In this document: positions 1 to 64,000 of the stretch, in pieces
Layout: each line of letters starts with the position of its first letter
Position numbering within the stretch: position 1 is the first letter of the stretch
Assembly: GCA_017983675.1 (NCBI GenBank)
Contig: JAGOAZ010000007.1
Span: 62,001 to 126,000 of the forward strand
Direction of reading: 5' to 3'
Origin: Fluviicola sp.
Lineage (GTDB): Bacteria; Bacteroidota; Bacteroidia; Flavobacteriales_D; Crocinitomicaceae
Length of the DNA stretch: 64,000 nucleotides
Made by a program: the position numbers and the translations under genes
Notes under the pieces: generated by a model
Seen by the model: the letters and a program-made list of their open reading frames with translations, nothing else
What the model was told of the DNA's origin: nothing
Databases searched by the model: none

Positions 1-1243
1 TGTTGGCAACGGTTAAGAAATACTTCATGCGTTTTAATCGGTAGGAATAGGTGCTCAACTCATTTTCAATGGATTGATTGTCACCAATATCGCTCAATAC
101 TTGTTGAAAAAAACAAAACTTACTGTTTGAATGTACTGGGATTAAAAGTCCAGATTGCAACATGATTTGCAACAAACCAATAGTTTTTAGCGTAATGGAT
201 TTTCCTCCTGCATTTGGTCCTGAAATAACCAACATGCGGTTATTGGGGTTCAAAGAAAGTGTTTGCGGAAGTGTTGTTTTTCCGTGCGCTTTGTTATTGC
301 GCCACAATAGCGGATGGAAAGCATCGATTAATTCAATACATGTCGAACGAACAATACCAGGTAAATTCGCATTGAGTTCAATCGCAAGTTTCGTTTTGGA
401 ATGGATGAAATCCAGTTCGACGAGTAAATCTTGGTACGCTTCAATTAAGTGAATGTGATGCGCAATTTCACGTGTGAGTTCTTGTAAAATGCGAAAAACT
501 TCCTTGCGTTCATCATCCAATAACAATTCCAATTCATTGTTCAAGGGAACGTTAATTGCAGGTTCGATAAACGTTAAGCTTCCGGTTTTTGACGATCCAA
601 CAACTGCACCGCCAATTTTTCGCTTGTGCGTTGATTGGACAGTTAACACACGTCTTTCGTTGACGTAAGCTTCTTTCGTTTCACCCAACCAACCTTCTTT
701 GAGGTGTTTCCGCAATTCCTTTTCAAAGTTTTTATTGATTTGATTGCGGATTTTACCGATTTGTTGTCGAATATGCGCTAATTCTGACGATGCGTCATCT
801 TTGATGTTTCCTTTACGATCAAATACTTTTTCGATGGATTCGATCAATTCACGTGTAAAGTAAACTGATTTCAAAAGTCCACACAAATGCGGATAATCTT
901 GTGTTCGTTTGTCAAAAAAGACAATGATTTGATTCACCAATTCAGAAGCACGAGTAATACGCACAAATCCTTCTTGTTGCAAAACCGCATTACGAATTGG
1001 TAGCAACTTGATTTCAGCGAGTAATTCTTCAAAATCAAGTGCAGGAAACGATTCGCCTTCCGTTCTGATTTGTTTGAATTCGTTTAAGCGTAATAATTCA
1101 TTCTCTATTTCATCAAAATTATTCGATGGCGCTAATGCTTCCAAACGCTTACGTGCAGAGGGTCCGATAGCAAATTGCATCAGCCAATTCCGAATTTCAT
1201 CGAATTCTAAATCGCGTAATGTTTGTTGATCAAAACCTCTCAT
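1..1243 (-). CDS. mutS2: MutS2 family protein (partial, C-terminus outside window)
   Basis: The reverse strand encodes the first 414 residues of a MutS2 protein, starting MRGFDQQTLRDLEF. The N-terminal core and lever helices lead into the ABC-type ATPase domain, whose Walker A (GPNAGGKS, about residues 342-349) is intact. MutS2 proteins bind branched DNA or collided ribosomes and usually end in a Smr nuclease domain, which would lie beyond the window edge, so its presence cannot be judged. The start is fixed by an ATG only 4 nt downstream of a -7 box (TATTTTTG). It is transcribed away from xth. Mismatch-repair MutS is unlikely because the N-terminal mismatch-recognition domain is absent. Confidence 0.93.
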   Translation of the reverse strand, partial: MRGFDQQTLRDLEFDEIRNWLMQFAIGPSARKRLEALAPSNNFDEIENELLRLNEFKQIRTEGESFPALDFEELLAEIKLLPIRNAVLQQEGFVRITRASELVNQIIVFFDKRTQDYPHLCGLLKSVYFTRELIESIEKVFDRKGNIKDDASSELAHIRQQIGKIRNQINKNFEKELRKHLKEGWLGETKEAYVNERRVLTVQSTHKRKIGGAVVGSSKTGSLTFIEPAINVPLNNELELLLDDERKEVFRILQELTREIAHHIHLIEAYQDLLVELDFIHSKTKLAIELNANLPGIVRSTCIELIDAFHPLLWRNNKAHGKTTLPQTLSLNPNNRMLVISGPNAGGKSITLKTIGLLQIMLQSGLLIPVHSNSKFCFFQQVLSDIGDNQSIENELSTYSYRLKRMKYFLTVAN

Positions 1244-1247
1244 GGTG

Positions 1248-1255
1248 CAAAAATA
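1248..1255 (-). promoter_or_regulatory. Promoter of mutS2 (-7 box TATTTTTG)
   Basis: On the minus strand this reads TATTTTTG, a perfect match to the Bacteroidetes -7 consensus TAnnTTTG. A TTG (-33) lies at 1273-1275 with a 17-nt spacer. Only CACC separates the box from the ATG, so the transcript probably starts at or next to the start codon. Confidence 0.7.
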
Positions 1256-1326
1256 GCTATTTGTATGAGTAACAACTGAAATTGGAAAGAGTTTTGTGGA
1301 TTGGGTTATTCACGATTTAAATTCTT

Positions 1327-1334
1327 TATTTTTG
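1327..1334 (+). promoter_or_regulatory. Promoter of xth (-7 box TATTTTTG)
   Basis: TATTTTTG matches the TAnnTTTG consensus, with a TTG at 1301-1303 (23-nt spacer). It lies 17 nt before the xth ATG. The mutS2 and xth promoters face away from each other in a roughly 110-bp intergenic region. Confidence 0.6.
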
Positions 1335-1351
1335 CTTGAAATACTGAAACA

Positions 1352-2113
1352 ATGAAAATTCTCTCCTTTAATGTGAATGGCATTCGTGCGATTGCAGGAA
1401 AAAGCTTTCTGCCAGACATGCAAAATTTAGCTGTTGATGTCATTTGTTTGCAAGAAACAAAAGCATCTGTTGAGCAAGTAAAAGAAACTGTTGCGCCATT
1501 AAACATGCCGTTTGTCTATGCAAATGAGGCGAGTAAAAAAGGATATTCGGGAACTGCAATTTTATCTAATACCGAACCATTATCGGTTGTGTATGATATG
1601 GGAATTGAGGAACACGACAACGAAGGGAGAGTGATTGCTGCTGAATTTGAAGCGTTTTATTTGGTCACAGTTTATGTGCCCAATTCGGGTAGTGAATTAT
1701 TGCGTTTGCCGTATCGTCAATCGTGGGATGCTGATTTTCTAGCTTATTTAAAGCAATTGGAAACTTCAAAACCAGTAGTGGTTTGTGGCGATTTTAATGT
1801 GGCGCACAAAGCAATCGATTTGGCACGTCCAAAACAAAACTACAACAAAGCAGCCGGATTTATGCAAGAAGAAATCGATGGCATGGATGCTTTTCATAAC
1901 GCTGGATTGATTGATTCGTGGCGTGCAAAAAATGGCGATGAGGTAAAATACACTTGGTGGAGTTACCGAGCTGGAGCGCGTCAGAAAAATATTGGTTGGC
2001 GGATTGATTACTTTTTAGTGAGTGAAGCGTTTTTACCGCAAATTGCTGAAGCGACTATTCACAATGAAATCCTTGGTTCCGATCATTGTCCTGTTGGCAT
2101 AACAATTAGCTAG
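1352..2113 (+). CDS. xth: Exodeoxyribonuclease III (AP endonuclease)
   Basis: This 253-residue protein of the endonuclease/exonuclease/phosphatase fold cleaves DNA 5' of abasic sites and degrades 3' ends in base excision repair. Visible family signatures are the N-terminal MKILSFNVNGIRA, the metal ligand in LQETKA, the GDFNVAH block and the C-terminal SDHCPVGI catalytic Asp-His. Length is normal for the family. It has its own promoter and reads divergently from mutS2, which also acts on DNA. The ExoA/XthA assignment is firm; the balance of exonuclease and AP activity cannot be judged from sequence. Confidence 0.95.
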   Translation: MKILSFNVNGIRAIAGKSFLPDMQNLAVDVICLQETKASVEQVKETVAPLNMPFVYANEASKKGYSGTAILSNTEPLSVVYDMGIEEHDNEGRVIAAEFEAFYLVTVYVPNSGSELLRLPYRQSWDADFLAYLKQLETSKPVVVCGDFNVAHKAIDLARPKQNYNKAAGFMQEEIDGMDAFHNAGLIDSWRAKNGDEVKYTWWSYRAGARQKNIGWRIDYFLVSEAFLPQIAEATIHNEILGSDHCPVGITIS

Positions 2114-2190
2114 GGCATTGTTCAAAACATGTTCATTTCCTCTTTGTAATTAAAATTTGTTTTTTTCTTCCATAAGGAAAATAGCTTCGT

Positions 2191-2198
2191 TATCTTTG
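2191..2198 (+). promoter_or_regulatory. Promoter of dnaB (-7 box TATCTTTG)
   Basis: A perfect TAnnTTTG box ends 5 nt before the dnaB ATG at 2204, so transcription should begin about at the start codon (leaderless). No TTG lies at the usual distance upstream. Confidence 0.65.
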
Positions 2199-2203
2199 TA
2201 AAT

Positions 2204-3781
2204 ATGGAAGAGCAACAATCAGGAAATCCAAGACGAACACCAACTAGAAATAAAAATGTTATTTCAACAATCGCAACAGAAATGGGGCGCATACCTCCTC
2301 AAGCTGTTGATGTTGAGAAAGCAGTATTGGGTGCAATGATGTTGGATAAAAATGCTGTAACGGATACCGTTGATATGTTGTCAGCTGACAGTTTTTACGA
2401 TCCGAAACATCAATTCATTTACGGAGCAATCCGCGATTTATTTGGAACGTCAAATCCCATCGATTTATTAACTGTTACGCAACGCTTAAAAGAAAAAGGT
2501 GAATTAGAAGGTGCTGGAGGAGTAGTGTACATTTCTTCATTGACAAGCGGGGTTGCTTCTTCTGCACATATTGAATTTCACGCCCGAATCATTTCGCAAA
2601 AATACATTCAACGTGAAATTATCCGCATGTGTTCGGAGACTTTGCGCGATGCGTATGATGAAACAACAGACGTTTTCGATTTATTAACGAAGGCGGAAGG
2701 CGCTTTGTTTGGAATTGCTGAAAACAACATGAAAAAGTCGATTGCAACCATGAATACGGTTGTAAGTGATGCCATTCGTGAAATTGAAATCGCATCCAAA
2801 AACAGCGAAGGTTTATCAGGAGTTCCGACAGGATTTAGAGGTTTAGATGCCTTGACTTCAGGTTGGCAACGTTCCGATATGATTGTCATTGCTGCTCGTC
2901 CTGCGATGGGTAAAACAGCCTTTGTATTATCAATGGCGCGCAATACAGCAGTTGATTATAACATGGGGGTTGCGGTTTTCTCTCTAGAGATGTCAAGCGT
3001 GCAGTTAGTGAAACGTTTGATTGCTTCTGAAGCGCGTATTTCTGCTGAAAAATTAAGAAAAGGAAACTTAGAAGATTACGAGTTTCAACAATTATATTCA
3101 CGCGTTTCAAAATTATCAACTGCACCAATTTATATAGATGATACACCAGGATTATCCGTGTTCGATCTACGTGCAAAATGCCGCCGTTTGAAAATGCAAT
3201 ACGACATTCAATTAGTCATCATTGATTATTTGCAATTGATGTCAGCGGGTGGTGGTAAAGGAACAGGAAATCGCGAGCAAGAAATCTCTACTATTTCACG
3301 TTCCATCAAAGAAATTGCCAAAGAATTAAACATTCCTGTCATTGCACTTTCTCAGTTGAGTCGTTCTGTTGAAACACGTGGTGGTGATAAACGACCGGTG
3401 CTTTCTGACTTACGTGAATCTGGAGCGATTGAGCAAGATGCGGATATTGTAAGTTTCTTGTATCGACCAGAATATTACGGTTTGTTGCAAGCGGAGGATG
3501 GTTCTTCGAATCAAGGTGTAGGGGAAGTGATTATTGCGAAACACAGAAATGGTGCGTTGGATACTGTTCGTATGCGTTTTGTTGGCCAATATGCACGTTT
3601 TGAAAATTTTGAAGACACTTACAACACAACTGGTGGTGATTTCGATCCAAAATCAACTGGAGCTGGAATGTCAGTAAATCGTAGTTTTGATGATGTAAAC
3701 ACGATAACAAAGGCAAGTAACATGAACAATGTCGTGGATGATGATGAAGATTTCATGCTCAATTCAGATACACCTTTTTAA
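2204..3781 (+). CDS. dnaB: Replicative DNA helicase DnaB
   Basis: This 525-residue protein is the hexameric helicase that unwinds DNA at the replication fork. The N-terminal DnaB domain (about 30-135, PPQAVDVEKAVLGAMM) precedes a RecA-like ATPase domain. Walker A is ARPAMGKTAF (about 232-240), Walker B is VIIDYLQLM, and the DnaB motif 4 region SRSVETRGGDKRP...LRESGAIEQDAD is intact. There is no intein. The C-terminal 40 residues are acidic and poorly conserved. The ATG at 2204 lies 5 nt after a -7 box. It stands alone, with a 16-bp gap to the next gene. Confidence 0.97.
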   Translation: MEEQQSGNPRRTPTRNKNVISTIATEMGRIPPQAVDVEKAVLGAMMLDKNAVTDTVDMLSADSFYDPKHQFIYGAIRDLFGTSNPIDLLTVTQRLKEKGELEGAGGVVYISSLTSGVASSAHIEFHARIISQKYIQREIIRMCSETLRDAYDETTDVFDLLTKAEGALFGIAENNMKKSIATMNTVVSDAIREIEIASKNSEGLSGVPTGFRGLDALTSGWQRSDMIVIAARPAMGKTAFVLSMARNTAVDYNMGVAVFSLEMSSVQLVKRLIASEARISAEKLRKGNLEDYEFQQLYSRVSKLSTAPIYIDDTPGLSVFDLRAKCRRLKMQYDIQLVIIDYLQLMSAGGGKGTGNREQEISTISRSIKEIAKELNIPVIALSQLSRSVETRGGDKRPVLSDLRESGAIEQDADIVSFLYRPEYYGLLQAEDGSSNQGVGEVIIAKHRNGALDTVRMRFVGQYARFENFEDTYNTTGGDFDPKSTGAGMSVNRSFDDVNTITKASNMNNVVDDDEDFMLNSDTPF

Positions 3782-3797
3782 TTCCTTTACTGAATCT

Positions 3798-5051
3798 ATG
3801 AAAGTTTTACTCCTTGTTTTGCTATTGTTTTTGACCAAATCCTTGGGAGCAACTGCTATTTTGGTTCCGATGGATGAACGTCAAACGAATCACTTAAAAG
3901 CGTATGGTTTATCGTATTGGGTACTCAACAATCAAGTGACGCTGGAGTGGTTATTGAATTATAGAGGCGGATCTTTTTTATTTCCCAATTTGCAATCAAT
4001 CGAAGAAGAATTAATCGTTCGTGGAATTAGCTACGAGGTAATTACGGATGGTCAAGCAAATGCGATAAAAAGTCAAATTGCAGATCCTGCAACCAATATG
4101 GAAGTGGTACAGTTAGAGAAATCTCCTAAAATTGCTGTCTACACTCCAAGCGGTTCTTTGCCCTGGGATGATGCGGTAACGATGGTACTCGATTATGCTG
4201 AAATTCCTTATGATAAAATTTACGACAAAGAAATTGTCCTTGGTAATTTACCGAAATACGATTGGTTACACTTACATCACGAGGATTTTACGGGTCAATA
4301 CGGCAAGTTTTATGTATCTTTTCGTGATGCGCCTTGGTACAGACAACAAGTTGCGGATGCAGAAAAACAAGCACAAGAATTAGGTTTTTCGAAAGTGTCT
4401 CAATTGAAATTAGCTGTTGCAAATAGCATTCGAAATTTTGTGCTCGGTGGTGGATTTTTGTTTACCATGTGTAGTGGAACGGATAGTTTCGACATTGCTT
4501 TAGCAGCGCACAACACGGATATTTGTGAAACGATGTTTGATGGCGATCACCGTGATCCAAATTGTCAAACTAAATTAGATTTTGACAATACGTTTGCGTT
4601 TGAAAACTTCATCTTGGTGCAAGAACCAATGATCTATGAATATTCGAATATTGATGGAACTGAATTACATCGTGTGCCTGAAAATCAAGATATTTTCACC
4701 TTGTTCGAATTTTCTGCTAAATGGGATATCGTTCCAACCATGTTAACGCAATGCCACACGGATGTCATCAAAGGATTCATGGGGCAAACGACTGATTTTA
4801 GAAAGGATTTAATCAAATCAAACGTGCTTATTCTAGGTGAAAGCAATAGTTTAAAAACAGCGCGTTACATTCATGGTGAATTGGGGCAAGGAACTTGGAC
4901 GTTTTATGGTGGACATGATCCAGAAGATTACCAACACAAAGTAGGAGATCCGCCAACAGATTTAAACCTACATCCAAATTCACCTGGCTATCGCTTGATA
5001 TTGAATAACATTTTGTTTCCTGCAGCAAAAAAGCAAAAGCGGAAAACGTAA
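3798..5051 (+). CDS. Secreted protein of the Bacteroidetes 'asparagine synthetase B'-named family
   Basis: This protein of about 417 residues starts with a signal peptide (MKVLLLVLLLFLTKSLGA) and is followed by LVPMDERQTNHLKAYG and LLNYRGGSFLFP. I recognise a family widespread in Flavobacteriia and often named asparagine synthetase B in databases. It has no N-terminal Cys2 glutaminase, no SGGxDS ATP-pyrophosphatase loop and no other synthetase motif, so that name is not supported. The repeated His/Asp-rich segments (DWLHLHHEDFTGQYG; GGFLFTMCSGTDSFD; GGHDPEDYQH) hint at an enzyme, possibly metal- or glutamine-amidotransferase-like, in the periplasm. An upstream in-frame start at 3729 inside dnaB was discarded because the signal peptide begins at 3798. 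Function unknown. Confidence 0.8.
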   Translation: MKVLLLVLLLFLTKSLGATAILVPMDERQTNHLKAYGLSYWVLNNQVTLEWLLNYRGGSFLFPNLQSIEEELIVRGISYEVITDGQANAIKSQIADPATNMEVVQLEKSPKIAVYTPSGSLPWDDAVTMVLDYAEIPYDKIYDKEIVLGNLPKYDWLHLHHEDFTGQYGKFYVSFRDAPWYRQQVADAEKQAQELGFSKVSQLKLAVANSIRNFVLGGGFLFTMCSGTDSFDIALAAHNTDICETMFDGDHRDPNCQTKLDFDNTFAFENFILVQEPMIYEYSNIDGTELHRVPENQDIFTLFEFSAKWDIVPTMLTQCHTDVIKGFMGQTTDFRKDLIKSNVLILGESNSLKTARYIHGELGQGTWTFYGGHDPEDYQHKVGDPPTDLNLHPNSPGYRLILNNILFPAAKKQKRKT

Positions 5052-5106
5052 TCGAATTTCAACGAAAAATGCTTGTTTGACTTTTATCAATTTCGTGAAA
5101 AAAGTG

Positions 5107-5114
5107 TATTTTTG
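5107..5114 (+). promoter_or_regulatory. Promoter of trhO-lgt-rimO (-7 box TATTTTTG)
   Basis: TATTTTTG matches TAnnTTTG and lies 33 nt before the trhO ATG. TTG triplets occur upstream but at a longer spacing than usual, so only the -7 element is claimed. Confidence 0.5.
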
Positions 5115-5147
5115 CACCAACTTTTTACAAACTAAATAAAACATAGC

Positions 5148-6200
5148 ATGCAACTGTGGAATACGTATAGTAAAGAGGAGTTGGAACAACGTTTGCGTGA
5201 AGCAGGACATCACTTTGTCACTGTTTCATTTTACAAATACCATCAGATTTCCAATCCTCAACTTTTCAGAGATTATTTATACCAATTATTAGATACCAAT
5301 GGTGTCGTTGGTCGCATTTACGTCGCTTCGGAAGGGATTAATGCTCAAATTTCTGTACCGACGGATCAATTCAATCAATTCAAAGACGATTTGTACAGCA
5401 TCGATTTCTTAAATGAAGTCCGCTTAAATATTGCCGTAGAAGAGGCAGGAGTGCCATTTCCATTTTTGAAGTTAAAAATAAAAGTGCGTAATAAAATTCT
5501 TGCTGATGGATTAAATGATGAAACGTTTGATGTAACCAATATCGGTAAGCATTTGAAAGCAGAGGAATTCAATGCACTGACCAACGATCCAAACACCATT
5601 TTGATTGACTTTAGAAATCATTACGAGCACGAAGTAGGACATTTTAAAGATGCAATTCTACCCGACGTTGATACGTTCCGTGAGTCATTGCCATTTATTG
5701 AAGAAACGTATTTAAAAGGAAACGAAGATAAGAACTTGGTGATGTACTGTACAGGAGGAATTCGTTGTGAAAAGGCATCAGCATGGTTCAAGCACCGCGG
5801 TTTTAAAAACGTTCATCAGTTAGAAGGCGGAATTATTAAATACGCCAACGAATGCCGTGATAAAGGATTAGAAAATAAATTTATCGGAAAGAATTTCGTT
5901 TTTGATGAACGAAGAGGCGAACGCGTTTCGGAAGATATCATTTCAAATTGTCACCAATGTGGTGAACCTGCAGATGTGCATACGAATTGCGCGAATGAAG
6001 CGTGTCATTTGCTGTTCATTCAATGCGATAGTTGCAAAACGACACACGAAAATTGTTGTTCTGCCGATTGCCAATCCGTTATTCAATTACCGATAGAAGA
6101 ACAACGATTGTTGCGGAAAGGATTACAAAACTCCAATAAAATCTTTAAAAAAGGAAGAGCACCACATTTAACGTACAAAAAGAACAACGAAAAAGCGTAA
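5148..6200 (+). CDS. trhO: tRNA uridine(34) hydroxylase TrhO (rhodanese family)
   Basis: This 350-residue protein (YceA/TrhO) takes part in prephenate-independent, O2-dependent 5-hydroxylation of wobble uridine in tRNA. The N-terminal acylphosphatase-like domain (about 20-105) precedes a rhodanese domain (about 125-225) with the active-site loop YCTGGIRCEKA, putative catalytic Cys201. The C-terminal segment is cysteine-rich (CHQCGEPADVHTNC, CDSC, CCSADC) and probably binds zinc, as usual in the long form. It is followed after 26 bp by lgt and then rimO, all co-directional, which suggests an operon linked to translation and envelope maturation. Confidence 0.92.
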   Translation: MQLWNTYSKEELEQRLREAGHHFVTVSFYKYHQISNPQLFRDYLYQLLDTNGVVGRIYVASEGINAQISVPTDQFNQFKDDLYSIDFLNEVRLNIAVEEAGVPFPFLKLKIKVRNKILADGLNDETFDVTNIGKHLKAEEFNALTNDPNTILIDFRNHYEHEVGHFKDAILPDVDTFRESLPFIEETYLKGNEDKNLVMYCTGGIRCEKASAWFKHRGFKNVHQLEGGIIKYANECRDKGLENKFIGKNFVFDERRGERVSEDIISNCHQCGEPADVHTNCANEACHLLFIQCDSCKTTHENCCSADCQSVIQLPIEEQRLLRKGLQNSNKIFKKGRAPHLTYKKNNEKA

Positions 6201-6226
6201 CTTTCAACCTTTAAAAACAGAACAAC

Positions 6227-7045
6227 ATGCTATTAGGAATTGATTTTACGATGACTTCCCAATTGATTGAAGGAAGATCGACACCAAACTTATATGGTTT
6301 GTTATTTGTCACTGGAATGATCATTGGTTATTACGTCATTCGCAAAATGTTTCGTTCTGAAGGCATTGACGAAAAACAATTAGATACGTTGATCATGTAC
6401 ATTGTGCCTGCAACGATTATTGGTGCGCGTTTGGGACATGTTTTTTTCTATGATTGGTCGTATTATAAAAATCATTTAGCAGATATTCCAAAAGTTTGGG
6501 AAGGAGGATTGGCAAGCCATGGAGCAGCAATCATGATTTTAATTGCCCTGTATATTTTCTCGAAACGCGTTGCCAAAAAACCCATGTTGTGGATTTTAGA
6601 TCGCATTGTTGCACCGATAGCTATCGCAGCATGTTTTATTCGGTTGGGTAACTTAATGAATCAAGAAATTGTTGGTGTTCCAACGACATTGCCTTGGGGT
6701 TTTCGTTTTTCTGAATTAGCCTATCAACAAGAATATTTAGTTGATGGTAAGAATGTTTTCCGTCACCCAACACAAATTTATGAAGCAGGAATGTACTTAC
6801 TTTCTTTTTTCATTTTGTTACGCATGTATTGGAAAACATCAGCAAAAGAGACGACCGGAAAATTATTTGGAACGTTTATGATCCTGATTTGGTCGGCACG
6901 TTTTATCATCGAATTTGTGAAAGAAGGTCAATCGCAATTTGACGAAAACGCACTTTTAAATACAGGCCAATTATTAAGTATTCCATTTATTTTGATTGGA
7001 ATTTACTTGATCATTCGCTCAAACAAGCAACAAGCAATTAATTAA
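6227..7045 (+). CDS. lgt: Prolipoprotein diacylglyceryl transferase
   Basis: Lgt transfers diacylglycerol from phosphatidylglycerol to the lipobox cysteine of prelipoproteins at the inner membrane, the first step of lipoprotein maturation. The 272-residue polytopic protein shows the family blocks GARLGHVFFYDW, EGGLASHGAA and the signature RLGNLMNQEIVG, followed by HPTQIYEA and the C-terminal RFIIEFVKEGQ. Length and membrane pattern are normal. It is the middle gene of a probable trhO-lgt-rimO run (26 bp on each side). Confidence 0.95.
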   Translation: MLLGIDFTMTSQLIEGRSTPNLYGLLFVTGMIIGYYVIRKMFRSEGIDEKQLDTLIMYIVPATIIGARLGHVFFYDWSYYKNHLADIPKVWEGGLASHGAAIMILIALYIFSKRVAKKPMLWILDRIVAPIAIAACFIRLGNLMNQEIVGVPTTLPWGFRFSELAYQQEYLVDGKNVFRHPTQIYEAGMYLLSFFILLRMYWKTSAKETTGKLFGTFMILIWSARFIIEFVKEGQSQFDENALLNTGQLLSIPFILIGIYLIIRSNKQQAIN

Positions 7046-7046
7046 A

Positions 7047-7060
7047 TTCGGTTCACCGAA
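7047..7060. repeat. Short inverted repeat between lgt and rimO
   Basis: TTCGGTTCACCGAA forms a 6-bp stem with a 2-base centre just after the lgt stop and before the rimO start. It has no T-run, so it is not a typical terminator. It could be an RNA hairpin that stabilises or separates the two cistrons, or chance. Confidence 0.3.
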
Positions 7061-7070
7061 ATACATACAC

Positions 7071-8381
7071 ATGAAAACGAAAACGCTTCGCAAAAATAAA
7101 GTCAATGTAATCACCTTAGGTTGTGCTAAAAACACCTTCGATTCAGAAGTGATGATGGCCCAACTAAAGGCAAATAAATTTGATGTTGAACACGAATCCA
7201 TGAACGATGATGCGGAAATTGTCATCATCAATACGTGTGGTTTCATTGACAATGCAAAGCAAGAATCGATTGATACCATTTTGCGCTATGCGGAAGCAAA
7301 AGCAGATGGATTAGTCGAAAAAGTGTACGTAACTGGTTGTTTGTCGGAGCGCTACAAAGATGACTTGGAAAAAGAAATCCCAGAAGTAGATGCTTTTTTT
7401 GGCACACGCGATTTGCCTCGTTTATTGAAAACACTCAAAGCAGATTACAAACACGAATTAGTCGGAGAACGATTGTTAACGACGCCAACGCATTACGCTT
7501 ACTTTAAAATAGCTGAAGGTTGTGATCGTCCTTGTTCATTTTGTGCCATTCCTTTGATGCGTGGAAAACACGTTTCAACACCGATTGAAGATTTGGTGAA
7601 ATCAGCTAAAAGCTTGGCAGCTCAAGGAGTAAAAGAAATATTGTTGATTGCACAAGATTTAACCTATTACGGTTTAGATATTTACAAAAAACGCAATTTA
7701 GCTGAGTTGATCGACCAACTTGCAGCTGTTGAAGGTATTGAATGGATCCGTTTGCATTATGCATTTCCAGCTGGTTTCCCAATGGATGTGTTGGATGCAA
7801 TGGTGAATCACCCGAAAGTGTGTAATTACCTCGACATGCCTTTGCAACACGGTTCAACAAAAATATTGCAATCTATGCGTCGTGGAATCACACGCGAAAA
7901 AACAGAAGCATTGGTTGAAACGATTCGTGAAAAAGTACCAGGAATTGCCATTCGTACAACATTGATTGCTGGTTATCCTGGAGAAACGGCAGCTGATTTC
8001 GAAGAAATGAAAGATTTTGTAGAGCGTATGCGCTTTGATCGTTTGGGAATTTTCACGTATTCACACGAAGAAAACACCCATGCTCACACCCTAGAAGACG
8101 ATGTTTCGGAAGAAGTGAAACGTCAACGTGCAGACGAAATTATGGAGCTTCAGTCTGGAATTAGTTACGAATTGAACCAAGAGAAAATCGGCAAAACGTT
8201 CCGCGTATTATTCGATAGAGTAGAAGGAGATTATTTCATTGGACGTACCGAATTTGATTCGCCTGAAGTAGATAACGAAGTTTTGGTGAAAAAAGCAGAA
8301 GGTTTTGTGCGCTTGGGTGATTTTGCAGCAGTTGAAATTACTTCAGCAGATCATTACGATTTGTACGGAAAATTAGTTTAA
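7071..8381 (+). CDS. rimO: Ribosomal protein S12 methylthiotransferase RimO
   Basis: This 436-residue radical-SAM methylthiotransferase adds a methylthio group to the conserved Asp of ribosomal protein uS12. The N-terminal MTTase domain has its cluster cysteines in LGCAKNTFDSEV, NTCGFIDNAK and TGCLSERY. The radical-SAM core has CDRPCSFCAIP (CxxxCxxC), and a C-terminal TRAM domain follows (about 375-436). The RimO signature LGCAKNxxDSE separates it from MiaB. It follows lgt and ends 13 bp before the 3' end of convergent xerD. Confidence 0.95.
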   Translation: MKTKTLRKNKVNVITLGCAKNTFDSEVMMAQLKANKFDVEHESMNDDAEIVIINTCGFIDNAKQESIDTILRYAEAKADGLVEKVYVTGCLSERYKDDLEKEIPEVDAFFGTRDLPRLLKTLKADYKHELVGERLLTTPTHYAYFKIAEGCDRPCSFCAIPLMRGKHVSTPIEDLVKSAKSLAAQGVKEILLIAQDLTYYGLDIYKKRNLAELIDQLAAVEGIEWIRLHYAFPAGFPMDVLDAMVNHPKVCNYLDMPLQHGSTKILQSMRRGITREKTEALVETIREKVPGIAIRTTLIAGYPGETAADFEEMKDFVERMRFDRLGIFTYSHEENTHAHTLEDDVSEEVKRQRADEIMELQSGISYELNQEKIGKTFRVLFDRVEGDYFIGRTEFDSPEVDNEVLVKKAEGFVRLGDFAAVEITSADHYDLYGKLV

Positions 8382-8394
8382 TAACAAAACTATC

Positions 8395-9297
8395 TCACTC
8401 CGAATTTCTCGGGTGAAAACTCAAGATGGCTTCGCGTAAAAAGCGTTGGTCCAAATGCGTGTAGATTTCTGTGGTAGTGATGCTTTCGTGTCCCAACATG
8501 TCTTGAATTGCGCGTAAGTTGGCTCCTCCTTCGATGAGGTGAGTAGCAAATGAATGGCGAAAGGTATGTGGACTGATGTTTTTTTCAATCCCAGCAAGAA
8601 ACGCTAGGTTTTTGATGATGGTGAAAATCATCACACGAGTCAATTGTGCGCCTCTTCTGTTTAAAAAAACATACGCTTCTTGTCCTTTTTTAATTGGTAC
8701 AAGTGGTCGGTCGGTTGCGACATAGGTTCCAACTTCTGCAATGACACTGGGACTGACAGGAACCAATCGTTCTTTGTTCCCTTTTCCGATGACACGAACG
8801 AATCCTTCTTCAAAAAAACAATCTTCGAAACGTAAATTAACCAGTTCGCTAACCCGCAACCCGCAACTGTACAATGTTTCAATAATTGCTTTGTTACGCT
8901 GTCCTTCTGCCGTTGCTAAATCAATCTGAGCAATAATGCGGTCGATTTCTTCGATGGTTAATACCTCTGGTAATTTCCGTCCGATTTTCGGCAACTCTAA
9001 ACCTTCCGAAGGATCGTCATTGCGTAAATCTTCTAAGATCAAAAAATCGAAAAACTGTTTCCAGCCACTAATGATGCGAGCTTGAGAACGGGCGCTTAGT
9101 CCAAGATCGAAAAGTGCTGCAATGAATTGTTTTAAATGTCCCGTTTGAATATGAATCGGCGATAATTGATAAGATTCACAAAAGTCTTTTAACTTTACAA
9201 CATCTTGTTGGTAGGCGAAGATCGAATTTTCCGCTAAACTGCGTTCTATTTTCAAGTAATGAACAAATTGTTTAATATAGCGTTCCCAATCCTTCAT
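8395..9297 (-). CDS. xerD: Tyrosine recombinase XerD
   Basis: This 300-residue site-specific recombinase works with XerC at dif to resolve chromosome dimers. A SAM-like N-terminal core-binding domain (1-90) precedes the catalytic domain, whose residues are visible: Arg in SCGLRVSEL, His and Arg in HTFRHSFATHL, His in MLGHES and the nucleophilic Tyr in TEIYTHLD. Length and lack of any phage or integrative genes nearby argue for housekeeping XerD rather than an integrase. Its start codon is 2 bp from that of the divergent aroQ. Confidence 0.92.
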   Translation of the reverse strand: MKDWERYIKQFVHYLKIERSLAENSIFAYQQDVVKLKDFCESYQLSPIHIQTGHLKQFIAALFDLGLSARSQARIISGWKQFFDFLILEDLRNDDPSEGLELPKIGRKLPEVLTIEEIDRIIAQIDLATAEGQRNKAIIETLYSCGLRVSELVNLRFEDCFFEEGFVRVIGKGNKERLVPVSPSVIAEVGTYVATDRPLVPIKKGQEAYVFLNRRGAQLTRVMIFTIIKNLAFLAGIEKNISPHTFRHSFATHLIEGGANLRAIQDMLGHESITTTEIYTHLDQRFLREAILSFHPRNSE

Positions 9298-9299
9298 AT

Positions 9300-9713
9300 A
9301 TGAACATTCTTATTATCAATGGCCCGAATTTAAATCTTTTAGGTGAACGAGAGCCTGAAATTTATGGAAATCAATCATTTTTATCGTTTTTAACTGATTT
9401 GAAGCGTGAATTTGAGGGAGAGATCAGTTATTTCCAATCGAATATTGAGGGTGAAATCATCGATCAATTACAGCAAGCGAAGGTTGATGGAATAATTTTG
9501 AACGCTGGAGGATACTCGCATACGAGTGTTGCTATTCGCGATTGTATTGCTGCAATAACAACACCTGTAGTTGAAGTGCACATTTCTAATTTGGCACAAC
9601 GCGAATCGTTTCGTCATGATTCACTCATTACAGCTGTTTGCAAAGGTTCAATTATGGGATTTGGATTAGCTGGTTACCGATTGGCTTTGAAAGCATTTAA
9701 CTTGAAATGCTGA
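9300..9713 (+). CDS. aroQ: Type II 3-dehydroquinate dehydratase
   Basis: This 137-residue enzyme catalyses the third step of the shikimate pathway, dehydration of 3-dehydroquinate, as a cytosolic dodecamer. Signatures are the start NILIINGPNLNLLGEREPEIYG with the catalytic Tyr in the flexible loop, LNAGGYSHTSVAIRD and VEVHISN. Length is normal. The ATG is fixed because the family begins directly with this strand. It is 2 bp from the xerD start, so its promoter must lie inside xerD or the mRNA is leaderless; I found no clear -7 box. Confidence 0.95.
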   Translation: MNILIINGPNLNLLGEREPEIYGNQSFLSFLTDLKREFEGEISYFQSNIEGEIIDQLQQAKVDGIILNAGGYSHTSVAIRDCIAAITTPVVEVHISNLAQRESFRHDSLITAVCKGSIMGFGLAGYRLALKAFNLKC

Positions 9714-9730
9714 TTCAGGTCATAATTTTG

Positions 9731-9753
9731 TAGAGTGAATCGCTCTACCTTTG
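9731..9753 (+). promoter_or_regulatory. Promoter with overlapping palindrome before an outer-membrane protein gene
   Basis: A -7 box TACCTTTG (9746-9753, TAnnTTTG) follows TTG at 9728-9730 (15-nt spacer, slightly short). The spacer is occupied by the near-palindrome TAGAGTGAATCGCTCTA (9731-9747), 5-bp arms that would suit a repressor or activator site. The operator role is an inference. Confidence 0.5.
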
Positions 9754-9768
9754 TATAAAAACAATCTT

Positions 9769-10587
9769 ATGCGCATTTTATTCACCGTTGCTTTTTTGGC
9801 TTCATTAACACTTCATGCACAACCTGCAGCTTTTAAACCCAATCAAAAAGGGAACTTATATTTTTATTGGGGATGGAATAAGGCCGATTATTCAAAATCA
9901 GACATTCATTTCAAAGGAACAAGTTATGATTTTACGTTGTATGATGTAATTGCAAACGACCGTCAGTCTCCCTTTTCAACGAAGATTTATTTGAATCCTA
10001 AGAATTTAACGATTCCACAAACAAACATGCGTTTGGGGTATTATTTCAAAGATAATTACCAACTATCTATCGGTGTTGATCATATGAAATACGTTATGTT
10101 GAGTGGTCAAACAGCAGAAATAAATGGAACGATTGCCAATTCAGGAACGGCTTATGATGGTGTTTATAATCACCAACAATTTGTAGTCGCACCAAATTTT
10201 TTATTATTTGAACATACCGATGGTTTGAATTACCTCAATACCGAAATTCGTCGTTCAGATGTGCTCTGGGAAAAGAATAAAGTAATCATTAGTAGTCAAT
10301 TCGGAGGTGGAGTTGGTGCGTTGATGCCTAAAACAAATTGCACCTTATTAAACAATGCGCGCAACGATCAATTTCACTTAGCTGGATTTGGATTAGGAAT
10401 CGTTGGAGCCTTAAACGTCACATTTTATAAGTACTTTTTTATTCAAGGAGAATTAAAAGGAGGCTATATAAACATGCCAGATATTCGAACAACTCAATTC
10501 AAAGCAGACAGAGCAAGTCAACATTTCTTTTTCTCTCAATACAACGTAAATATTGGTTTTCAATACCCTTTTGGTAAAAAGAAATAA
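9769..10587 (+). CDS. Outer-membrane beta-barrel protein, unknown function
   Basis: This protein of about 272 residues has a signal peptide (MRILFTVAFLASLTLHAQ) followed by alternating aromatic/hydrophobic strands typical of a small outer-membrane barrel (GNLYFYWGWNKADYS, RLGYYFKDNYQLSIGVDHMKY). The C-terminal strand is NVNIGFQYPFGKKK. I recognise it only as a conserved Flavobacteriia hypothetical. The start at 9769 was chosen over an in-frame TTG at 9751 because that TTG is part of the -7 box. Its stop codon directly abuts the stop of the convergent methyltransferase gene, with no terminator. Confidence 0.7.
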   Translation: MRILFTVAFLASLTLHAQPAAFKPNQKGNLYFYWGWNKADYSKSDIHFKGTSYDFTLYDVIANDRQSPFSTKIYLNPKNLTIPQTNMRLGYYFKDNYQLSIGVDHMKYVMLSGQTAEINGTIANSGTAYDGVYNHQQFVVAPNFLLFEHTDGLNYLNTEIRRSDVLWEKNKVIISSQFGGGVGALMPKTNCTLLNNARNDQFHLAGFGLGIVGALNVTFYKYFFIQGELKGGYINMPDIRTTQFKADRASQHFFFSQYNVNIGFQYPFGKKK

Positions 10588-11370
10588 CTATTCCCCAACA
10601 ATAGAGTAAACCATCGGTATTTTATTCCCTAAGTGTTGAATGCGGAATTTTCCAGGTTCAAATTCTTCTAAATGGCGAAAGCAGGAGTAAGGTGAATAAT
10701 CATATTCCTTAAAATCGATCACTTGGACGGAATTGTTTTTTAATGCTTGAAAGATTTCTCCAAGTCCATGATTCCAACCAACAGAAAGCTTTTTGATTGG
10801 CGCATCTTTGACTGCGTACGTGCCTTCTTCTGTTTCGATAATTGGTTCGTCTAAGAAATAGCGGTAAGTTATTGCGCTAAAATCATCGTCTAACATCCAA
10901 ACAACTGGATGAAAATCTGCCATGATAAATTTGCCATCAGGTTTCAAAAATTGGCGAATGACTGATGCCCATTTGTCCAAATCGGGTAACCAACCAATGG
11001 TGCCATAACTGGTGAAAACGATATCAAATTGTTCATCAAGAAATGCTGGTAAATTGTAGATGTCGCAACAAATGAAACTTGCTGATAATCCCAATTCGTT
11101 GTTCAATGCGCGTGCTTGTTCAATTGCTTTTTCTGAGAAATCGACTCCCGTTACTTGTGCGCCCATACGAGCTAACGACAAAGAATCTTGCCCAAAATGG
11201 CACTGTAAATGTAAAACTCGTTTTCCTGTTACATCTCCCAATAATGCTAATTCGATTTCTTTTAATGTGTTTTTACCTGCCATAAAGGCTGTTTGTTCAT
11301 AAAAGTCACTTGCCAAATGATGTGCAACTTTTTCGTTCCAAAGTTCTTTGTTGATTGACAGGTAATCCAT
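10588..11370 (-). CDS. Class I SAM-dependent methyltransferase
   Basis: This 260-residue protein has the Rossmann methyltransferase core. Motif I is VLHLQCHFGQDSLSLARMG, followed by the acidic VTGVDFSE and motif IV FDIVFTSYGTIGWL. The family resembles small-molecule methyltransferases (type 11/25); the substrate cannot be read from sequence. It is the last gene of a minus-strand set with the GWxTD protein and the GT2 glycosyltransferase: only 1 bp separates it from the GT2 stop. That context suggests methylation of an envelope glycan or precursor, as an inference. Confidence 0.85.
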   Translation of the reverse strand: MDYLSINKELWNEKVAHHLASDFYEQTAFMAGKNTLKEIELALLGDVTGKRVLHLQCHFGQDSLSLARMGAQVTGVDFSEKAIEQARALNNELGLSASFICCDIYNLPAFLDEQFDIVFTSYGTIGWLPDLDKWASVIRQFLKPDGKFIMADFHPVVWMLDDDFSAITYRYFLDEPIIETEEGTYAVKDAPIKKLSVGWNHGLGEIFQALKNNSVQVIDFKEYDYSPYSCFRHLEEFEPGKFRIQHLGNKIPMVYSIVGE

Positions 11371-11371
11371 A

Positions 11372-12397
11372 TTAGTGCAATTTGCGTAGGTTCAACTTTG
11401 AAAAGGTAGTTATTCGTTGAAAAAAAACTGCCCAAAGGATACTGCCTTTATAAATGCCATTGGTGGCTTTGTTTGGAAGTGCTTTCCATTTTTTTCGTTC
11501 TTTCAGTGATGAAGGTAACATGCTGTAAAACGAAAAATGTGCTTTAATGATGGCAAAACAGTGTTTGAATTGTCCTTTTACAACATACATTCCACCTGCA
11601 ATTCCATCGAGTAAAAGTCTTCTAAGTATTACCAAACCTACAAAAGTAGGTTGATTTTTATGTATCATCAACAAGCTGTTTCGGAAATTCAAAAAGGTTT
11701 TTCTTGGACTGTTGTAGTTAAGTGTTCCACCACCTACGTGGTAAACAATAGAAGTAGGAACAACCATTAATGAATATCCCAACCGTTGAATGCGCCAACA
11801 CAAATCGATTTCTTCCATGTGTGCAAAAAAGCGTTCATCGAAACCGTCCAATTTCCAGTATACTTCAGATCGAATGAGCATACACGCTCCGCTTGTCCAA
11901 AAAACCTTGCTTGGATAATCGTATTGGTTGGAATCAGTTTCGACATGATCGAGTAAACGACCTCTGCAAAAAGGGTAATGCAATGCGTCGATATAACCTC
12001 CAGCGGCACCAGCGTGTTCAAAAAGCGATTGGTTGTGAAACGCTTTGATTTTGGGTTGGCATGCTGCAACTGATGGATCATCCATAACTGCACGTAAAGG
12101 TTCTAGCCAGTTTTCAGTCACTTCCACATCGCTATTGAGTAACATATAAAACTCGGCATTCACTTTTTTCAAAGCGTCATTGTATCCTTTTGCGAATCCG
12201 CCGTTATGTTCATTTTGAACAATAACTACCGTTGGAAAATTTTCTTTTACCCAATTAACAGACGCGTCAGTTGAAGCATTGTCTGCTAAAACAATTGAAC
12301 TATTGCTGCTAAATGCAGAAACTGTTGGAAGGAATTGTTGTAAAAAAGACAAGCCATTCCAGTTTAGAATGACTACAGCAATAGATCCTTTCTCCAT
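11372..12397 (-). CDS. Family 2 glycosyltransferase (rhamnosyltransferase-like)
   Basis: This protein of about 341 residues has a GT-A fold. The N-terminal nucleotide-binding strand is IAVVILNWNGLSFL, the metal-binding region is LLNSDVEV, and a later acceptor-site block is EEIDLCWRIQRLGYSLMVV. Such enzymes add sugars to surface polysaccharides or glycolipids from nucleotide sugars at the inner membrane face. I chose the ATG at 12397 because it sits 1 bp after the stop of the upstream GWxTD gene; longer in-frame starts would overlap that gene and add non-homologous residues. The basic C-terminus may be membrane-associated. Confidence 0.86.
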   Translation of the reverse strand: MEKGSIAVVILNWNGLSFLQQFLPTVSAFSSNSSIVLADNASTDASVNWVKENFPTVVIVQNEHNGGFAKGYNDALKKVNAEFYMLLNSDVEVTENWLEPLRAVMDDPSVAACQPKIKAFHNQSLFEHAGAAGGYIDALHYPFCRGRLLDHVETDSNQYDYPSKVFWTSGACMLIRSEVYWKLDGFDERFFAHMEEIDLCWRIQRLGYSLMVVPTSIVYHVGGGTLNYNSPRKTFLNFRNSLLMIHKNQPTFVGLVILRRLLLDGIAGGMYVVKGQFKHCFAIIKAHFSFYSMLPSSLKERKKWKALPNKATNGIYKGSILWAVFFQRITTFSKLNLRKLH

Positions 12398-12398
12398 G

Positions 12399-13859
12399 TT
12401 AATATTGTCGGTAATATTGGTTGCTATTTCCACCATAGGTACTTGGCAAAGCACTGTCTGGATCATTGCTTTGACCATCGCGTTTCACCAAAGCTTTTTG
12501 CCAATTTGGATTTTTCAATTCACCAATCATGTCCGAATGTAACAAGCGGTAAGCATTGTTAACAAGGTCAGGATTGTAGAAAATAAATCGTTTGTTGCTG
12601 AAGTTTTTTATTTTGTCGTATTGCCAAATCTCATACGGATATTCATTCGGAGATGTTTCACGTTGAATGATCATGCTCGGTTGTCCGTATTGCAAAAACA
12701 CACGACCTCGGTCAGTTTCATAACCATCTTGGAAGTTGTTTGCATATAATTGCTGAACAAGCATGATTTGTTTTTTGTAGTTCAACCAAGCATCTGTAGC
12801 ACTAGTTCCAGAGGTTTGAATCCAGAATTGTTGCAAATGTTTGCGGTAATTCTCTAGATTTTTGGATTTCAATGTTTGGAGAATTTGTTTACTATCAGCT
12901 GGTCGTGCAATCGGCAACAAACTAGCTAGGTAGAAATGAAGCGAATCGTCCGTTACAGAGGCTTGAAAACTTGGATCAAGTACAATTGTTTCTAAGGTGA
13001 TATCTGCTGAAAACTCATTAATTCGTTCAAAGTAATACACCGATATGGGACAGAGTTTTGCGTTGTTTCTATCAATAACTTCAATTTCAAAACGGTAAGA
13101 ACCACTTGGTAATTTACTGATATCAAGGGAGCGTAAAAAAGGAACAACAGGCGCAGTTTTGATTTTATTAAACTTAGTAAACCCTTCCAATTCTTTGTTT
13201 GTTTTCGTTTCGATAATACGCTGTTTGATAGCGAAAACAGTATCATTTAGTGTGTTGGTGTTGTAAATTTCTATGTAAAAAGGGAAATTAGCTAGTTCTT
13301 GATCGTAAAAATTAGAAATACGCGGAATGATTTCATAACCACTTTTCGTAAACACAGTTGGTATATCATTTTCACTAATTGCATTTTTTGTTGCTGTTTC
13401 AATCATTAACACATCAGAAGTGCTAATAGTATTGTTCATTTCCGGAATAACGATGTCAATCATACCTTTGATTGGCTCATTTCCAGCAACCAAATCTGTT
13501 AATTCAATAGCTGCGTAATATTTTCCAGTAGGCAAGGTGAAATGTTGAATATCATAGAAATCTTCAAAGATAGAATCACGCACAACGGGACTCTCTAAAA
13601 CATAAGTTTCTTGTTTTAGGGTATCGCCTTTTTCATTTAAAATTGCTGTATTGAGTTTGATTGCTGCTTGCAAACCTTGGTTTTTTTGCTGGTATTTCAA
13701 CGAGTACGCAACAAATTGAAAATGAATTTCGAGTTGAGGCCCTATGTTCGGAACATAAAAAACTTTTTGGTCAATAAAAGTTTTGAGTTGTTTTTTTTGA
13801 GAAAAACCAACCGTTAATAGTAGCGTACATAGGAAAAAAGTAGATATCCAATTTTTCAT
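12399..13859 (-). CDS. GWxTD domain-containing secreted protein
   Basis: This protein of about 486 residues has a signal peptide (MKNWISTFFLCTLLLTVGFSQ). Long beta-rich middle regions follow, then a C-terminal GWxTD domain (about 350-486), here with the variant motif GYETDRGRVFLQYGQPS and then YEIWQYD and FIFYNPD. GWxTD proteins are widespread in Bacteroidetes and of unknown role. The start at 13859 gives a clean signal peptide; an upstream in-frame ATG at 13877 is also possible. It heads the three-gene set with GT2 and a methyltransferase. Confidence 0.85.
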   Translation of the reverse strand: MKNWISTFFLCTLLLTVGFSQKKQLKTFIDQKVFYVPNIGPQLEIHFQFVAYSLKYQQKNQGLQAAIKLNTAILNEKGDTLKQETYVLESPVVRDSIFEDFYDIQHFTLPTGKYYAAIELTDLVAGNEPIKGMIDIVIPEMNNTISTSDVLMIETATKNAISENDIPTVFTKSGYEIIPRISNFYDQELANFPFYIEIYNTNTLNDTVFAIKQRIIETKTNKELEGFTKFNKIKTAPVVPFLRSLDISKLPSGSYRFEIEVIDRNNAKLCPISVYYFERINEFSADITLETIVLDPSFQASVTDDSLHFYLASLLPIARPADSKQILQTLKSKNLENYRKHLQQFWIQTSGTSATDAWLNYKKQIMLVQQLYANNFQDGYETDRGRVFLQYGQPSMIIQRETSPNEYPYEIWQYDKIKNFSNKRFIFYNPDLVNNAYRLLHSDMIGELKNPNWQKALVKRDGQSNDPDSALPSTYGGNSNQYYRQY

Positions 13860-13999
13860 TTCAATGTTTTGAATCACTAAAATTAATGAATTTACTTGTT
13901 TTACAACGAAAATAAATAGGGAAGTGTAGCAAAGTTCGTTTGAATCGTATTGATTTTCAATTATAAAGAAAAAAAAACAATATTTTTTTTAGAAAATAC

Positions 14000-14029
14000 T
14001 TGCTAAAACAAAAAAGAGCAGTACTTTTG
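14000..14029 (+). promoter_or_regulatory. Promoter of tRNA-Ser
   Basis: TTG at 14000-14002, a 19-nt spacer and TACTTTTG at 14022-14029 make a textbook Bacteroidetes promoter. The mature tRNA begins 4 nt after the box, so there is virtually no 5' leader. Confidence 0.8.
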
Positions 14030-14033
14030 CCTC

Positions 14034-14121
14034 GGAGAATTGGCAGAGTGGTCGATTGCGGCAGTCTTGAAAACTGTTGTACCGCAAGGTACCGTAGGTT
14101 CGAATCCTACATTCTCCGCCA
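14034..14121 (+). tRNA. tRNA-Ser(UGA)
   Basis: The acceptor stem pairs GGAGAAT (14034-14040) with ATTCTCC (14111-14117), followed by G and an encoded CCA (14119-14121). The anticodon loop CTTGAAA carries TGA at 14068-14070. A long variable arm (TTGTACCGCAAGGTACC region) confirms a class II serine tRNA. The T-loop is GGTTCGAATCC. Confidence 0.96.
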
Positions 14122-14130
14122 GAAATTACA

Positions 14131-14164
14131 AAGCTCAGTTTTTACTGGGCTTTTTCTTTTTTTT
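14131..14164 (+). terminator. Terminator after tRNA-Ser
   Basis: AAGCTCAG and CTGGGCTT form an 8-bp stem (one G-U pair) around a TTTTTA loop, followed by a long T-tract. Confidence 0.75.
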
Positions 14165-14197
14165 AAATAAACAGTTTTCTCAGAGCCAACCTTTTAC

Positions 14198-14205
14198 TAC
14201 TTTTG
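14198..14205 (+). promoter_or_regulatory. Promoter of a T9SS cargo gene (-7 box TACTTTTG)
   Basis: TACTTTTG matches TAnnTTTG and lies 23 nt before the ATG at 14229, directly after the tRNA terminator. Confidence 0.55.
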
Positions 14206-14228
14206 TACGTCTACAAAAAAAAATAACT

Positions 14229-15398
14229 ATGATTAAAAAACTACTTATTCAACCAATGTTCTTACTATCGTTGGTATTGGTGACTTTATCTAGCAATAAA
14301 GTTGCTGCTCAAAGTCCCGTTCTTGTTCAAAATGCATCAGGACCAAACATTTGTGACGGTTACGCTTATTTGATTGACTCTACTGCAATAGTAAGCACAA
14401 TTTCTTGGCAAGGAAATGGCGCAGTTGTATCTGGTACAATGTCTGTTAATAACTTATGTCCTGGAACATATTTGTGTTACTATGCTTATCAAAGTCCAAC
14501 TGGATTGGATTCTAATTTTGTTTCATTTGTTATTGGAACTGGAACAACAAATCCTTGTGCTGGTTTCCAAGTTGCAAGCACAGTTACTAATACAACAACT
14601 GCTTTATTGTGTAACGGATCAATTGCTGTAAGTGTAACAGGTGGCTCGGGTCCGTATGCTTATTATTGGACAAATAATCTTTCTGGAAGTAATCCTACAA
14701 ATTTATGTGCTGGATCATATGGTGTTATGGTAATGGATGCAAATGGATGTGCCGATAGTTTGACTTCAGTTGTAAGTGTTGCATCAACACCTACAGTTTC
14801 TGATTCTTTGATTATTTATAATCCTAACCCATATCCTAACACACCAGTTTTAGGAACGCTTACTTCAACATTAGAAGATTGTTTATTGAATTTTAACGCT
14901 GTTGATTCAGTAGCTATGACTGGAATCTCTCCTTTTACTGTTAATCCTGGAGCTTCGTTAGATTCGGTTTTAGTTACATGGACAGTTTGGGATACAACAG
15001 GAACAGTTATCGCAACTTATCCTATTGTCTACTTCATGTCAAATACAACATTAGGAGTTTATAATTTCATGTTTGTAGTATATTGTTCACAAAAATCAAC
15101 AGATGTCAAAACAATTATTGTCAATCAATTCATGAATTTGAATTCATTGTCATTGGAATCAAATGAGGAAACAATGTTTACAATCGTTAATCCTATAGCA
15201 AATGAATTAGTAGTTGATTTGCAACAAGCGCAATCAGGAACAATCGTGGTTACTGATGCGTCAGGAAAAGTGGTTGCTCAAAAAGAATTTTTAAGTGATG
15301 CGACATTATCTTTCGATGCTGCATCATGGAACAAAGGAATGTATTTTGTAACACTTACAACTGGTAATAAGTTTACTACAAGAAAAGTGATTAAATAA
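14229..15398 (+). CDS. T9SS type A sorting domain protein with SprB-like repeat
   Basis: This protein of about 389 residues has a signal peptide (IKKLLIQPMFLLSLVLVTLSS...VAAQ). The middle contains a SprB-type repeat (LLCNGSIAVSVTGGSGPYAYYW...CAGSYGVMVMDANGCADS). The C-terminus is a type A T9SS sorting domain (about 315-389: NPIANELVV, VVTDASGKVV, GMYFVTLTTGNKFTTRKVIK). It should be exported by the Sec system, then T9SS, and attached to or released from the surface. The start at 14229 was chosen because earlier in-frame codons read through the tRNA-Ser gene. It has its own promoter and terminator, so it is monocistronic. Confidence 0.85.
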   Translation: MIKKLLIQPMFLLSLVLVTLSSNKVAAQSPVLVQNASGPNICDGYAYLIDSTAIVSTISWQGNGAVVSGTMSVNNLCPGTYLCYYAYQSPTGLDSNFVSFVIGTGTTNPCAGFQVASTVTNTTTALLCNGSIAVSVTGGSGPYAYYWTNNLSGSNPTNLCAGSYGVMVMDANGCADSLTSVVSVASTPTVSDSLIIYNPNPYPNTPVLGTLTSTLEDCLLNFNAVDSVAMTGISPFTVNPGASLDSVLVTWTVWDTTGTVIATYPIVYFMSNTTLGVYNFMFVVYCSQKSTDVKTIIVNQFMNLNSLSLESNEETMFTIVNPIANELVVDLQQAQSGTIVVTDASGKVVAQKEFLSDATLSFDAASWNKGMYFVTLTTGNKFTTRKVIK

Positions 15399-15418
15399 AT
15401 CCAAAATTAGATAAGAGA

Positions 15419-15449
15419 AAGCCGTAGCAGATTTGTTGCGGCTTTTTTA
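15419..15449 (+). terminator. Terminator after the T9SS cargo gene
   Basis: AAGCCGTAGCA pairs with TGTTGCGGCTT around a short loop and is followed by a T-run. It overlaps the last codons of the convergent XRE regulator gene. Confidence 0.7.
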
Positions 15450-15767
15450 TTTGTCTTCTTTTTCGAGTAATTGATTGTGTTTCTCGAGTAATTCAATGTA
15501 TTTATTCTTCCAATAATTTTCATTGAAATCAACATTATTTTCTATCGATAATTGCGGGAAATGAATGTTTTTTAATTCATTAATTTCCAATGAAAAATCA
15601 TGATAAATAATTTTACCTATCGCAATAACATATTCGATAGATAAATTTGGATTTTGAAACGAATCATAAATCCATTTGCGACTCTTCCCAATTCGCTTAG
15701 CAAGTTTAGTTAACGATAAGCCACTTTGTCTAACTGCTTGCTCAACTATTTCACCTCTGTGTTGCAT
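15447..15767 (-). CDS. Small XRE-type helix-turn-helix regulator
   Basis: This 106-residue protein has an N-terminal HTH (about 1-60; LSLTKLAKRIGKSRKWIYDSF) and a C-terminal helical tail (YWKNKYIELLEKHNQLLEKEDK) that looks like a dimerising coiled coil. This architecture is common in Bacteroidetes; targets are unknown. It is divergent from the Fic gene across 132 bp that contain an inverted repeat, so it may repress fic and itself. That regulatory link is an inference from position. Confidence 0.8.
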   Translation of the reverse strand: MQHRGEIVEQAVRQSGLSLTKLAKRIGKSRKWIYDSFQNPNLSIEYVIAIGKIIYHDFSLEINELKNIHFPQLSIENNVDFNENYWKNKYIELLEKHNQLLEKEDK

Positions 15768-15837
15768 GTCACAAAATTGACGACTTAATCGTTAATATAA
15801 TGTTACATAATCTATCCGAAAATGTATATAATTTTCT

Positions 15838-15878
15838 TTAATATCGTTAAAAATTTAATTTGTGTAAACCGATATTAA
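15838..15878. repeat. Inverted repeat in the XRE-fic intergenic region (putative operator)
   Basis: TTAATATCG (15838-15846) and CGATATTAA (15870-15878) are perfect 9-bp inverted arms with a 23-bp centre, just upstream of the fic -7 box. The surrounding sequence has further TTAATCG/CGTTAA fragments. This looks like a binding site for a dimeric regulator such as the adjacent XRE protein; that is an inference. Confidence 0.45.
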
Positions 15879-15888
15879 GAAAAAAGAT

Positions 15889-15896
15889 TATCTTTG
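15889..15896 (+). promoter_or_regulatory. Promoter of fic (-7 box TATCTTTG)
   Basis: A perfect TAnnTTTG box ends 3 nt before the ATG at 15900. Transcription should start at the start codon, giving leaderless mRNA. Confidence 0.65.
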
Positions 15897-15899
15897 GGT

Positions 15900-16856
15900 A
15901 TGGGATGGAAAAATAATACTTATTTGTTTGAAGGGATTGAAGAACAACTCGCGCGTATTGCTTCAAAAAAAGCTGAACTTGATGTGCTTCGTCCTTTTCC
16001 TGCAATAGCTTTACAAAACATAAAAGAGAATTTAGCGCTAGAATGGACATACAATTCAAATAGTATCGAGGGAAACACCTTAACATTGCAAGAAACCAGA
16101 ATGGTTATCGAAGAAGGTTTTACAATCAAAGGTAAATCATTGCGGGAGCATTTTGAAGCTGTAAATCATCAAGATGCTATCGAACATGTGGAAAAGTTGG
16201 TTGCACCAAATTACGTTTTAGAAGCAAAAGACATTTTAACCGTTCATGGGTTGGTGCTTCAACGCATTGAAAAAGAGTTTTCAGGAAGATACCGAAATTT
16301 GGGGGTACGCATTGCTGGTGCAAATTTCATACCTCCCAATGCGCTTAAAGTAGATGATTTAATGGATGAACTAATAGAATGGGTCAACGAAGAAGACGCA
16401 ACTCTTTCTCCGATAATTAAAGCATGTATTTTTCACCATCGATTTGTTTGGATTCATCCGTTTTTTGATGGAAATGGCCGAACAGTGCGCTTGATTTTCA
16501 ATTTACTTTTGATGAAAGAAGGTTATCCTCCGGCTATAATCTTGCGCAATGATCGAAAAAAATATTACGATGCCTTGAACAAAGCAAACAATGGGGATTA
16601 TTCAAAATTGGTTTTGCTTATTTTGCAAGCTTTAGAACGTTCGTTGTCCATTTATATTGGTTCGTTCACTAATTCATACGACAATTATCAACCGATTGCT
16701 AGTATTGTGTCAGAGCCTGGTTTTGAATACAGTCAAGAGTACGTGAGTTTACTTGCTCGAAAAGGAAAAATCGACGCATTAAAAGAAGGTAAAAATTGGT
16801 TGACCACTAAAGACGCGGTTCATTATTACATTCAAAACAGAAAAAGAAAAAGATAA
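15900..16856 (+). CDS. Fic family protein (AMPylating enzyme, class II)
   Basis: Fic proteins transfer AMP or related groups to hydroxyls of target proteins. This one of about 318 residues carries the complete catalytic motif HPFFDGNGRTVR (His186) and, in the N-terminal helix, the auto-inhibitory motif SNSIEG (Ser53, Glu57), which places it in class II with intramolecular inhibition. The C-terminal domain (about 265-318) may be winged-helix-like. The start is the ATG at 15900; an upstream in-frame TTG is part of the -7 box. It is divergent from an XRE regulator and convergent with the LOG-family gene (4 bp between stops). The target cannot be predicted. Confidence 0.88.
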   Translation: MGWKNNTYLFEGIEEQLARIASKKAELDVLRPFPAIALQNIKENLALEWTYNSNSIEGNTLTLQETRMVIEEGFTIKGKSLREHFEAVNHQDAIEHVEKLVAPNYVLEAKDILTVHGLVLQRIEKEFSGRYRNLGVRIAGANFIPPNALKVDDLMDELIEWVNEEDATLSPIIKACIFHHRFVWIHPFFDGNGRTVRLIFNLLLMKEGYPPAIILRNDRKKYYDALNKANNGDYSKLVLLILQALERSLSIYIGSFTNSYDNYQPIASIVSEPGFEYSQEYVSLLARKGKIDALKEGKNWLTTKDAVHYYIQNRKRKR

Positions 16857-16860
16857 GACG

Positions 16861-17598
16861 CTAGTTGCTTGTCTTTTTCTCTCCCAAAATCCAACGAGGT
16901 TTGCGGTGTACTATTTTTCCAGTTTGCACTTTTTTAGAAACGTATTTTTGAATGTGATTAGTAGCTTCATGCACATCATCGGTTACTAATAATAAGGATA
17001 AATCAGTTGGACTAATTGTGCCAACGCTCACCATTTCATCAATATGTTTCAATAAGTGTTGGTGAAAATCTTTTCCCATAATAATAACTGGAAAAGGTTC
17101 TGTTTTACCTGTTTGAATCAAGGTAATTGTCTCGAAAAACTCATCTAAGGTTCCAAATCCACCGGGCAAAACAACAAAGGCATTGGAGTATTTTCGCAAT
17201 AATTCTTTTCGCACAAAGAAATATTCAATGTTAACGTAGTTGTCTAAATATTGATTAGAATGTTGCTCGTGAGGTAAAACGATGTTGCATCCAATTGATT
17301 TGCCACCAACATCTTTCGCTCCTCTGTTTGCAGCTTCCATAATACCAGGTCCACCACCTGTCATGATCGTAAAACCCAATTCAGCAATGCTTTTTGAAAC
17401 TTCTCTTGCCAATTGATAATAGGGGTGGTCTTCTTTGAAGCGTGCAGAGCCAAAAACGGTAACGCAAGGTCCAATAAAATGCAAAGCGCGAAATCCTCTG
17501 ATAAATTGAGCAACAACTCCCAATGTATATTTGAATTCTTGCCAACGCGATTGAGGTCCCTTCAAGAATTTTGCTTCTTCTTTGTTAAAAACGTTCAT
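16861..17598 (-). CDS. LOG family protein (TIGR00730, nucleoside 5'-monophosphate phosphoribohydrolase-like)
   Basis: This protein of about 245 residues has the Rossmann-like LOG fold with both signatures, GGGPGIMEAANRGA and the active-site PGGFGTLDEFFE. LOG enzymes cleave cytokinin riboside monophosphates or purine 5'-nucleotides to base plus ribose phosphate; which is used here is unknown. I chose the ATG at 17598 (MNVFNKEEAKFL); the longer in-frame version begins at a weak codon and adds a non-homologous 28 residues. It is convergent with fic and divergent from the ACP gene. Confidence 0.88.
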   Translation of the reverse strand: MNVFNKEEAKFLKGPQSRWQEFKYTLGVVAQFIRGFRALHFIGPCVTVFGSARFKEDHPYYQLAREVSKSIAELGFTIMTGGGPGIMEAANRGAKDVGGKSIGCNIVLPHEQHSNQYLDNYVNIEYFFVRKELLRKYSNAFVVLPGGFGTLDEFFETITLIQTGKTEPFPVIIMGKDFHQHLLKHIDEMVSVGTISPTDLSLLLVTDDVHEATNHIQKYVSKKVQTGKIVHRKPRWILGEKKTSN

Positions 17599-17760
17599 AG
17601 TATTGTTTTTGATAAAAATAAGGATACTTTGACAAAGTGTAGGTACAAAACAAACGTAATTTGTTTGCTGATGAAAACGCAATAATGGTTTGATAAGCTT
17701 AGCTAAAAAAACAAGATAACATTAATTTGTGTATTTTTACAAGCACAAAATTACACACCA

Positions 17761-18006
17761 TTGATACCGAGCAAAACATTATTTATAACGTTTGTTGCAC
17801 AAGAATTACTTGTTGATGAATCGTTGATTGATTTCACAACTCCTTTCAGGCATATTAGAACTTGGAGTTCACTTAATGCTTTAGTATTGATTGCTCGTAT
17901 TAATGAAGAATTTGACGTAATGATTTCTTCTACCGACTTAGCGGGATTAGTTACACTTGAAGAGTTGTTTGAATTCATATCGACTAAGAAAAATGGCAAC
18001 AGCTAA
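17761..18006 (+). CDS. Acyl carrier protein (TTG start)
   Basis: This 81-residue acidic helical protein matches the ACP fold. The stretch TWSSLNALVLIARINEEF corresponds to the usual DSL...E region, with Ser37 as the probable phosphopantetheine site; the preceding Asp is replaced by Ser. ACPs of this type are common beside FabH-like ketosynthases in Bacteroidetes polysaccharide loci. No in-frame ATG exists near the N-terminus, so a TTG at 17761 is the most likely start and gives normal length. A near-match -7 box (TATTTTTA, 17732-17739) precedes it. The stop overlaps the next gene by 14 bp, which implies translational coupling. Confidence 0.8.
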   Translation: MIPSKTLFITFVAQELLVDESLIDFTTPFRHIRTWSSLNALVLIARINEEFDVMISSTDLAGLVTLEELFEFISTKKNGNS

Positions 18007-19021
18007 AATTTCTGGAACTCGAATAGTTGGAATTGTTTCAGTGGTTGCACCAAATACTACTGACAATTTATCCTCAGCGCAATTGCCTGAATCGACACGA
18101 GATTCGTTGGTTCATCATACGGGCATACGCTATCGAAAGCGTGCTGATCAAGATAGCACAATTAACGATTATTTTGGTTTTGCTATCAAAGAGTTGATCA
18201 AGCAACTTAATTGGGATTTGGCATCGATAGATGCATTGATTTGTGTCACTCAAACGCCACAACTTTCCATACCTTCAGTGGCTTGCCAACTACACGGAGA
18301 ATTAGCATTTACTCAAGCTACACTTGCGTTTGATATCAATTCAGGTTGTTCTGGTTTTGTCTATGGCTTGCATGCTGTTTCAAGTTTGTTAGCAAGTATT
18401 GATAAGCCGAAAAAACGCGCAATAATGTGTTGTGGTGATCTTTCAAGCACTTTGACACATCCAACCGATTTATCTGTAATACCTATTTTTTCAGATGCAG
18501 TATCAGCCATAGCTGTGGAAGTTGATAGTTCTGATAAAGAAATTACGGGCTATTTTAATTTGGAAACTGCAGGTTCTGGTCAACATGCTATCGCATTAAC
18601 TCCTCATGAAGATGGCAAAAAATATATGACTTTGAATGGAATTGACGTATATAATTATTCTGTTTCAATGGTTCCAAATAATATTTTGCAATTACTTTCT
18701 TTTGCTGATAAAAAGGTTGATTTTCCAGATTATTATTTTTTACATCAAGCAAATAAATTAATCAATGATTCAATTTGCAAGAAAATTTCTGTGCCTTTTG
18801 AAAAAGCGCCTTCAACCTTATATGACTATGGAAATACAGCATCAGCAAGTATTCCATTGACAATTAATACTGCTTGGAAAAAAGAACAATCCAGTAATAA
18901 ATGGGTACTGCTTTCAGGATTTGGTGTCGGGTTTTCAGTTGCTTCTTGTTTGTTGAAGTTTGATCCGGACATTTGCAATAAACCACTAGTTTATCCAATA
19001 AAATCAATTAAAAATGATTGA
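17993..19021 (+). CDS. FabH-like 3-oxoacyl-ACP synthase III
   Basis: This thiolase-fold enzyme of about 342 residues carries the KAS III triad: Cys119 (NSGCSGFVYG), His251 (FLHQANK) and Asn281 (YGNTASAS). It would condense an acyl starter with malonyl-ACP, presumably on the overlapping upstream ACP. The remainder (ICVTQTPQLSIPS, TGIRYRKRA) is typical of cluster-associated KAS III rather than housekeeping FabH. The ATG at 17993 was chosen because earlier in-frame codons lie within the ACP and add unrelated residues. It overlaps the next gene by 8 bp. The acyl product is unknown; a short acyl group for sugar acylation is plausible. Confidence 0.88.
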   Translation: MATAKISGTRIVGIVSVVAPNTTDNLSSAQLPESTRDSLVHHTGIRYRKRADQDSTINDYFGFAIKELIKQLNWDLASIDALICVTQTPQLSIPSVACQLHGELAFTQATLAFDINSGCSGFVYGLHAVSSLLASIDKPKKRAIMCCGDLSSTLTHPTDLSVIPIFSDAVSAIAVEVDSSDKEITGYFNLETAGSGQHAIALTPHEDGKKYMTLNGIDVYNYSVSMVPNNILQLLSFADKKVDFPDYYFLHQANKLINDSICKKISVPFEKAPSTLYDYGNTASASIPLTINTAWKKEQSSNKWVLLSGFGVGFSVASCLLKFDPDICNKPLVYPIKSIKND

Positions 19022-19919
19022 GTTAGATATCGTAATTCCTGTTTATAATTCAAGTAAAATTATAGGAGAATTGATTGGTCGATTGAATGATTGGCAACAA
19101 GAAATTTCTTTTCGCTTTCGCGTGATTTTTATAGATGACGCTAGTGTTGACCAATCGCATTTAATCATAGAACAAACGCCTAAAAACTTTGAATTTATCT
19201 GTGTTCGACTTGCCAAAAATTATGGTCAACATACAGCAACTGCTGTTGGTTTAAGTAGAACTTCAGCTCCATACGTTGCCACAATCGATGATGATTTACA
19301 ACACGATCCTCAGGAAATCAGTAAGTTGTTCGATCATTTAAAATCGACAGATGCGGATTTAGTTGTTGGAACATTTGAGGATAAAAAACATTCCTTGATA
19401 AGGAACTTAGGCAGTTTGTTTTTGAAACGAATTTTTTTGATTGAAGGATTTGATTATTCATCAGTAACCTCTTTTCGATTAATGAAAAAGTCTGTCGCAC
19501 ACGTTTTTAAAGATATTAATTCTCCGATACTTTTTATTGAAGAGTTTTTATTAAAAAGCGCGCGTGTTCGATCATCGTGTGCTATAAGTCATCACAAACG
19601 ATTTGATGGAAAATCAACATATTCGAGTTGGAAATTATTTAAATTTGCTTTAACAATACTCATTTACCATACTTCTTTACCACTAAAATTCATCGTACGA
19701 TTTGGGTTGATTATGGCGATATTTTTCTTTATTAGTGGCTGTTATTTTATTTATAATAAAGTGGTAAACGATGTTCAGCTGGGTTATACCTCAATAATTG
19801 TCGCCATCTTTTTTTCTACAGGTATGATATTGTTATCACTTGGAATTATCGGAGAATACATTCGGAAAATTTGGATTGCTCAGAATAATTTAGACAAGAT
19901 TATTACACTTGAAAAATAA
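19014..19919 (+). CDS. GT2 glycosyltransferase with C-terminal membrane segments (DPM1/GtrB-like)
   Basis: This 301-residue protein has a GT-A domain (1-220: LDIVIPVYNSSKII; VATIDDDLQHDPQEI with the metal-binding DDD) and two C-terminal transmembrane helices (about 230-250 and 262-285). Such enzymes typically charge polyprenyl phosphate with a sugar that is then flipped to the periplasm. It overlaps the ketosynthase by 8 bp and the following GNAT gene by 1 bp (TAATG), so these genes form one operon. Donor sugar unknown. Confidence 0.88.
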   Translation: MIELDIVIPVYNSSKIIGELIGRLNDWQQEISFRFRVIFIDDASVDQSHLIIEQTPKNFEFICVRLAKNYGQHTATAVGLSRTSAPYVATIDDDLQHDPQEISKLFDHLKSTDADLVVGTFEDKKHSLIRNLGSLFLKRIFLIEGFDYSSVTSFRLMKKSVAHVFKDINSPILFIEEFLLKSARVRSSCAISHHKRFDGKSTYSSWKLFKFALTILIYHTSLPLKFIVRFGLIMAIFFFISGCYFIYNKVVNDVQLGYTSIIVAIFFSTGMILLSLGIIGEYIRKIWIAQNNLDKIITLEK

Positions 19920-20434
19920 TGGAACTGGTAGGTTATGGCATAGCACTTTCTGCATTGACTTTTGAAGATATTGAACTGGTTCGAACTTGGCGCAATCAAG
20001 ATTTTGTTCGAAACCAAATGGAGTTTACTAATACAATTTCATTGAAAGAACAGGAGCGTTGGTTCAAACGAATAAACGCAGAAAACAGCTATTATTTCAT
20101 AATTAGTACTGAAAAAAAGCCGATAGGTCTGGTACATCTTAATCAGTTAAATTTAGCGTTACAATCTGCGCATGTTGGAATTTTTATTGGAGAAGCATCT
20201 TATATCGGAACTGGTATTTCCTTAAAAGTATCCCTATTGATTTTTCGGTTTGCGTTTGAGTCGCTTGCTTTAAAGACGCTTCATGCAAAAATCAACAACA
20301 AGAATGAAGCAGTTATTGCGTACAATCGTTTTTTAGGTTTTAAACAAACACAAGCAGGTGTTGATTTTTCAATCTGGTCGTTGACTTCAGAAGATTTTGA
20401 ATATTCAAAAAATCAGATAAAACGTTTGCTGTAA
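19919..20434 (+). CDS. GNAT N-acyltransferase (PseH/RimJ-like)
   Basis: This 171-residue GNAT-fold protein resembles amino-sugar N-acetyltransferases of the PseH type (WRNQDFVRNQM, ISLKEQERWF, ...KPIGLVHLNQL, the KINNKNEAVIAYNRFLGF block near the acyl-CoA site). With an ACP, a KAS III and a sugar aminotransferase in the same cluster, it probably acylates a 4-amino-dideoxy sugar, using acyl-CoA or acyl-ACP. The last point is an inference. The start overlaps the GT2 stop. It is convergent with the next gene, 2 bp between stops. Confidence 0.82.
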   Translation: MELVGYGIALSALTFEDIELVRTWRNQDFVRNQMEFTNTISLKEQERWFKRINAENSYYFIISTEKKPIGLVHLNQLNLALQSAHVGIFIGEASYIGTGISLKVSLLIFRFAFESLALKTLHAKINNKNEAVIAYNRFLGFKQTQAGVDFSIWSLTSEDFEYSKNQIKRLL

Positions 20435-20436
20435 GA

Positions 20437-21336
20437 TTATTTATCGAGAATTCGCCAGCGAATTTCATCACAGATTACTTTTATTTTGTGTAATCGAGAT
20501 TTACTTTCTAGTTCAAGTAGGTTCTGTGTGAATAGCGCAGGATTTAAAATGGTTTTTATCCATCTAAGTGGAAAAGGCAACGTTTGATAAGGGAATTTAG
20601 CGCGTTTGTATAATGGTTTTAATTCTGGCTGGATGCGTTCAAAAAATACCTTTTTATTATGAAAGTATAAGGGACTTTTTTTAAAGTTTAACACATCAAA
20701 ACCAATGTGAAAAGTTAAGTGTTCTTTTGTGTGAAAACTAGGGTTTTTAGCATGAGCAATTATATTGTGTATGAAACTTGTTTCGATAAATGGCATTCCA
20801 ATACAAATTTCATCAAAGTAAAATTTTGCCAGTAATGCTTTGTCAAACACGAAACAATCAAATCCTGGATGTGATTTTCCGACATCCGCATACATCGATG
20901 CTAAATTATTACTTTGAAAATGAGCTTTTGTTATTCTTCTGCGATTTATCACAAGTGCATCATGACCTTTATTGAGATAATTGACTACGAAATCATAAAA
21001 ATAGGGCATTAATGCAATATCAATGTTTGTGTAAATGAAGTAATCAACATCTTTCAAGTTTTTTAATTGATCAATGATATCGCCAATTAAAGGGAGTTTT
21101 CGATTGCTTAAATCTGGATGAATTGAACTAATTGATCGTTCTAAATCTGGTAACACAATAAATTCAGCAGGAATGATTTCGTGGTCTTCTGGATATTGTG
21201 TCGTATAGATAGTAATGTCAGCTCCTTTATGGTGTTTGATTGCTTCGTTTATACTCTGAAAAGTGATAGGTTGAACCAATGAAAGCTCATTATTTTTAGC
21301 TACTTTTACAGGGTTTATGATATGTGCAATTTTCAC
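20437..21336 (-). CDS. Glycosyltransferase-like protein, antisense in the cluster (GTG start)
   Basis: This 299-residue protein begins MKIAHIINPVKV and contains DVDYFIYTNIDIALMP, a DxD-like block seen in GT-A enzymes, followed by VINRRRITKAHF, HPGFDCFVFDKALL and FHIGFDVLNF. I recognise it as a glycosyltransferase-like conserved hypothetical, not a defined family. The start codon is GTG. It is the only minus-strand gene in a long plus-strand cluster and is squeezed between neighbours with 2 bp on each side. Confidence 0.65.
   Translation of the reverse strand: MKIAHIINPVKVAKNNELSLVQPITFQSINEAIKHHKGADITIYTTQYPEDHEIIPAEFIVLPDLERSISSIHPDLSNRKLPLIGDIIDQLKNLKDVDYFIYTNIDIALMPYFYDFVVNYLNKGHDALVINRRRITKAHFQSNNLASMYADVGKSHPGFDCFVFDKALLAKFYFDEICIGMPFIETSFIHNIIAHAKNPSFHTKEHLTFHIGFDVLNFKKSPLYFHNKKVFFERIQPELKPLYKRAKFPYQTLPFPLRWIKTILNPALFTQNLLELESKSRLHKIKVICDEIRWRILDK
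21301..21308 (+). promoter_or_regulatory. Possible -7 box for the aminotransferase operon (TACTTTTA)
   Basis: TACTTTTA is one base from TAnnTTTG and lies 30 nt before the ATG at 21339, inside the antisense glycosyltransferase gene. No well-spaced TTG is visible. It is listed because some promoter must lie in this gene. Confidence 0.25.
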
Positions 21337-21338
21337 GA

Positions 21339-22472
21339 ATGGAAAAAATTAAATTCAATAACAGCTGTAAATCTACTCATTTTAACGAATACATTGAGTT
21401 GTTGCAGTCTGATTATGATTTATTGCGCCAAAAACACTTTTCATCATTGTGTTTAGCGACATTATCACAGCACTATCAGTCAGCAAAATTGTTTTTAACA
21501 CATTCTGCAACAGGTGCTTTAGAAATGATTGCCGATTTAATGGAAATTAAACCCGGCGACGAGATAATTCTTCCATCATACACATTTGTATCATCAGCAA
21601 ATGCCTTTGTTTCAAGGGGAGCGACGCCAGTTTTCGTTGACATAGATGAATCAAGTATGTCGTTAACTCTTTCCTCGATTTCAGCAGCGATTTCTCCAAA
21701 CACAAAAGCCGTTTTACTTGTTCATTATTTTGGACATTCTACCAATGTTGCCGAAATCAAACAACTGTGTAAAGCCAATAATTTACTTTTTATTGAAGAT
21801 GCTGCTATGGGATATGGTTCATCTTTTGAATCGCAGCCTTTAGGCGTTTTTGGTGATTTCGGAGTTGTGAGTTTTGATGTAACAAAGCATATTTCAGCAA
21901 TTCAAGGAGGTTTATTGATCGTGAACAATGATTTTTATTCAAAACGCGCTACACATTTGTATCACAATGGCACTAATCGGGAGGAATTTCAAGATGGAAA
22001 CGTTCCGTATTATGAGTGGGTTGATATTGGCTCTAAATATCAAATGAATGAATTGAACGCCGCTTTTTTATGGAGCCAACTTCAAGTCCAAGACGAACTC
22101 TTCGCACATCGAAAAAAATGTTCTCTAAGTTATTACGAAGCATTGTTACCACTTCAAGAGGCTGGACATATTCAGTTAATGGAAAAGCAATTTGTTGCGA
22201 ACAACATTCATGGGTTTTACATTGTTTTGGCGACACATGCGCAACGAGAAGAATTAAGAACTTATTTGCTTTCAAATGGAATAGAGGCTTTGTTTCATTA
22301 TATACCCTTGCATTTGTCTAAAAAAGCAATAGAACTTACTGGTGCAATTCGTTTGTCAACAACAGAAAAAATAGCGGATACACTTTTGCGCTTACCTTTT
22401 CATGATTTAATTACAGCGAAAGAAATAAAGATTATTTCCTCATTCATTCATTCTTTTTTCAATGAAAAATAA
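21339..22472 (+). CDS. DegT/DnrJ/EryC1/StrS (WecE-like) sugar aminotransferase
   Basis: This PLP-dependent enzyme of about 377 residues should transaminate a nucleotide-linked 4-keto-6-deoxy sugar. Family blocks are SATGALEMIADL, GDEIILPSYTFVSSANAFV, GATPVFVDID, EDAAMGYGS, the PLP-lysine region SFDVTKHISAIQGG and the substrate-binding YHNGTNREEF...YQMNELNAAF. The sequence after the Lys differs from the usual GEGG. Best fit is WecE/RffA, making dTDP-Fuc4N-like sugars. The ATG at 21339 is 2 bp from the divergent GTG start. It overlaps the ABC permease by 11 bp. Confidence 0.9.
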   Translation: MEKIKFNNSCKSTHFNEYIELLQSDYDLLRQKHFSSLCLATLSQHYQSAKLFLTHSATGALEMIADLMEIKPGDEIILPSYTFVSSANAFVSRGATPVFVDIDESSMSLTLSSISAAISPNTKAVLLVHYFGHSTNVAEIKQLCKANNLLFIEDAAMGYGSSFESQPLGVFGDFGVVSFDVTKHISAIQGGLLIVNNDFYSKRATHLYHNGTNREEFQDGNVPYYEWVDIGSKYQMNELNAAFLWSQLQVQDELFAHRKKCSLSYYEALLPLQEAGHIQLMEKQFVANNIHGFYIVLATHAQREELRTYLLSNGIEALFHYIPLHLSKKAIELTGAIRLSTTEKIADTLLRLPFHDLITAKEIKIISSFIHSFFNEK

Positions 22473-23292
22473 GTCCTTATTTCAAACGAAGTATCAGCCA
22501 GAATCGGATAGTTTTGTGGTTTTTTTACAGAAAATAATCCAAAATTCTCATCTGATTTGGGTTTTTGCAAAAAGAGATATCAGTGTAAAATATGCACAAA
22601 CAAGTTTGGGCTATTTTTGGGCCCTGTTACAACCCCTTGTTGCGTTGGTTATTTACACCGTGTTTTTTGGGTTTGTATTAAATTGGGAATCAGACAATAT
22701 TCCTTTTCCAATATATGTCTTAACAGGACTTTTGGGCTGGAATTTATTTTCATACATAGTAAATGTTGGGACGTTGAGTTTTTTTGATGGCGGAAATTTG
22801 ATGAAGAAAATTTATTTCCCTAAAATCATTTTACCCTTTTCAAAAGTGATTATTGGATTAGTTGATTTGCTTATTGGATTATTACTTCTTATTCCACTTT
22901 TTATTTATTATGACCTATCCATTTCATGGAAAGTAATTGTCATTCCAGTTGTCATGTTATTAACTGCAATGTGTGGTTTGACATTGGTGTTTTGGTTAAC
23001 CATTTTTTCGTATAAAAAAAGAGATGTTTTGCATGTGATTCCATTCATAATAAATTATGGAATTTGGTTAACCCCTGTTTTCTTTAGTGCAACAATTTTA
23101 CCAGTTAAATTGCGCTTTATTTTAGATTTTAATCCGATGAATTCAATAATAAATTGTTGGCGTTGGACATTGTTTGATTCGGTACATTTTCAATTGAATT
23201 GGTTGTATTCTTTGGCAGGTATGATCGTGTTTTTTATTTTTGGATTATATTTTTTTAATAAAGCAGCGAACAAAATAGCAGATTACATATAA
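22462..23292 (+). CDS. ABC-2 type polysaccharide/lipid-glycan export permease (Wzm-like)
   Basis: This 276-residue protein has six predicted membrane helices and the family blocks FVFAKRDISVKYAQTSLGYFWALLQPL (read across about 31-57), LLGWNLFSY and FFDGGNLMKKIYFPKIILPFSK. It would export an undecaprenyl-linked O-antigen or another glycolipid. The partner ATPase (Wzt) is not next to it and not anywhere in this window, which is unusual because the two genes are normally adjacent. It overlaps the aminotransferase gene by 11 bp. Confidence 0.9.
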   Translation: MKNKSLFQTKYQPESDSFVVFLQKIIQNSHLIWVFAKRDISVKYAQTSLGYFWALLQPLVALVIYTVFFGFVLNWESDNIPFPIYVLTGLLGWNLFSYIVNVGTLSFFDGGNLMKKIYFPKIILPFSKVIIGLVDLLIGLLLLIPLFIYYDLSISWKVIVIPVVMLLTAMCGLTLVFWLTIFSYKKRDVLHVIPFIINYGIWLTPVFFSATILPVKLRFILDFNPMNSIINCWRWTLFDSVHFQLNWLYSLAGMIVFFIFGLYFFNKAANKIADYI

Positions 23293-23350
23293 CAAACGCA
23301 CACCAGCGAGCAAATAGCTTTCACACCATTTTACCAACACAACATGCCTC

Positions 23351-25486
23351 ATGAGCATAAAAGATTTCGATTTTACCACGTGGGAATTTTCTCAAAATCC
23401 GTATCGGTTTTATGACGCTTTACGTCCTTTTGGGTCTGTTCATTTTCTACCAAAGAATAATACATATCTTGTAACAGGCTACCAAGAAATCGTGGCAATT
23501 TTAACAGACACCTCTGTTTTTTCATCAGGCGGGAACAATGTTTTTGATCCGATTTTATTGAATTGCGATCCGCCAGAACATGCAACAAACCGTAAAGTTT
23601 TTAATGGTAAAAACGCTCCTTTTTCACTTAATAGAGTCAACCAAATAGCACTAGAAAATAAAGCTATTTGTTCACGTTTATTTGATGGTTTGAGTAACAA
23701 TACTTCGTTTGATTTGTTGCGCGACTTGTCTTTGCCATTTTCATCATTGGTAATATTAAAAATTCTTGGAATTGAAACAACAGAATTGGATGAATTGCGC
23801 AATTGGTCAACAGATGCGGTGCTTACAAAAGCAATAGAGAACACGGATTATGCAACTGACATTTGGAATTTACTATTGCCGAAAGTTGAAAAATGGATTG
23901 ATCAAACGTTATCCTCACCGCACAAAACAGGATTGGCAGAAATTGTTTTTTTTGAAGGTGGCAGAACTTTTGATCGTCAGGAGATCATTAATTTTACCCG
24001 AGTACTATTATTGGGTGGAAATGAAACGACACCGAATTTAATTGCTTCAGCTTTCCTCAAGTTGGTAGAACATCCAGAAGTTTTTGATGCAGTTAAAAAC
24101 GATCATTCATTGATTGCTGCTGTTGTAAATGAAACATTGCGTTTAGAATCGCCAACACAATTAATCAAACGGATTACAACTGAAGATACAATAATTGCGG
24201 GGGTTCAAATACCTGCTCATTCATCGGTTACATTAGCCCTAGGAGCTGCAAACCGTGATCCAGAAGTTTTCGAAAATCCAACTGAATTTAATATTTTTCG
24301 TCCAGCTGGTAAAATAGTTTCCTTTGGATTTGGACCTCATTATTGTTTAGGTGCTCATTTATCTAAGCAAGAAGCAGCAATTGTTTTGTCTGAATTGATT
24401 TCACGTTATCCAGAAGTTACTTTACCAGCTAACTTTCAACCAGTTTATCGTCATTCCAGCCATATTCGAGGAATTACATCAATGCCACTACTTTTGAAAC
24501 CTTTTCAAACTGAAAAGTTGTCGTTGTACAAAAAAATTGCCCGAAAAGAGATTTCAACCAAACTGGAAGAATATGGTCATTTTCCGACATTTGAGAATTA
24601 TCCTGCGCTAGATTCAAAACGATGGATTTACACATATCCATCACCGTTTATTCATGCAAATGTTTGTGCATCATTATTAAAAGCGGGGGAATTTAATGAT
24701 CACTATTTAAATCAAGCAAAATCATTCTTAATTCAAACGAAAGAAACAGGTGATTTGTGGCGATTTTGGGATTTGAAGCAGGCACAAAACAACGTTCCGA
24801 TTGACATGGATGATACTGCGATCTGCTCGTATGTTTTGAATAAATTCGGTGTGACGCTTGCGAATAAGAAAATCATATTTTCACTTGTAAAACAGGATGG
24901 ACGTTTGTTAACTTGGTTGTTTCCGTCTTTACGATTAGCAATTTTAAATTTTCGGGTCTTTTTAAAATCAATTTTAACTTATAGTGCAATAAAACCAACA
25001 TTGAAGTCAGGAATGTTGGCAAAAAACGACACCGATATTTCAGTCATGGCAACTGTTTGCTTTTACCTGGGTAATACTGAAATAGCTTCTAAAATTGCAA
25101 AATATTGTGTTAAGAATTGGCAGCAAGAACAACTTGCAGGTCAATTTTATGACAATCAATTAATAGATGCCTTTCATGTTGCGCGCGCTTTTTCAGAGGG
25201 TGTTATTGAGTTTGAAGCGTTAAAAACTCAAATAAACGATTTGATTGCAACTAACTATAAACAGTATGATTTTATTTCTTTACTGTTAGCTGCTATTATT
25301 TCTGTTGATTTCGACCTGTCTTTTGATTTACAGTGCTCCATCAAGCGACTAATATTAGAACACGATTCCGTTGAAGAATCTATTGTTCAACATTATCCAT
25401 ATTTCACATCTAAGGATCGGAATTTTTATGCAGGATCTTCTGCTTTAACTGCTGCTTGGTTTTTGTTAGCAACAAAAGATTGGTAA
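23351..25486 (+). CDS. Cytochrome P450 fused to a C-terminal terpene-cyclase-like domain
   Basis: This 711-residue protein has two parts. Residues 1 to about 390 are a complete cytochrome P450: I-helix GGNETTPN, ExxR in NETLRLESP and the heme loop FGFGPHYCLGAHL (Cys about 332). No membrane anchor is present, so it is a soluble bacterial P450 needing external redox partners. Residues from about 395 to 711 form an all-helical domain with LWRFWD followed by DMDDTA (485-490), the acid motif (DxDD) of class II terpene cyclases, and a C-terminal GSSALTAAWFLLA. It may be an alpha/alpha-barrel prenyl-cyclase (TS-beta) domain; length is too short for a full gamma-beta cyclase. UbiA follows after 2 bp. 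The P450 call is firm; the cyclase-like call is tentative. Confidence 0.85.
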   Translation: MSIKDFDFTTWEFSQNPYRFYDALRPFGSVHFLPKNNTYLVTGYQEIVAILTDTSVFSSGGNNVFDPILLNCDPPEHATNRKVFNGKNAPFSLNRVNQIALENKAICSRLFDGLSNNTSFDLLRDLSLPFSSLVILKILGIETTELDELRNWSTDAVLTKAIENTDYATDIWNLLLPKVEKWIDQTLSSPHKTGLAEIVFFEGGRTFDRQEIINFTRVLLLGGNETTPNLIASAFLKLVEHPEVFDAVKNDHSLIAAVVNETLRLESPTQLIKRITTEDTIIAGVQIPAHSSVTLALGAANRDPEVFENPTEFNIFRPAGKIVSFGFGPHYCLGAHLSKQEAAIVLSELISRYPEVTLPANFQPVYRHSSHIRGITSMPLLLKPFQTEKLSLYKKIARKEISTKLEEYGHFPTFENYPALDSKRWIYTYPSPFIHANVCASLLKAGEFNDHYLNQAKSFLIQTKETGDLWRFWDLKQAQNNVPIDMDDTAICSYVLNKFGVTLANKKIIFSLVKQDGRLLTWLFPSLRLAILNFRVFLKSILTYSAIKPTLKSGMLAKNDTDISVMATVCFYLGNTEIASKIAKYCVKNWQQEQLAGQFYDNQLIDAFHVARAFSEGVIEFEALKTQINDLIATNYKQYDFISLLLAAIISVDFDLSFDLQCSIKRLILEHDSVEESIVQHYPYFTSKDRNFYAGSSALTAAWFLLATKDW

Positions 25487-25488
25487 TT

Positions 25489-26502
25489 ATGAATATGCAG
25501 CATTGGTTTTTACGCTTTCGTTCTTTTTCGCGCTATAACTTACTGTTGTATGCACATTTTTGTTTGGTCATTTGTGCGCTTTTTAAGTTATCCGTTCCTT
25601 TTTCTAAAATTTTAATGCTGTTTGGTGCTTATTTGTTAATAGGTGTTGGCGGGTATTTATTGAATGATTGGTATGATCAAACAAGTGATAAAAAAGCAGG
25701 TAAATTAAACATAACAGCTTCCTTATCTTCCAATCAATTTTATTTACTAGTAGTGCTGTTTTGGGGTTTTGGTCTTTTTCTTATTTTTCAAATAAGTTTC
25801 GTTGCTTCTTTTGTTTTGATCATTCAATTTTTATTGTTAATTGCTTATTCGTACCCAAAGATTCGTTTGAAAGAAAAGGGTGTTGTTGGCTTATTGGTTG
25901 ACGCACTGTACGGTCATGTCGTACCAGTTTTATTGTTATTAGTCGTACTTTCAGATTTTGGTCACATACCGCTATTCTTTCAATTAAGTTTTATCGTTTT
26001 GAATTTGTTTATTGGTTTTAGAGATATATTAATTCATCAACTCGAAGATAAACAAAATGACCTAAAAGCAGGAGTTACAACATTTGCAACAGAACAAGGC
26101 GATAAGGCGCGAGAACTAATAAAACAAGTTGTTTTAGTTACAAATTATCTCGTGCTATTTTTGGTTTATTACGTTTTGTATATCCAATTTAATGTATATT
26201 CCCTCATATTCACCAGTCTGTTAACAGCAATTTTCATTCAACAATACAAAAAAAGAAAACAACTAGAACGCGTTTCTGTTTTTCTAAGCACATGGTTGCT
26301 TATTGGTTATTTTGTTAAAAATGAACAATTCGTTTTCTTATTGCTTGTTTTTCACCCCTATTTTATTGAGTTAACAAAACGATATTTAAAAACCATTTAT
26401 TTTGATTTTTTCAAATTGTACGTCAATGTTGGCTTGTATTATCTGTTTTTAGTTTTTGGTCGTGATTTGAAGAAAAAACCTTTGTATGAGAAGCAAAAAT
26501 AA
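25489..26502 (+). CDS. UbiA family prenyltransferase
   Basis: This polytopic protein of about 337 residues carries the two Asp-rich motifs of UbiA enzymes: NDWYDQTSD (residues 59-67) and, near residue 180, DILIHQLEDKQNDLKAG followed by TTFATEQG. UbiA enzymes transfer prenyl groups from prenyl diphosphates to aromatic or sugar acceptors, and some cyclise terpenes. The start at 25489 lies 2 bp after the P450 fusion stop. The acceptor is unknown; UbiA proteins making menaquinone or heme O have different flanking sequence and different neighbours. Confidence 0.88.
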   Translation: MNMQHWFLRFRSFSRYNLLLYAHFCLVICALFKLSVPFSKILMLFGAYLLIGVGGYLLNDWYDQTSDKKAGKLNITASLSSNQFYLLVVLFWGFGLFLIFQISFVASFVLIIQFLLLIAYSYPKIRLKEKGVVGLLVDALYGHVVPVLLLLVVLSDFGHIPLFFQLSFIVLNLFIGFRDILIHQLEDKQNDLKAGVTTFATEQGDKARELIKQVVLVTNYLVLFLVYYVLYIQFNVYSLIFTSLLTAIFIQQYKKRKQLERVSVFLSTWLLIGYFVKNEQFVFLLLVFHPYFIELTKRYLKTIYFDFFKLYVNVGLYYLFLVFGRDLKKKPLYEKQK

Positions 26503-26605
26503 CAGTTGTTTTTTAAGAATATGATTAGATTGGAAAAGAATATTAGTAAGCGTGAAACAACTAATAAGTTAAATAAGTCACTGAATTTTTAAGTCTAGCA
26601 GAACG

Positions 26606-28390
26606 ATGTGTGGAATTGTAGGATGGGTAACAAATAATAAACAAGTCGATAAAGTTGTCTTTAATGAAATGCTTGCAACATTAAATCACAGAGGGCCAGA
26701 TGATGGAGACGTGTTTTATTCGAATCAGAACAAAATTGCTTTTGGTCATCGGCGACTTTCATTTTTAGATTTATCAGATGCTGGGCGTCAGCCGTTTCAT
26801 TCAAGTGATGGTTCCGTAACGATTACATTTAATGGCGAAATATATAATTATTTAGAATTAAAAGAACAACTCAACGACCATTATTCTTTTCAAACGAATA
26901 CCGATACGGAAGTAATTGCCGCCGCTTATCTTTACTGGGGAATTTCGTTTATTGACCATTTAAAAGGCATGTTTGCGATTGGTCTTCATGATCGAAAATT
27001 GAACAAACTTTTTCTTATTCGTGATCGATTTGGTATCAAACCTTTGTATTATTTAAACACAGAAACTGATATTGTTTTTGCGTCGGAACTCAAAGCGATT
27101 ATTCAGTCGGGGATTTCAAAAAAAGAAATGGATGTTACGTCATTCATCGACTATTTTGTTTACAGATATATTCCTTCTCCAAAAACAATTTGGAGCGATA
27201 TTAAAAAAGTTCCACCCGCACATTATGTTTCTTTTTGCTTAGCGACATTTCAAACTGAACTAACAGAATATTGGACCCTAAAGTCTGGAGATTTAACATG
27301 GAATGCAACAGAAATCAGCAAACAAACAAACCATTTGTTGATTGAATCAGTTAAAGAGCATACGCGTTCAGATGTCGCAATTGGCGCTTTTCTAAGTGGT
27401 GGCTATGACAGTAGTGCACTTGTCGCACAGTTAAAAGAAAACGGAGAATCACCAGAAACATTTTCAATCGGATTCAAAAATTGGTCAAACAGTGAGGATC
27501 AATTTGCAACAATCGTTTCAGAACATTTATCTGTAAAAAACTCGGCAATAATAGCAGACGAGTCTGATCTTTCTTTGCTTTCTCTTATGCCAACAGTTTA
27601 CGACGAACCCATCGCAGATATTTCGATTATCCCCACTTTTATGGTAAGTAAACTTGCGCGATCGAAGGTGAAAGCGGTATTGAGTGGGGAAGGAGCAGAT
27701 GAAATTTTTGCTGGATATACCTGGCAAAAAGAGTTTTATGAATTGTCCTACCCAACTACCTTTTTGGGTCGATTAAAAAAAATTGCTCGGCCACCTATAG
27801 ATACGGTTTCGTTTTATGCGCAAGCAATGGCAATGGGACGTTTTGATCAAGATGAACTGCGAAAAATGTTACACCCGTCATTGCATCAATTTATTCCTGC
27901 AGATGAGAATTGGTTCTACAGGAAACATTTCAAAAAAGAGTTGTCGCCATTAAAAGCAATTCAATATTTAGACATGAAATGTTTTATGGGGGAATTGGTA
28001 CTCACAAAAGTAGATAGAGCAAGTATGGCTAATTCATTAGAAGTGCGCGTTCCTTTTTTAGATCATACGCTGTTTGAGTCCGTTTTTGTATTGAAAGAAC
28101 AAGCATATTTTTCGCGAACTCAAACAAAAAAACTCTTATATGAACATATAAAACACAAATTGCCAGCGCTCATCTTACAACGTAAAAAACAAGGTTTTGT
28201 TGGTCCAGATGCTTATTACATGAAGCTTGAATTTTACCGAAAACAATTTGCGAAAAGTAATTTGGTGGCACACAATATTGTTAATCGAGAATACATTGAT
28301 GATTTGTTAAAAGAGCAGTATTCTTGGAAATTATGGAAGCTGTTAGTAATGGAAAATTGGTTCACAAATTGGGTTGTGACTACACATTAA
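26606..28390 (+). CDS. asnB: Asparagine synthase (glutamine-hydrolysing), AsnB-type
   Basis: This 594-residue two-domain enzyme has the N-terminal glutaminase with Cys2 (MCGIVGW) and NHRGPDDGD, and the C-terminal synthetase with the PPi loop LSGGYDSSAL and LSGEGADEIFAGY. All catalytic elements look intact. Inside glycan clusters, AsnB homologues often amidate sugar uronic acids or peptides rather than making free asparagine, and its position between UbiA and an epimerase favours such a role here. That is an inference. A 103-bp gap precedes it, without a recognisable -7 box. Confidence 0.9.
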   Translation: MCGIVGWVTNNKQVDKVVFNEMLATLNHRGPDDGDVFYSNQNKIAFGHRRLSFLDLSDAGRQPFHSSDGSVTITFNGEIYNYLELKEQLNDHYSFQTNTDTEVIAAAYLYWGISFIDHLKGMFAIGLHDRKLNKLFLIRDRFGIKPLYYLNTETDIVFASELKAIIQSGISKKEMDVTSFIDYFVYRYIPSPKTIWSDIKKVPPAHYVSFCLATFQTELTEYWTLKSGDLTWNATEISKQTNHLLIESVKEHTRSDVAIGAFLSGGYDSSALVAQLKENGESPETFSIGFKNWSNSEDQFATIVSEHLSVKNSAIIADESDLSLLSLMPTVYDEPIADISIIPTFMVSKLARSKVKAVLSGEGADEIFAGYTWQKEFYELSYPTTFLGRLKKIARPPIDTVSFYAQAMAMGRFDQDELRKMLHPSLHQFIPADENWFYRKHFKKELSPLKAIQYLDMKCFMGELVLTKVDRASMANSLEVRVPFLDHTLFESVFVLKEQAYFSRTQTKKLLYEHIKHKLPALILQRKKQGFVGPDAYYMKLEFYRKQFAKSNLVAHNIVNREYIDDLLKEQYSWKLWKLLVMENWFTNWVVTTH

Positions 28391-28415
28391 ATGGTGTATT
28401 TTTCTGATAATTATG

Positions 28416-28423
28416 TAACTTTG
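28416..28423 (+). promoter_or_regulatory. Promoter of the epimerase operon (-7 box TAACTTTG)
   Basis: TAACTTTG matches TAnnTTTG and ends 8 nt before the ATG at 28432, so the leader would be at most a few nucleotides. It marks a probable second transcription unit inside the cluster. Confidence 0.55.
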
Positions 28424-28431
28424 TAAACTGA

Positions 28432-29370
28432 ATGAGTAAGATTTTAATTACTGGAGGAGCTGGATTTATAGGTTTTCATTTGCAGCAACAATTGATAAGC
28501 AAACACGAAGTGAAATGCATCGACAGTTTGCGTTGCGAAAAAACAGCATCCATTCATCGCGCTTCTTTGATGCCGTCAGTTTATCAATTAGACTGTTCAG
28601 ATGATTTTTCATCCACATTAGCTTTTCAACCAGACATCATCATTCATTTAGCAGCTGAAACAGGAGTTTCCGATTCAGAAATATTTCCTGAAAAATACAT
28701 AAAAACGAATGTCGACGCTACATTTAATGTGTTGGAGCAAGCACGTAAAATGGGAGTAAAGCATTTTATTTATGCAAGTAGTTCCTCTGTATATGAGCCT
28801 AATCAAGCAATCATGTCAGAATCATCTCCAACAGAATTTCAGTTGTCTTTTTATGGGACAACCAAAAAAATGATGGAGCAAATGGTCTCAAATTATTGCA
28901 GACAATTTGGAATGACTGCCATTGGTCTTCGTTTTTTTACCGTATATGGATCGTATACACGACCAGATATGGCGGGATATAAGTTTCTGAAGGGAATCCA
29001 AGACGGATCTCCGATAAAACAATACAATCATGGCGAAGTTTTACGCGATTTTACGCATGTAAGTGATGTTGTTCATTCAATTGAGCTATTACTTACGAAA
29101 ATCACCAGTGAACCTCTTGGTTTTCATCGTGTATTTAATATTGGTAATAGTTCACCAGTAACCGTAAAAAAATACATTCAACTAATTGCACAGGAACTGA
29201 ATAAGGAACCTGTGATCAATGATTTTCCATTACCAAAAAATGAATTACAAGCAACATTTAGTGATTCAACAAGCTTGGAACTTTATACGGGCTATAAACC
29301 TTCGGTTTCAATTGAAGTTGGCGTGAAAGAAATGGTAGATTGGTTTAAAACTGGTGCATATGAAGAATAA
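28432..29370 (+). CDS. NAD-dependent epimerase/dehydratase (nucleotide-sugar, extended SDR)
   Basis: This 312-residue extended short-chain dehydrogenase has the NAD-binding GGAGFIGFHL, HLAAETGVSDS, YASSSSVYEPNQ and the catalytic YxxxK in SFYGTTKKMMEQ. The pattern fits UDP-glucose 4-epimerase or UDP-glucuronate/galacturonate epimerases. It supplies a nucleotide sugar for the cluster. It overlaps the next gene by 11 bp. Confidence 0.9.
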   Translation: MSKILITGGAGFIGFHLQQQLISKHEVKCIDSLRCEKTASIHRASLMPSVYQLDCSDDFSSTLAFQPDIIIHLAAETGVSDSEIFPEKYIKTNVDATFNVLEQARKMGVKHFIYASSSSVYEPNQAIMSESSPTEFQLSFYGTTKKMMEQMVSNYCRQFGMTAIGLRFFTVYGSYTRPDMAGYKFLKGIQDGSPIKQYNHGEVLRDFTHVSDVVHSIELLLTKITSEPLGFHRVFNIGNSSPVTVKKYIQLIAQELNKEPVINDFPLPKNELQATFSDSTSLELYTGYKPSVSIEVGVKEMVDWFKTGAYEE

Positions 29371-30553
29371 TTGTTTTGTGTATGTTGTTTGTGGAGACAA
29401 AGAACATATTGACACGCTTCATTTTTCCTTACGTTATTTGAAGCACTTTTCTTCAAATAAAATTATTGTTTTAACGGATTCATCACGTAATGAAATACCA
29501 GTAGTTCACGATACTATCATTGATGTCAAAACGCCCGAAAAGTATAACAATCACCAAGCGAGCATCTATTTGAAAACGGGCGTTAATCAATTCTTACCAA
29601 AAGGAACCAATTACTGTTATTTAGACACAGATGTTTTAGCTTTATCTGCAGATTGCGACGCGGTATTTGAAGAATTTATTTCACCAATTCGTTTTGCAGC
29701 TGATCATTGTACGATGGAAAAATTTAGCGCTTATGCAGTTAATTGTGATTGTTTGACGGATTGGAAAAAAGATTGGGATGCATATCACTCCTCATTTTCG
29801 AATCACGATAAAAATAAATCGATAACAGATCAAGGTTTATTGAACCATAGCAGACGATTAAAAGCGAGTTTTGAACAGATTAAAACAAACAAAAGAACCC
29901 GTATTTTTAAAGCACTTCGCTATATCCTGAGTTGGCCGATTTTTAAATACAGTGATGATTATTTTTTCAATAAAAAAGATCGTACTTGGCAACTCAAAAC
30001 AGGAGAGGTCATATTATACGAAACACCTTACAAGCAAATAGCTGCTGAAACAGGTTTGAAATACAGTTGGTTGAGACAAAGGTGGCAAAAATCAACTGGT
30101 GAAGATTTGTGGAAATCATCGTGCAATCACCTAGCGCAAGCAATTGAAACGGACTTTCAAATTGATGTAAAAGATACAAATTGGCAACATTGGAATGGCG
30201 GATTATTTCTGTTTAATGATTCCAGTGAACAGTTTCTTTCAACTTGGCATACTTTAACGTTAACTGCATTCGATTTGCCTAATTGGAAAACGAGAGATCA
30301 AGGGACATTAATTGCGACTGTATGGAAACTGGGGCTTGAAAATCAACCAGTATTAACTAAAAAGTGGAATTTTCTTGCAGATGCGAATAACGAACACATG
30401 ACTTTTGAAGGAAAAGGAAAGTTTAATGATGGTTCATCAATTCGATCATTTGATGTTGCATTGATACATATCTATCATCGATTTGGAGATGTAACATGGG
30501 ATTTGTGGAATCATATTCAGCATGATTATTTAAAGGTAGATAATGAAAAATAG
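29360..30553 (+). CDS. Putative glycosyltransferase (GT8-like)
   Basis: This protein of about 397 residues begins with VYVVCGDKEHIDTLHFSLRYL and holds the metal-binding YLDTDVLAL, WNGGLFLFND and a DQGTL block, a combination seen in GT-A enzymes of the GT8/GT-like type. A middle insert (about 180-270) rich in Lys and Trp is not recognised. The ATG at 29360 overlaps the end of the epimerase gene; a GTG 6 nt upstream is an alternative. It overlaps the next gene by 11 bp. Donor and acceptor unknown. Confidence 0.7.
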   Translation: MKNNCFVYVVCGDKEHIDTLHFSLRYLKHFSSNKIIVLTDSSRNEIPVVHDTIIDVKTPEKYNNHQASIYLKTGVNQFLPKGTNYCYLDTDVLALSADCDAVFEEFISPIRFAADHCTMEKFSAYAVNCDCLTDWKKDWDAYHSSFSNHDKNKSITDQGLLNHSRRLKASFEQIKTNKRTRIFKALRYILSWPIFKYSDDYFFNKKDRTWQLKTGEVILYETPYKQIAAETGLKYSWLRQRWQKSTGEDLWKSSCNHLAQAIETDFQIDVKDTNWQHWNGGLFLFNDSSEQFLSTWHTLTLTAFDLPNWKTRDQGTLIATVWKLGLENQPVLTKKWNFLADANNEHMTFEGKGKFNDGSSIRSFDVALIHIYHRFGDVTWDLWNHIQHDYLKVDNEK

Positions 30554-30998
30554 CTTGCAACGATATTATCATTTTTTAGTAGCTAAAAAAAGATTTTTTG
30601 GCTTAGGACTTATCTATTTGATTTGTAGTTTAATAATTGGTGAGTTTCATCCGTTTTCACGTTTTCCGATGTATAATTCATTTCCAAATTGGTCGTATGT
30701 GTTTTATTACACAGATAAGGAAGGTCAATTAATTCCAGCAAAACAATTGCAAACAAATACGGGACATTTAGCTCACATGTTTTACACAGCTTGTGGAACA
30801 TTACAGATTGAATATGGAAATGGAATAGAAACGCAACAAGAATTAAAACGATTGGGTCTTGAAATAACCAAGCAAGTGGGGCAACTTATTCAATTGCCGA
30901 AACCTAGAAAAGTGAAATTACACCGGGTTTACTTTTATAAAGTAGCCACTGAAATGAGAAAAAAAGATGTCATTATTTATGAAGGATTTATACAGTAA
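30543..30998 (+). CDS. Small membrane-anchored protein preceding an HTTM-like gene
   Basis: This 151-residue protein has one hydrophobic segment (about 17-36: FFGLGLIYLICSLIIGEF) followed by HPFSRFPMYNSFPNWSYVFYYTD and a mixed C-terminal domain (about 55-151). I do not recognise a named domain. It overlaps the previous gene by 11 bp and the following membrane gene by 32 bp, so the two membrane proteins are probably translated together and act together. Confidence 0.65.
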   Translation: MKNSLQRYYHFLVAKKRFFGLGLIYLICSLIIGEFHPFSRFPMYNSFPNWSYVFYYTDKEGQLIPAKQLQTNTGHLAHMFYTACGTLQIEYGNGIETQQELKRLGLEITKQVGQLIQLPKPRKVKLHRVYFYKVATEMRKKDVIIYEGFIQ

Positions 30999-31845
30999 TC
31001 AAGTTTCATTTTCGCAAAATAACAACGAGTGGCTTGGTTTTAAAGTGCCTTTTGTTATTTTCTTTTTTATGTTAGCTTTTGATATTTTAAGCGCATACTC
31101 GTCCGTTAATTTTCCAGTTGCATTTTGTGCGTTAGGACTTTGCGAATGGGTTTCGGTTTTTTCAATCAAGCTTTTCATTGTTTTTTTATTATTGCTTTTT
31201 TCAGCAGCATATATTTTTGAATACAAAATGAAAGTGACGTTGGGATTTCTTTCCATTTTCAGTATCCTGCTTTTTTCTATTGAAGAATCGAATGGGATAA
31301 TGAACAGAGCGAGTTTAATGTCTATGGTTTTTGTCGCACAATGGATAGCCTATTTTTTGTACGAAAACCAAACGAATAATTTAATGAAATTCAGGTTACA
31401 GTTTGGTATTCAATTAGTGGTTGCGACGTATATGCTTTCGGCTATTTCAAAACTAGCGACATCAGGATTTTCATGGATAAGTGATAGTCAATATGCCGTA
31501 CTTCAGATCCAGAAATCAATTTATTATAATTTTTTTGATTCAAATAACACCTCCTTCATCAAAGAGGGTGCTCATTTTGTTCAATTTATGAATCAGCACA
31601 GCACATTCTTTAGTTTGTTGTTTTTAAGTGCATTAGTCATTGAATTCACTGTTTTTGTTGCTTTGTTTAATTCGAAAATGCGCATTCTTTATGGGTTTTT
31701 ATTATTAGCAATGCACATAGGGATTTTCATTGTTATGGATATAATCATTATACATGTTTTCATTCCGATGTTTTTATTGTTACTTAATCCTTTTTATTAC
31801 TTAACAATTTTACTTCAAGGAACATTTAAACGATTGAAAAGATGA
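30967..31845 (+). CDS. Polytopic membrane protein, HTTM-like
   Basis: This 292-residue protein has about seven hydrophobic helices. The blocks NRASLMSMVFVAQWIAYFLYE and YMLSAISKLATSGFSWISD resemble the HTTM (vitamin K gamma-carboxylase-related) membrane family, which in bacteria often has a paired small protein. The match is by eye and moderate. An alternative start is the ATG at 30979. It overlaps the next gene by 4 bp (ATGA). Confidence 0.6.
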   Translation: MSLFMKDLYSNQVSFSQNNNEWLGFKVPFVIFFFMLAFDILSAYSSVNFPVAFCALGLCEWVSVFSIKLFIVFLLLLFSAAYIFEYKMKVTLGFLSIFSILLFSIEESNGIMNRASLMSMVFVAQWIAYFLYENQTNNLMKFRLQFGIQLVVATYMLSAISKLATSGFSWISDSQYAVLQIQKSIYYNFFDSNNTSFIKEGAHFVQFMNQHSTFFSLLFLSALVIEFTVFVALFNSKMRILYGFLLLAMHIGIFIVMDIIIIHVFIPMFLLLLNPFYYLTILLQGTFKRLKR

Positions 31846-32741
31846 GTCATTTTGCAACGATAACAACACAGTCTCATTTTTTTAAAGTTTTTGCTTTAGC
31901 AGAAAGTCTAAAAAACTTTGCGATAACGCTTCATGTCTTGGTTGTTGATGGAGATACATTCCCACAAGAATACCCCTCGAATATTGAGTTTTATAAATTG
32001 ACTGACATTCCCAACCCATTAGTGAGCCAATTGGGAAAAAAATACAAAGGTGATCGCTTGCGTTGGTCATTAAAACCTGTTTTTTTAATCAATTTATTAG
32101 CAAAGCACGAACGGGTTGTCTATGTTGACAATGATATTTTCTTTTATTCCAACCCTCAATTTATCGTGAATTATCTGGAGAAACATTCTCTGGTTTTGAC
32201 CCCGCATTTTTATCGTGATTCGCCATTTGAAGAACAGAATTGGTTAGAAGCAAATTTCAGAGTCGGATTATTTAATGCTGGCTTTATAGGCGCAAATAGA
32301 CATGCAGTTACATTTTTAACTTGGTGGGCTAATTGTTGTTTGTTTTCAGTGAAAAAAGCTTATTGGAGAGGTTTGTTTGACGATCAGAAATACTTGGATT
32401 TGGCACCTGTTAAAGTACCTGATTTGAAAATTTTACATCACCGAGGGTGTAATTTAGCTGGTTGGAATGATGTGGATTTACGATTTGAAAAGAAAGACGA
32501 GTTAGTTTATATCAATGGGGTAGATCAATTGGTGTTTATTCATTTTGCTGAATTAACCATGAAACAATTCAGTCAAAAAAATCATTTCCTGAATAAACAA
32601 TTCGAAGAATATATATCAAAACTACAAAAGTTTAAAGAAGCCTATACGTTTAAAACACGTATATTGACATGGACAAAGGTTAAAGATTTTTGTTATTTCT
32701 TAATTTGGAGAATGATTGTAACCAGAAAAGTTATAAAATGA
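31842..32741 (+). CDS. Putative glycosyltransferase (GT8-like)
   Basis: This 299-residue protein shows a GT-A pattern: RVVYVDNDIFFYSNP (DxD), LFNAGFIGANR, FDDQKYLDLAP and HHRGCNLAGWN. It resembles family 8-type or capsular sugar transferases whose sugar donors are nucleotide-linked. The first residues (MSHFATITTQSHFFKVFALAESL) are typical of such proteins. It is coupled by 4-bp ATGA overlaps on both sides, to the HTTM-like gene and to the dioxygenase gene. Substrate unknown. Confidence 0.75.
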   Translation: MSHFATITTQSHFFKVFALAESLKNFAITLHVLVVDGDTFPQEYPSNIEFYKLTDIPNPLVSQLGKKYKGDRLRWSLKPVFLINLLAKHERVVYVDNDIFFYSNPQFIVNYLEKHSLVLTPHFYRDSPFEEQNWLEANFRVGLFNAGFIGANRHAVTFLTWWANCCLFSVKKAYWRGLFDDQKYLDLAPVKVPDLKILHHRGCNLAGWNDVDLRFEKKDELVYINGVDQLVFIHFAELTMKQFSQKNHFLNKQFEEYISKLQKFKEAYTFKTRILTWTKVKDFCYFLIWRMIVTRKVIK

Positions 32742-33598
32742 AAATAAAAGATATTATATCAGCTAAAGCATTTGAAAAAGATGGTTTTTTCGTGATCGAA
32801 GATTTTTTTGATGTAAATACGATCAATGAAATTCAAGAATTTTATGATTCATTTAATTTTGATACGAATCCTGAATTAAATACAAATATAAAATCATGTA
32901 CTAAAAATGAAAACATCCAGATTAGTGATTATTTAAAGTCAAAATATGAATTGGAAATCGATAAATATTTTGATGAAGTTCAATTAGGTGGTGGCGTTTT
33001 TATTATGAAAGGTAGTGGTGAGAAGAGCATCTCTTCTTTGCATCAAGATTTCAATGTAGTGGATGAGCAAAAATATAAATCAATTACTATTTGGTGTCCT
33101 TTGATTGATGTTGATGAACAAAATGGTTGCATGCAATTTGTCAAAGGAAGTCATCAATGGTTTAATTCAATTCGTTCTTTCAATATGCCAACTTGTTTTT
33201 TAGATTTTCATTTAGTTAGCGAATATTTAGTTTCTGTTTCATTAAAAAAAGGGTCTGTTGTGGTATTTAATCATAGTGTTTTCCATGGTTCAAAACCTAA
33301 TTACAGTCAAAACTTTAGACCAGCTGCAGCTTTTAGTTTATTATCAAAAGATGCTACTCCACTTCATTATTGGAGAGATAATAAACAGATCAATGTTTAT
33401 CAAATAGATGAAGATTTTTACAATGAAAAAGCGCAACAATTATTTTCTGGTAAATCTTCAGAATCGTTGCAATTGATTGATTCATTTCCCTTCAAAGAAG
33501 AATATATCATTACTGAAAAAAAGGTGGCTGATTTTTTAAGTAATAAAAAAAGTGTTTTTCAAAGAATAAAAACAATTTTTAACCATAAAATCAAATAA
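32738..33598 (+). CDS. Phytanoyl-CoA dioxygenase (PhyH) family protein
   Basis: This Fe(II)/2-oxoglutarate-dependent oxygenase of about 286 residues has the facial triad His102-x-Asp104 (SLHQDF) and His183 (VFHGS), with the 2-oxoglutarate-binding Arg194 (FRPAAAFSL). PhyH relatives hydroxylate small molecules, lipids or sugars in natural-product and glycan pathways. The start at 32738 overlaps the previous stop as ATGA; an in-frame start 48 nt upstream was rejected for that reason. The following gene starts 1 base after the stop. The substrate may be a sugar or prenyl intermediate of this cluster, but this is not shown. Confidence 0.85.
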   Translation: MKIKDIISAKAFEKDGFFVIEDFFDVNTINEIQEFYDSFNFDTNPELNTNIKSCTKNENIQISDYLKSKYELEIDKYFDEVQLGGGVFIMKGSGEKSISSLHQDFNVVDEQKYKSITIWCPLIDVDEQNGCMQFVKGSHQWFNSIRSFNMPTCFLDFHLVSEYLVSVSLKKGSVVVFNHSVFHGSKPNYSQNFRPAAAFSLLSKDATPLHYWRDNKQINVYQIDEDFYNEKAQQLFSGKSSESLQLIDSFPFKEEYIITEKKVADFLSNKKSVFQRIKTIFNHKIK

Positions 33599-33599
33599 A

Positions 33600-36131
33600 T
33601 TGGAAACGATCTCTTTAAAAAAACACTTTTTGTTTTTAGCATTATTGGTCATGTTGGTGTTCGGTAATACATTATCAAATGATTACAACATGGATGATAA
33701 TTTGGTGACGCAACATCACCGATTAACATCAAAGGAAAGTGATAGTTCATTACTCTCTATTTTTACGGAACCATATTACAAAGACGACATGGGATATTCC
33801 TATGGATATCGACCATTAGTTACATTGTCATTTGCAATAGAACATCAATTATTTGATGAATCGGCAAAAGTTAGTCACTTTTTTAATCTGTTAATTTATG
33901 CTGGCGTCGTATTGTTATTATTTCGTTTTCTAGTAAGTTATTTTGGTTCAGATCGACTTCAATTGTTCTTTTTCACAGCAGTATTGTTTGCCGTTCATCC
34001 AATTCATACAGAAGTTGTCGCAAGCATTAAAAACAGGGATGAATTATTGGCTTTATTGTTCTCTTTATTAGGCGCATTAGCAGGATTAAAATTTATAAAA
34101 AGAACGAGTTTCCTTCAATTAGCATACAGTGTCATCTTTTTTTCATTAGCGATATTATCGAAGAAAAGTATTTTCCCCTTGATTTTTATTTTACCGATTA
34201 TTCTCGTTTTTATTCAGCAAGAGAAAATCAAACTGATCTTAATTTTTCAATTAATTGTTGCCTTGCCCTTAGTCGTTTTCGCATCCGATTTTGATCCATT
34301 GAAGGGAGCGAAACTTTATCTCTTAGTAGTTGTTTTTAGTGGACTACTATTACTAGCTAAAGCTATTTTTAAGCAGCAGGAAAAGCTTATGAAGAGCACG
34401 CATTTATTGACTATTGTCACGGTTTCTTTTTCTATTCTCTTTTTCGCTTTATTTCTGTATTATCATCAATATCTATTGTTGGTGTTTTCGGTGATTGTTT
34501 CACTTTTTGTCGTAAAAAAATCACTGTTTCTAGTAATATCGCAAAATGTCATTCAACTTGTTATTACTTCTTTCATTTATGATATTCCAGAGTTGAAAGA
34601 AGTGACTATTTTCCTTTCAATAGGTTATCTAGTCTATTTGATTAGCCAAAAAAACTGGAAACTCATCAAGTGGTTTTCACCTGTTTTAGGATGTGCCATT
34701 TTACCGATAATTTTTGATTTTAATTGGAATTTAGTACTTGTATTGATTACATCGATATTGTTTTTCATTTTAGTTTTCAAAAAATGGCTAATCGGTATGT
34801 TGTATGTTTTGTTTTCGAGTAGTATAGCTTTTTTCGCATTCAAATTAGGACTCATTCATTTCTTGTTAGCTGGTTTTACCTTGATTTATTTTGTGGAGCT
34901 TCAAGTAAAATTGAAACGTATTAAAGTGTTTGTTCTTTCTTTCTCAGTGATTGCAATTTTGGGATTAGTTCGTTTGGATACATCTTATTTTTATGATTTT
35001 TTTGTTCAAATAGATTCATCCCAAGTGGCACTTTCAATCAAATCGAGTGATCGTAATCAATTGGAGGAAACACGTCAGATAAATATGAAAGAAGGACGTC
35101 GTTTAGGTTACATAGAAAATACTTTAGTTGCACCGCATAATCAATCGCAAACGATTGCAACAGGTATTTATACGCTCGGAAAATATGGTCAGTTATTAAT
35201 TTTTCCTTTGAAACAATCTAGTTACTATGGGTTTTCAAGTGTTCAAACAATGGACTTTCATTCGATTTGGGTATGGTTATCATTTTTGTTTTACATCGGC
35301 TTAATGATTGTTGCAATCTATTTTTTCAATAAAGATAAAATAATCACGATTGGTATTTTTTGGTTTTTGCTGAGTATACTGTTATTTAGTAATTGGACTG
35401 AATTAGTTGCTGGTATGGTTGCAGAACGATTAGCCTTCACTGCATCTGTTGGTTTTATTTTAGCCATTGCAGCAGTTGTTTATTATTTTCATCCAACGTT
35501 AAATCTCTTAAAACCCAAAAAGAAAGACATTCTGATACATTTAATTTTGTTTGCTCTTGTTGTTATTACAATGAAACGAAATGGCGTATGGAAAGATGCA
35601 GTTACATTGTTTTCAAACGATTTAAAGGCAGAACCTCAATCAGCACAATTAAACAATTTGTATGCATTATCTTTGATGAAAGATGTGACAGAAAATAGCT
35701 TATTGACAAGTGAAGAAAAAAAGGAGTATAATTTAAAAGCAATTCATCATTTTGAAAATGCATGTAGCATTTATCCATACTCATTTAATTTTTATTTTGA
35801 CCTTGGTAGAAGCTGTGTTTTAGCTCAAAATTTCAAAAAAGCATTCATTTCATTTGAAAAAGCATACCAAATTGTCCCTAAAAACATTTTAGTTTTAGAA
35901 GAACTTGTGAAAACAGCATTTGATTTAAAAATGAAAAATGAAACTGTTTATTATGGAAGAAAATATTTATCTATTTCCCCTAATAATGTTCAGATACACG
36001 AATTGGTCGCTTATATATGCCTATTAAACAAGGATTTAGAGTTGACGCGTTATTTTGCAAAAAATGCATTGAAGTTATTTCCAACAAATCAAAATTTCAA
36101 ACAAATGTTGATAGATACAGCAGAGAAGTAG
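33600..36131 (+). CDS. TMTC-like multi-span membrane protein with C-terminal TPRs (putative O-glycosyltransferase)
   Basis: This 843-residue protein has about a dozen hydrophobic helices and C-terminal tetratricopeptide-like helices (about 670-835: FNFYFDLGRSCVLAQNFKKAFISFEKA). Early blocks match the GT-C/TMTC pattern: NDYNMDDNLV, YRPLVTLSFAIEHQLF and AVHPIHTEVVASIKNRDELLALL. TMTC and related proteins use polyprenyl-phosphate sugars to O-mannosylate proteins; here it might glycosylate exported proteins. The start is a TTG one base after the PhyH stop; no ATG lies near. It is the last gene of the cluster, just before the giant adhesin gene. Confidence 0.78.
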   Translation: METISLKKHFLFLALLVMLVFGNTLSNDYNMDDNLVTQHHRLTSKESDSSLLSIFTEPYYKDDMGYSYGYRPLVTLSFAIEHQLFDESAKVSHFFNLLIYAGVVLLLFRFLVSYFGSDRLQLFFFTAVLFAVHPIHTEVVASIKNRDELLALLFSLLGALAGLKFIKRTSFLQLAYSVIFFSLAILSKKSIFPLIFILPIILVFIQQEKIKLILIFQLIVALPLVVFASDFDPLKGAKLYLLVVVFSGLLLLAKAIFKQQEKLMKSTHLLTIVTVSFSILFFALFLYYHQYLLLVFSVIVSLFVVKKSLFLVISQNVIQLVITSFIYDIPELKEVTIFLSIGYLVYLISQKNWKLIKWFSPVLGCAILPIIFDFNWNLVLVLITSILFFILVFKKWLIGMLYVLFSSSIAFFAFKLGLIHFLLAGFTLIYFVELQVKLKRIKVFVLSFSVIAILGLVRLDTSYFYDFFVQIDSSQVALSIKSSDRNQLEETRQINMKEGRRLGYIENTLVAPHNQSQTIATGIYTLGKYGQLLIFPLKQSSYYGFSSVQTMDFHSIWVWLSFLFYIGLMIVAIYFFNKDKIITIGIFWFLLSILLFSNWTELVAGMVAERLAFTASVGFILAIAAVVYYFHPTLNLLKPKKKDILIHLILFALVVITMKRNGVWKDAVTLFSNDLKAEPQSAQLNNLYALSLMKDVTENSLLTSEEKKEYNLKAIHHFENACSIYPYSFNFYFDLGRSCVLAQNFKKAFISFEKAYQIVPKNILVLEELVKTAFDLKMKNETVYYGRKYLSISPNNVQIHELVAYICLLNKDLELTRYFAKNALKLFPTNQNFKQMLIDTAEK

Positions 36132-36217
36132 TGTTGAAATTTAACGTTAGCAAAAAAAATACACCCCTAAATGTGTAAAATGAAGGTTTAATTATTATAT
36201 GGTGACAGTTTATGGCT

Positions 36218-36225
36218 TAATTTTG
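36218..36225 (+). promoter_or_regulatory. Promoter of the HYR adhesin operon (-7 box TAATTTTG)
   Basis: TAATTTTG matches TAnnTTTG and lies 30 nt before the ATG at 36256. No TTG at normal spacing is visible. Long untranslated AT-rich sequence separates it from the previous gene (36132-36255). Confidence 0.5.
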
Positions 36226-36255
36226 AATCACCAAATAATAAAATAAAACTAACAC

Positions 36256-39200
36256 ATGTACGACAATTCATTCACCAAAAGTGATTTGAACAAATTAGGT
36301 GTCTTAAAAATGAGGATGACAACATTGCTTGTATTCCTTTTTCTCCTTTTTTCGTTTACACAAAACAGTTATTCTCAATGTAATATTGGGTCAACTAATT
36401 CACCCTTGTCTACTCCAAATTCATGTACTACTTATTACAGGGATTTAGGTGCAGGTCAATACGAACAAATAAGTTTAACACAAGGTGTAACTTATTCGTT
36501 TAATTTGAATTCAGCTTATTTGCCGGGTTATAATTGGGCTCCATGGACAGTTTATTGGGGTGGAGGAGTTTGTATTAATGGAACTTCAAACGGAAATTCA
36601 GTAGTTTATACTGCACCTGTAACGGGTAATTATAACATTGGAACAAATAGAATTACGAATGGCGATGGGAGATATTATTTCAATGGTCAATCAGCAACTC
36701 TGTCATACCGACCTTTAGAGCCTAATCAACCAGGAGGTATTTCTGGTGTTACAACTGTTTGTAGTGGTTCAACTGCGACCTATTCTATTGGGGGAGCGAC
36801 ATATGCGAAAGATTATGTTTGGGAATATTCAACAAATAATGGTATTACTTTCCAACCTTATATCACAGGATCTACTTCAATAAATTTCACCTGGCCATCC
36901 GTAGGAAATGCTGATGGATACATACGTGTGAAATCTCAAAACGGACCATGTAGCAGTGCATGGACATATTTGTATGTTCGTATTTTGGAACAGCCAACAG
37001 CTCCTACAACCACAACTAAATCCCCGAATAATAACCAAGTTTGTATTAACCAACAAGTTAGTATTAGTGCAGCTACGGGAGGGGTGAACCAAGGTTGTAC
37101 AATTGAATACCGACATACTATTGATGGCGGAAACACTTGGTCAGCTCCATATACATCGGTGCCTACAGGTTTGAGTTCTTCAGTCGCTGGAAATAATAGG
37201 ATACAAATTCAAGCACGAAGAAATAGTTGTTCAACGAGCGGTTGTAACACCACTTCTTGGAACACAATAGCAATGTGGCATGTGGATATTACACCGCCAA
37301 CTGTTTTGGTTCACAATGTTATTGTGAATTTAAATGCAGCTGGAACATATACGCTTTTACCTTCTGTAGTTGATAATGGAACAACAGATAATTGTACCAT
37401 TTCTTCGATGACCGTATCACCAAGTTTATTCAACTGTTCAAATGTTGGACCAAATAACGTGGTTTTAACGGTAACGGATAATGCAGGAAATATTTCAACT
37501 GGAAATGCAGTAGTAACAGTTAAAGATGTTACTCCTCCAAATATTTCTGTTCAGAATATTTTCTTAGCATTAGATATGAATGGTTTGGGTACCATTACTC
37601 CTGCAATGATCAATAATGGAACAACAGATGCTTGTGGAATTGACACCATGTATTTGAGTCAATACAATTTTGATTGTTCTCATGTTGGAAGTAACACTGT
37701 TACATTAACTGTTACTGATGTCAATGGAAATACCAGCACAAGTACGGCAACTGTTTTAGTTCAAGATTTAATTAATCCAGTCGTAGTGACACAAGATATT
37801 ACAGTTCACTTAAATGCAAACGGTGTTGCAAACATTACACCGCCAATGATTGATGGTGGATCAAGTGATAACTGTAGTTACACATTGTTCACGATACCTA
37901 GTACATTTAATTGTGCGAACGTAGGTGAAAATACTATTTTAGTATTAGCAGTCGATCCAGGAAATAATGTCGTATTTAATTCAGCTATTGTTACAGTAAT
38001 AGATTCGATTAAACCAACAATAACTGCTCCTGCTAACAAAACAGTAAATGCCAATGGTTCATGTGTTGCAACGGGTGTTCAATTAGGAACTCCAATTACA
38101 GCAGATAATTGTTCCATTGCAACAGTTACTAATAATGCACCTTCTGCGTTCCCATTAGGAACAACAACAGTAACATGGACAGTAACAGATGTGAATGGTA
38201 ATACGCGAACTGCAACACAAACAGTAACGGTTGTTGATAATACTGATCCAACTGTCTCATTACCACCATTAGTTACTGTAAACGCTGATGCAAATTGTGG
38301 TGCGTTAAATTCAGCTATTAATTTTGGTTTAATTACAAATGACAACTGTACGATTGCATCGGTTGTTAATAACGGACCAACTACTTTCCCTCTTGGGTAT
38401 TCCTCAATCATTTGGACGATTACTGATAACAGTGGTAATTCAATTCAAGCGAATCAATCTGTAAGAGTAGTTGATAATACGCCGCCAACAATTACAACAC
38501 CACCAACGGTTACTGTAAATGCAAATGCGTCATGTACTGCAACCAATGTGATTTTAGGAACACCTGTTACAGCTGATAACTGTCAAGTTGTAACAGTAAT
38601 CAATAATGCTCCAACAAGTTATTCAGTTGGAACAACACCTGTAACTTGGACAGTCATTGATGCTGCTGGAAATGTCACAACTGCAATTCAAAATGTTGTT
38701 GTAAATGATGTTACTGCGCCAATTATTTCATGTCCAGCTGCGGTTATTACTAAAAACAATACTCCTGGAGTTTGTGGTTATATTGTTCAAGGAACTGAAT
38801 TTAATCCAACTGCAGCTGATAATTGTAATCAAGCAACAATTACTCATAATTATTCTTCATGGACTTCTAATACAAGTCTAGCTGGGGCAACACTTCCAGT
38901 TGGAACGACTGTTATTACTTGGACCGCAACTGATAGTGCTGGAAACACATCAACGTGTACCGAAACAATTACGGTTGTAGATAATCAAGCGCCTACAATG
39001 GTGAATTGTGCTTCTGGGTTAACATTGACAATTGGTCAATATTCGTGTGGATCTAATCCGAATTGGGAGGCTCCACAAGCGACAGATAACTGTGGTGTTG
39101 TTTCCTTAACTCAAACAAGCGGACCATCATCAACGGCTTTATTAGCAGTTGGTTCTTATACGGTTGTTTATACAGCATTGGATGCTGCAGGAAATGCGGC

Positions 39201-42200
39201 TACTTGTTCATTTGTTATCAATGTAATTAATTCAACAGCTCCAGTAGTTGTTTGTCCTAATACAATAACAAATCAATCAACAGATGCTAATTCATGTGTT
39301 TGGACTTCTGGAACAGTTGTTAATCCAATTCAAGCAATGGGTAATTGTATTACGTTAAATTGGTCAGTTACTAATCCAGACGCTACTGTAAATACAGGCT
39401 TGAATAATGCTACAGGATATAATTTCCAAAAAGGTACAAGTACATTAACTTATACTGTTACTGATAATATCAATGTAACAGCTACTTGTTCAACACAAAT
39501 AACTGTAATTGACAATACATTACCAACAATTACAGCACCTGCAAATATTACAACTCCATCAAATAGTACATGTCAAGCAATTGGTCTTTCTTTAGGAACT
39601 CCTGTTACAGCTGACAATTGTTCTGTTGCATCTGTGACAAACAATGCTCCAAGTTCATTCCCTCTAGGAATAACTACTGTGACTTGGACTGTAACAGATG
39701 GAAGTGGAAATATCAAAACTGCTACGCAAACTGTAACAGTTATTGATAATCAAGGACCTGTTATCAATTGCCCAGCAAATCCGATTAATAGAAACAATAC
39801 AGTTGGTACTTGTGAATATACTGCTGTTGGAAATGAATTTAATATTTCAGCAACGGATAATTGTACAATCGCATCATTAACACATAATTATCAAGCGAGT
39901 GCATCAAATACAAGTTTAGCGGGAAGTGTATTCCCAGTAGGAACAACAAATGTTATTTGGACTGCAACTGATGCTTCTGGAAATGTTTCAACTTGTACTG
40001 TTGCAATTCACGTTGTGGATAATGAAGCGCCAACATTTAATAGCTGTCCATCAGATATTAGTGTAGGTGTTTATTCAAACTGTGGAAATGGACCAACATG
40101 GACTGTTCCAACAGCTTCGGACAACTGTTCTACACCAACAATTACTCAAACAAGTGGTCCAGCTCCGGGTGCTAATTTGACCGCAGGAACTTACACTGTA
40201 ACTTATCAAGCAGTTGATGCTTCAAACAATACGGCTACTTGTTCATTTGTTATTACTGTAGCAAATTCAAGTAATCCAATTATTGTTTGTCCAGCTAGTG
40301 TAACACAAAACACTACGATTCCAACTGGTTGTGACTGGATCTCTTCAGCAAATAGTTTAACACCAGTAATGGCTGCAGGAAATTGTCCTTTCAATATTAC
40401 ATGGTCTGTAATGAATTCTGCAGGAAGTATTACTTCAGGAATTAATGATGCGAGTGGGTTTAACTTCTATGCTGGCACAAATGAACTTACATATACAATA
40501 ACAGATGCATCTAATAATGCAGTTTCTTGTACAACTAATGTAATTGTCATTGAAGATGTAAATCCAACAATCGTACCTCCAACAGATGTAACTGAATCGA
40601 TCGTGAATGGATGTACAATTTCTGCTGTTAATTTAGGAACACCTGTTGCATTTGATAACTGTGCAATAGATACTATTACAAATAACGCGCCTGCTACCTT
40701 TGCTTTAGGTACAACGGTTGTTACTTGGACGGTTACTGATATTAGTGGAAACAGTTCAACTGCAACACAAAATGTTACAATAGTTGATTTGATTTTACCA
40801 ACTATAACTGCTCCAGCTAACGTTACTGCAAATGCAAATACTAGTTGTATCGCTACAGGTGTTGTTTTAGGCACACCAATAACAGCTGACAACTGTTCAG
40901 TTGCATCAATCACAAATGATGCACCAGCAACATTTGCTTTGGGAACTACAACTGTAACATGGACAGTAACAGACGGAAGTGGAAATGTGAAAACAGCAAC
41001 ACAACTAGTTACAGTTATAGATAATATTAATCCTACAATCACTGCTCCAAATGATGTTGTTGTTGATGCAAACAGCGCTTGTGCAGCATTCAATGTCGTA
41101 CTTGGAACACCAATTACTGCTGACAACTGCTCTGTTGCACAAATAACTAATAACGCACCAACGGTGTTCCCATTAGGAACAACAATAGTAACATGGACGG
41201 TAACAGATGGAAGTGGTAATACGGCATCAACTACACAAACGGTAACTGTTAATGATGTAACATTACCGACAATTGTTGCACCAGCAAATCTTTCTTTAAA
41301 TGCTAATGCAAATTGTACTGCAACAAATGTTGTTTTAGGAAATCCAACAACTTTCGATAATTGTTCTATTGCTTCTGTAACAAACGATGCGCCTGTTGCA
41401 TTCCCATTAGGAAATACAACTGTAACATGGACGATAACAGATGGTAGTGGTAATATGCAAACTGCTTCGCAATTAGTAACTGTTACGGATGTAACATTAC
41501 CAACGATAACTGCACCAGCAAATATTACTTTAAATGCAAATGCAAGTTGTGTTGCAACAGGTGTTGCTTTAGGTACACCAGTCACTGCTGACAACTGTTC
41601 AGTTGCTTCGGTAACGAACAATGCTCCTGCAACATTTGCATTGGGTACAACAACAATAACTTGGACAGTAACAGACGGAAGTGGAAATGTGAAAACAGCT
41701 ACACAAACTGTAACTGTCATTGACAGTACAAATCCTACAATTACTCCTCCTGCAAACGTAATCGTTAATGCAAACAGCGCTTGTGCAGCATACAATGTTG
41801 CATTAGGTTCGCCGGTTACTGCAGACAACTGTTCGATTGCTCAATTGACAAACAACGCACCAACTGTGTTCCCATTAGGTACAACAACAGTAACATGGAC
41901 AGTGAAAGATGGAAGTGGTAACGCAGCAACAGCTACACAAACTGTAACGGTTAATGATGTTGCATTACCGACAATTGTTCCACCAGCAAATCTTGCAGTG
42001 ACAACAAATACAGGTTGTACTGCTACAGGTGTTGTTTTAGGAAATCCAACAACTAACGATAATTGTTCTATTGTTTCTGTAACAAACGATGCGCCTGTTG
42101 CATTCCCATTAGGAAATACAACAGTGACTTGGACGATAACAGATGGTAGTGGTAATGTGCAAACAGCTACGCAATTAGTAACTGTTACGGATGTAACATT

Positions 42201-45200
42201 ACCAACGATAACTGCACCAGCAAATATCACTTTAAATGCAAATGCAAGTTGTGTTGCAACAGGTGTTGCTTTAGGCACACCAGTCACTGCTGACAACTGT
42301 TCAGTTGCTTCGGTAACGAACAATGCTCCTGCAACATTTGCTTTGGGAACTACAACAATAACTTGGACAGTAACAGACGGAAGTGGAAATGTGAAAACAG
42401 CTACACAAACGGTAACTGTTATTGACAATACAAATCCAACAATTACTCCGCCTGCAAACGTTATCGTAAATGCAAACAGCGCTTGTGCAGCATTCAATGT
42501 TGCATTAGGTACGCCAGTTACTGCAGACAACTGTTCGATTGCTCAATTGACAAACAACGCACCAACTGTGTTCCCATTAGGAACAACAACGGTAACGTGG
42601 ACAGTGAAAGATGGAAGTGGAAATACCGCAACAGCTACACAAACGGTAACGGTTAATGATGTTGCATTACCGACAATTGTTCCACCAGCAAATCTTGCAG
42701 TGACAACAAATACAGGATGTACTGCTACAGGTGTTGTTTTAGGAAATCCAATTACAGCTGATAACTGTTCGGTTGCTACGGTAACAAACAATGCTCCTGT
42801 TGCATTCCCATTAGGAAATACAACAGTGACTTGGACAGTAACAGATGGTAGTGGTAATGTTCAAACAGCTACGCAATTAGTAACTGTTACGGATGTAACA
42901 TTACCAACGATAACTGCACCAGCAAATATCACTTTAAATGCAAATGCAAGTTGTGTTGCAACAGGTGTTGCTTTAGGTACACCAGTAACTGCTGACAACT
43001 GTTCAGTTGCTTCGGTAACGAACAACGCTCCTGCAACTTTTGCTTTGGGAACTACAACAATAACTTGGACAGTAACAGACGGAAGTGGAAATGTGAAAAC
43101 AGCTACACAAACGGTAACTGTTATTGACAATACAAATCCAACAATTACTCCTCCTGCAAACGTAATCGTAAATGCAAATAGCGCTTGTGCAGCATTCAAT
43201 GTTGCATTAGGTTCGCCGGTTACTGCAGACAACTGTTCGATTGCTCAATTGACAAACAACGCACCAACTGTGTTCCCATTAGGAACAACAACAGTTACGT
43301 GGACAGTGAAAGATGGAAGTGGTAACACCGCTACAGCTACACAAACAGTAACTGTTAATGATGTTGCATTACCGACAATTGTTCCACCAGCAAATCTTGC
43401 AGTGACAACAAATACAGGATGTACTGCAACGGGTGTTGTTTTAGGAAATCCAATTACAGCTGATAACTGTTCTGTTGCTACGGTAACAAACAATGCGCCT
43501 GTTGCATTCCCATTAGGAAATACAACTGTAACATGGACAGTAACTGATGGAAGTGGAAATATCAAAACAGCTACGCAATTAGTAACTGTTACGGATGTAA
43601 CGTTACCAACGATAACTGCACCAGCAAATATCACTTTAAATGCAAATGCAAGTTGTGTTGCAACAGGTGTTGTGTTAGGTACACCAGTAACTGCTGACAA
43701 CTGTTCGGTTGCTTCGGTAACAAACAATGCACCTGCAACATTTGCTTTGGGTACAACAACAATAACTTGGACAGTAACAGACGGAAGTGGAAATGTGAAA
43801 ACAGCTACACAAACGGTTACGGTAATTGATAATACAAATCCAACAATTACTCCTCCTGCAAACGTTATCGTTAATGCAAACAGCGGTTGTGCAGCATTCA
43901 ATGTTGCATTAGGTTCGCCAGTTACTGCAGACAACTGTTCGATTGCTCAATTGACAAACAACGCACCAACTGTGTTCCCATTAGGAACAACAACGGTAAC
44001 GTGGACAGTGAAAGATGGAAGTGGAAACACTGCTACAGCTACACAAACAGTAACTGTTAATGATGTTGCATTACCAACAATTGTTCCACCAGCAAATCTT
44101 GCAGTGACAACAAATACAGGATGTACTGCAACGGGTGTTGTTTTAGGAAATCCAATTACAGCTGATAACTGTTCGGTTGCTACGGTAACAAACAATGCGC
44201 CTGTTGCATTCCCATTAGGAAATACAACAGTGACTTGGACAGTAACAGATGGAAGTGGAAATGTGCAAACAGCTACGCAATTAGTGACAGTAACGGATGT
44301 AACATTACCAACGATAACTGCACCAGCAAATATCACTTTAAATGCAAATGCAAGTTGTGCTGCAACAGGTGTTGCTTTAGGTACACCAGTAACTGCTGAT
44401 AACTGTACGGTTGCTTCGGTAACAAACAACGCTCCTGCAATATTTGCTTTGGGTACAACAACAATAACTTGGACAGTAACAGACGGAAGTGGAAATGTGA
44501 AAACAGCAATTCAAACTGTTACAGTTGTAGATAACGTTAATCCAACAATTACAGCGCCTATCGCTTTGATAGTGAATACTAATAATGGTTGTTCCGCTTA
44601 TAATGTTGCATTAGGAATACCAGTAACGTTTGATAACTGTTCAATAGCTTCTATTTCAAATGATGCACCGAACATTTTCCCACTTGGAAATACAACGGTA
44701 ACCTGGACAATAACAGATGCTGCAGGAAATAGTGCAAGTGCGACACAATTAGTAACAGTGGTTGATAACATTGCACCGGTTATTTTTGCTCCAACAGATA
44801 TTATTACATATTCAAATGCAAATTGTCAAGTTGATAATCTTGTGTTAGGAACGCCTGTAACATCAGACAATTGCTCTATTGCTAATATTACTAACAATGC
44901 ACCTGCTATTTTCAATTACGGTTCAACTACTGTAACTTGGACAATTGTTGATGGAAGTGGAAATGTTTCAACGGCTACACAATTAGTTTCTGTTTATGAT
45001 TCGATCAAACCAACAGCGGTATTAAACGATTTCACAATAACATTATCTCCAAATGGACCAGTTGCAATTACAGTTGCAGATGTAGATAATGGATCATTTG
45101 ATAATTGTGGAATTGCATCAATCATTTTATCACAATACACATTCGATTGTTCTAATTTAGGTCAAACAGAAGTGTTTGTAACAATAACTGATATTCATGG

Positions 45201-45576
45201 TAATAAAACTGAATCTTCTGTATTTATTACTTCATTATTAAGTGGAATAGATGATGACTTTGATGGAATCGATGATGCTTGTGATGAAAGTGTAAATACA
45301 ACGACTGTTGAAGTTCCAGACGGATTTACTCCTGATGGTGACAACATTAATGATTTGTTCGTGATACCTGGAATGGATAACTATTCAAAAATTGAGATTG
45401 AAATATTTAATCGATACGGAAATAGCGTTTACAAAAATGCAGCGTATCAAAATGATTGGAATGGAACTTCATCAGTTGATGGATTACCGTTACAAGATGA
45501 TACTTATTTCTACGTGTTAATATTAGATGGATCGTTAACTAAACAAGGATTCGTATACATTAACCGTGTTCATTAA
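36256..45576 (+). CDS. Giant HYR-repeat surface adhesin with type B T9SS sorting domain (SprB-like)
   Basis: This 3106-residue protein starts with a signal peptide (TTLLVFLFLLFSFTQNSYSQ). An N-terminal module follows (to about 150), then Ig-like segments (150-340), three divergent cadherin/HYR-like modules and about 29 HYR modules of roughly 78 residues (GTTTVTWTVTDGSGN, DNCS signatures). Near the end are a last HYR-like module, a calcium-type DDDFDGIDDACDES linker and a type B gliding-associated sorting domain (about 3020-3106). It is probably secreted by T9SS and displayed as an adhesin. Alternative start at 36310. SprF- and OmpA-like genes follow. Modules 12-26 form five copies of a 702-bp unit. 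Confidence 0.9.
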   Translation: MYDNSFTKSDLNKLGVLKMRMTTLLVFLFLLFSFTQNSYSQCNIGSTNSPLSTPNSCTTYYRDLGAGQYEQISLTQGVTYSFNLNSAYLPGYNWAPWTVYWGGGVCINGTSNGNSVVYTAPVTGNYNIGTNRITNGDGRYYFNGQSATLSYRPLEPNQPGGISGVTTVCSGSTATYSIGGATYAKDYVWEYSTNNGITFQPYITGSTSINFTWPSVGNADGYIRVKSQNGPCSSAWTYLYVRILEQPTAPTTTTKSPNNNQVCINQQVSISAATGGVNQGCTIEYRHTIDGGNTWSAPYTSVPTGLSSSVAGNNRIQIQARRNSCSTSGCNTTSWNTIAMWHVDITPPTVLVHNVIVNLNAAGTYTLLPSVVDNGTTDNCTISSMTVSPSLFNCSNVGPNNVVLTVTDNAGNISTGNAVVTVKDVTPPNISVQNIFLALDMNGLGTITPAMINNGTTDACGIDTMYLSQYNFDCSHVGSNTVTLTVTDVNGNTSTSTATVLVQDLINPVVVTQDITVHLNANGVANITPPMIDGGSSDNCSYTLFTIPSTFNCANVGENTILVLAVDPGNNVVFNSAIVTVIDSIKPTITAPANKTVNANGSCVATGVQLGTPITADNCSIATVTNNAPSAFPLGTTTVTWTVTDVNGNTRTATQTVTVVDNTDPTVSLPPLVTVNADANCGALNSAINFGLITNDNCTIASVVNNGPTTFPLGYSSIIWTITDNSGNSIQANQSVRVVDNTPPTITTPPTVTVNANASCTATNVILGTPVTADNCQVVTVINNAPTSYSVGTTPVTWTVIDAAGNVTTAIQNVVVNDVTAPIISCPAAVITKNNTPGVCGYIVQGTEFNPTAADNCNQATITHNYSSWTSNTSLAGATLPVGTTVITWTATDSAGNTSTCTETITVVDNQAPTMVNCASGLTLTIGQYSCGSNPNWEAPQATDNCGVVSLTQTSGPSSTALLAVGSYTVVYTALDAAGNAATCSFVINVINSTAPVVVCPNTITNQSTDANSCVWTSGTVVNPIQAMGNCITLNWSVTNPDATVNTGLNNATGYNFQKGTSTLTYTVTDNINVTATCSTQITVIDNTLPTITAPANITTPSNSTCQAIGLSLGTPVTADNCSVASVTNNAPSSFPLGITTVTWTVTDGSGNIKTATQTVTVIDNQGPVINCPANPINRNNTVGTCEYTAVGNEFNISATDNCTIASLTHNYQASASNTSLAGSVFPVGTTNVIWTATDASGNVSTCTVAIHVVDNEAPTFNSCPSDISVGVYSNCGNGPTWTVPTASDNCSTPTITQTSGPAPGANLTAGTYTVTYQAVDASNNTATCSFVITVANSSNPIIVCPASVTQNTTIPTGCDWISSANSLTPVMAAGNCPFNITWSVMNSAGSITSGINDASGFNFYAGTNELTYTITDASNNAVSCTTNVIVIEDVNPTIVPPTDVTESIVNGCTISAVNLGTPVAFDNCAIDTITNNAPATFALGTTVVTWTVTDISGNSSTATQNVTIVDLILPTITAPANVTANANTSCIATGVVLGTPITADNCSVASITNDAPATFALGTTTVTWTVTDGSGNVKTATQLVTVIDNINPTITAPNDVVVDANSACAAFNVVLGTPITADNCSVAQITNNAPTVFPLGTTIVTWTVTDGSGNTASTTQTVTVNDVTLPTIVAPANLSLNANANCTATNVVLGNPTTFDNCSIASVTNDAPVAFPLGNTTVTWTITDGSGNMQTASQLVTVTDVTLPTITAPANITLNANASCVATGVALGTPVTADNCSVASVTNNAPATFALGTTTITWTVTDGSGNVKTATQTVTVIDSTNPTITPPANVIVNANSACAAYNVALGSPVTADNCSIAQLTNNAPTVFPLGTTTVTWTVKDGSGNAATATQTVTVNDVALPTIVPPANLAVTTNTGCTATGVVLGNPTTNDNCSIVSVTNDAPVAFPLGNTTVTWTITDGSGNVQTATQLVTVTDVTLPTITAPANITLNANASCVATGVALGTPVTADNCSVASVTNNAPATFALGTTTITWTVTDGSGNVKTATQTVTVIDNTNPTITPPANVIVNANSACAAFNVALGTPVTADNCSIAQLTNNAPTVFPLGTTTVTWTVKDGSGNTATATQTVTVNDVALPTIVPPANLAVTTNTGCTATGVVLGNPITADNCSVATVTNNAPVAFPLGNTTVTWTVTDGSGNVQTATQLVTVTDVTLPTITAPANITLNANASCVATGVALGTPVTADNCSVASVTNNAPATFALGTTTITWTVTDGSGNVKTATQTVTVIDNTNPTITPPANVIVNANSACAAFNVALGSPVTADNCSIAQLTNNAPTVFPLGTTTVTWTVKDGSGNTATATQTVTVNDVALPTIVPPANLAVTTNTGCTATGVVLGNPITADNCSVATVTNNAPVAFPLGNTTVTWTVTDGSGNIKTATQLVTVTDVTLPTITAPANITLNANASCVATGVVLGTPVTADNCSVASVTNNAPATFALGTTTITWTVTDGSGNVKTATQTVTVIDNTNPTITPPANVIVNANSGCAAFNVALGSPVTADNCSIAQLTNNAPTVFPLGTTTVTWTVKDGSGNTATATQTVTVNDVALPTIVPPANLAVTTNTGCTATGVVLGNPITADNCSVATVTNNAPVAFPLGNTTVTWTVTDGSGNVQTATQLVTVTDVTLPTITAPANITLNANASCAATGVALGTPVTADNCTVASVTNNAPAIFALGTTTITWTVTDGSGNVKTAIQTVTVVDNVNPTITAPIALIVNTNNGCSAYNVALGIPVTFDNCSIASISNDAPNIFPLGNTTVTWTITDAAGNSASATQLVTVVDNIAPVIFAPTDIITYSNANCQVDNLVLGTPVTSDNCSIANITNNAPAIFNYGSTTVTWTIVDGSGNVSTATQLVSVYDSIKPTAVLNDFTITLSPNGPVAITVADVDNGSFDNCGIASIILSQYTFDCSNLGQTEVFVTITDIHGNKTESSVFITSLLSGIDDDFDGIDDACDESVNTTTVEVPDGFTPDGDNINDLFVIPGMDNYSKIEIEIFNRYGNSVYKNAAYQNDWNGTSSVDGLPLQDDTYFYVLILDGSLTKQGFVYINRVH
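40798..44545 (+). repeat. 702-bp higher-order tandem repeat inside the adhesin gene
   Basis: Blocks of three HYR modules (A starting TITAPAN, B TITPPAN, C TIVPPAN) recur with an exact period of 702 bp. The same A-module site falls at 40819, 41521, 42223, 42925, 43627 and 44329. Five full A-B-C sets plus one extra A are present. The first set is diverged; the next four are nearly identical in DNA, which indicates recent duplication or gene conversion. Confidence 0.92.
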
Positions 45577-45600
45577 TCGATTAAATTAAAATTTAAAGTC

Positions 45601-46524
45601 ATGAAAATGTTTAAATATATTTTATTAGTTGCGATTACAAGCTGTAGTACAACTATGATAATTGGTCAAGCTGACCCTAGCTTTCGTCAAAATCAATTTA
45701 ACTCTTTGTTGTTAAACCCTGCACAAGCAGGGGCTAACAGCTATGATGATGTTTCTGTTTTAGCTTCTCGTTCATTAGTAGGTTTTACTGGTGCTCCACG
45801 AACAATAACAGCTTCTGGTAACTTTCGTTTATTTCAAAACATTGGTTTTGCAACAACTGCGTTGGTTGACCAAATAGGGCCAACTAAAACTACGCGCGGT
45901 TCAGTTGATTTTTCCTATCATTTGAAATTATCAAATACTTGGAAAATGTCAATTGGATTGAGAGGAATTGCTTCATCGGTTAATGTTGATTTGCCGTCAT
46001 TAAGCACAACGCAACAAAACGACCCGCATATGACAGCAGGTCTTGCTTCAGGTACATTATTTGATGCTGGTTGGGGTGCATTGTTTTATTCCAAAAAATT
46101 ATATTTTGGAGTTGCGCAACCGCGTGTTGGAGTTACGCGATACAACCAATACACCGTTACTGATTATGTTCAAAATAGATCTGTTTTGAGCTATGTTGGA
46201 GCTGATTTGGTATTAAATAACCGCATGAATTTTCGACCAAGTTTGGTCGTGCGTTACCTGAAATCAAATCCACTTTACATCGATGTAAATGCAATGTTTA
46301 CTTATAATAAAACAATTGACTTTGGTGTAATGTACCAACTTAACAGTAATATTGGAGTTATGTTGGGGTTAGAGTTGAGTAAAAAAATGTACGTAGGATA
46401 TTCATATTCATATCCTACAACAACCTTGAATCGTATTTCAACGCAAGGTCATGAATTAGTTTTACGTTTGAAATTCAATCAAAAAAGCGCGAGTAAATTC
46501 CAAGGTCCTCGTTTCTTTAATTAA
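45601..46524 (+). CDS. PorP/SprF family T9SS outer-membrane protein
   Basis: This 307-residue protein has a lipoprotein-like or cleavable N-terminus (YILLVAITSCSTTMIIGQ) and then the SprF/PorP pattern ADPSFRQNQFNSLLLNPAQAGANSYDDVSV. Beta-barrel strands continue to the C-terminus. SprF-type proteins are needed for secretion and surface display of the giant adhesin encoded upstream. It lies 24 bp after the adhesin gene and 15 bp before the OmpA gene, so all three form an operon, as is usual for type B cargo. Confidence 0.9.
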   Translation: MKMFKYILLVAITSCSTTMIIGQADPSFRQNQFNSLLLNPAQAGANSYDDVSVLASRSLVGFTGAPRTITASGNFRLFQNIGFATTALVDQIGPTKTTRGSVDFSYHLKLSNTWKMSIGLRGIASSVNVDLPSLSTTQQNDPHMTAGLASGTLFDAGWGALFYSKKLYFGVAQPRVGVTRYNQYTVTDYVQNRSVLSYVGADLVLNNRMNFRPSLVVRYLKSNPLYIDVNAMFTYNKTIDFGVMYQLNSNIGVMLGLELSKKMYVGYSYSYPTTTLNRISTQGHELVLRLKFNQKSASKFQGPRFFN

Positions 46525-46539
46525 TCGGAGAGACAAAAT

Positions 46540-48882
46540 ATGATTAAGAATATTTTTACTTTCGGTATTGTTTATTTGATTGCTTTTTCAGCTTTTTCAC
46601 AAGAGTTGAAGCACACTATTTTTCCTGCTTGTTTTAACACAAAGTACGATGATTTCGGTGTGCGCAAAGTTGGAGAGCAGTTGTTTGTTATTTCTGCATC
46701 ACGTGAATTAGATAGTACTATTCGTTTTGACGAACTAGCGAAAAAACCGTACACAGATATTTACGAAGTGTTATCGTGCAAGTTAGTCGATGCGAAACTA
46801 TTCAGTAAAGAAAATCAAAGTCAAAACTTGATTAGTTCATTGTATTATGATGGTCCAATTGCACCTAATTTAGAAGGAACGTCCATTTTTTTCTCCAACA
46901 ATTCTAGTGAATTAAATGGAACAATGATGGGTGTGTTCTATTTAGTAATGACTGAAAATGGTTGGTCTGAACCAATGCCATTTACACTTAACTCGGATCA
47001 GTATAGTGTCATGCATCCATTTTTTGATGCTCTAACTAAACGATTTTATTTTTCGTCTGATATGCCAGGTGGATTGGGTGGATTTGATATTTACTCGATG
47101 AATTTTGATGGAAAGTCATTTTCTGACTTAAGAAACGAACGATTGATAAATTCGCCAGCAAACGAACATTTCCCTTGCATAAACGAAGGCGATTTTTATG
47201 TCACTTCCAACAGAGAAGGTGGTTTTGGAGGGATGGATATTTACATGTTTTCAAATAATCAATTGAATCATATAAATGAACCAATCAATTCGAAGTTCGA
47301 TGATTTAGACATGCATTTTATCGATGATGTATCTGGGTTTTTCTCTTCCAATCGAAATGATGCTGGTAACACCGATGATAGTTTCTTTTTTATTCAATCA
47401 AAATCAAAATCAATTGATTCATCTGCTGCGGTCTTAGCTGCAAATTTGGGAAGTGAAAAAGCAACTGATTTATCTAATGTTATTGAAAAAATAGAACAAC
47501 TTTCAACTTCATCGATGATGCTCGATTTATCAGTGGCAGTTTTAAAAGATTTATCCATTGAATCCAAAACAATTGCTGCAAATGTAACAAGCTCTAACAA
47601 CGAGTTACGCAGTTTTATTGATGAATTCAATCAGAACATTCAAACACAAGTTTTAGCTGACAAACAGATTGATTATGCTAAATCAAGTGTGTTTTTAACG
47701 AAGATGGAATCAATAACTGATTTAATCGTGAACGAACTTGACAAAGAAAAACAAGATAGTTTGTTGCTTTTGTTGAAACAATCGATGAATGATTATCAAG
47801 CAGGTTTAGTAAGCACCAATCAAGTTTCGTTGAATGAGTTATCAACTAAATTAGCTGCTAGAAATAGTTTAGTTGAACGTCAAAACATTGTGTTGAACGA
47901 ATTGTCTCAAGCTTCAAAAGTAACGTATTCTGAATTGTTGAAATTAACACCTTCGCCAGAAAACGATGCTGTAAAATCAGAAATGGCACGCGTCTTATTT
48001 GATAACATTAAGCGCGACCAACAGTTTGAAATTCAAAATCAATTATTGGCTTTATCTCAACAAAACGAAGCTCAATTTGATCGTTTAGTTCAAGATTTAA
48101 CAACATCTTTTGCTAACGATGCAAGTTTAAATCCATTGACCGCAAAATTACTTATCGCTGAGATAAAAGCGATAACTGAAGCCATACAAGCTGAAAAAGA
48201 CCCTGTAAAACGTGCTCAGTTATTAGCTGAATTAAATGCGAAATTAGCAACCTTATCTCCGCAACATCAACAAGCGGCAAAACAATCTGTTGCTATAATT
48301 ACTGCTAATTACACAAAATCAGATCGTTTAACCAACGAATTAAAAGCTATCGATGCTCTTTGGAATGATTCAGCTAAAAATCAATTCATTGCGCTTACAT
48401 TAAATAAAATGAATTTGTCTCAGGAAGAGTTGATGGCACAATTTAAGCAGTTTGAAAATCAATTCAATATTCCTGTAAGTAGTTTTATCAATGTGAACGG
48501 AAATATGCTTGATCCTCAAACTTTAGCAGAGTTTTTACGTGCGCATATTCCTGATCCAATTTTGTTTGACTTTGATTCCCACGAATTAAAAACTGACTAT
48601 TATGCGCAGTTAAATGATGTTGCCGATTTCTTGAAAAGTTATCCGCAATTTCAAGTTTACGTTGACGGATACACCGATATTACAGGTTCTGTTTCATATA
48701 ACGTAAAGTTGTCTTCGAAACGTGCGAAAGCAGTTAAAAGATATTTAAAAACCGTAGGTGTGAAAGAATCTGATTTTGTGGTAAGTTATCACGGACCTAA
48801 AAATCCTGTAGCAACGAATAAAACAAAAGAAGGAAGAAAATTAAACCGACGTGTTGAAATCAGATTGGTTGAAAGAAAATAA
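46540..48882 (+). CDS. OmpA family protein with PD40 repeats
   Basis: This 780-residue protein has a signal peptide and N-terminal WD40-like PD40 segments (FYFSSDMPGGLGGFDIYSM, FYVTSNREGGFGGMDIYMF). A long helical region (about 290-650), rich in Gln and Leu, follows. A C-terminal OmpA domain binds peptidoglycan (IPDPILFDFDSHELKTD, VDGYTDITGS, NRRVEIRLVERK). The helical region is longer than in most such proteins. It is the third gene of the adhesin/SprF operon and probably anchors the system to the cell wall. Confidence 0.88.
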   Translation: MIKNIFTFGIVYLIAFSAFSQELKHTIFPACFNTKYDDFGVRKVGEQLFVISASRELDSTIRFDELAKKPYTDIYEVLSCKLVDAKLFSKENQSQNLISSLYYDGPIAPNLEGTSIFFSNNSSELNGTMMGVFYLVMTENGWSEPMPFTLNSDQYSVMHPFFDALTKRFYFSSDMPGGLGGFDIYSMNFDGKSFSDLRNERLINSPANEHFPCINEGDFYVTSNREGGFGGMDIYMFSNNQLNHINEPINSKFDDLDMHFIDDVSGFFSSNRNDAGNTDDSFFFIQSKSKSIDSSAAVLAANLGSEKATDLSNVIEKIEQLSTSSMMLDLSVAVLKDLSIESKTIAANVTSSNNELRSFIDEFNQNIQTQVLADKQIDYAKSSVFLTKMESITDLIVNELDKEKQDSLLLLLKQSMNDYQAGLVSTNQVSLNELSTKLAARNSLVERQNIVLNELSQASKVTYSELLKLTPSPENDAVKSEMARVLFDNIKRDQQFEIQNQLLALSQQNEAQFDRLVQDLTTSFANDASLNPLTAKLLIAEIKAITEAIQAEKDPVKRAQLLAELNAKLATLSPQHQQAAKQSVAIITANYTKSDRLTNELKAIDALWNDSAKNQFIALTLNKMNLSQEELMAQFKQFENQFNIPVSSFINVNGNMLDPQTLAEFLRAHIPDPILFDFDSHELKTDYYAQLNDVADFLKSYPQFQVYVDGYTDITGSVSYNVKLSSKRAKAVKRYLKTVGVKESDFVVSYHGPKNPVATNKTKEGRKLNRRVEIRLVERK

Positions 48883-48903
48883 TTAGTTCAAAATTGATAA
48901 GGA

Positions 48904-48938
48904 AAAGAGCGGTAATTTAATTGTCGCTCTTTTTTTAT
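48904..48938 (+). terminator. Terminator of the adhesin operon
   Basis: AAGAGCG pairs with CGCTCTT around the loop and is followed by a T-run. It reaches the stop of the convergent WG-repeat gene, so it may serve both. Confidence 0.75.
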
Positions 48939-51574
48939 AAATACGCTACCACCCATTTTGCACTTGGAATTTTTTGTAAATCTTCTTTCGTCAATGTGAT
49001 TTGGAATGCTTGATACTCACCGGAAAAAAAATAGATAATCACGCCGTTTGCTGTCCAACTGAAATAGCGTGCGCCTTCAAACAAAGCGGTCGGCTCGTTG
49101 CAATTGATTTTCAATGATGGCTGTTGTTCAATAGCCGATAAAACTGCCGCTTGGTACTGCTGATTTTTTGGCTGAAACAAGTCATGAAAGTTGATTTTCC
49201 GCCATTCATCTTTGACCAACAACCAATTGGTCGTTTCAAAAAAGAATTCTGACACGGGTGCTGGCGCTTTATCATGAAATTTTACATCGTCCGTATCAAT
49301 GCGACTTCTTCTTTGTTGTTCAATAGTCAAACTCAATCGATTACTAGCAATTGGCGTTGCTTTGAATTGGTAAAGACCGTTATTTCCAGCACCTCTAATT
49401 CCATCTTTCACGAACAGATTGTATTGCATCAAGTTTTGTTGGTAAAACGGATAAACAACTGGATAAATCAAATTAGTATGACTACTCGATAAATAGGTAT
49501 TTTCGTTTGGCATAGTCACGTAAAGGTGATACATGTTTTGCGCTAGTGGATTGGTCCAAAAGCCTGTTAACAGTTCTTTTTCAGTTGCTTTAACGGGGTT
49601 TAAATGTTGATCAAATAGTGATGTCACGCCATTTTTTTTCAAAGAAAAATAAAAGGTGTTGGTGCTTGGTTGATGAACTAGTGGTGTGAAGCTGTTGTAG
49701 GTTGTGTCTAATTTGCGTTTTAAAAGCGAATTAATAACTGTTACATGATTTCCGGGAGTAATTCCCACAAAGTTGTTTTTCGAAACAATAAATAAATCGT
49801 TGTAAATTGGAGGAGCTAACCAATTCAATTGTTCATCTAACAATCCTTTTTTGTAATTGCTTTGCACAATCATCGTGTCCCAATAATAGGATATCGCATT
49901 GAATTCAATCGGTGAGCTTGCTTTTCCTAATGTATCATAAATCTTCCAAATTCCATTTGTTTGTTGTCCCCAAATCCTGTTTTCACTGGCAAATTGCTGG
50001 TTTACTTGCTGTAAATCTGGACGAAACAATTTTCCTTTTGTTGGGTGCAACAGGTTCATGCTTTCTGTTTTATAAATTACAGGATACTTTCCACTATGTT
50101 GGTCTATTCGCGTGACTTTTTCGATTTCTTGCGATTTATTATTGATGATATAAGCATTGTAATTTCCATTGATAATCGTGTAATTTCCAAACTCAAAAGG
50201 TACGCGCTCGGAATAGAGATCCAATTCCCAATCGTTTGTTTGCGCAGCATAAACAAGTGGATAGATGTTGCCTGCGTGTTTGAACAAATACAAACTGTCT
50301 ATTTTTCGATAAAAATGAAGCGTTTCTTTTCTGAAAGAACTCATTTTCGTCAAATCAATCATGGTTATATCAGGTGCCTGCGTTCCTTTGGCAGTAATAC
50401 AAAATGCTTTCGATTGATTGTTGAGCATGATTTTATCGTAACCGTCAATTAATACTATTCCTCCACCATCAATAACGCCCCATTTTTTCTTTCCGAAATT
50501 GTCGCTGCAATAAACATAGTAAACGATGTATTTATCTTGTTCGTAATAATTGCTTTTAGGAATGGGGATTGCTTTTGTATAAATACTATCCGCTTGAAAC
50601 ATCAGTTCACCTGTTTCAGACAATAACTGGTATTTTTTTGTCTTTGCATCTTTACCGATGTACCGACCTTTGGTAAACGTGTTGAAGCTGTTGTTTATGG
50701 GGTCCAACGAAGTATAATTAGGCGGGATAATTACTTTCCAATCGCCATTGATTACTCCCCGTAAATTATTTACAAAAAATTGTACTTGATGATGACCGTG
50801 CAAACAAATCAATGGATTTTGATAATCGTACGTTTGCACATCGAGATAGAATGATGGGGCAATCAAGGTGTTTCCTATCGAATCTAACAATCCGTATTTC
50901 CCTTTTCGTGTAACGATAAATTTATTCCCACATACCATTCCCATATCATAGGTACTATCAGAAAGGTATGCTCCTTGGTCGTTTATTATGCGCACATTTC
51001 CTGAAACAGTGTATGTGCCGATTGTGCTACTTCCAATTAAATATGTCGGCTTTTGATAGAAAGCGGATAAAATATAACCATCAACAAAGGGGAAAAGAAT
51101 TGTTCCGTCTTCATCAGCAAAACTAGTTTGATAAGCTGTCTGGGTTTGTGAAATTTCTTTCGATTTAACCAAACAAAAGGATAAGTTTTGCATGCGAAGG
51201 ATACTAGCATATTCTTGCGGAAAAAACCATTTGCCTGTTGTATCGATTAATCCCACTTTTCGCAGTTGATTGTTAGAGGAATAATCAGTTTTGGTTACCA
51301 AATATTTACCGGGAAAGAAAATACTTACATTGTCGTGAACTGGATCAAGCAATGTTTTGCCTTTACTCGTCACTATTCCCCACTTTTCAGCAAGTTGACA
51401 GGCATACATATTATTATCTAGCAAAAGCAATTGTTGATATTGAGCAGGAACCACCCATTGGTTATCCTTGTTTTTCAGTCCATATGCACAGGCAAGTGGA
51501 TCACGAATAACAGTTACTTGCGCAAAACTAACATGCAGTAACAAACACGAAATAAAAACGAATAATCCTTTCAT
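48935..51574 (-). CDS. WG-repeat containing secreted protein
   Basis: This protein of about 879 residues has a signal peptide (MKGLFVFISCLLLHVSFAQ). It carries WG-type repeats, especially in the first half (KWGIVTSKGKTLLDP, KVGLIDTTGKWFFPQEY, KYGLLDSIGNTLIAPSF, KKWGVIDGGGIVLIDGY). WG repeats form beta-structures, probably for protein contacts; no function is established. The C-terminal third is unlike the rest and holds no sorting domain. Start at 51574 chosen for the signal peptide. It has no operon partner and is divergent from a T9SS cargo gene across 87 bp. Confidence 0.85.
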   Translation of the reverse strand: MKGLFVFISCLLLHVSFAQVTVIRDPLACAYGLKNKDNQWVVPAQYQQLLLLDNNMYACQLAEKWGIVTSKGKTLLDPVHDNVSIFFPGKYLVTKTDYSSNNQLRKVGLIDTTGKWFFPQEYASILRMQNLSFCLVKSKEISQTQTAYQTSFADEDGTILFPFVDGYILSAFYQKPTYLIGSSTIGTYTVSGNVRIINDQGAYLSDSTYDMGMVCGNKFIVTRKGKYGLLDSIGNTLIAPSFYLDVQTYDYQNPLICLHGHHQVQFFVNNLRGVINGDWKVIIPPNYTSLDPINNSFNTFTKGRYIGKDAKTKKYQLLSETGELMFQADSIYTKAIPIPKSNYYEQDKYIVYYVYCSDNFGKKKWGVIDGGGIVLIDGYDKIMLNNQSKAFCITAKGTQAPDITMIDLTKMSSFRKETLHFYRKIDSLYLFKHAGNIYPLVYAAQTNDWELDLYSERVPFEFGNYTIINGNYNAYIINNKSQEIEKVTRIDQHSGKYPVIYKTESMNLLHPTKGKLFRPDLQQVNQQFASENRIWGQQTNGIWKIYDTLGKASSPIEFNAISYYWDTMIVQSNYKKGLLDEQLNWLAPPIYNDLFIVSKNNFVGITPGNHVTVINSLLKRKLDTTYNSFTPLVHQPSTNTFYFSLKKNGVTSLFDQHLNPVKATEKELLTGFWTNPLAQNMYHLYVTMPNENTYLSSSHTNLIYPVVYPFYQQNLMQYNLFVKDGIRGAGNNGLYQFKATPIASNRLSLTIEQQRRSRIDTDDVKFHDKAPAPVSEFFFETTNWLLVKDEWRKINFHDLFQPKNQQYQAAVLSAIEQQPSLKINCNEPTALFEGARYFSWTANGVIIYFFSGEYQAFQITLTKEDLQKIPSAKWVVAYL

Positions 51575-51661
51575 ACTACTAAAGTACAATTTTCATCAAT
51601 TTTGGTTCATTTGTAGGTGTGTTTTCCATGAAAAGCAGTACTTTTAATTCAAATTCCTCAC

Positions 51662-52513
51662 ATGAAATTGATTCTATTCCTTTTAGTCTTTTTTCCTTTC
51701 CTTCTTGAAGCACAATCTACTTCGTTTCCAGATAGTAATGTGGTTTTTGTCAATTCGTTTTATCAAGAGTTGCCTTTTGGTCAAATAGGTTGGCCGTATC
51801 AATTAATGGAGGTGTCAAATTTTTGTGTTGACGGAAGTGATACATTGATAGGGAATAATTCGTACAAAAAAGTAATACGTTGCCCTGAGCAAGTATATCA
51901 TGGCGCTTATCGTTCAGAAAACAGAAAAGTATATTTTGTTCCGAAGGATTCAACGAATCAGTATTTATTGTATGATTTTTCAGTCGAGGTAGGAGATACC
52001 ATTCCGCAAGTTTATTTTGAACATTTCTACGGAGAAGGAATGTTTTTACCAGATTATTCTATTTATTATGTGGATACGATCTTCATAAACGGAAATCCAC
52101 ACAAACGCATCAATGAAAATTGGGTAGAAGGAATTGGCAACATACAAGGATTTTTATTAGAGCCTTATTTCAATATTTCACAATACAGAGTTGAATTGAC
52201 GTGTATGAGTATCGATAATGCAATGTATTTCCCAATGCAAGATGTCACACCTTGTCCGTTGGATTTAGCTGTTTCAGATGTGATACTACCTAAAATAGCC
52301 ATTTCACCCAATCCGACGAGTGACAAATTAATAATTGAAGGCATTAATGACGCTGCTGAAATCAACGTGATCAATGCACAAGGAAAAACAGTTGATTTCA
52401 GGCGACTTTCAACACACGAATTAGCTGTGAGTGATTTAGTTGCGGGTGTTTATTTCGTACAAGTTACTCAGAATAAGCAATCGGCGATAGTGAAATTTGT
52501 GAAAAAGGATTAA
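51662..52513 (+). CDS. T9SS type A sorting domain protein
   Basis: This 283-residue protein has a signal peptide (MKLILFLLVFFPFLLEAQ), a central domain of unknown function with several Cys and Tyr/Trp-rich segments (residues 25-200), and a C-terminal type A sorting domain (about 212-283: ISPNPTSDKLIIEG, VINAQGKTVD, VAGVYFVQVTQN). It should be exported through T9SS. Its stop codon lies within TTAA, which also forms the stop of the convergent miaE gene (4-bp overlap). Confidence 0.8.
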   Translation: MKLILFLLVFFPFLLEAQSTSFPDSNVVFVNSFYQELPFGQIGWPYQLMEVSNFCVDGSDTLIGNNSYKKVIRCPEQVYHGAYRSENRKVYFVPKDSTNQYLLYDFSVEVGDTIPQVYFEHFYGEGMFLPDYSIYYVDTIFINGNPHKRINENWVEGIGNIQGFLLEPYFNISQYRVELTCMSIDNAMYFPMQDVTPCPLDLAVSDVILPKIAISPNPTSDKLIIEGINDAAEINVINAQGKTVDFRRLSTHELAVSDLVAGVYFVQVTQNKQSAIVKFVKKD

Positions 52514-53100
52514 CCGTGAATGGTTTCTTCTTTTCCATATTTTTCCATTAAGCTTGCTTCGAAGTCAAGAAATGCTTGCCAGCGTTTATCAACATCGATT
52601 CCTGTTCCATATTTACGCGCAAAATTCAAAAATGTGACATAATGTCGCGCTTCACTTTCCATTAAATTGCGGTAAAAATCTTGCAAATCCTTGTCGTTAA
52701 TTTCCTCCGATAATAATTTGAATCGTTCGCAACTTCGTGCTTCAATCATCGCAGCAAACAACAACTGATTGACCATGTACGATATCTTTGGGTTACCAGA
52801 GTGAGCTGATTTCACAAAAACTAATAAATCGTGAACATAAGGATCTTTTCGCTCAAAGCCAAGCGAATAACCGCGTTCCAAAATTTTATCATGAACCAAC
52901 CCAAAATGCTCCATTTCTTCTTGACAGATTTCAGTCATTGCTTTCACCATGTCAGGATATTGCGGATATTGAACGATGATTGAAATGGCATTACTTGCAG
53001 CTTTTTGTTCGCAGAATGCATGGTCCGTCAATATTTCAGCAATGTTTTTTTCGACAATATTCACCCAACGTGGGTCAGTTGGCATTTTTAATCCGAGCAT
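52510..53100 (-). CDS. miaE: tRNA 2-methylthio-N6-isopentenyladenosine hydroxylase
   Basis: This 196-residue non-haem diiron monooxygenase has the ferritin-like ligands in EQKAASNAISI, EEMEHFGLVHDKILERG, IEARSCERF and EARHYVTFLNFARKYG. MiaE hydroxylates the isopentenyl group of ms2i6A37 in tRNA. The all-helical pattern and length fit. It overlaps a T9SS cargo gene by 4 bp at the 3' end and is divergent from the PafA-like gene. Confidence 0.9.
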   Translation of the reverse strand: MLGLKMPTDPRWVNIVEKNIAEILTDHAFCEQKAASNAISIIVQYPQYPDMVKAMTEICQEEMEHFGLVHDKILERGYSLGFERKDPYVHDLLVFVKSAHSGNPKISYMVNQLLFAAMIEARSCERFKLLSEEINDKDLQDFYRNLMESEARHYVTFLNFARKYGTGIDVDKRWQAFLDFEASLMEKYGKEETIHG

Positions 53101-53146
53101 TTCATTAATTTTCCATACAAAGTTCGTTATTTTTAGTTTTCAGTCG

Positions 53147-53154
53147 TAGCTTTG
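53147..53154 (+). promoter_or_regulatory. Promoter of the PafA-like phosphatase gene (-7 box TAGCTTTG)
   Basis: TAGCTTTG matches TAnnTTTG and ends 17 nt before the ATG at 53172. Confidence 0.55.
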
Positions 53155-53171
53155 TTCCTAAATTTTAAGGC

Positions 53172-54803
53172 ATGAAATTGAAATTACTTGTACTGCTTTT
53201 CCTTTGTTGGACAACTCAATCCGTTTTTTCACAAAAAGACGCGCCAAAATTAGTTGTCGGTATTGTCATTGATCAAATGTGCTACGATTATCTATACCGC
53301 TTTTATCCCAATTTCGGCAAAGGTGGTTTCAAGCGATTAATGGACAAAGGTTCTCATTTTCGTAATGTCACGTACAACTATGTTCCAACATTTACTGGAC
53401 CAGGTCATGCTTCCATTTACACAGGTACAACACCGTCAAATCATGGAATTATTGGAAACGATTGGTTTCACAGATCGTATAATCGTGGCGTTAATTGTGT
53501 AGACGATACGAGTGTTACTGCCTTGGGAACACAATCGGTTGATGGACTTTGCTCGCCTCATTTTTTACGCGCCAATACGATAACCGATCAATTGCGTTTG
53601 ACCTATCCATCGTCGAAAGTTATTGGGGTTTCTCTCAAAGACCGCGGTGCAATTTTACCTGCAGGACATTTAGCAAACGGCGCTTATTGGTACGACTATA
53701 GTACCGGAAAATTTATTTCTAGTTCTTTTTATTTTAAATCTCTTCCAACTTGGGTGACCGATTTTTCAGCGCAGCACCCAATTGGTTCTTACTTAGCTAA
53801 ACCCTGGAATTTATTAAAAGATTCAGCGTGTTATTACTACCTAAAAATGGATGATTCACCATACGAAGTCTTGATTGCTGGCAAAACGAAACCGATTTTC
53901 CCGTATACGTTGTCGGAGTTACCTTTTGACCAACAATTAACGAATTTCACAGCTTTTCCTGAAGCAAACACGTATTTAACCGACTTTGCAGTTGCTGCAA
54001 TGAATGCAGAAAACTTAGGAAAACATACAACTACTGACTTTTTAACAATAAGTTATTCGACACCAGATATCGCTGGCCATGCATTTGGTCCGTATTCGCT
54101 AGAAATGGAAGACATGTACTTTCGTTTGGATAATGAAATTGCACGACTTTTAACAACGCTTGACAAACAAGTAGGGAATGGTAATTATGTTGTATTCCTA
54201 ACTGCCGATCACGCCGTAGTTCCTGTCCCAGAATTATTGATAGACCATCAATTGCCTGGAGGATATTTGTTTTTAGCAGACAAAGAAAAGGGGTTGCGTG
54301 ATTTATCATTGCAAACCTATCAAGTTGATGTGGTCGATCGCATTGAAAATGCAAATATTTATCTCAAGAAAGAATTTTTAAATACGCCCTTGACGAATAA
54401 TTACTTAAATACACTAAAAACAGCAATCGGTCAATGGAGTGAAACGAAATTAGTGTTAACGAAAGTAGAATTACAGCAAGCTCCAGTCAATAATTGGGCA
54501 GAAATGATGCAAGCGGGATATGATCCAGAACGCAGTGGGGATTTGATTTTTATTTTGCAACCAGGATTTTTACCCAAATCAACAGACACGCCAGGGGCGC
54601 ACAAAGGAACAAGTCACGGTTCGGCCTTCAATTATGACACACATGTTCCTGTTTTGTTTTATGGAAAAGATATTCCCCAACAAGATGTGTTTACGCCTTA
54701 TTCCATAACGGACATTGCTGCAACATTGGTTCATATACTAGATGTGCAGCGTCCAAATGCAATGATCGGTAAGCCAATGCTTGAACTTTTTTTGAAACGA
54801 TAA
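53172..54803 (+). CDS. Secreted alkaline phosphatase family protein (PafA-like)
   Basis: This 543-residue protein has a signal peptide (MKLKLLVLLFLCWTTQSVFS) and the alkaline phosphatase / phosphodiesterase fold. Family blocks are VVGIVIDQMCYDYL, the nucleophile region TFTGPGHASI (Thr75 probable), HGIIGNDWF, STPDIAGHAFG, LTADHAVVPVPELL and SHGSAFNYDTHVPVLFYG. The metal ligands (Asp, His) appear in place. PafA-like enzymes release phosphate from monoesters in the periplasm, independent of calcium. Monophosphatase versus diesterase activity is uncertain. Confidence 0.88.
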   Translation: MKLKLLVLLFLCWTTQSVFSQKDAPKLVVGIVIDQMCYDYLYRFYPNFGKGGFKRLMDKGSHFRNVTYNYVPTFTGPGHASIYTGTTPSNHGIIGNDWFHRSYNRGVNCVDDTSVTALGTQSVDGLCSPHFLRANTITDQLRLTYPSSKVIGVSLKDRGAILPAGHLANGAYWYDYSTGKFISSSFYFKSLPTWVTDFSAQHPIGSYLAKPWNLLKDSACYYYLKMDDSPYEVLIAGKTKPIFPYTLSELPFDQQLTNFTAFPEANTYLTDFAVAAMNAENLGKHTTTDFLTISYSTPDIAGHAFGPYSLEMEDMYFRLDNEIARLLTTLDKQVGNGNYVVFLTADHAVVPVPELLIDHQLPGGYLFLADKEKGLRDLSLQTYQVDVVDRIENANIYLKKEFLNTPLTNNYLNTLKTAIGQWSETKLVLTKVELQQAPVNNWAEMMQAGYDPERSGDLIFILQPGFLPKSTDTPGAHKGTSHGSAFNYDTHVPVLFYGKDIPQQDVFTPYSITDIAATLVHILDVQRPNAMIGKPMLELFLKR

Positions 54804-54852
54804 TTGAAAACTGCTCAAAACTGACTTTTTTTCAAATTTATTAGACTGAAAG

Positions 54853-54882
54853 TTGCACTAATAGAAAAAAAGAGTAATTTTG
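54853..54882 (+). promoter_or_regulatory. Promoter upstream of tRNA-Leu
   Basis: TTG at 54853-54855, a 19-nt spacer and TAATTTTG at 54875-54882 form a full Bacteroidetes promoter. The predicted start is about 75 nt before the tRNA, so a trimmed leader is expected. The roughly 310-bp stretch 54804-55117 holds only this promoter, tRNA-Leu and a terminator. Confidence 0.78.
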
Positions 54883-54963
54883 TGACCCTCAAAAGATTGG
54901 TCGAACGAGACGGTTTGAGAAATTGAAATAACGTTATTAAGTACCTTGAGTGCTTCTTAATAT

Positions 54964-55045
54964 GCGGATGTGGTGAAATTGGTAGACACGCTAGACTTAG
55001 GATCTAGTGCCGAGAGGTATGCGGGTTCGAGTCCCTCCATCCGCA
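54964..55045 (+). tRNA. tRNA-Leu(UAG)
   Basis: The acceptor stem pairs GCGGATG (54964-54970) with CATCCGC (55038-55044), discriminator A at 55045. The anticodon loop CTTAGGA carries TAG at 54998-55000. A long variable arm confirms a class II tRNA. CCA is not encoded, unlike tRNA-Ser in this window. Confidence 0.96.
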
Positions 55046-55051
55046 CTTCAG

Positions 55052-55086
55052 ATGGTCTCGTTGTTTATCAATGGAGACCATTTTTT
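55052..55086 (+). terminator. Terminator between tRNA-Leu and tig
   Basis: ATGGTCTC (55052-55059) and GAGACCAT (55074-55081) form a perfect 8-bp stem followed by a T-run. Confidence 0.75.
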
Positions 55087-55117
55087 GTTTATACACAACT
55101 TATCAAAATAAAAAGGA

Positions 55118-56470
55118 ATGAACGTAACTCGTCAAGAAGTTAATGCTGAAACAGCCATTTTAACAGTGAATGTTTCTCCTGCAGATTACCAAGGTAAAGT
55201 AAATGCATCTTTGGAGAAATACCGTAAACAAGCTAAAGTACCTGGATTTCGTCCTGGGAAAGTTCCAATGGGACTGATTCAAAAACAATATGGTAAAGGT
55301 GTTTTGGCCGAAGAAATCAATAAATTGGTTTCAGATGCTTTGTACCAACACGTGAGTGAAAACAAATTGGACATCTTAGGAAATCCAATTCCACAACAAG
55401 GTTCAGAAGTAAAAGGCGATTTTGATAATCCTGCTGACTTTGAATTTACGTACGAAATTGGTTATTCTCCAGCGATTCAATTGGAATTAGGCGCGAAATC
55501 AAAATACGATTACGTCAAAGTGAAAATTGATGATACCTTAATTGACAAGCAAATTGATGATTTACGTCGTCGCTATGGAAAACTTATTTCTGCTGATGCA
55601 GTAAATGATACTGACATGGTGCTTGCTCAATTTGTTGAATTGAACGAGGATGGAACAATCAAAGCTGGCGGAATCATGCACTCTTCGACAACTTCAATGG
55701 AGTTTGTAGAAGACAAAAAAGTGAAAAAATCGCTTGTTGGAAAAGTTGTTGGTGATAAAATCACTATTTCAGCTTCTTCAATTACAAGAGGTGACCGCGA
55801 TAAAGCAGCAATGTTAGGTATCAAAGAAGAAGAGTTGGCAAACCATTCGGATAGCTACCAAATGACGATTAACGATATCAAACGCATGGATTTGGCTGAA
55901 TTAAACCAAGAATTGTTTGATAAATTATTTGGCGAAGGAGCAATCGATTCAGAGAAAGCATTGCGTGAGCGTATTGCAGCTGATTTGGATCAAATGTTTG
56001 CAAATGATTCAGACCGTTTATTGACAAGATCTATTTACCGTGACTTAGTTGAAAAAACGCCAGTTGCATTGCCAAATGAATTTTTGAAAAGATGGATTCA
56101 ATTGTCAAATGAGAAACCTGTTACGAAAGAACAAGTGGAAGCGGATTACGAAAACTATTCGAAAGACTTGAAATGGCAATTGATTCAAGGTCATATTTTC
56201 AAATCAAACGACTTGAAATTAGATCAACAAGAAGCAATTGAGTTCACAAAAGGATTGATTGCAAATCAATACGCACAATATGGAATTCCAGCTCCAGAAG
56301 ACAAAGAATTGGTTGAACAAGCAATCAAAGCATTGTCAAACAAAGAAGAGTCAACACGTATTTATGATATGTTAGCTGAAAATAAATTGACGCAATTCTT
56401 TAAAAGCACAGTAAAATTAACGAACAAAGAAGTTGCTTACGACACGTTTGTTGAAATGGCATCGAAATAA
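55118..56470 (+). CDS. tig: Trigger factor
   Basis: This 450-residue ribosome-bound chaperone binds nascent chains. The N-terminal ribosome-binding domain carries the signature GFRPGKVP (about 43-50), followed by a PPIase domain (about 145-240), which looks divergent as is common in Bacteroidetes, and a helical C-terminal chaperone domain. Length is normal. The start ATG is 31 nt after the tRNA-Leu terminator; no clear -7 box lies between, so it may depend on read-through. A strong terminator follows. Confidence 0.95.
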   Translation: MNVTRQEVNAETAILTVNVSPADYQGKVNASLEKYRKQAKVPGFRPGKVPMGLIQKQYGKGVLAEEINKLVSDALYQHVSENKLDILGNPIPQQGSEVKGDFDNPADFEFTYEIGYSPAIQLELGAKSKYDYVKVKIDDTLIDKQIDDLRRRYGKLISADAVNDTDMVLAQFVELNEDGTIKAGGIMHSSTTSMEFVEDKKVKKSLVGKVVGDKITISASSITRGDRDKAAMLGIKEEELANHSDSYQMTINDIKRMDLAELNQELFDKLFGEGAIDSEKALRERIAADLDQMFANDSDRLLTRSIYRDLVEKTPVALPNEFLKRWIQLSNEKPVTKEQVEADYENYSKDLKWQLIQGHIFKSNDLKLDQQEAIEFTKGLIANQYAQYGIPAPEDKELVEQAIKALSNKEESTRIYDMLAENKLTQFFKSTVKLTNKEVAYDTFVEMASK

Positions 56471-56493
56471 ATAATTAACTTTTACAAAATGAT

Positions 56494-56524
56494 AAGAGCG
56501 GTTCATTGAGCCGCTCTTTTTTTT
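56494..56524 (+). terminator. Terminator of tig
   Basis: AAGAGCGG (56494-56501) pairs with CCGCTCTT (56511-56518) around a 9-nt loop, followed by a T-tract. Confidence 0.8.
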
Positions 56525-56549
56525 ACTTTATTTTATAAGTTGTATTGCG

Positions 56550-57137
56550 TTAGCCAATTGTCAAATATACAAGTAGTGAAAACAACAACATAAATAATCC
56601 AACTAATGCAATCATAACTCCGCCTAAAAGAAAAATAAAAAATCCAATAAACACGAGAAAATCAAAAGCTATCACTACAATAAATAATGTTGCAATACCA
56701 ATAGCAACTAATCCACATATCAAAAATATAAGCCCGTTTTTAGCCAACAAATCGCTTCGTGCAGCACTAGGATGAAAAAAACCTAACTGTTTATATTTAT
56801 ACTTATTAGTTGATGTTGCTGGTACTTTTTTTAGTCTTTCTTTGCTTGATATCTGTTTGGTTTTTTGAACTGGTTTGGGTAAACTTATCATTTGTTGACA
56901 GCTAGCAGTCAAAATTATCGAATCTTGATTAAGTGAAAAGCTGTCTCTTCCTTTTGCTGTTAAATTGGTTGTATTAGTTGATTCTAGACTTGATGGTAAC
57001 AATGATTGTGAATTGTTATCGTTCAAGATAATAGAGACGTTTTTTTTCCACTCAATATGATAACCAGGTTGATGTAATCGTTTAGTAACGGTACATCCAA
57101 CTAATATAAAAAGAAAACAAGCTATTAGTTTGTTCAT
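56550..57137 (-). CDS. Putative lipoprotein with C-terminal membrane helices (paralogue 1)
   Basis: This 195-residue protein starts with a lipobox signal (LIACFLFILVGC, Cys15). TVTKRLHQPGYHIEWKK follows, then a low-complexity middle, and two C-terminal hydrophobic segments (about 130-190) preceded by AARSDLLAKNGL. It is clearly paralogous to the product of 58022-58618 (shared HQPGYHIxWK and SRADLL/ARSDLL blocks). Function unknown. It is the last gene of a minus-strand operon of three, 3 bp behind the barrel protein gene. Confidence 0.7.
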   Translation of the reverse strand: MNKLIACFLFILVGCTVTKRLHQPGYHIEWKKNVSIILNDNNSQSLLPSSLESTNTTNLTAKGRDSFSLNQDSIILTASCQQMISLPKPVQKTKQISSKERLKKVPATSTNKYKYKQLGFFHPSAARSDLLAKNGLIFLICGLVAIGIATLFIVVIAFDFLVFIGFFIFLLGGVMIALVGLFMLLFSLLVYLTIG

Positions 57138-57140
57138 GAA

Positions 57141-58016
57141 CTAAAAATGATACCACAAACCAAGTCCAAAAGTAAACGTTGAAAACGAGATGTTTGGTGT
57201 TCCATGGTTAGCTACTTGATCAATTTTGTGCGATAAAAAAAGACTTTTCGCTAGGTTCAATTCCAAAGAGATCGCTTTCAAATTATCCAAATACCAAGTA
57301 ACGCCTTGTCCAAAAGACAGTTGTATACTGGATAAAGTAGACGGAATTGTAATTTCTTTCGGATAAATCCAACCACCATTTACTTGTATTGTGTCATTAA
57401 CATCAAACGGAATGGCAGTTGAAATGTGTTGGTATTGAAGTCCAACTGGTAAATAAAATACCGTGTTTTTGTTTTCAGCTTTGTAATGATACGTATAGCG
57501 TGCTCCGAACTGGGCGATTTTATAATCATTTGTATTGATGTTCATCGCAGCAGTTCCACCGAAATAATGTTGTTGACCAATATATTTCCCAAAGGAAACA
57601 GAAAGGTTACTTGTTAATCCCAAATAAGAGCGTTGGTTCAAAAAATAACTATCAGGTTGAAAAGAGTTGCTGTTTAAATTGATCATTTCTACTGAAAAAC
57701 CTGCGTTAAAACCGTAAGAGTTGTCTTTTCTTTCATAGATTTTCGCAGCTTTTTTCTTCTTTTTTATAGGAACAACAACGTTTTCTTCAAAAAACTGGTA
57801 TTCCTCGCGACCAAACGTATATTTGCGCCCGAACAAATCCTTGAAAACGATAACACCACTATTCGAATCCAATGAAAGAATTTCTCCCTTCATGATAACT
57901 CCCGTTTTTAAGTGAATGATATCGTACACATTGAATTGGCTACTATCCGTTTGAGAAAAACTCATGGATGAAATGAATAAAAATGCGAATAATAAAAGTG
58001 TTTTAATCTGTACCAT
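57141..58016 (-). CDS. Outer-membrane beta-barrel protein, unknown function
   Basis: This 291-residue protein has a signal peptide (IKTLLLFAFLFISSMSFSQ) and an N-terminal small beta domain (DIIHLKTGVIMKGEILSLD, KYTFGREEYQFFEE). A basic linker (PIKKKKKAAK) and an outer-membrane barrel ending FTFGLGLWYHF follow. It lies between the two paralogous lipoprotein genes with 5 and 3 bp spacing, so they probably form one envelope complex. No family name is recognised. Confidence 0.7.
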   Translation of the reverse strand: MVQIKTLLLFAFLFISSMSFSQTDSSQFNVYDIIHLKTGVIMKGEILSLDSNSGVIVFKDLFGRKYTFGREEYQFFEENVVVPIKKKKKAAKIYERKDNSYGFNAGFSVEMINLNSNSFQPDSYFLNQRSYLGLTSNLSVSFGKYIGQQHYFGGTAAMNINTNDYKIAQFGARYTYHYKAENKNTVFYLPVGLQYQHISTAIPFDVNDTIQVNGGWIYPKEITIPSTLSSIQLSFGQGVTWYLDNLKAISLELNLAKSLFLSHKIDQVANHGTPNISFSTFTFGLGLWYHF

Positions 58017-58021
58017 AACCT

Positions 58022-58618
58022 TTAACCAAAAATTAAAAAAACAATTAATGAAAATAATAATATCAATAGACTAGCAATCAAAGCGCCTGCACCAATTAAC
58101 GTGAGTATAACGCCAAAAATCCAACCAACTTCTCCGCCAAAAACAAAGAAAAGTAATCCAATACCAATTGTTACGGCCGCAACTAATAATAATATTAAAC
58201 CGACTCGTACCAATAAATCAGCCCGTGAAGCACCGATATATTGGTTGTTTGTTGATTTCACAGCTGATTTTATGGTGCTGATTTGCTTCCCGACTTCGTG
58301 TACAATCTTTTTGGGTTGAATTAGATGCGTTGCATGATGTCTTGACTGTTTGTTCTCAACTATTATTGGTGCTTGTTCTTCAAGCACATTTGTTGCTAAA
58401 ATCGATGAGTCAACTGTTGCTGTAGCATCATTTTTGATCAAAGTTGTGATGGAATGTTGTGTTGTCGTTTCATTCATTAATGGCCCACGATTAACAATAT
58501 TTATGTTTCTAATCGATTTCGTTTTCCAATCAATATGATATCCTGGTTGATGGACCCGCTTGGTCATTGTACAGCCTGCAAACACAAAAAGACTTATTAA
58601 AAACAAGAATTTCATCAC
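58022..58618 (-). CDS. Putative lipoprotein with C-terminal membrane helices (paralogue 2)
   Basis: This 198-residue protein has a lipobox signal (FLFLISLFVFAGC) followed by TMTKRVHQPGYHIDWKT, a polar middle rich in Ser/Thr/Asn, the block GASRADLLVRVGL and two hydrophobic C-terminal segments (about 135-195). It is a paralogue of the product of 56550-57137. Both a lipid anchor and membrane helices are predicted, an unusual combination. It is the first gene of the operon; start at 58618 or the adjacent ATG at 58615. Function unknown. Confidence 0.7.
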   Translation of the reverse strand: MMKFLFLISLFVFAGCTMTKRVHQPGYHIDWKTKSIRNINIVNRGPLMNETTTQHSITTLIKNDATATVDSSILATNVLEEQAPIIVENKQSRHHATHLIQPKKIVHEVGKQISTIKSAVKSTNNQYIGASRADLLVRVGLILLLVAAVTIGIGLLFFVFGGEVGWIFGVILTLIGAGALIASLLILLFSLIVFLIFG

Positions 58619-58702
58619 ATATTTTTTTGCAATTTACAAAATATTTTTTGTTACGATTAACTCCAATTGTCGTTATATGATTGAACATAAAAATTTAAGG
58701 TC

Positions 58703-59245
58703 ATGAAAAGGTTAGTGAAAATTGGAATAATAATTAGCAGTGCACTTTTATTGTCATTTGAATTATTGCCTGAAACAACTGTGATTGCTTTTCATATTAA
58801 TCCTACAGGTAAAGAAGAAATTATTCCACAATTTGCGAATCAGGAAACAAAATTTATTAGCTATTTGAATACACAACGAATCAAACGTAAATTAAACCCC
58901 TTGCGGATCAATAGCCAATTAATGAAAGCTGCTCGTTATCATGCAGCTGACATGGCCAATGAAGGGTATTTCAACCACGACACCCACAATATAGTAAAAG
59001 GTAAGTTGATGAAATCAATGAGTACATTTGACCGCATTCAACAATTTTATCCTGGTTTTACCAATTGTGAAAACATAGCTGCAGGAAGTACAGACTATAT
59101 GGGAGTATATCAACAATGGTTCAATAGTCCGGGTCACAAAGAAAATATGTTCAATGCCACATCTGATATTATTGGAGTTGGTTGTTACTACGATGAAAAT
59201 AGTCCTTATGGCTATTATTGGGTGATGAACGCTGGAGTCGAATGA
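58703..59245 (+). CDS. CAP domain (SCP/PR1-like) secreted protein
   Basis: This 180-residue protein has an N-terminal hydrophobic signal (IGIIISSALLLSFELL) and a CAP domain (about 48-180): FISYLNTQRIKRKLNPL, AARYHAADMANEGYFNHDT, NCENIAAGS, QQWFNSPGHKENMFNATSDIIGVGC and YYWVMNAG. The conserved His/Glu cleft residues (YHAADMA, HKENMF) are present. CAP proteins in bacteria are often extracellular and of unclear activity. Confidence 0.88.
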   Translation: MKRLVKIGIIISSALLLSFELLPETTVIAFHINPTGKEEIIPQFANQETKFISYLNTQRIKRKLNPLRINSQLMKAARYHAADMANEGYFNHDTHNIVKGKLMKSMSTFDRIQQFYPGFTNCENIAAGSTDYMGVYQQWFNSPGHKENMFNATSDIIGVGCYYDENSPYGYYWVMNAGVE

Positions 59246-59312
59246 AAACTAATTGGAATTACGTCATTTTGTCACGTTTATTTTTCGGTTTGTTTTTTGA
59301 TTATAGAACAAT

Positions 59313-60107
59313 ATGATCGAAAAAAAACACCCATTTGGAATAGCAGCGGAGGCAATCGTTTATCCAATACTGTTACTCTTGGTTATGTGGGTGGTGTATT
59401 TAGCTGAGTTAATGACGGATTTACCAATCATTTCACTTGGAGTAAAGCCGCATGCTTGGTCGCAATGGTACGGTATTGTTTTTATGCCATTAATTCACGA
59501 CAACTCAGATTTCGGACACATCCTAAATAATTCACTCCCCACATTTGTGTTACTTGCTGCTTTGATTTATTATTACCGGGAGGTTGCGCTTCAAGTTTTC
59601 ACCTTGGTTTGGCTCATGTCGGGTTTAACTATTTGGTTATTTGCCGCGCCAACAGGTGGTTATCACATTGGCATGAGTGGTGTGATTTATGGCTTGTTTG
59701 GCTTTCTATTTATTTCTGGCTTTTTCCGAAATTACCGGCCGCTTCAAGTGATATCATTAGGTGTAGCCTTGTTTTATGGTAGTATGATATGGGGGATTTT
59801 CCCGCAAGAAACAAAAGTGTCTTGGGAAGGTCATTTTGCGGGATTTTTAACAGGCTTAGTACTTGCTGTCATTTACCGAAAGTTAGGTCCAGTTCGACCA
59901 AAATACACCTATGAAATTGAAAAAGAAATGGGAATTGAACCGCCCGATTTTGAAGGAATATGGAACGAACAACAAGCGGCTGCACTTGCCCAACAATTGT
60001 TAGAAATTGAACAGCGCCAACAACAAGCATTACACATCGTGTATCATTACAAATCGCAAAATGATAGCGCGGTTAAACCGCTACCTCCGGACGAAAACGA
60101 GCCGTAA
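59313..60107 (+). CDS. Rhomboid family intramembrane serine protease
   Basis: This 264-residue protein has about six membrane segments and the catalytic pair Ser122 in HIGMSGVIYGLFG and His174 in WEGHFAGFLTG; a DFGHILNNS motif (His69, Asn72) supplies the oxyanion site. A cytoplasmic Gln-rich C-terminal tail (about 210-264) follows. Rhomboids cleave transmembrane proteins. The 3' end overlaps the convergent sixA gene by 35 bp. Confidence 0.88.
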   Translation: MIEKKHPFGIAAEAIVYPILLLLVMWVVYLAELMTDLPIISLGVKPHAWSQWYGIVFMPLIHDNSDFGHILNNSLPTFVLLAALIYYYREVALQVFTLVWLMSGLTIWLFAAPTGGYHIGMSGVIYGLFGFLFISGFFRNYRPLQVISLGVALFYGSMIWGIFPQETKVSWEGHFAGFLTGLVLAVIYRKLGPVRPKYTYEIEKEMGIEPPDFEGIWNEQQAAALAQQLLEIEQRQQQALHIVYHYKSQNDSAVKPLPPDENEP

Positions 60108-60549
60108 TTATACCTGTTCCTTGAATGAGTTGGTTCCAATTTTCTAATTCAAATTGTAATTGTATAAAACCTGCTGTTTGCAAGTGAATTTGCTCTCCAA
60201 TTAACAGTGATGCCAAATCAGACAAACCTTCATTATGACCAATAATTGTTAGGGTTGAAGTCGTTTGACTTGCTATAAGTTGTTTGATTTGCTCGGCTTC
60301 TGCTAAATAAAGAGCTTTCAAAAAAACAATACCTTGTGTCCGTTCAGGAAAAAGTATGCGACTTGTTTGAGTTGTTCGTACTGCAGTTGAACAGATTATA
60401 TCACCTAAGTTTGCCGCTGATTCATTCAAAAATGCTGCTAATAACGCACTTTGTTTCTGACCTTTTGGCAATAGTTCACGGTCAAAATCACGACCACTTT
60501 TTGATTGCGGTTCCGTTTTCGCGTGCCGTATTAAATTTAATTGTAACAT
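60073..60549 (-). CDS. sixA: Phosphohistidine phosphatase SixA-like
   Basis: This protein of about 158 residues belongs to the histidine phosphatase superfamily: LNLIRHAKTEP with the catalytic RHG-type motif (here RHA) at the N-terminus, LLPKGQKQSALLAAFL, ICSTAVRTTQTSRIL and IIGHNEGLSDLA. SixA dephosphorylates phosphohistidine on signalling proteins. The ATG at 60549 was chosen because RHA should lie near the N-terminus. Its last 35 bp overlap the rhomboid gene antisense. Confidence 0.85.
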   Translation of the reverse strand: MLQLNLIRHAKTEPQSKSGRDFDRELLPKGQKQSALLAAFLNESAANLGDIICSTAVRTTQTSRILFPERTQGIVFLKALYLAEAEQIKQLIASQTTSTLTIIGHNEGLSDLASLLIGEQIHLQTAGFIQLQFELENWNQLIQGTGIITARFRPEVAV

Positions 60550-60574
60550 CTGTTTTATTTTTACCAACCTTTTT

Positions 60575-60582
60575 CAAAGATA
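60575..60582 (-). promoter_or_regulatory. Promoter of sixA (-7 box TATCTTTG)
   Basis: The minus strand reads TATCTTTG, matching TAnnTTTG, 25 nt before the sixA ATG. No TTG at normal spacing is visible. Confidence 0.5.
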
Positions 60583-60643
60583 GTTCGTTATTGGTTGCTG
60601 TGAGTGATAAACTTTTAGTAATTTTTACAAGCATTTAAAGAAA

Positions 60644-61225
60644 ATGGATCAAATTCACTTAAGCGGATTATTACAACAATGTTTGCAACAGGACAGAAGG
60701 GCACAAAAAGCGCTCTATGAAATCTGTTACAAGCAATTCATTCGCTTGTGCATGACCTATAATTCAAATCACGAAGATGCACGCTTTGCATTGAACAATG
60801 CATTCTTAAAAATTATCAAAGGATTGGAATCAGTTGATCACAATAATTTGAATTTTTATTCGTGGGCAAAGCGCATTATTGTTAATTCTTTAATTGATGA
60901 TTACCGAAGAAATAAAAATCACGCAGAACTAATTGTCAATAAAGATTCAGAAAGCGCACTCGAATTTCATGCGAAACCTACTGTGAATGATGCTGATGCT
61001 AGCTTGAGCTACAACGAGATTATGGGCTTGTTAAAAACAATTCCACCAATTAGTGCTCATGTTTTCACGCTTTATGTCATAGATGGTTACAACCACCGTG
61101 AAATTGGTGAGTTACTCGAAATTACAGAAGGAACGTCAAAATGGCACTTATCAACTGCTCGTAAATTACTGCGTGATCGCTTGCACATGTTGGAACAACA
61201 AACCGAAAAACAATTCAACTTATGA
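60644..61225 (+). CDS. ECF-type RNA polymerase sigma factor
   Basis: This 193-residue sigma-70 family protein has region 2 (about 20-95: ALYEICYKQFIRLCMTY, FYSWAKRIIVNSLIDDYRR) and region 4 (about 125-180: LLKTIPPISAHVFTLYVIDGYNHREIGELL, TSKWHLSTARKLLRDRL). It is linked by a 4-bp ATGA overlap to a membrane protein, which is the usual position of the anti-sigma factor. Confidence 0.9.
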   Translation: MDQIHLSGLLQQCLQQDRRAQKALYEICYKQFIRLCMTYNSNHEDARFALNNAFLKIIKGLESVDHNNLNFYSWAKRIIVNSLIDDYRRNKNHAELIVNKDSESALEFHAKPTVNDADASLSYNEIMGLLKTIPPISAHVFTLYVIDGYNHREIGELLEITEGTSKWHLSTARKLLRDRLHMLEQQTEKQFNL

Positions 61226-62373
61226 AAGAGTTTCAAAACTATTCGGATAATGAATTGGATGATTTATTTCGTGAAGCACACAATGCAACGGAACTGTCAT
61301 CTGACTTTCAACCCAGTTTTTGGGAGGAAATGGAAGCGCTTTTGCCTGAAAAGAAACAAAAGAGAAGAGCTGGAATATTTTGGTGGACAGCTGCAGCATT
61401 ACTGGTGTTGGGTGTAACTCTTTTCGTTGTTAACGATGAAGAAAAATCAACAATGCAACCAAAAAAGATAGCTGGAAACAACGATAATAGCAAACATATT
61501 AATACACTTAAAAACACGTCGAAATACACGCAACAGTCAAGCGTTTTTCATAAAGATACACAACCAACAACTAAATCTACGAATGAAAGCAATGATCGAC
61601 TTGTGCAACAACAACAACTATTAAATGAATCAGTTGTGGCACAGGTTGACAAGCATTTGATGGTTGATTTAACGGAAGATAACAACCAATCAACAATTGA
61701 AAGCTCAACAAATGTGGTTGATGCTCCTTCGAAATTAGCGACTATTACACCTAAAATGAATGTTCAGCAATTATTACCGCTTCAAAAATATTCAGACGAA
61801 CAACTTTTTTATGTTCAAGTAGGAACTGGTATTGGTCGATCGTACCAAAATCAAGTTAACGGGAAGAATAACACAGTTTATCAAGTTTCGCTTGGCGCAG
61901 GTTTGAATAAGCAAATCAATAGTATGCAATTGACAGCAGGTATTCAATTGCGAACGGAGTTCCTTTCGAATATCCAATGGGTCGAACCAGTTTCTGCTAC
62001 GAGCTATCAATTAGGGCAAGCAAAACAAATTTATTCGTTTGATTTTCCGCTTTCAATTGGTGCTGTTTTGCCGAATAATAACTTATTATCGTTCAATATT
62101 ACTCCTGGAATTCAATCGTTCTATGTTGGTAGTTCATCCTTAATTACGAACGATTTGATAGTATCGCGCGAACAAAAAGTGGAGACATTGCAACATACAA
62201 AAAGCCTCACGATGGAAATGGGATTAAGTTATTCGTATGCTATTCGACGCACGCTTTTATTGGGAGGTCAAGTAAATGTTGATGTGATTCGACCGTTTAA
62301 TACAAACTATTATGCAGGGAAACAATCGTCTTATCCGCTAAACGGTCAGTTTTTTATTCGTAAATTGTTTTAA
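61222..62373 (+). CDS. Membrane-anchored anti-sigma-like protein with beta-barrel-like C-terminal domain
   Basis: This 383-residue protein has a cytoplasmic N-terminus (DNELDDLFREAHNATELSSDFQPSFWEEMEALL) resembling those of Bacteroidetes sigma regulators. One transmembrane helix (about 50-67: FWWTAAALLVLGVTLFVV) is followed by a low-complexity Asn/Ser/Gln linker (about 75-180) and a beta-rich region (about 190-383: YVQVGTGIGRSYQNQV, LSFNITPGIQSFYVG, FFIRKLF). The C-terminal part resembles small outer-membrane barrel families. It overlaps the ECF sigma gene by 4 bp, so anti-sigma activity is the likely role; this is inferred from context. Confidence 0.75.
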   Translation: MKEFQNYSDNELDDLFREAHNATELSSDFQPSFWEEMEALLPEKKQKRRAGIFWWTAAALLVLGVTLFVVNDEEKSTMQPKKIAGNNDNSKHINTLKNTSKYTQQSSVFHKDTQPTTKSTNESNDRLVQQQQLLNESVVAQVDKHLMVDLTEDNNQSTIESSTNVVDAPSKLATITPKMNVQQLLPLQKYSDEQLFYVQVGTGIGRSYQNQVNGKNNTVYQVSLGAGLNKQINSMQLTAGIQLRTEFLSNIQWVEPVSATSYQLGQAKQIYSFDFPLSIGAVLPNNNLLSFNITPGIQSFYVGSSSLITNDLIVSREQKVETLQHTKSLTMEMGLSYSYAIRRTLLLGGQVNVDVIRPFNTNYYAGKQSSYPLNGQFFIRKLF

Positions 62374-62395
62374 CACAAGGTATTGCTTAAAGTAG

Positions 62396-62403
62396 TATAT
62401 TTG
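62396..62403 (+). promoter_or_regulatory. Promoter of a T9SS cargo gene (-7 box TATATTTG)
   Basis: TATATTTG matches TAnnTTTG, 14 nt before the ATG at 62418. No TTG at normal spacing is visible. Confidence 0.5.
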
Positions 62404-62417
62404 GGTCATATACCTTT

Positions 62418-63503
62418 ATGATGAAACTACTTGTACTATTTCTTTTGAGTTTAACTGGAGTTGCTTTCGGTCAAATTACATTAACTGATCAACATTTTTC
62501 TGGAGCAAATGAATCGTTTGTTATCTCAACAACAACCGATCCAACAATAGATTACAGCACAACAGGTGCAAATGCAACTTGGAATTTTTCATCACTTGTA
62601 GCAACAGGACAAAAAGGTTACATAACGAAACCAATGACTAGTGCTGCATTGTATTCGCAACTAATTTTTGGTTCTTTTGCGCCACTTGCATACAAAGCAA
62701 CTTATTTTGCATCAACAACCGATTTGCCGTTGGCACAATTAACAACTGCTTTGCCTGTTTCCATTGAAGACATTTCGATGTTTACCAAGAAAACAGCAAC
62801 AGCAATAAATTCTGTGGGATTTGAATTATTAATTAATGGACAAGGAATAGCCGTTAAGTCAGATACAATTGAGAAAAGATACGCACTGCCATTGAATTTT
62901 GGAGACACGTACAATTCGAGAGGGTACACTGCTTTGGATATGAATCCAATTTACAATGCTCAATGGCGTCAACACCGTTCGCGCGCTAGCGTTGTTGATG
63001 GATATGGAACTATTACGACACCTTTTGGTTCGTTCTCGGCGCTTCGTATCAAACATAAAATCACGGAAAACGATTCCATTTACCTTGCACTTGGAGGGAC
63101 AACTGGTTTTTGGTTACCATTGCCAATTCCCGTTGCATACGAATACGAATGGCGCGCAGTTGAAGAAAAAGAACCTATTTTAGTCATAAAAACTTCGGTT
63201 ACTTTGGGAACAGAAACGGTTACTGTAATTGAGTACCGTGATCAATTTTTAGGACTTGGAATTGCAGAAAACGCTATTGAAGTCACTGTTGGTCCAAATC
63301 CAGCAAATGACCAACTGAATGTTTCTTCAGCTGCTATAATTGAGCAATGGTCGCTAATAAATTCTGATGGTCGGGTTGTTCATGCAGCGAATCATGAATC
63401 AACTTCACTTTCAATAAACCTTTCTGAATTAGCAACAGGCCAATATCATTTGGTGTTAGTGACTGCAAAAGGAATTTCATACCAAAAGTTCATAAAACAA
63501 TAG
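62418..63503 (+). CDS. T9SS type A sorting domain protein
   Basis: This 361-residue protein has a signal peptide (KLLVLFLLSLTGVAFGQ) and a central region with ITLTDQHFSGANESFVIS and repeated beta segments of unknown function. The C-terminus is a type A sorting domain (about 290-361: VGPNPANDQLNVSS, LINSDGRVVHA, LATGQYHLVLVTAKG). Exported by T9SS. ATG pairs at 62418 and 62421 are both possible starts. The rnpB promoter begins directly after its stop codon. Confidence 0.82.
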   Translation: MMKLLVLFLLSLTGVAFGQITLTDQHFSGANESFVISTTTDPTIDYSTTGANATWNFSSLVATGQKGYITKPMTSAALYSQLIFGSFAPLAYKATYFASTTDLPLAQLTTALPVSIEDISMFTKKTATAINSVGFELLINGQGIAVKSDTIEKRYALPLNFGDTYNSRGYTALDMNPIYNAQWRQHRSRASVVDGYGTITTPFGSFSALRIKHKITENDSIYLALGGTTGFWLPLPIPVAYEYEWRAVEEKEPILVIKTSVTLGTETVTVIEYRDQFLGLGIAENAIEVTVGPNPANDQLNVSSAAIIEQWSLINSDGRVVHAANHESTSLSINLSELATGQYHLVLVTAKGISYQKFIKQ

Positions 63504-63511
63504 TATCTTTG
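63504..63511 (+). promoter_or_regulatory. Promoter of rnpB (-7 box TATCTTTG)
   Basis: TATCTTTG follows the stop codon of the T9SS gene without a gap and ends 4 nt before the 5' end of RNase P RNA. Confidence 0.7.
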
Positions 63512-63515
63512 TACC

Positions 63516-63891
63516 GCAAGCCGACTGTCGCTGTTCATCTTTGATGGAGAGAGGAAAGTCCGGGCAGCATAGAGTAACCGTGCTTCCTAACAGGAAGGAT
63601 TCGTTCGTTTTCGAACGGGTACAGAAAGTGCAGCAGAAAAGAAACCGCCAATTTATTGGTAAGGGTGAAATGGTGAGGTAAGAGCTCACCGGCTCAGCAG
63701 TGATGTTTGAGTGCAAGGTAAACCTCACGGGCTGAAAGATCATGTAAACCAAGCGAGTAGGGCTGCTCGTTCTCTTTCCTTCGGGAATGCTTGGAGGGTA
63801 GATCGATAGAACCTAAGAGTGATTTTAGGTCTAGATAAATGACAGTCAGTTTCGAGCAATCGGAATGTACAGAACCCGGCTTATGGCTTGC
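63516..63891 (+). ncRNA. rnpB: RNase P RNA (class A, Bacteroidetes type)
   Basis: The catalytic RNA that matures tRNA 5' ends. The ends pair GCAAGCC (63516-63522) with GGCTTGC (63885-63891). The conserved core GAGGAAAGTCCGGGC (63551-63565) and the 3' ACAGAACCCGGC (63869-63880), which form helix P4, are present. The purine-rich ACAGAAAGTGCAGCAGAAA and GGTAAGAGCTCACCGG blocks also fit. Length about 376 nt is normal. Confidence 0.95.
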
Positions 63892-63898
63892 TTTTTTT
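63885..63898 (+). terminator. 3' end of rnpB with T-run
   Basis: The closing strand GGCTTGC is followed directly by TTTTTTT. There is no separate hairpin, so the terminal RNase P helix may act as the terminator stem. Confidence 0.5.
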
Positions 63899-64000
63899 AT
63901 TGAATAGACAATCCAACAATCGCTTTATTTGCTTTACTATTACGTTTGCAAGAAAGCTGATTGTTTTGGTTTGCAAGCGGTGTACTCCATTTTGAATAAT
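63897..64000 (-). CDS. Possible C-terminal end of a minus-strand protein (partial)
   Basis: The minus strand stays open from the window edge to a TAA at 63897-63899 and would end in NKAIVGLSIQ. Another minus frame is open as well, so this call rests only on position (a convergent gene ending next to rnpB) and a strand-like hydrophobic end. The stretch after rnpB holds nothing else recognisable. Confidence 0.25.
   Translation of the reverse strand, partial: YSKWSTPLANQNNQLSCKRNSKANKAIVGLSIQ

Follow-up and report, generated by a model that had tools for sequence, protein, structure and literature searches.

A class II terpene cyclase within a glycan-type gene cluster of Fluviicola sp. and related Bacteroidota

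Introduction

What might a bacterium build with a compact gene set that joins amino-sugar and glycan enzymes to enzymes of terpenoid chemistry? Such a set occupies positions 17761-36131 of a 64,000-nucleotide stretch of Fluviicola sp. DNA, hereafter called the window. Bacteria mostly anchor or cap the polysaccharides that they export with lipid A, phospholipid/Kdo, undecaprenyl, or simple methyl and phosphate groups. If an exported glycan does bear a polycyclic terpenoid, that would be a new surface chemistry. The evidence assembled here suggests that the product is probably a cell-surface sugar chain or glycolipid bearing a ring-shaped terpene.

Gene content and organization

ORF calls and Pfam/NCBIfam searches place 17 genes in the cluster, 16 on the plus strand and one on the minus strand. 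The initial annotation of this DNA had counted about sixteen; its gene list is real, and the ACP, KASIII, GNAT, DegT, ABC-2 permease, and P450 fusion, as well as the UbiA, AsnB, epimerase, PhyH, and TMTC-like PMT/TPR membrane protein, were all recovered where it had placed them. The four glycosyltransferases that it listed are present as glycosyltransferase-like genes, but only one of them (19014-19919) matches a Pfam glycosyltransferase family. The other three (GTx, GTy, and GTz) are called glycosyltransferases from DxD-like motifs and context. The class II terpene cyclase domain of the fusion and the membrane proteins at 30543 and 30967 had not been identified. The genes are as follows:

17761-18006, +, acyl carrier protein with the WSSL serine (PF00550, E 5e-7)
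17957-19021, +, ketosynthase III (KASIII) with its Cys (SGCSGF), His (LHQAN), and Asn (GNTAS) all present; the ATG at 17993 is the likelier start
19014-19919, +, GT2 glycosyltransferase, ArnC-like (polyprenyl-phosphate sugar synthase; PF00535, E 1e-22; best NCBIfam match PRK10714/ArnC, E 2e-29)
19919-20434, +, GNAT N-acyltransferase, PseH-like
20437-21336, -, GTx, glycosyltransferase-like, without a Pfam family; orientation kept in L008, L017, L075, L079, and L080
21324-22472, +, DegT/WecE-like sugar 4-aminotransferase (likelier ATG 21339)
22462-23292, +, Wzm-type ABC-2 permease with no adjoining ATPase gene (PF01061, E 3e-12; 44-51% identity to Wzm of related loci)
23351-24529, +, P450 half of the fusion, residues 1-393 (PF00067, E 3e-28; heme-ligand motif FGFGPHYCLG)
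24530-25486, +, predicted class II terpene cyclase beta domain of the fusion, residues 394-711 (DMDDTA at 24803-24820; predicted catalytic D485, D487, and Y600)
25456-26502, +, UbiA-family membrane prenyltransferase (PF01040, E 2.5e-16; likelier ATG 25489 or 25495)
26606-28390, +, AsnB-like glutamine amidotransferase
28432-29370, +, NAD-dependent sugar epimerase/dehydratase
29354-30553, +, GTy, glycosyltransferase-like, DTDV motif, without a Pfam family; kept in 10 other loci
30543-30998, +, 151-aa membrane-anchored protein; in L076 and L077 it again adjoins the family of the next gene (30967)
30967-31845, +, polytopic membrane protein without a Pfam match
31842-32741, +, GTz, glycosyltransferase-like, DND motif, without a Pfam family
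32690-33598, +, PhyH-type 2-oxoglutarate/Fe(II) oxygenase (PF05721, E 2e-21; likelier ATG 32738)
33600-36131, +, TMTC-like membrane protein with a PMT_2-like GT-C part and TPR; kept in L008, L009, L078, L080, and L083

The protein at 30967 was at first assigned as HTTM, an identity dropped for want of a Pfam match; what remains is a resemblance to the HTTM proteins of L009.

The genes had been described as mostly overlapping or 1-2 bp apart. This holds for most neighbours, the exceptions being gaps of 58 bp before the P450 fusion, 103 bp before AsnB, and 41 bp before the epimerase. With operon limits drawn from strand and spacing, the single minus-strand gene, GTx, divides the cluster, which therefore comprises at least three transcription units and is not one operon. 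The G+C content of the cluster is 0.331, against 0.369 for the remainder of the window.

A class II terpene cyclase domain fused to a P450

By sequence comparison and structure prediction, the C-terminal half of the P450 fusion is a single-domain class II terpene cyclase (TCbeta). No Pfam model matched the window domain, and a phmmer search of the PDB with this domain alone returned no match, so that a family profile was needed. Sister proteins do match Pfam SQHop_cyclase_C, mostly under the cut-off. The only strong PDB sequence match of the profile is the drimenol synthase AsDMS (E 1.5e-16), a bifunctional HAD-TCbeta enzyme from Aquimarina spongiae (PDB 9mhs, 9m7d-f; PMC9128629, PMC12365925). 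The model of the domain (pLDDT 87, pTM 0.89) has the alpha/alpha barrel of the beta-domain fold and also finds AsDMS as its best match (Foldseek E 2e-8; VIA Z 28.3, 278 aligned, rmsd 2.8). Unrelated barrels score Z 16-17.

The predicted catalytic residues agree with this assignment. D331, D333, and Y427 of AsDMS align with D485, D487, and Y600 of the fusion, and D487 and Y600 are invariant in 13 of 13 relatives. DMDDTA aligns with DLDTT of AsDMS, its middle Asp falling at the proton-donor position, while Y600 aligns with the YY pair of AsDMS at the position of the Asp-activating Tyr (Y427 in AsDMS).

Both proteins carry a single class II beta domain with an Asp/Asp/Tyr set, C-terminal in a two-part Bacteroidota protein, although AsDMS is fused to a HAD phosphatase and the window cyclase to a P450. 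Since the N-terminal half is a P450 and no HAD phosphatase is present, the class of HAD-TCbeta drimenol synthases was rejected for the fusion. Furthermore, unlike AsDMS, cyclases of the window type always or nearly always lie near a UbiA gene, and neither FPP as substrate nor drimenol as product is indicated. A second comparison is offered by MstE, the monodomain merosterolic acid synthase of Scytonema (PDB 6sbb-6sbg; PMC9401909), which has a monodomain class II cyclase fold and acts on a prenylated acceptor, as proposed here. However, its fold score is lower (Z 22), there is no sequence match, and its acceptor is a dihydroxybenzoate. The P450-TCbeta arrangement was not found in the literature searched. 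The fusion is directly assayable, and the locus offers a new source of class II cyclases in Bacteroidota.

The UbiA prenyltransferase

A phmmer search of the PDB with the UbiA protein alone likewise gave no match, and a profile was used. Across 12 sequences, N70, D74, and D78 of the NDxxDxxxD motif and the second Asp-rich motif, Q195xxD198xxxD202, are invariant. The profile matches DGGGP synthase (DGGGPS) at E 5e-9 and DPPRS at E 0.3, and no NCBIfam phosphoribosyltransferase model is among its matches. Assignment as a polyprenyl-phosphate phosphoribose synthase (PPPRS) is disfavoured, the DPPRS match being the weaker of the two. This bears on a known glycan pathway, the three-component pentofuranose system of Citrobacter youngae, in which a UbiA-family enzyme and a GT-C protein stand in a glycan locus (PMC11127046), as they do in the window. 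In contrast to that system, the Pfam scan of the 17 genes found neither a HAD phosphatase nor a MATE flippase in the cluster, and the window UbiA profile is closer to prenyl-transferring members.

Conservation of the locus

The cyclase was found in 21 other loci (22 with the window), most with the same surroundings. The initial annotation had held that unrelated neighbours in homologous loci would speak against a common function; the opposite was found, as the cyclase-UbiA pair recurs with genes of the cluster. In Crocinitomicaceae, Saprospiraceae, Chitinophagales, and other Bacteroidota, the pair co-occurs with P450, Wzm/Wzt, AsnB, epimerase, glycosyltransferase, PhyH, and TMTC genes. A UbiA gene lies within 9 kb of the cyclase in 18 of the 22 loci, against about 0.03 expected per locus (4 UbiA genes in 2.85 Mb), and three of the four loci without UbiA are truncated by contig ends. 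P450, AsnB, and GTy are each present in 11 of the 22, and Wzm and/or Wzt in 14. Proteins set aside as outside the cyclase family were those of L006/L010 (a match full of stops) and the 480-520-aa proteins of L053, L086, and L087. The cyclase-UbiA pair can serve as a handle for genome mining.

Order is conserved as well as content. Two loci of another family, L078 and L080, have the same P450-cyclase fusion in the same gene order, and the ACP-KASIII-GT2-GNAT block moves together in L017, L075, and L079 (in the last, to its contig end). Distances co-vary for the pairs cyclase-P450 (r 0.93), UbiA-AsnB (0.66), and cyclase-UbiA (0.57), a co-variation that may be partly due to species history; UbiA distances show no co-variation with Wzt (r 0.09). 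Related loci also contain sulfotransferases, and in L076 an FAD_binding_4 oxidase lies close to GT2. These gene sets reappear in genomes far apart, so chance does not account for their clustering. The submodules are nevertheless separable, and some genes need not serve one molecule. In the small loci L049 and L050, the cyclase-UbiA pair stands without O-antigen-type genes or Wzm/Wzt, but even there a glycosyltransferase adjoins it, in keeping with a link between terpenoid and glycan.

A strong cyclase match occurs in 4 of 240 genomes of the family. Comparison with an empty site was attempted through the LOG gene, but the LOG proteins of genus relatives (42-50% identical except one fragment) are no nearer than the second LOG copy of this genome, on contig C12, and the insertion site therefore could not be located.

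A proposed divided exporter and an ABBA prenyltransferase

The Wzm gene of the window matches the NCBIfam models for Wzm, VexB, and KpsM, all under the cut-off. Its missing partner has a counterpart elsewhere in the genome, where contig C11 carries an orphan 444-aa Wzt with a C-terminal extension, 39-46% identical over its full length to Wzt proteins of the clusters. The two orphans are complementary and would form a pair. A Wzt is also present on contig C33.

The C11 Wzt is accompanied by a homolog of ABBA-type prenyltransferases, identified by profile, and the same set lies inside the L077 cluster; in related loci, too, such a prenyltransferase gene is found next to Wzt. On C11 a glycosyltransferase gene makes the group a trio. 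The protein of L008 is predicted to have the ABBA barrel fold (DciF, Z 17.9; KgpF, Foldseek E 1e-6). This fold is shared with the cyanobactin prenyltransferases (KgpF, PirF, PatF, and DciF), although identity is about 10% and a peptide substrate gene was not recognised: ORFs of at least 60 aa in the packed cluster include no obvious candidate for a RiPP precursor peptide. The Lys/Tyr positions that would bind the diphosphate are kept in four sister proteins and partly changed in those of C11, L077, and L078.

Possible product and alternative explanations

We infer a route, with its substrates and acceptor, order of steps, covalent terpenoid-glycan link, and final location, as follows. UbiA would take a prenyl chain off its diphosphate and attach it to an acceptor, and the fused cyclase domain would protonate and fold the acceptor-bound chain into fused rings, in the order proposed by analogy to MstE. 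Cyclisation on a prenylated acceptor would not need a phosphatase domain. Oxidation of the cyclised terpenoid could then fall to the PhyH oxygenase and the P450 half of the fusion, with the ABBA prenyltransferase and sulfotransferases as further tailoring in related loci. On the sugar side, DegT would form a 4-amino-4,6-dideoxysugar, KASIII and ACP a short acyl group, and GNAT would transfer the acyl group to the sugar amine. The ArnC-like GT2 and TMTC-like GT-C proteins may deliver sugar via polyprenyl phosphate in the periplasm, while AsnB, the epimerase, and GTx/GTy/GTz may make, amidate, and join the remaining glycan. Export would proceed through the window Wzm and the C11 Wzt.

We give about an even chance to the reading of this locus as a mobile cassette of Bacteroidota for the assembly and export of a glycan or glycolipid with a cyclised terpenoid; on the best reading, the product also carries an N-acylated amino sugar and is exported by Wzm/Wzt. 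The initial annotation had suggested an acylated, prenyl- or terpene-bearing glycolipid or glycoprotein modification; the cyclase makes its terpenoid part concrete, and the acyl-amino-sugar block travels as a unit in related loci. The product may be a glycolipid, an O-antigen or capsule, or a glycan on protein. A more tentative proposal, possible but short of likely, is a new class of bacterial surface glycoconjugate, mobile across Bacteroidota, in which a cyclic oxidised terpenoid sits on a Wzm/Wzt-exported glycan as its lipid base or as an end cap recognised by Wzt. The components are of known kinds, and their combination appears new. No report of a terpene cyclase with Wzm/Wzt, or with UbiA in a polysaccharide locus, was found in the open literature, although subscription papers may have been missed. 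Counting against the terpenoid-glycan cassette are the absence of a recognised aromatic-acceptor gene in the window, L049 and L050 with their lack of O-antigen-type genes, L052 with a cyclase and no UbiA, the lack of co-variation between UbiA and Wzt distances, and the loss of some conserved residues from the C11 ABBA copy.

The terpenoid genes might instead make a diffusible secondary metabolite, a glycosylated terpenoid or meroterpenoid, sulfated in relatives and pumped out by the ABC exporter, next to a separate polysaccharide locus of O-antigen-type genes. The pair with its glycosyltransferase in L049 and L050 fits this, as do two known pathways: MstE yields a free meroterpenoid (PMC9401909), and the CavA/CavC-type drimane pathway of Streptomyces clavuligerus joins a bacterial class II terpenoid to P450 tailoring (PMC11035983), a likeness of description rather than of enzymes, the available part of that report describing no glycan or export genes. 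Yet most loci interleave the terpenoid genes, in conserved order, with Wzm/Wzt, AsnB, epimerase, and glycosyltransferases, and a Wzt with a C-terminal extension is of the polysaccharide-exporter type, which leaves a free metabolite rather unlikely. Less probable still, the locus could be of the ordinary Wzm/Wzt-dependent kind and direct an O-antigen or capsule that contains an N-acylated amino sugar. UbiA would then act as a polyprenyl-phosphate phosphoribosyltransferase and the TMTC-like protein would attach a pentofuranose in the periplasm, leaving some other role to the cyclase domain. Such loci share Wzm, amino-sugar genes, glycosyltransferases, and (in relatives) an extended Wzt with the cassette. 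A pathway that pairs UbiA with GT-C is already established for a glycan locus with ABC export (PMC11127046), the low G+C content and sporadic occurrence are typical of O-antigen loci, and the oxidase near GT2 in L076 also fits. Against this stand the UbiA profile, a second UbiA motif of the form QxxDxxxD and not the R/E pair found in loop IV of PPPRS, and the lack of phosphatase and flippase. The cyclase, P450, and ABBA genes are left unexplained: the cassette adds an internal terpene cyclase, a P450, and prenyltransferases to such a locus, and here Wzm and Wzt lie on different contigs. Finally, the three transcription units and detachable submodules would suit unrelated neighbours that share a variable region by chance. 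This explanation is very improbable and already contradicted by synteny, as about 20 genomes from several families show this association, with the fusion and its flanking order kept in another family.

Gene Content and Boundaries

The cluster (17761–36131) is a real and conserved locus with a patchy distribution. The initial annotation named its genes correctly, as ORF calls and family searches confirm, but put their number at about sixteen; there are 17, one of them on the minus strand. This gene, GTx (glycosyltransferase-like and of no Pfam family, as are GTy and GTz below), lies 2 bp from the GNAT gene and overlaps or abuts the start of DegT, so that the cluster comprises at least three transcription units (ACP to GNAT, GTx, and DegT to the TMTC-like gene). 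Its G+C content is 0.331, against 0.369 in the remaining window. The window occupies positions 62001–126000 of contig C33 in a genome of 2.85 Mb. The LOG-family gene and the HYR-repeat, PorP/SprF and OmpA genes are taken as lying outside the cluster.

Features of the cluster and its surroundings
Upstream of the cluster: LOG-family gene
20437–21336, minus strand: GTx
23351–25486: P450 fused to a class II terpene cyclase β domain (TCβ)
25456–26502: UbiA gene
36256–48882, directly downstream of the cluster: gene for a giant HYR-repeat protein (3106 aa, carrying a signal for type IX secretion), then PorP/SprF and OmpA genes

A Fic/DOC-family protein is encoded upstream at 15894–16856. Within the cluster (30543–31845), a small membrane-anchored protein is paired with a polytopic protein resembling HTTM, a pairing also seen at two related loci (L076, 6307–7649; L077, 2–3327).

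The P450-Cyclase Fusion

Residues 1–393 of the fused protein form a P450 whose heme-ligand motif is intact, and residues 394–711 returned no match in a Pfam search. A structure model of the cyclase domain, built from ten relatives (pLDDT 86.9, pTM 0.89), is closest to AsDMS, the drimenol synthase of Aquimarina spongiae (Foldseek E 2e-8; VIA Z 28.3, 278 residues aligned), followed by squalene-hopene cyclase and the monodomain meroterpenoid cyclase MstE (Z 22–23), with unrelated α/α barrels clearly lower (Z 16–17). A profile of 13 cyclase members agrees independently, matching AsDMS at E 1.5e-16 and squalene-hopene cyclase second at 0.0026. AsDMS requires D331, D333, and Y427 (PMC12365925), which align to residues 485, 487, and 600 of the fused protein; residues 487 and 600 are invariant in 13/13 relatives, and 485 is kept in nearly all. 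The fourth DxDD position is variable (D or S) in the family described here; AsDMS, with its DxDTT motif (PMC9128629), has T at that position.

Distribution and Conserved Neighborhood

Relatives were collected by a scan of named genomes, which gave seven loci, and by whole-genome searches, which gave further ones. The cyclase is rare: of 240 Crocinitomicaceae genomes, 4 gave a strong match, and the 13 other genomes of the genus gave no strong one. The neighborhoods of the cyclase loci share a common plan. At 18 of 22 loci, UbiA is found no more than 9 kb from the cyclase; the four UbiA genes in the 2.85 Mb of the window's genome would place about 0.03 near a gene picked at random. Three of the other four loci (L075, L084, L085) end at a contig edge no more than about 1.5 kb from the cyclase; the fourth is L052. 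Wzm and/or Wzt, the ABC polysaccharide exporter, occur at 14/22 loci (a count that leaves out the generic ABC ATPases at L049 and L052), and a P450 (fused or nearby), AsnB, and GTy at 11/22 each.

The fusion itself recurs in another family, at L078 and L080 (716–717 aa), and L080 has the order GTx(−)-DegT-Wzm-Wzt-...-PhyH-...-P450/cyclase-UbiA-AsnB-Epim-GTy-GTz-PhyH-TMTC, Epim being a sugar epimerase/dehydratase. At L017, L075, and L079, (ACP-)KASIII-GT2-GNAT-GTx(opposite strand)-Wzm matches the window except for DegT. Pairwise distances co-vary for cyclase and P450 (r 0.93), cyclase and UbiA (0.57), and UbiA and AsnB (0.66), to which shared species history may contribute; UbiA and Wzt show none (r 0.09). 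Each enzyme of the cluster is of a known kind, and neither their combination nor a P450-TCβ fusion was found in the literature searched.

Several loci vary this plan. L008 (4141–4317) retains a DegT N-terminal remnant (47% identity, 60 aa) just ahead of Wzm that still abuts the divergent GTx, so DegT seems to have been lost there through internal deletion. At L052 (1806–9791), the neighbors of the cyclase-family gene are four nitrile-hydratase-leader-like peptides together with a radical SAM-like protein and a gene for an ABC transporter, which hints that the cyclase family may have been recruited near a RiPP locus. L051, with cyclase, sulfotransferase, GT2, and UbiA, encodes an acyltransferase domain (PF00698) fused to a P450 (10246–12339). 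In other relatives (L007, L009, L012, L017, L075, L076, L083, L085), the genes beside the cyclase repeatedly include ones for sulfotransferases, SPASM-type radical SAM enzymes, and transglutaminase-like proteins, all absent from the window.

A Probable Split of the Exporter Module

In relatives Wzt adjoins Wzm, but the window has Wzm only. A gene frequent in the relatives' Wzm/Wzt region encodes a protein whose structure model is that of an ABBA-type prenyltransferase (Foldseek E 1e-6 to KgpF; Z 17.9 to DciF), and many of its Lys and Tyr positions are invariant. On contig C11 of the window's genome (L025, 7305–10375), three genes form an island flanked by housekeeping genes, far from the cluster: an orphan Wzt, then an ABBA homolog and a glycosyltransferase-like gene of 281 aa. 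This Wzt has 39–46% full-length identity to that of related loci; the window Wzm has 44–51% identity to relatives' Wzm and 34% to the genome's other Wzm, which is paired with its own Wzt. The L077 cluster holds Wzt, the ABBA gene, and a 280-aa gene with a similar N-terminal sequence together. We infer that the module was probably split in the window's genome. The ABBA copies of C11 and L077 lack some conserved residues.

UbiA, a Predicted Sugar, and a Proposed Pathway

UbiA at these loci has canonical motifs and an invariant Gln ahead of the second. A phosphoribosyl role is known for a UbiA-family enzyme of another glycan pathway (PMC11127046). Here, the closest solved structure (digeranylgeranylglyceryl phosphate synthase, E 5e-9, against 0.3 for decaprenyl-phosphate phosphoribosyltransferase) and the NCBIfam matches, none of which reaches its cut-off (models for chlorophyll synthase, DGGGPS-like enzymes, and other prenyltransferases), argue against such a role. 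The acceptor need not be aromatic.

DegT is closest to dTDP-4-keto-6-deoxyglucose transaminases, GNAT to PseH, GT2 to ArnC, and AsnB to amidotransferases, one a hydroxyamidotransferase. Going by what these families generally do, the set would fit a predicted N-acylated 4-amino-4,6-dideoxysugar delivered by way of polyprenyl phosphate, alongside a predicted amidated component.

In the proposed pathway, UbiA would prenylate an acceptor, the cyclase would close the rings on it, P450 and PhyH would oxidize the product, glycosyltransferases would extend it, and Wzm/Wzt would export it. MstE, which cyclizes a prenylated benzoate (PMC9401909), is the model for this order. AsDMS frees drimenol through a HAD domain that the fused protein lacks, and this, with the constant UbiA neighbor, leads us to favor the proposed pathway over free drimenol. 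The diphosphate may instead be cyclized first. The terpenoid so formed may be the glycan base, a glycan cap, or a separate small molecule. L077 (11652–12827) and L079 (5727–6902) also encode a 391-aa protein that weakly matches a styrene monooxygenase substrate-binding domain and may be an epoxidase acting on the prenyl chain.

Follow-up and report, generated by a model that had tools for sequence, protein, structure and literature searches.

One protein in the window (the whole 64,000-nucleotide stretch analysed here) joins a cytochrome P450 to a domain of class II terpene-cyclase type, and this architecture was confirmed to be real. It is encoded by a single 711-aa frame without an internal stop (positions 23351-25486, + strand), lying well inside a contig of 139,793 bases. 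Sequence comparison suggests to us, with a probability of roughly 0.7, that the two parts form one bifunctional enzyme, in which a P450 and a protonation-initiated class II cyclase would act on a prenyl chain that serves the adjoining UbiA prenyltransferase as substrate or leaves it as product, in a pathway that also includes an O-antigen-type ABC exporter and enzymes of sugar modification. The fusion and its partner gene comprise:

23351-24520, + strand: cytochrome P450 domain (residues 1-390), with I-helix GGNETT, ExxR (ETLR) and heme Cys332
24521-25486, + strand: class II terpene-cyclase-type (TS/TC-beta) domain (residues 391-711), in the same frame as the P450, with PIDMDDTA at residues 483-490, Y600, D560 and G695-S696
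24803-24820, + strand: DMDDTA motif (residues 485-490), whose D485 and D487 align with the catalytic D331 and D333 of the drimenol synthase AsDMS
25489-26502, + strand: UbiA prenyltransferase (PF01040, E=2.1e-16, 60.4 bits against a cut-off of 34.2), with NDWYDQTSD and HQLEDKQND intact

The initial annotation had described a complete P450 in residues 1-390, with an ExxR motif and a heme cysteine near residue 332, running on in frame into a domain with LWRFWD and then DMDDTA at residues 485-490, and this description held throughout. The Pfam p450 model matched residues 146-353 (E=2.7e-28; 99.4 bits against a curated cut-off of 22.8), Cys332 lies within FGFGPHYCLG, ExxR within NETLR, and the acid/Thr motif of the I-helix is GGNETT. 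LWRFWD occupies residues 469-474, and DMDDTA sits precisely at the predicted place. This P450 is the only one in its genome.

The proposal that the protein is an analogous fusion of a cyclase domain with an oxidase was borne out at the sequence level, with the catalytic set conserved and the P450 fusion shared across bacterial families, and the suggested search for further P450 fusions was productive. A class-wide search recovered two more, L081:8086-10236 (716 aa) and L082:8237-10390 (717 aa), both from another family than the window genome, with 41% identity in each case to the entire length of the window protein. The three fusions form one clade (support 100/100), all of them retain the heme Cys, ExxR and I-helix motifs, and each has a membrane prenyltransferase gene as a neighbour. 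At six other loci (L043, L044, L083, L085, L086 and L087) the P450 and the cyclase are separate adjacent genes, mostly overlapping, as at L044, where the P450 spans 8102-9307 and the cyclase 9285-10355. Further, in genomes G000, G705, G1071, G910, G801, G993 and G164 every P450 found sits in this cluster. Judged from these sequences, the fusion is real and old. Members of the wider cyclase family occur at 20 or more loci, distributed over Bacteroidota relatives, Novosphingobium and Nostoc. At L036:11593-13839, within a cyclase/UbiA/sulfotransferase cluster, a P450 takes part in another unusual fusion, here with an acyltransferase domain (PF00698, E=2e-22).

Residues 391-711 alone matched no Pfam model, NCBIfam model or PDB sequence, and phmmer searches of the PDB with the window domain alone or with the L044 domain yielded nothing useful, so that profiles built from relatives were required. 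We searched 395 genomes of the phylum with the C-terminal domain and found stand-alone relatives of 319-381 aa. Pairwise identity between the window domain and non-fused relatives is only 16-31%, and two scans of genome contigs with the window protein gave no match because the relatives are too divergent. The best PDB match of the relatives' profiles was AsDMS at every profile size: with 5 sequences (E=4.6e-15, followed by squalene-hopene cyclase), with 10 (9.1e-15, followed by squalene-hopene-type cyclases and AstC) and with 21 (E=2e-16). The Pfam model SQHop_cyclase_C matched 5 of the 21 relatives and NCBIfam squalene cyclases matched 6, while the window domain itself had no Pfam SQHop match. 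In hhalign comparisons, the Prob value was 92 against a squalene-cyclase-like set, and at most 0.2 for UbiA, P450, GT4 and ABC control profiles. A single-sequence AlphaFold2 model had a pLDDT of only 41, and the fold of the domain is accordingly assigned from sequence homology. Weak matches to a pectic lyase, a complement TED domain and a proteasome subunit were dismissed as generic alpha/alpha or helical-repeat similarity. The C-terminal part is one 321-aa domain and not a two-domain beta-gamma protein of about 630 aa, as would be expected of a squalene-hopene cyclase.

The assignment of residues 391-711 as a divergent class II (TS/TC-beta) cyclase domain is thus supported by these profiles together with the conserved Asp/Asp/Tyr set described below, as had been anticipated from the motif, and its nearest solved relative is the TCbeta domain of a HAD-TCbeta drimenol synthase. 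One piece of background in the initial annotation needs correction. Bacterial drimenyl diphosphate synthases had been taken as HAD phosphatases fused to a lone TS-beta domain; HAD-TSbeta fusions are bifunctional drimenol synthases, and the bacterial drimenyl diphosphate synthases SsDMS and ScDMS are beta-gamma class II enzymes (PMC13244436).

In AsDMS, D331, D333 and Y427 are each essential, as shown by mutagenesis (PMC12365925). We checked the register by counting residues along the AsDMS alignment of the 5-sequence profile against the published structure (PMC12365925), and F281, F318, Y319, F328, D331, D333, R378, R380, R425, Y426 and Y427 were all in register. The three essential residues correspond to D485, D487 and Y600 of the window protein. 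All 21 relatives keep D487 and Y600; at the D485 position, 16 have Asp, 3 have Glu and 2 have Cys. The DMDDTA is more than a chance match, since none of the 21 homologous domains departs from the general-acid D487 and the three fusions have P-x-D-x-D-D-T in common, which answers the question raised earlier of whether the motif is conserved in homologues. The same Asp/Asp/Tyr protonation network occurs in fungal HAD-like cyclases, where it was compared with SsDMS and MstE (PMC13244436).

The headgroup site is less similar. AsDMS grips the diphosphate of FPP by Y373, R378, R380, R425 and Y426, among others, and the corresponding window residues are W522, K558, D560, Q598 and F599. The Arg380 position is an invariant Asp in all 21 relatives, R378 is R/K in 9 of 21 and K, I or P in the three fusions, R425 is not conserved, and the diphosphate-binding Y426 position is always aromatic. 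Furthermore, the fusion protein has no HAD phosphatase domain, its N-terminal domain being the P450. Given the replacement of diphosphate-binding residues, we infer that the domain would recognise a headgroup different from that of AsDMS, with an already prenylated acceptor favoured over a free diphosphate, and its chemistry may differ as well.

The UbiA gene starts with an ATG at 25489, 2 nt past the fusion stop. The alignment columns of the Asp-rich motifs NDxxDxxxD and HQxxDxxxD (N75, D79, D83, D216 and D220) are kept in all 16 cluster UbiAs. A UbiA gene lies within the cluster at 17 of 22 cyclase loci; at those lacking one (L038, L039, L085, L088 and L092) a contig ends no more than about 3 kb from the cyclase gene, and every locus with several kb flanking the cyclase gene on both sides has it. 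The window genome has only 4 UbiA genes in 2.85 Mb, from which we estimate a chance of roughly 2% per locus of finding one within about 8 kb. On plasmid pC052_D of Nostoc sp. C052 (L046:8027-11683), PhyH, UbiA, cyclase and TPR domains follow one another in a single 1218-aa protein, annotated in its record as a TPR protein. The partnership of the wider cyclase family with UbiA is obligate-looking. The initial annotation had mentioned neither UbiA nor the glycan-export cluster described next; in view of both, the fusion more likely acts on a prenyl group that UbiA handles too than on a free prenyl diphosphate.

The genes surrounding the fusion and UbiA are:

21324-22472, + strand: DegT/WecE-type sugar aminotransferase, with a counterpart at the same place in L082 (50% identity)
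22462-23292, + strand: ABC-2 membrane protein (Wzm-like exporter subunit; PF01061, E=3.3e-12), directly upstream of the fusion
26606-28390, + strand: asparagine-synthase-like amidotransferase (AsnB-like), conserved cluster gene, 57-59% identical to L044, L081 and L082
28432-29370, + strand: NAD-dependent epimerase, conserved cluster gene
29354-30553, + strand: probable glycosyltransferase, conserved cluster gene, no Pfam match
31842-32741, + strand: probable glycosyltransferase, conserved cluster gene, no Pfam match
32690-33598, + strand: PhyH-type 2-oxoglutarate/Fe(II) oxygenase (PF05721, E=1.6e-21)
33600-36131, + strand: GT-C-like membrane protein, conserved cluster gene, with weak PMT_2 and C-terminal TPR similarity

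The window and L082 share one gene order at 33-59% identity, namely aminotransferase, ABC-2 permease, fusion, UbiA, AsnB-like amidotransferase, epimerase, two probable glycosyltransferases, PhyH and the PMT-like membrane protein. Homology also links the PhyH-type oxygenase to the PhyH domain at the N-terminus of the Nostoc fusion protein (31% over 206 aa). All cyclase loci sit among ABC exporter, glycosyltransferase and tailoring genes, and loci other than that of the window also carry sulfotransferases, a conserved GT4 and SDR genes. The exporter ATPase is absent beside the window permease; a full-length homologue on another contig of the same genome (L099:7041-8375) is likely to be its partner. 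The conservation of the fusion and UbiA within a cluster for building and exporting surface sugar chains points to an undescribed terpenoid pathway, and this context suggests that a glycosylated or glycan-linked terpenoid is exported by the ABC transporter.

Some further features of the region were noted. Two neighbouring membrane-protein genes without a Pfam match, HTTM-like by eye, interrupt the conserved gene order at 30543-31845. Directly after the cluster, 36256-45576 encodes a 3106-aa protein with many near-identical repeats and a gliding-motility/T9SS-type C-terminus. On the other contig, L099:5305-8375 holds the exporter ATPase, a hypothetical protein and a probable glycosyltransferase, resembling cluster genes of L044, L081 and L082, as if the cluster were split.

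For the fusion we propose the following course of reaction, with its acceptor and product. Ring closure in the cyclase domain would begin when D487, which Y600 holds and D485 assists, protonates a linear prenyl chain at its terminal double bond, and the P450 domain would then oxidise the cyclised chain or its precursor. The chain would be the substrate or product of the adjoining UbiA, most likely already attached to its acceptor, as in monodomain merosterolic acid synthase (MstE), and the product would form part of the conserved pathway with sugar-modifying enzymes and the O-antigen-type exporter. A more specific version, which we hold only tentatively, is that of a terpenoid-decorated surface glycan: UbiA would prenylate a sugar or glycan carrier, the fusion would make oxidised rings, PhyH, the amidotransferase and a sulfotransferase would tailor them, and the Wzm/Wzt-like ABC system would export the result.

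Lone class II cyclase domains are already known from fusions with HAD phosphatases and from the single-domain MstE. The HAD-TCbeta drimenol synthases (AsDMS, and fungal AstC and AncC) resemble the window protein in having a single TC-beta domain with another enzyme domain N-terminal to it, in profile homology and in the Asp/Asp/Tyr protonation set. They differ in their partner (HAD phosphatase rather than P450) and motif (DxDTT rather than DxDDT), whereas the window protein is without most of the diphosphate-binding arginines and is linked to UbiA and glycan-export genes. MstE, a monodomain class II cyclase, uses a prenylated aromatic acid as its substrate; like the window domain it is a lone beta-domain cyclase for which a UbiA-type prenylation partner is plausible, but the window protein also carries a P450. 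MstE gave no sequence match in the window-domain searches, and it is the structure to which the TCbeta of AsDMS is reported to be most similar in fold (PMC12365925). Squalene-hopene and other beta-gamma class II cyclases share DxDDTA with the window protein, and the C-terminal domain of squalene-hopene cyclase is weakly similar to the relatives; the window protein, however, has a single domain and no gamma domain. P450 and terpene synthase activities also reside on one polypeptide in CYP170A1 (albaflavenone monooxygenase/terpene synthase, NCBIfam NF051859). There, a class I-type synthase site lies inside the P450 fold, whereas a separate class II-type domain is appended in the window protein, which scored 38 bits against the NF051859 cut-off of 700.

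That the two genes stand as separate neighbours at six other loci might suggest that their union here stems from misassembly, from a frame error or from a meaningless chance joining. This was refuted by L081 and L082, since two independent genomes of another family carry the same fusion with its motifs kept, and we regard the idea as practically dismissed. A catalytically dead P450 helping the cluster glycosyltransferases is also very improbable. P450-derived glycosyltransferase activators of the DesVIII type are known, and the fusion, in its glycosyltransferase-rich cluster, does match NCBIfam TIGR04515 (E=2.8e-33), but at 115.9 bits against a cut-off of 343 and with heme Cys, ExxR and I-helix motifs intact, on which grounds we rejected this reading.

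The other two alternatives concern the cyclase domain. Its barrel might have been kept and recruited to recognise or modify glycans or lipids in a surface-polysaccharide pathway, with no terpene ring made. The gene neighbourhood (glycosyltransferase, exporter and sulfotransferase genes at all loci) and a headgroup site unlike that of AsDMS would fit; nevertheless, we think this unlikely, as the full protonation set is retained and the domain has a prenyl-handling UbiA with it wherever the locus is adequately covered, in Nostoc even within the same protein. A variant in the order of steps is a more serious, though still doubtful, contender: the domain would cyclise free FPP or GGPP, as its nearest solved relative AsDMS does with FPP, after which UbiA would transfer the cyclised diphosphate and the P450 would oxidise it. 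The constant aromatic residue at the Y426 position and the basic residue at R378 in some relatives agree with such a site, but the invariant Asp at R380, the poor conservation of R425, the K/I/P at R378 in the fusions and the missing HAD phosphatase domain speak against it, and UbiA adjacency is compatible with either order.

The open-access papers that were searched describe neither a P450-class II cyclase fusion nor a link between UbiA, this cyclase and O-antigen-type export. Such a fusion would unite cyclisation and oxidation, the two scaffold-making steps of terpenoid synthesis, on a single polypeptide, and biocatalysis could take it up as a ready-made component. The placement of the cyclase family within surface-glycan export clusters predicts terpenoid-glycan chemistry, and a terpenoid-decorated glycan, if true, would mean that bacteria make a class of polysaccharide, terpenoid-capped or terpenoid-anchored, that is not yet described.

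Finally, the searches also returned a distinct group of distant cyclase relatives of 470-530 aa with a signal-like N-terminus (L040:8586-10061, L041:31-1530, L042:7933-9363, L093:8784-10364 and L094:1732-3147). A DADDTS motif was seen in those of L040 and L042, and at L042 a UbiA-like gene directly follows.
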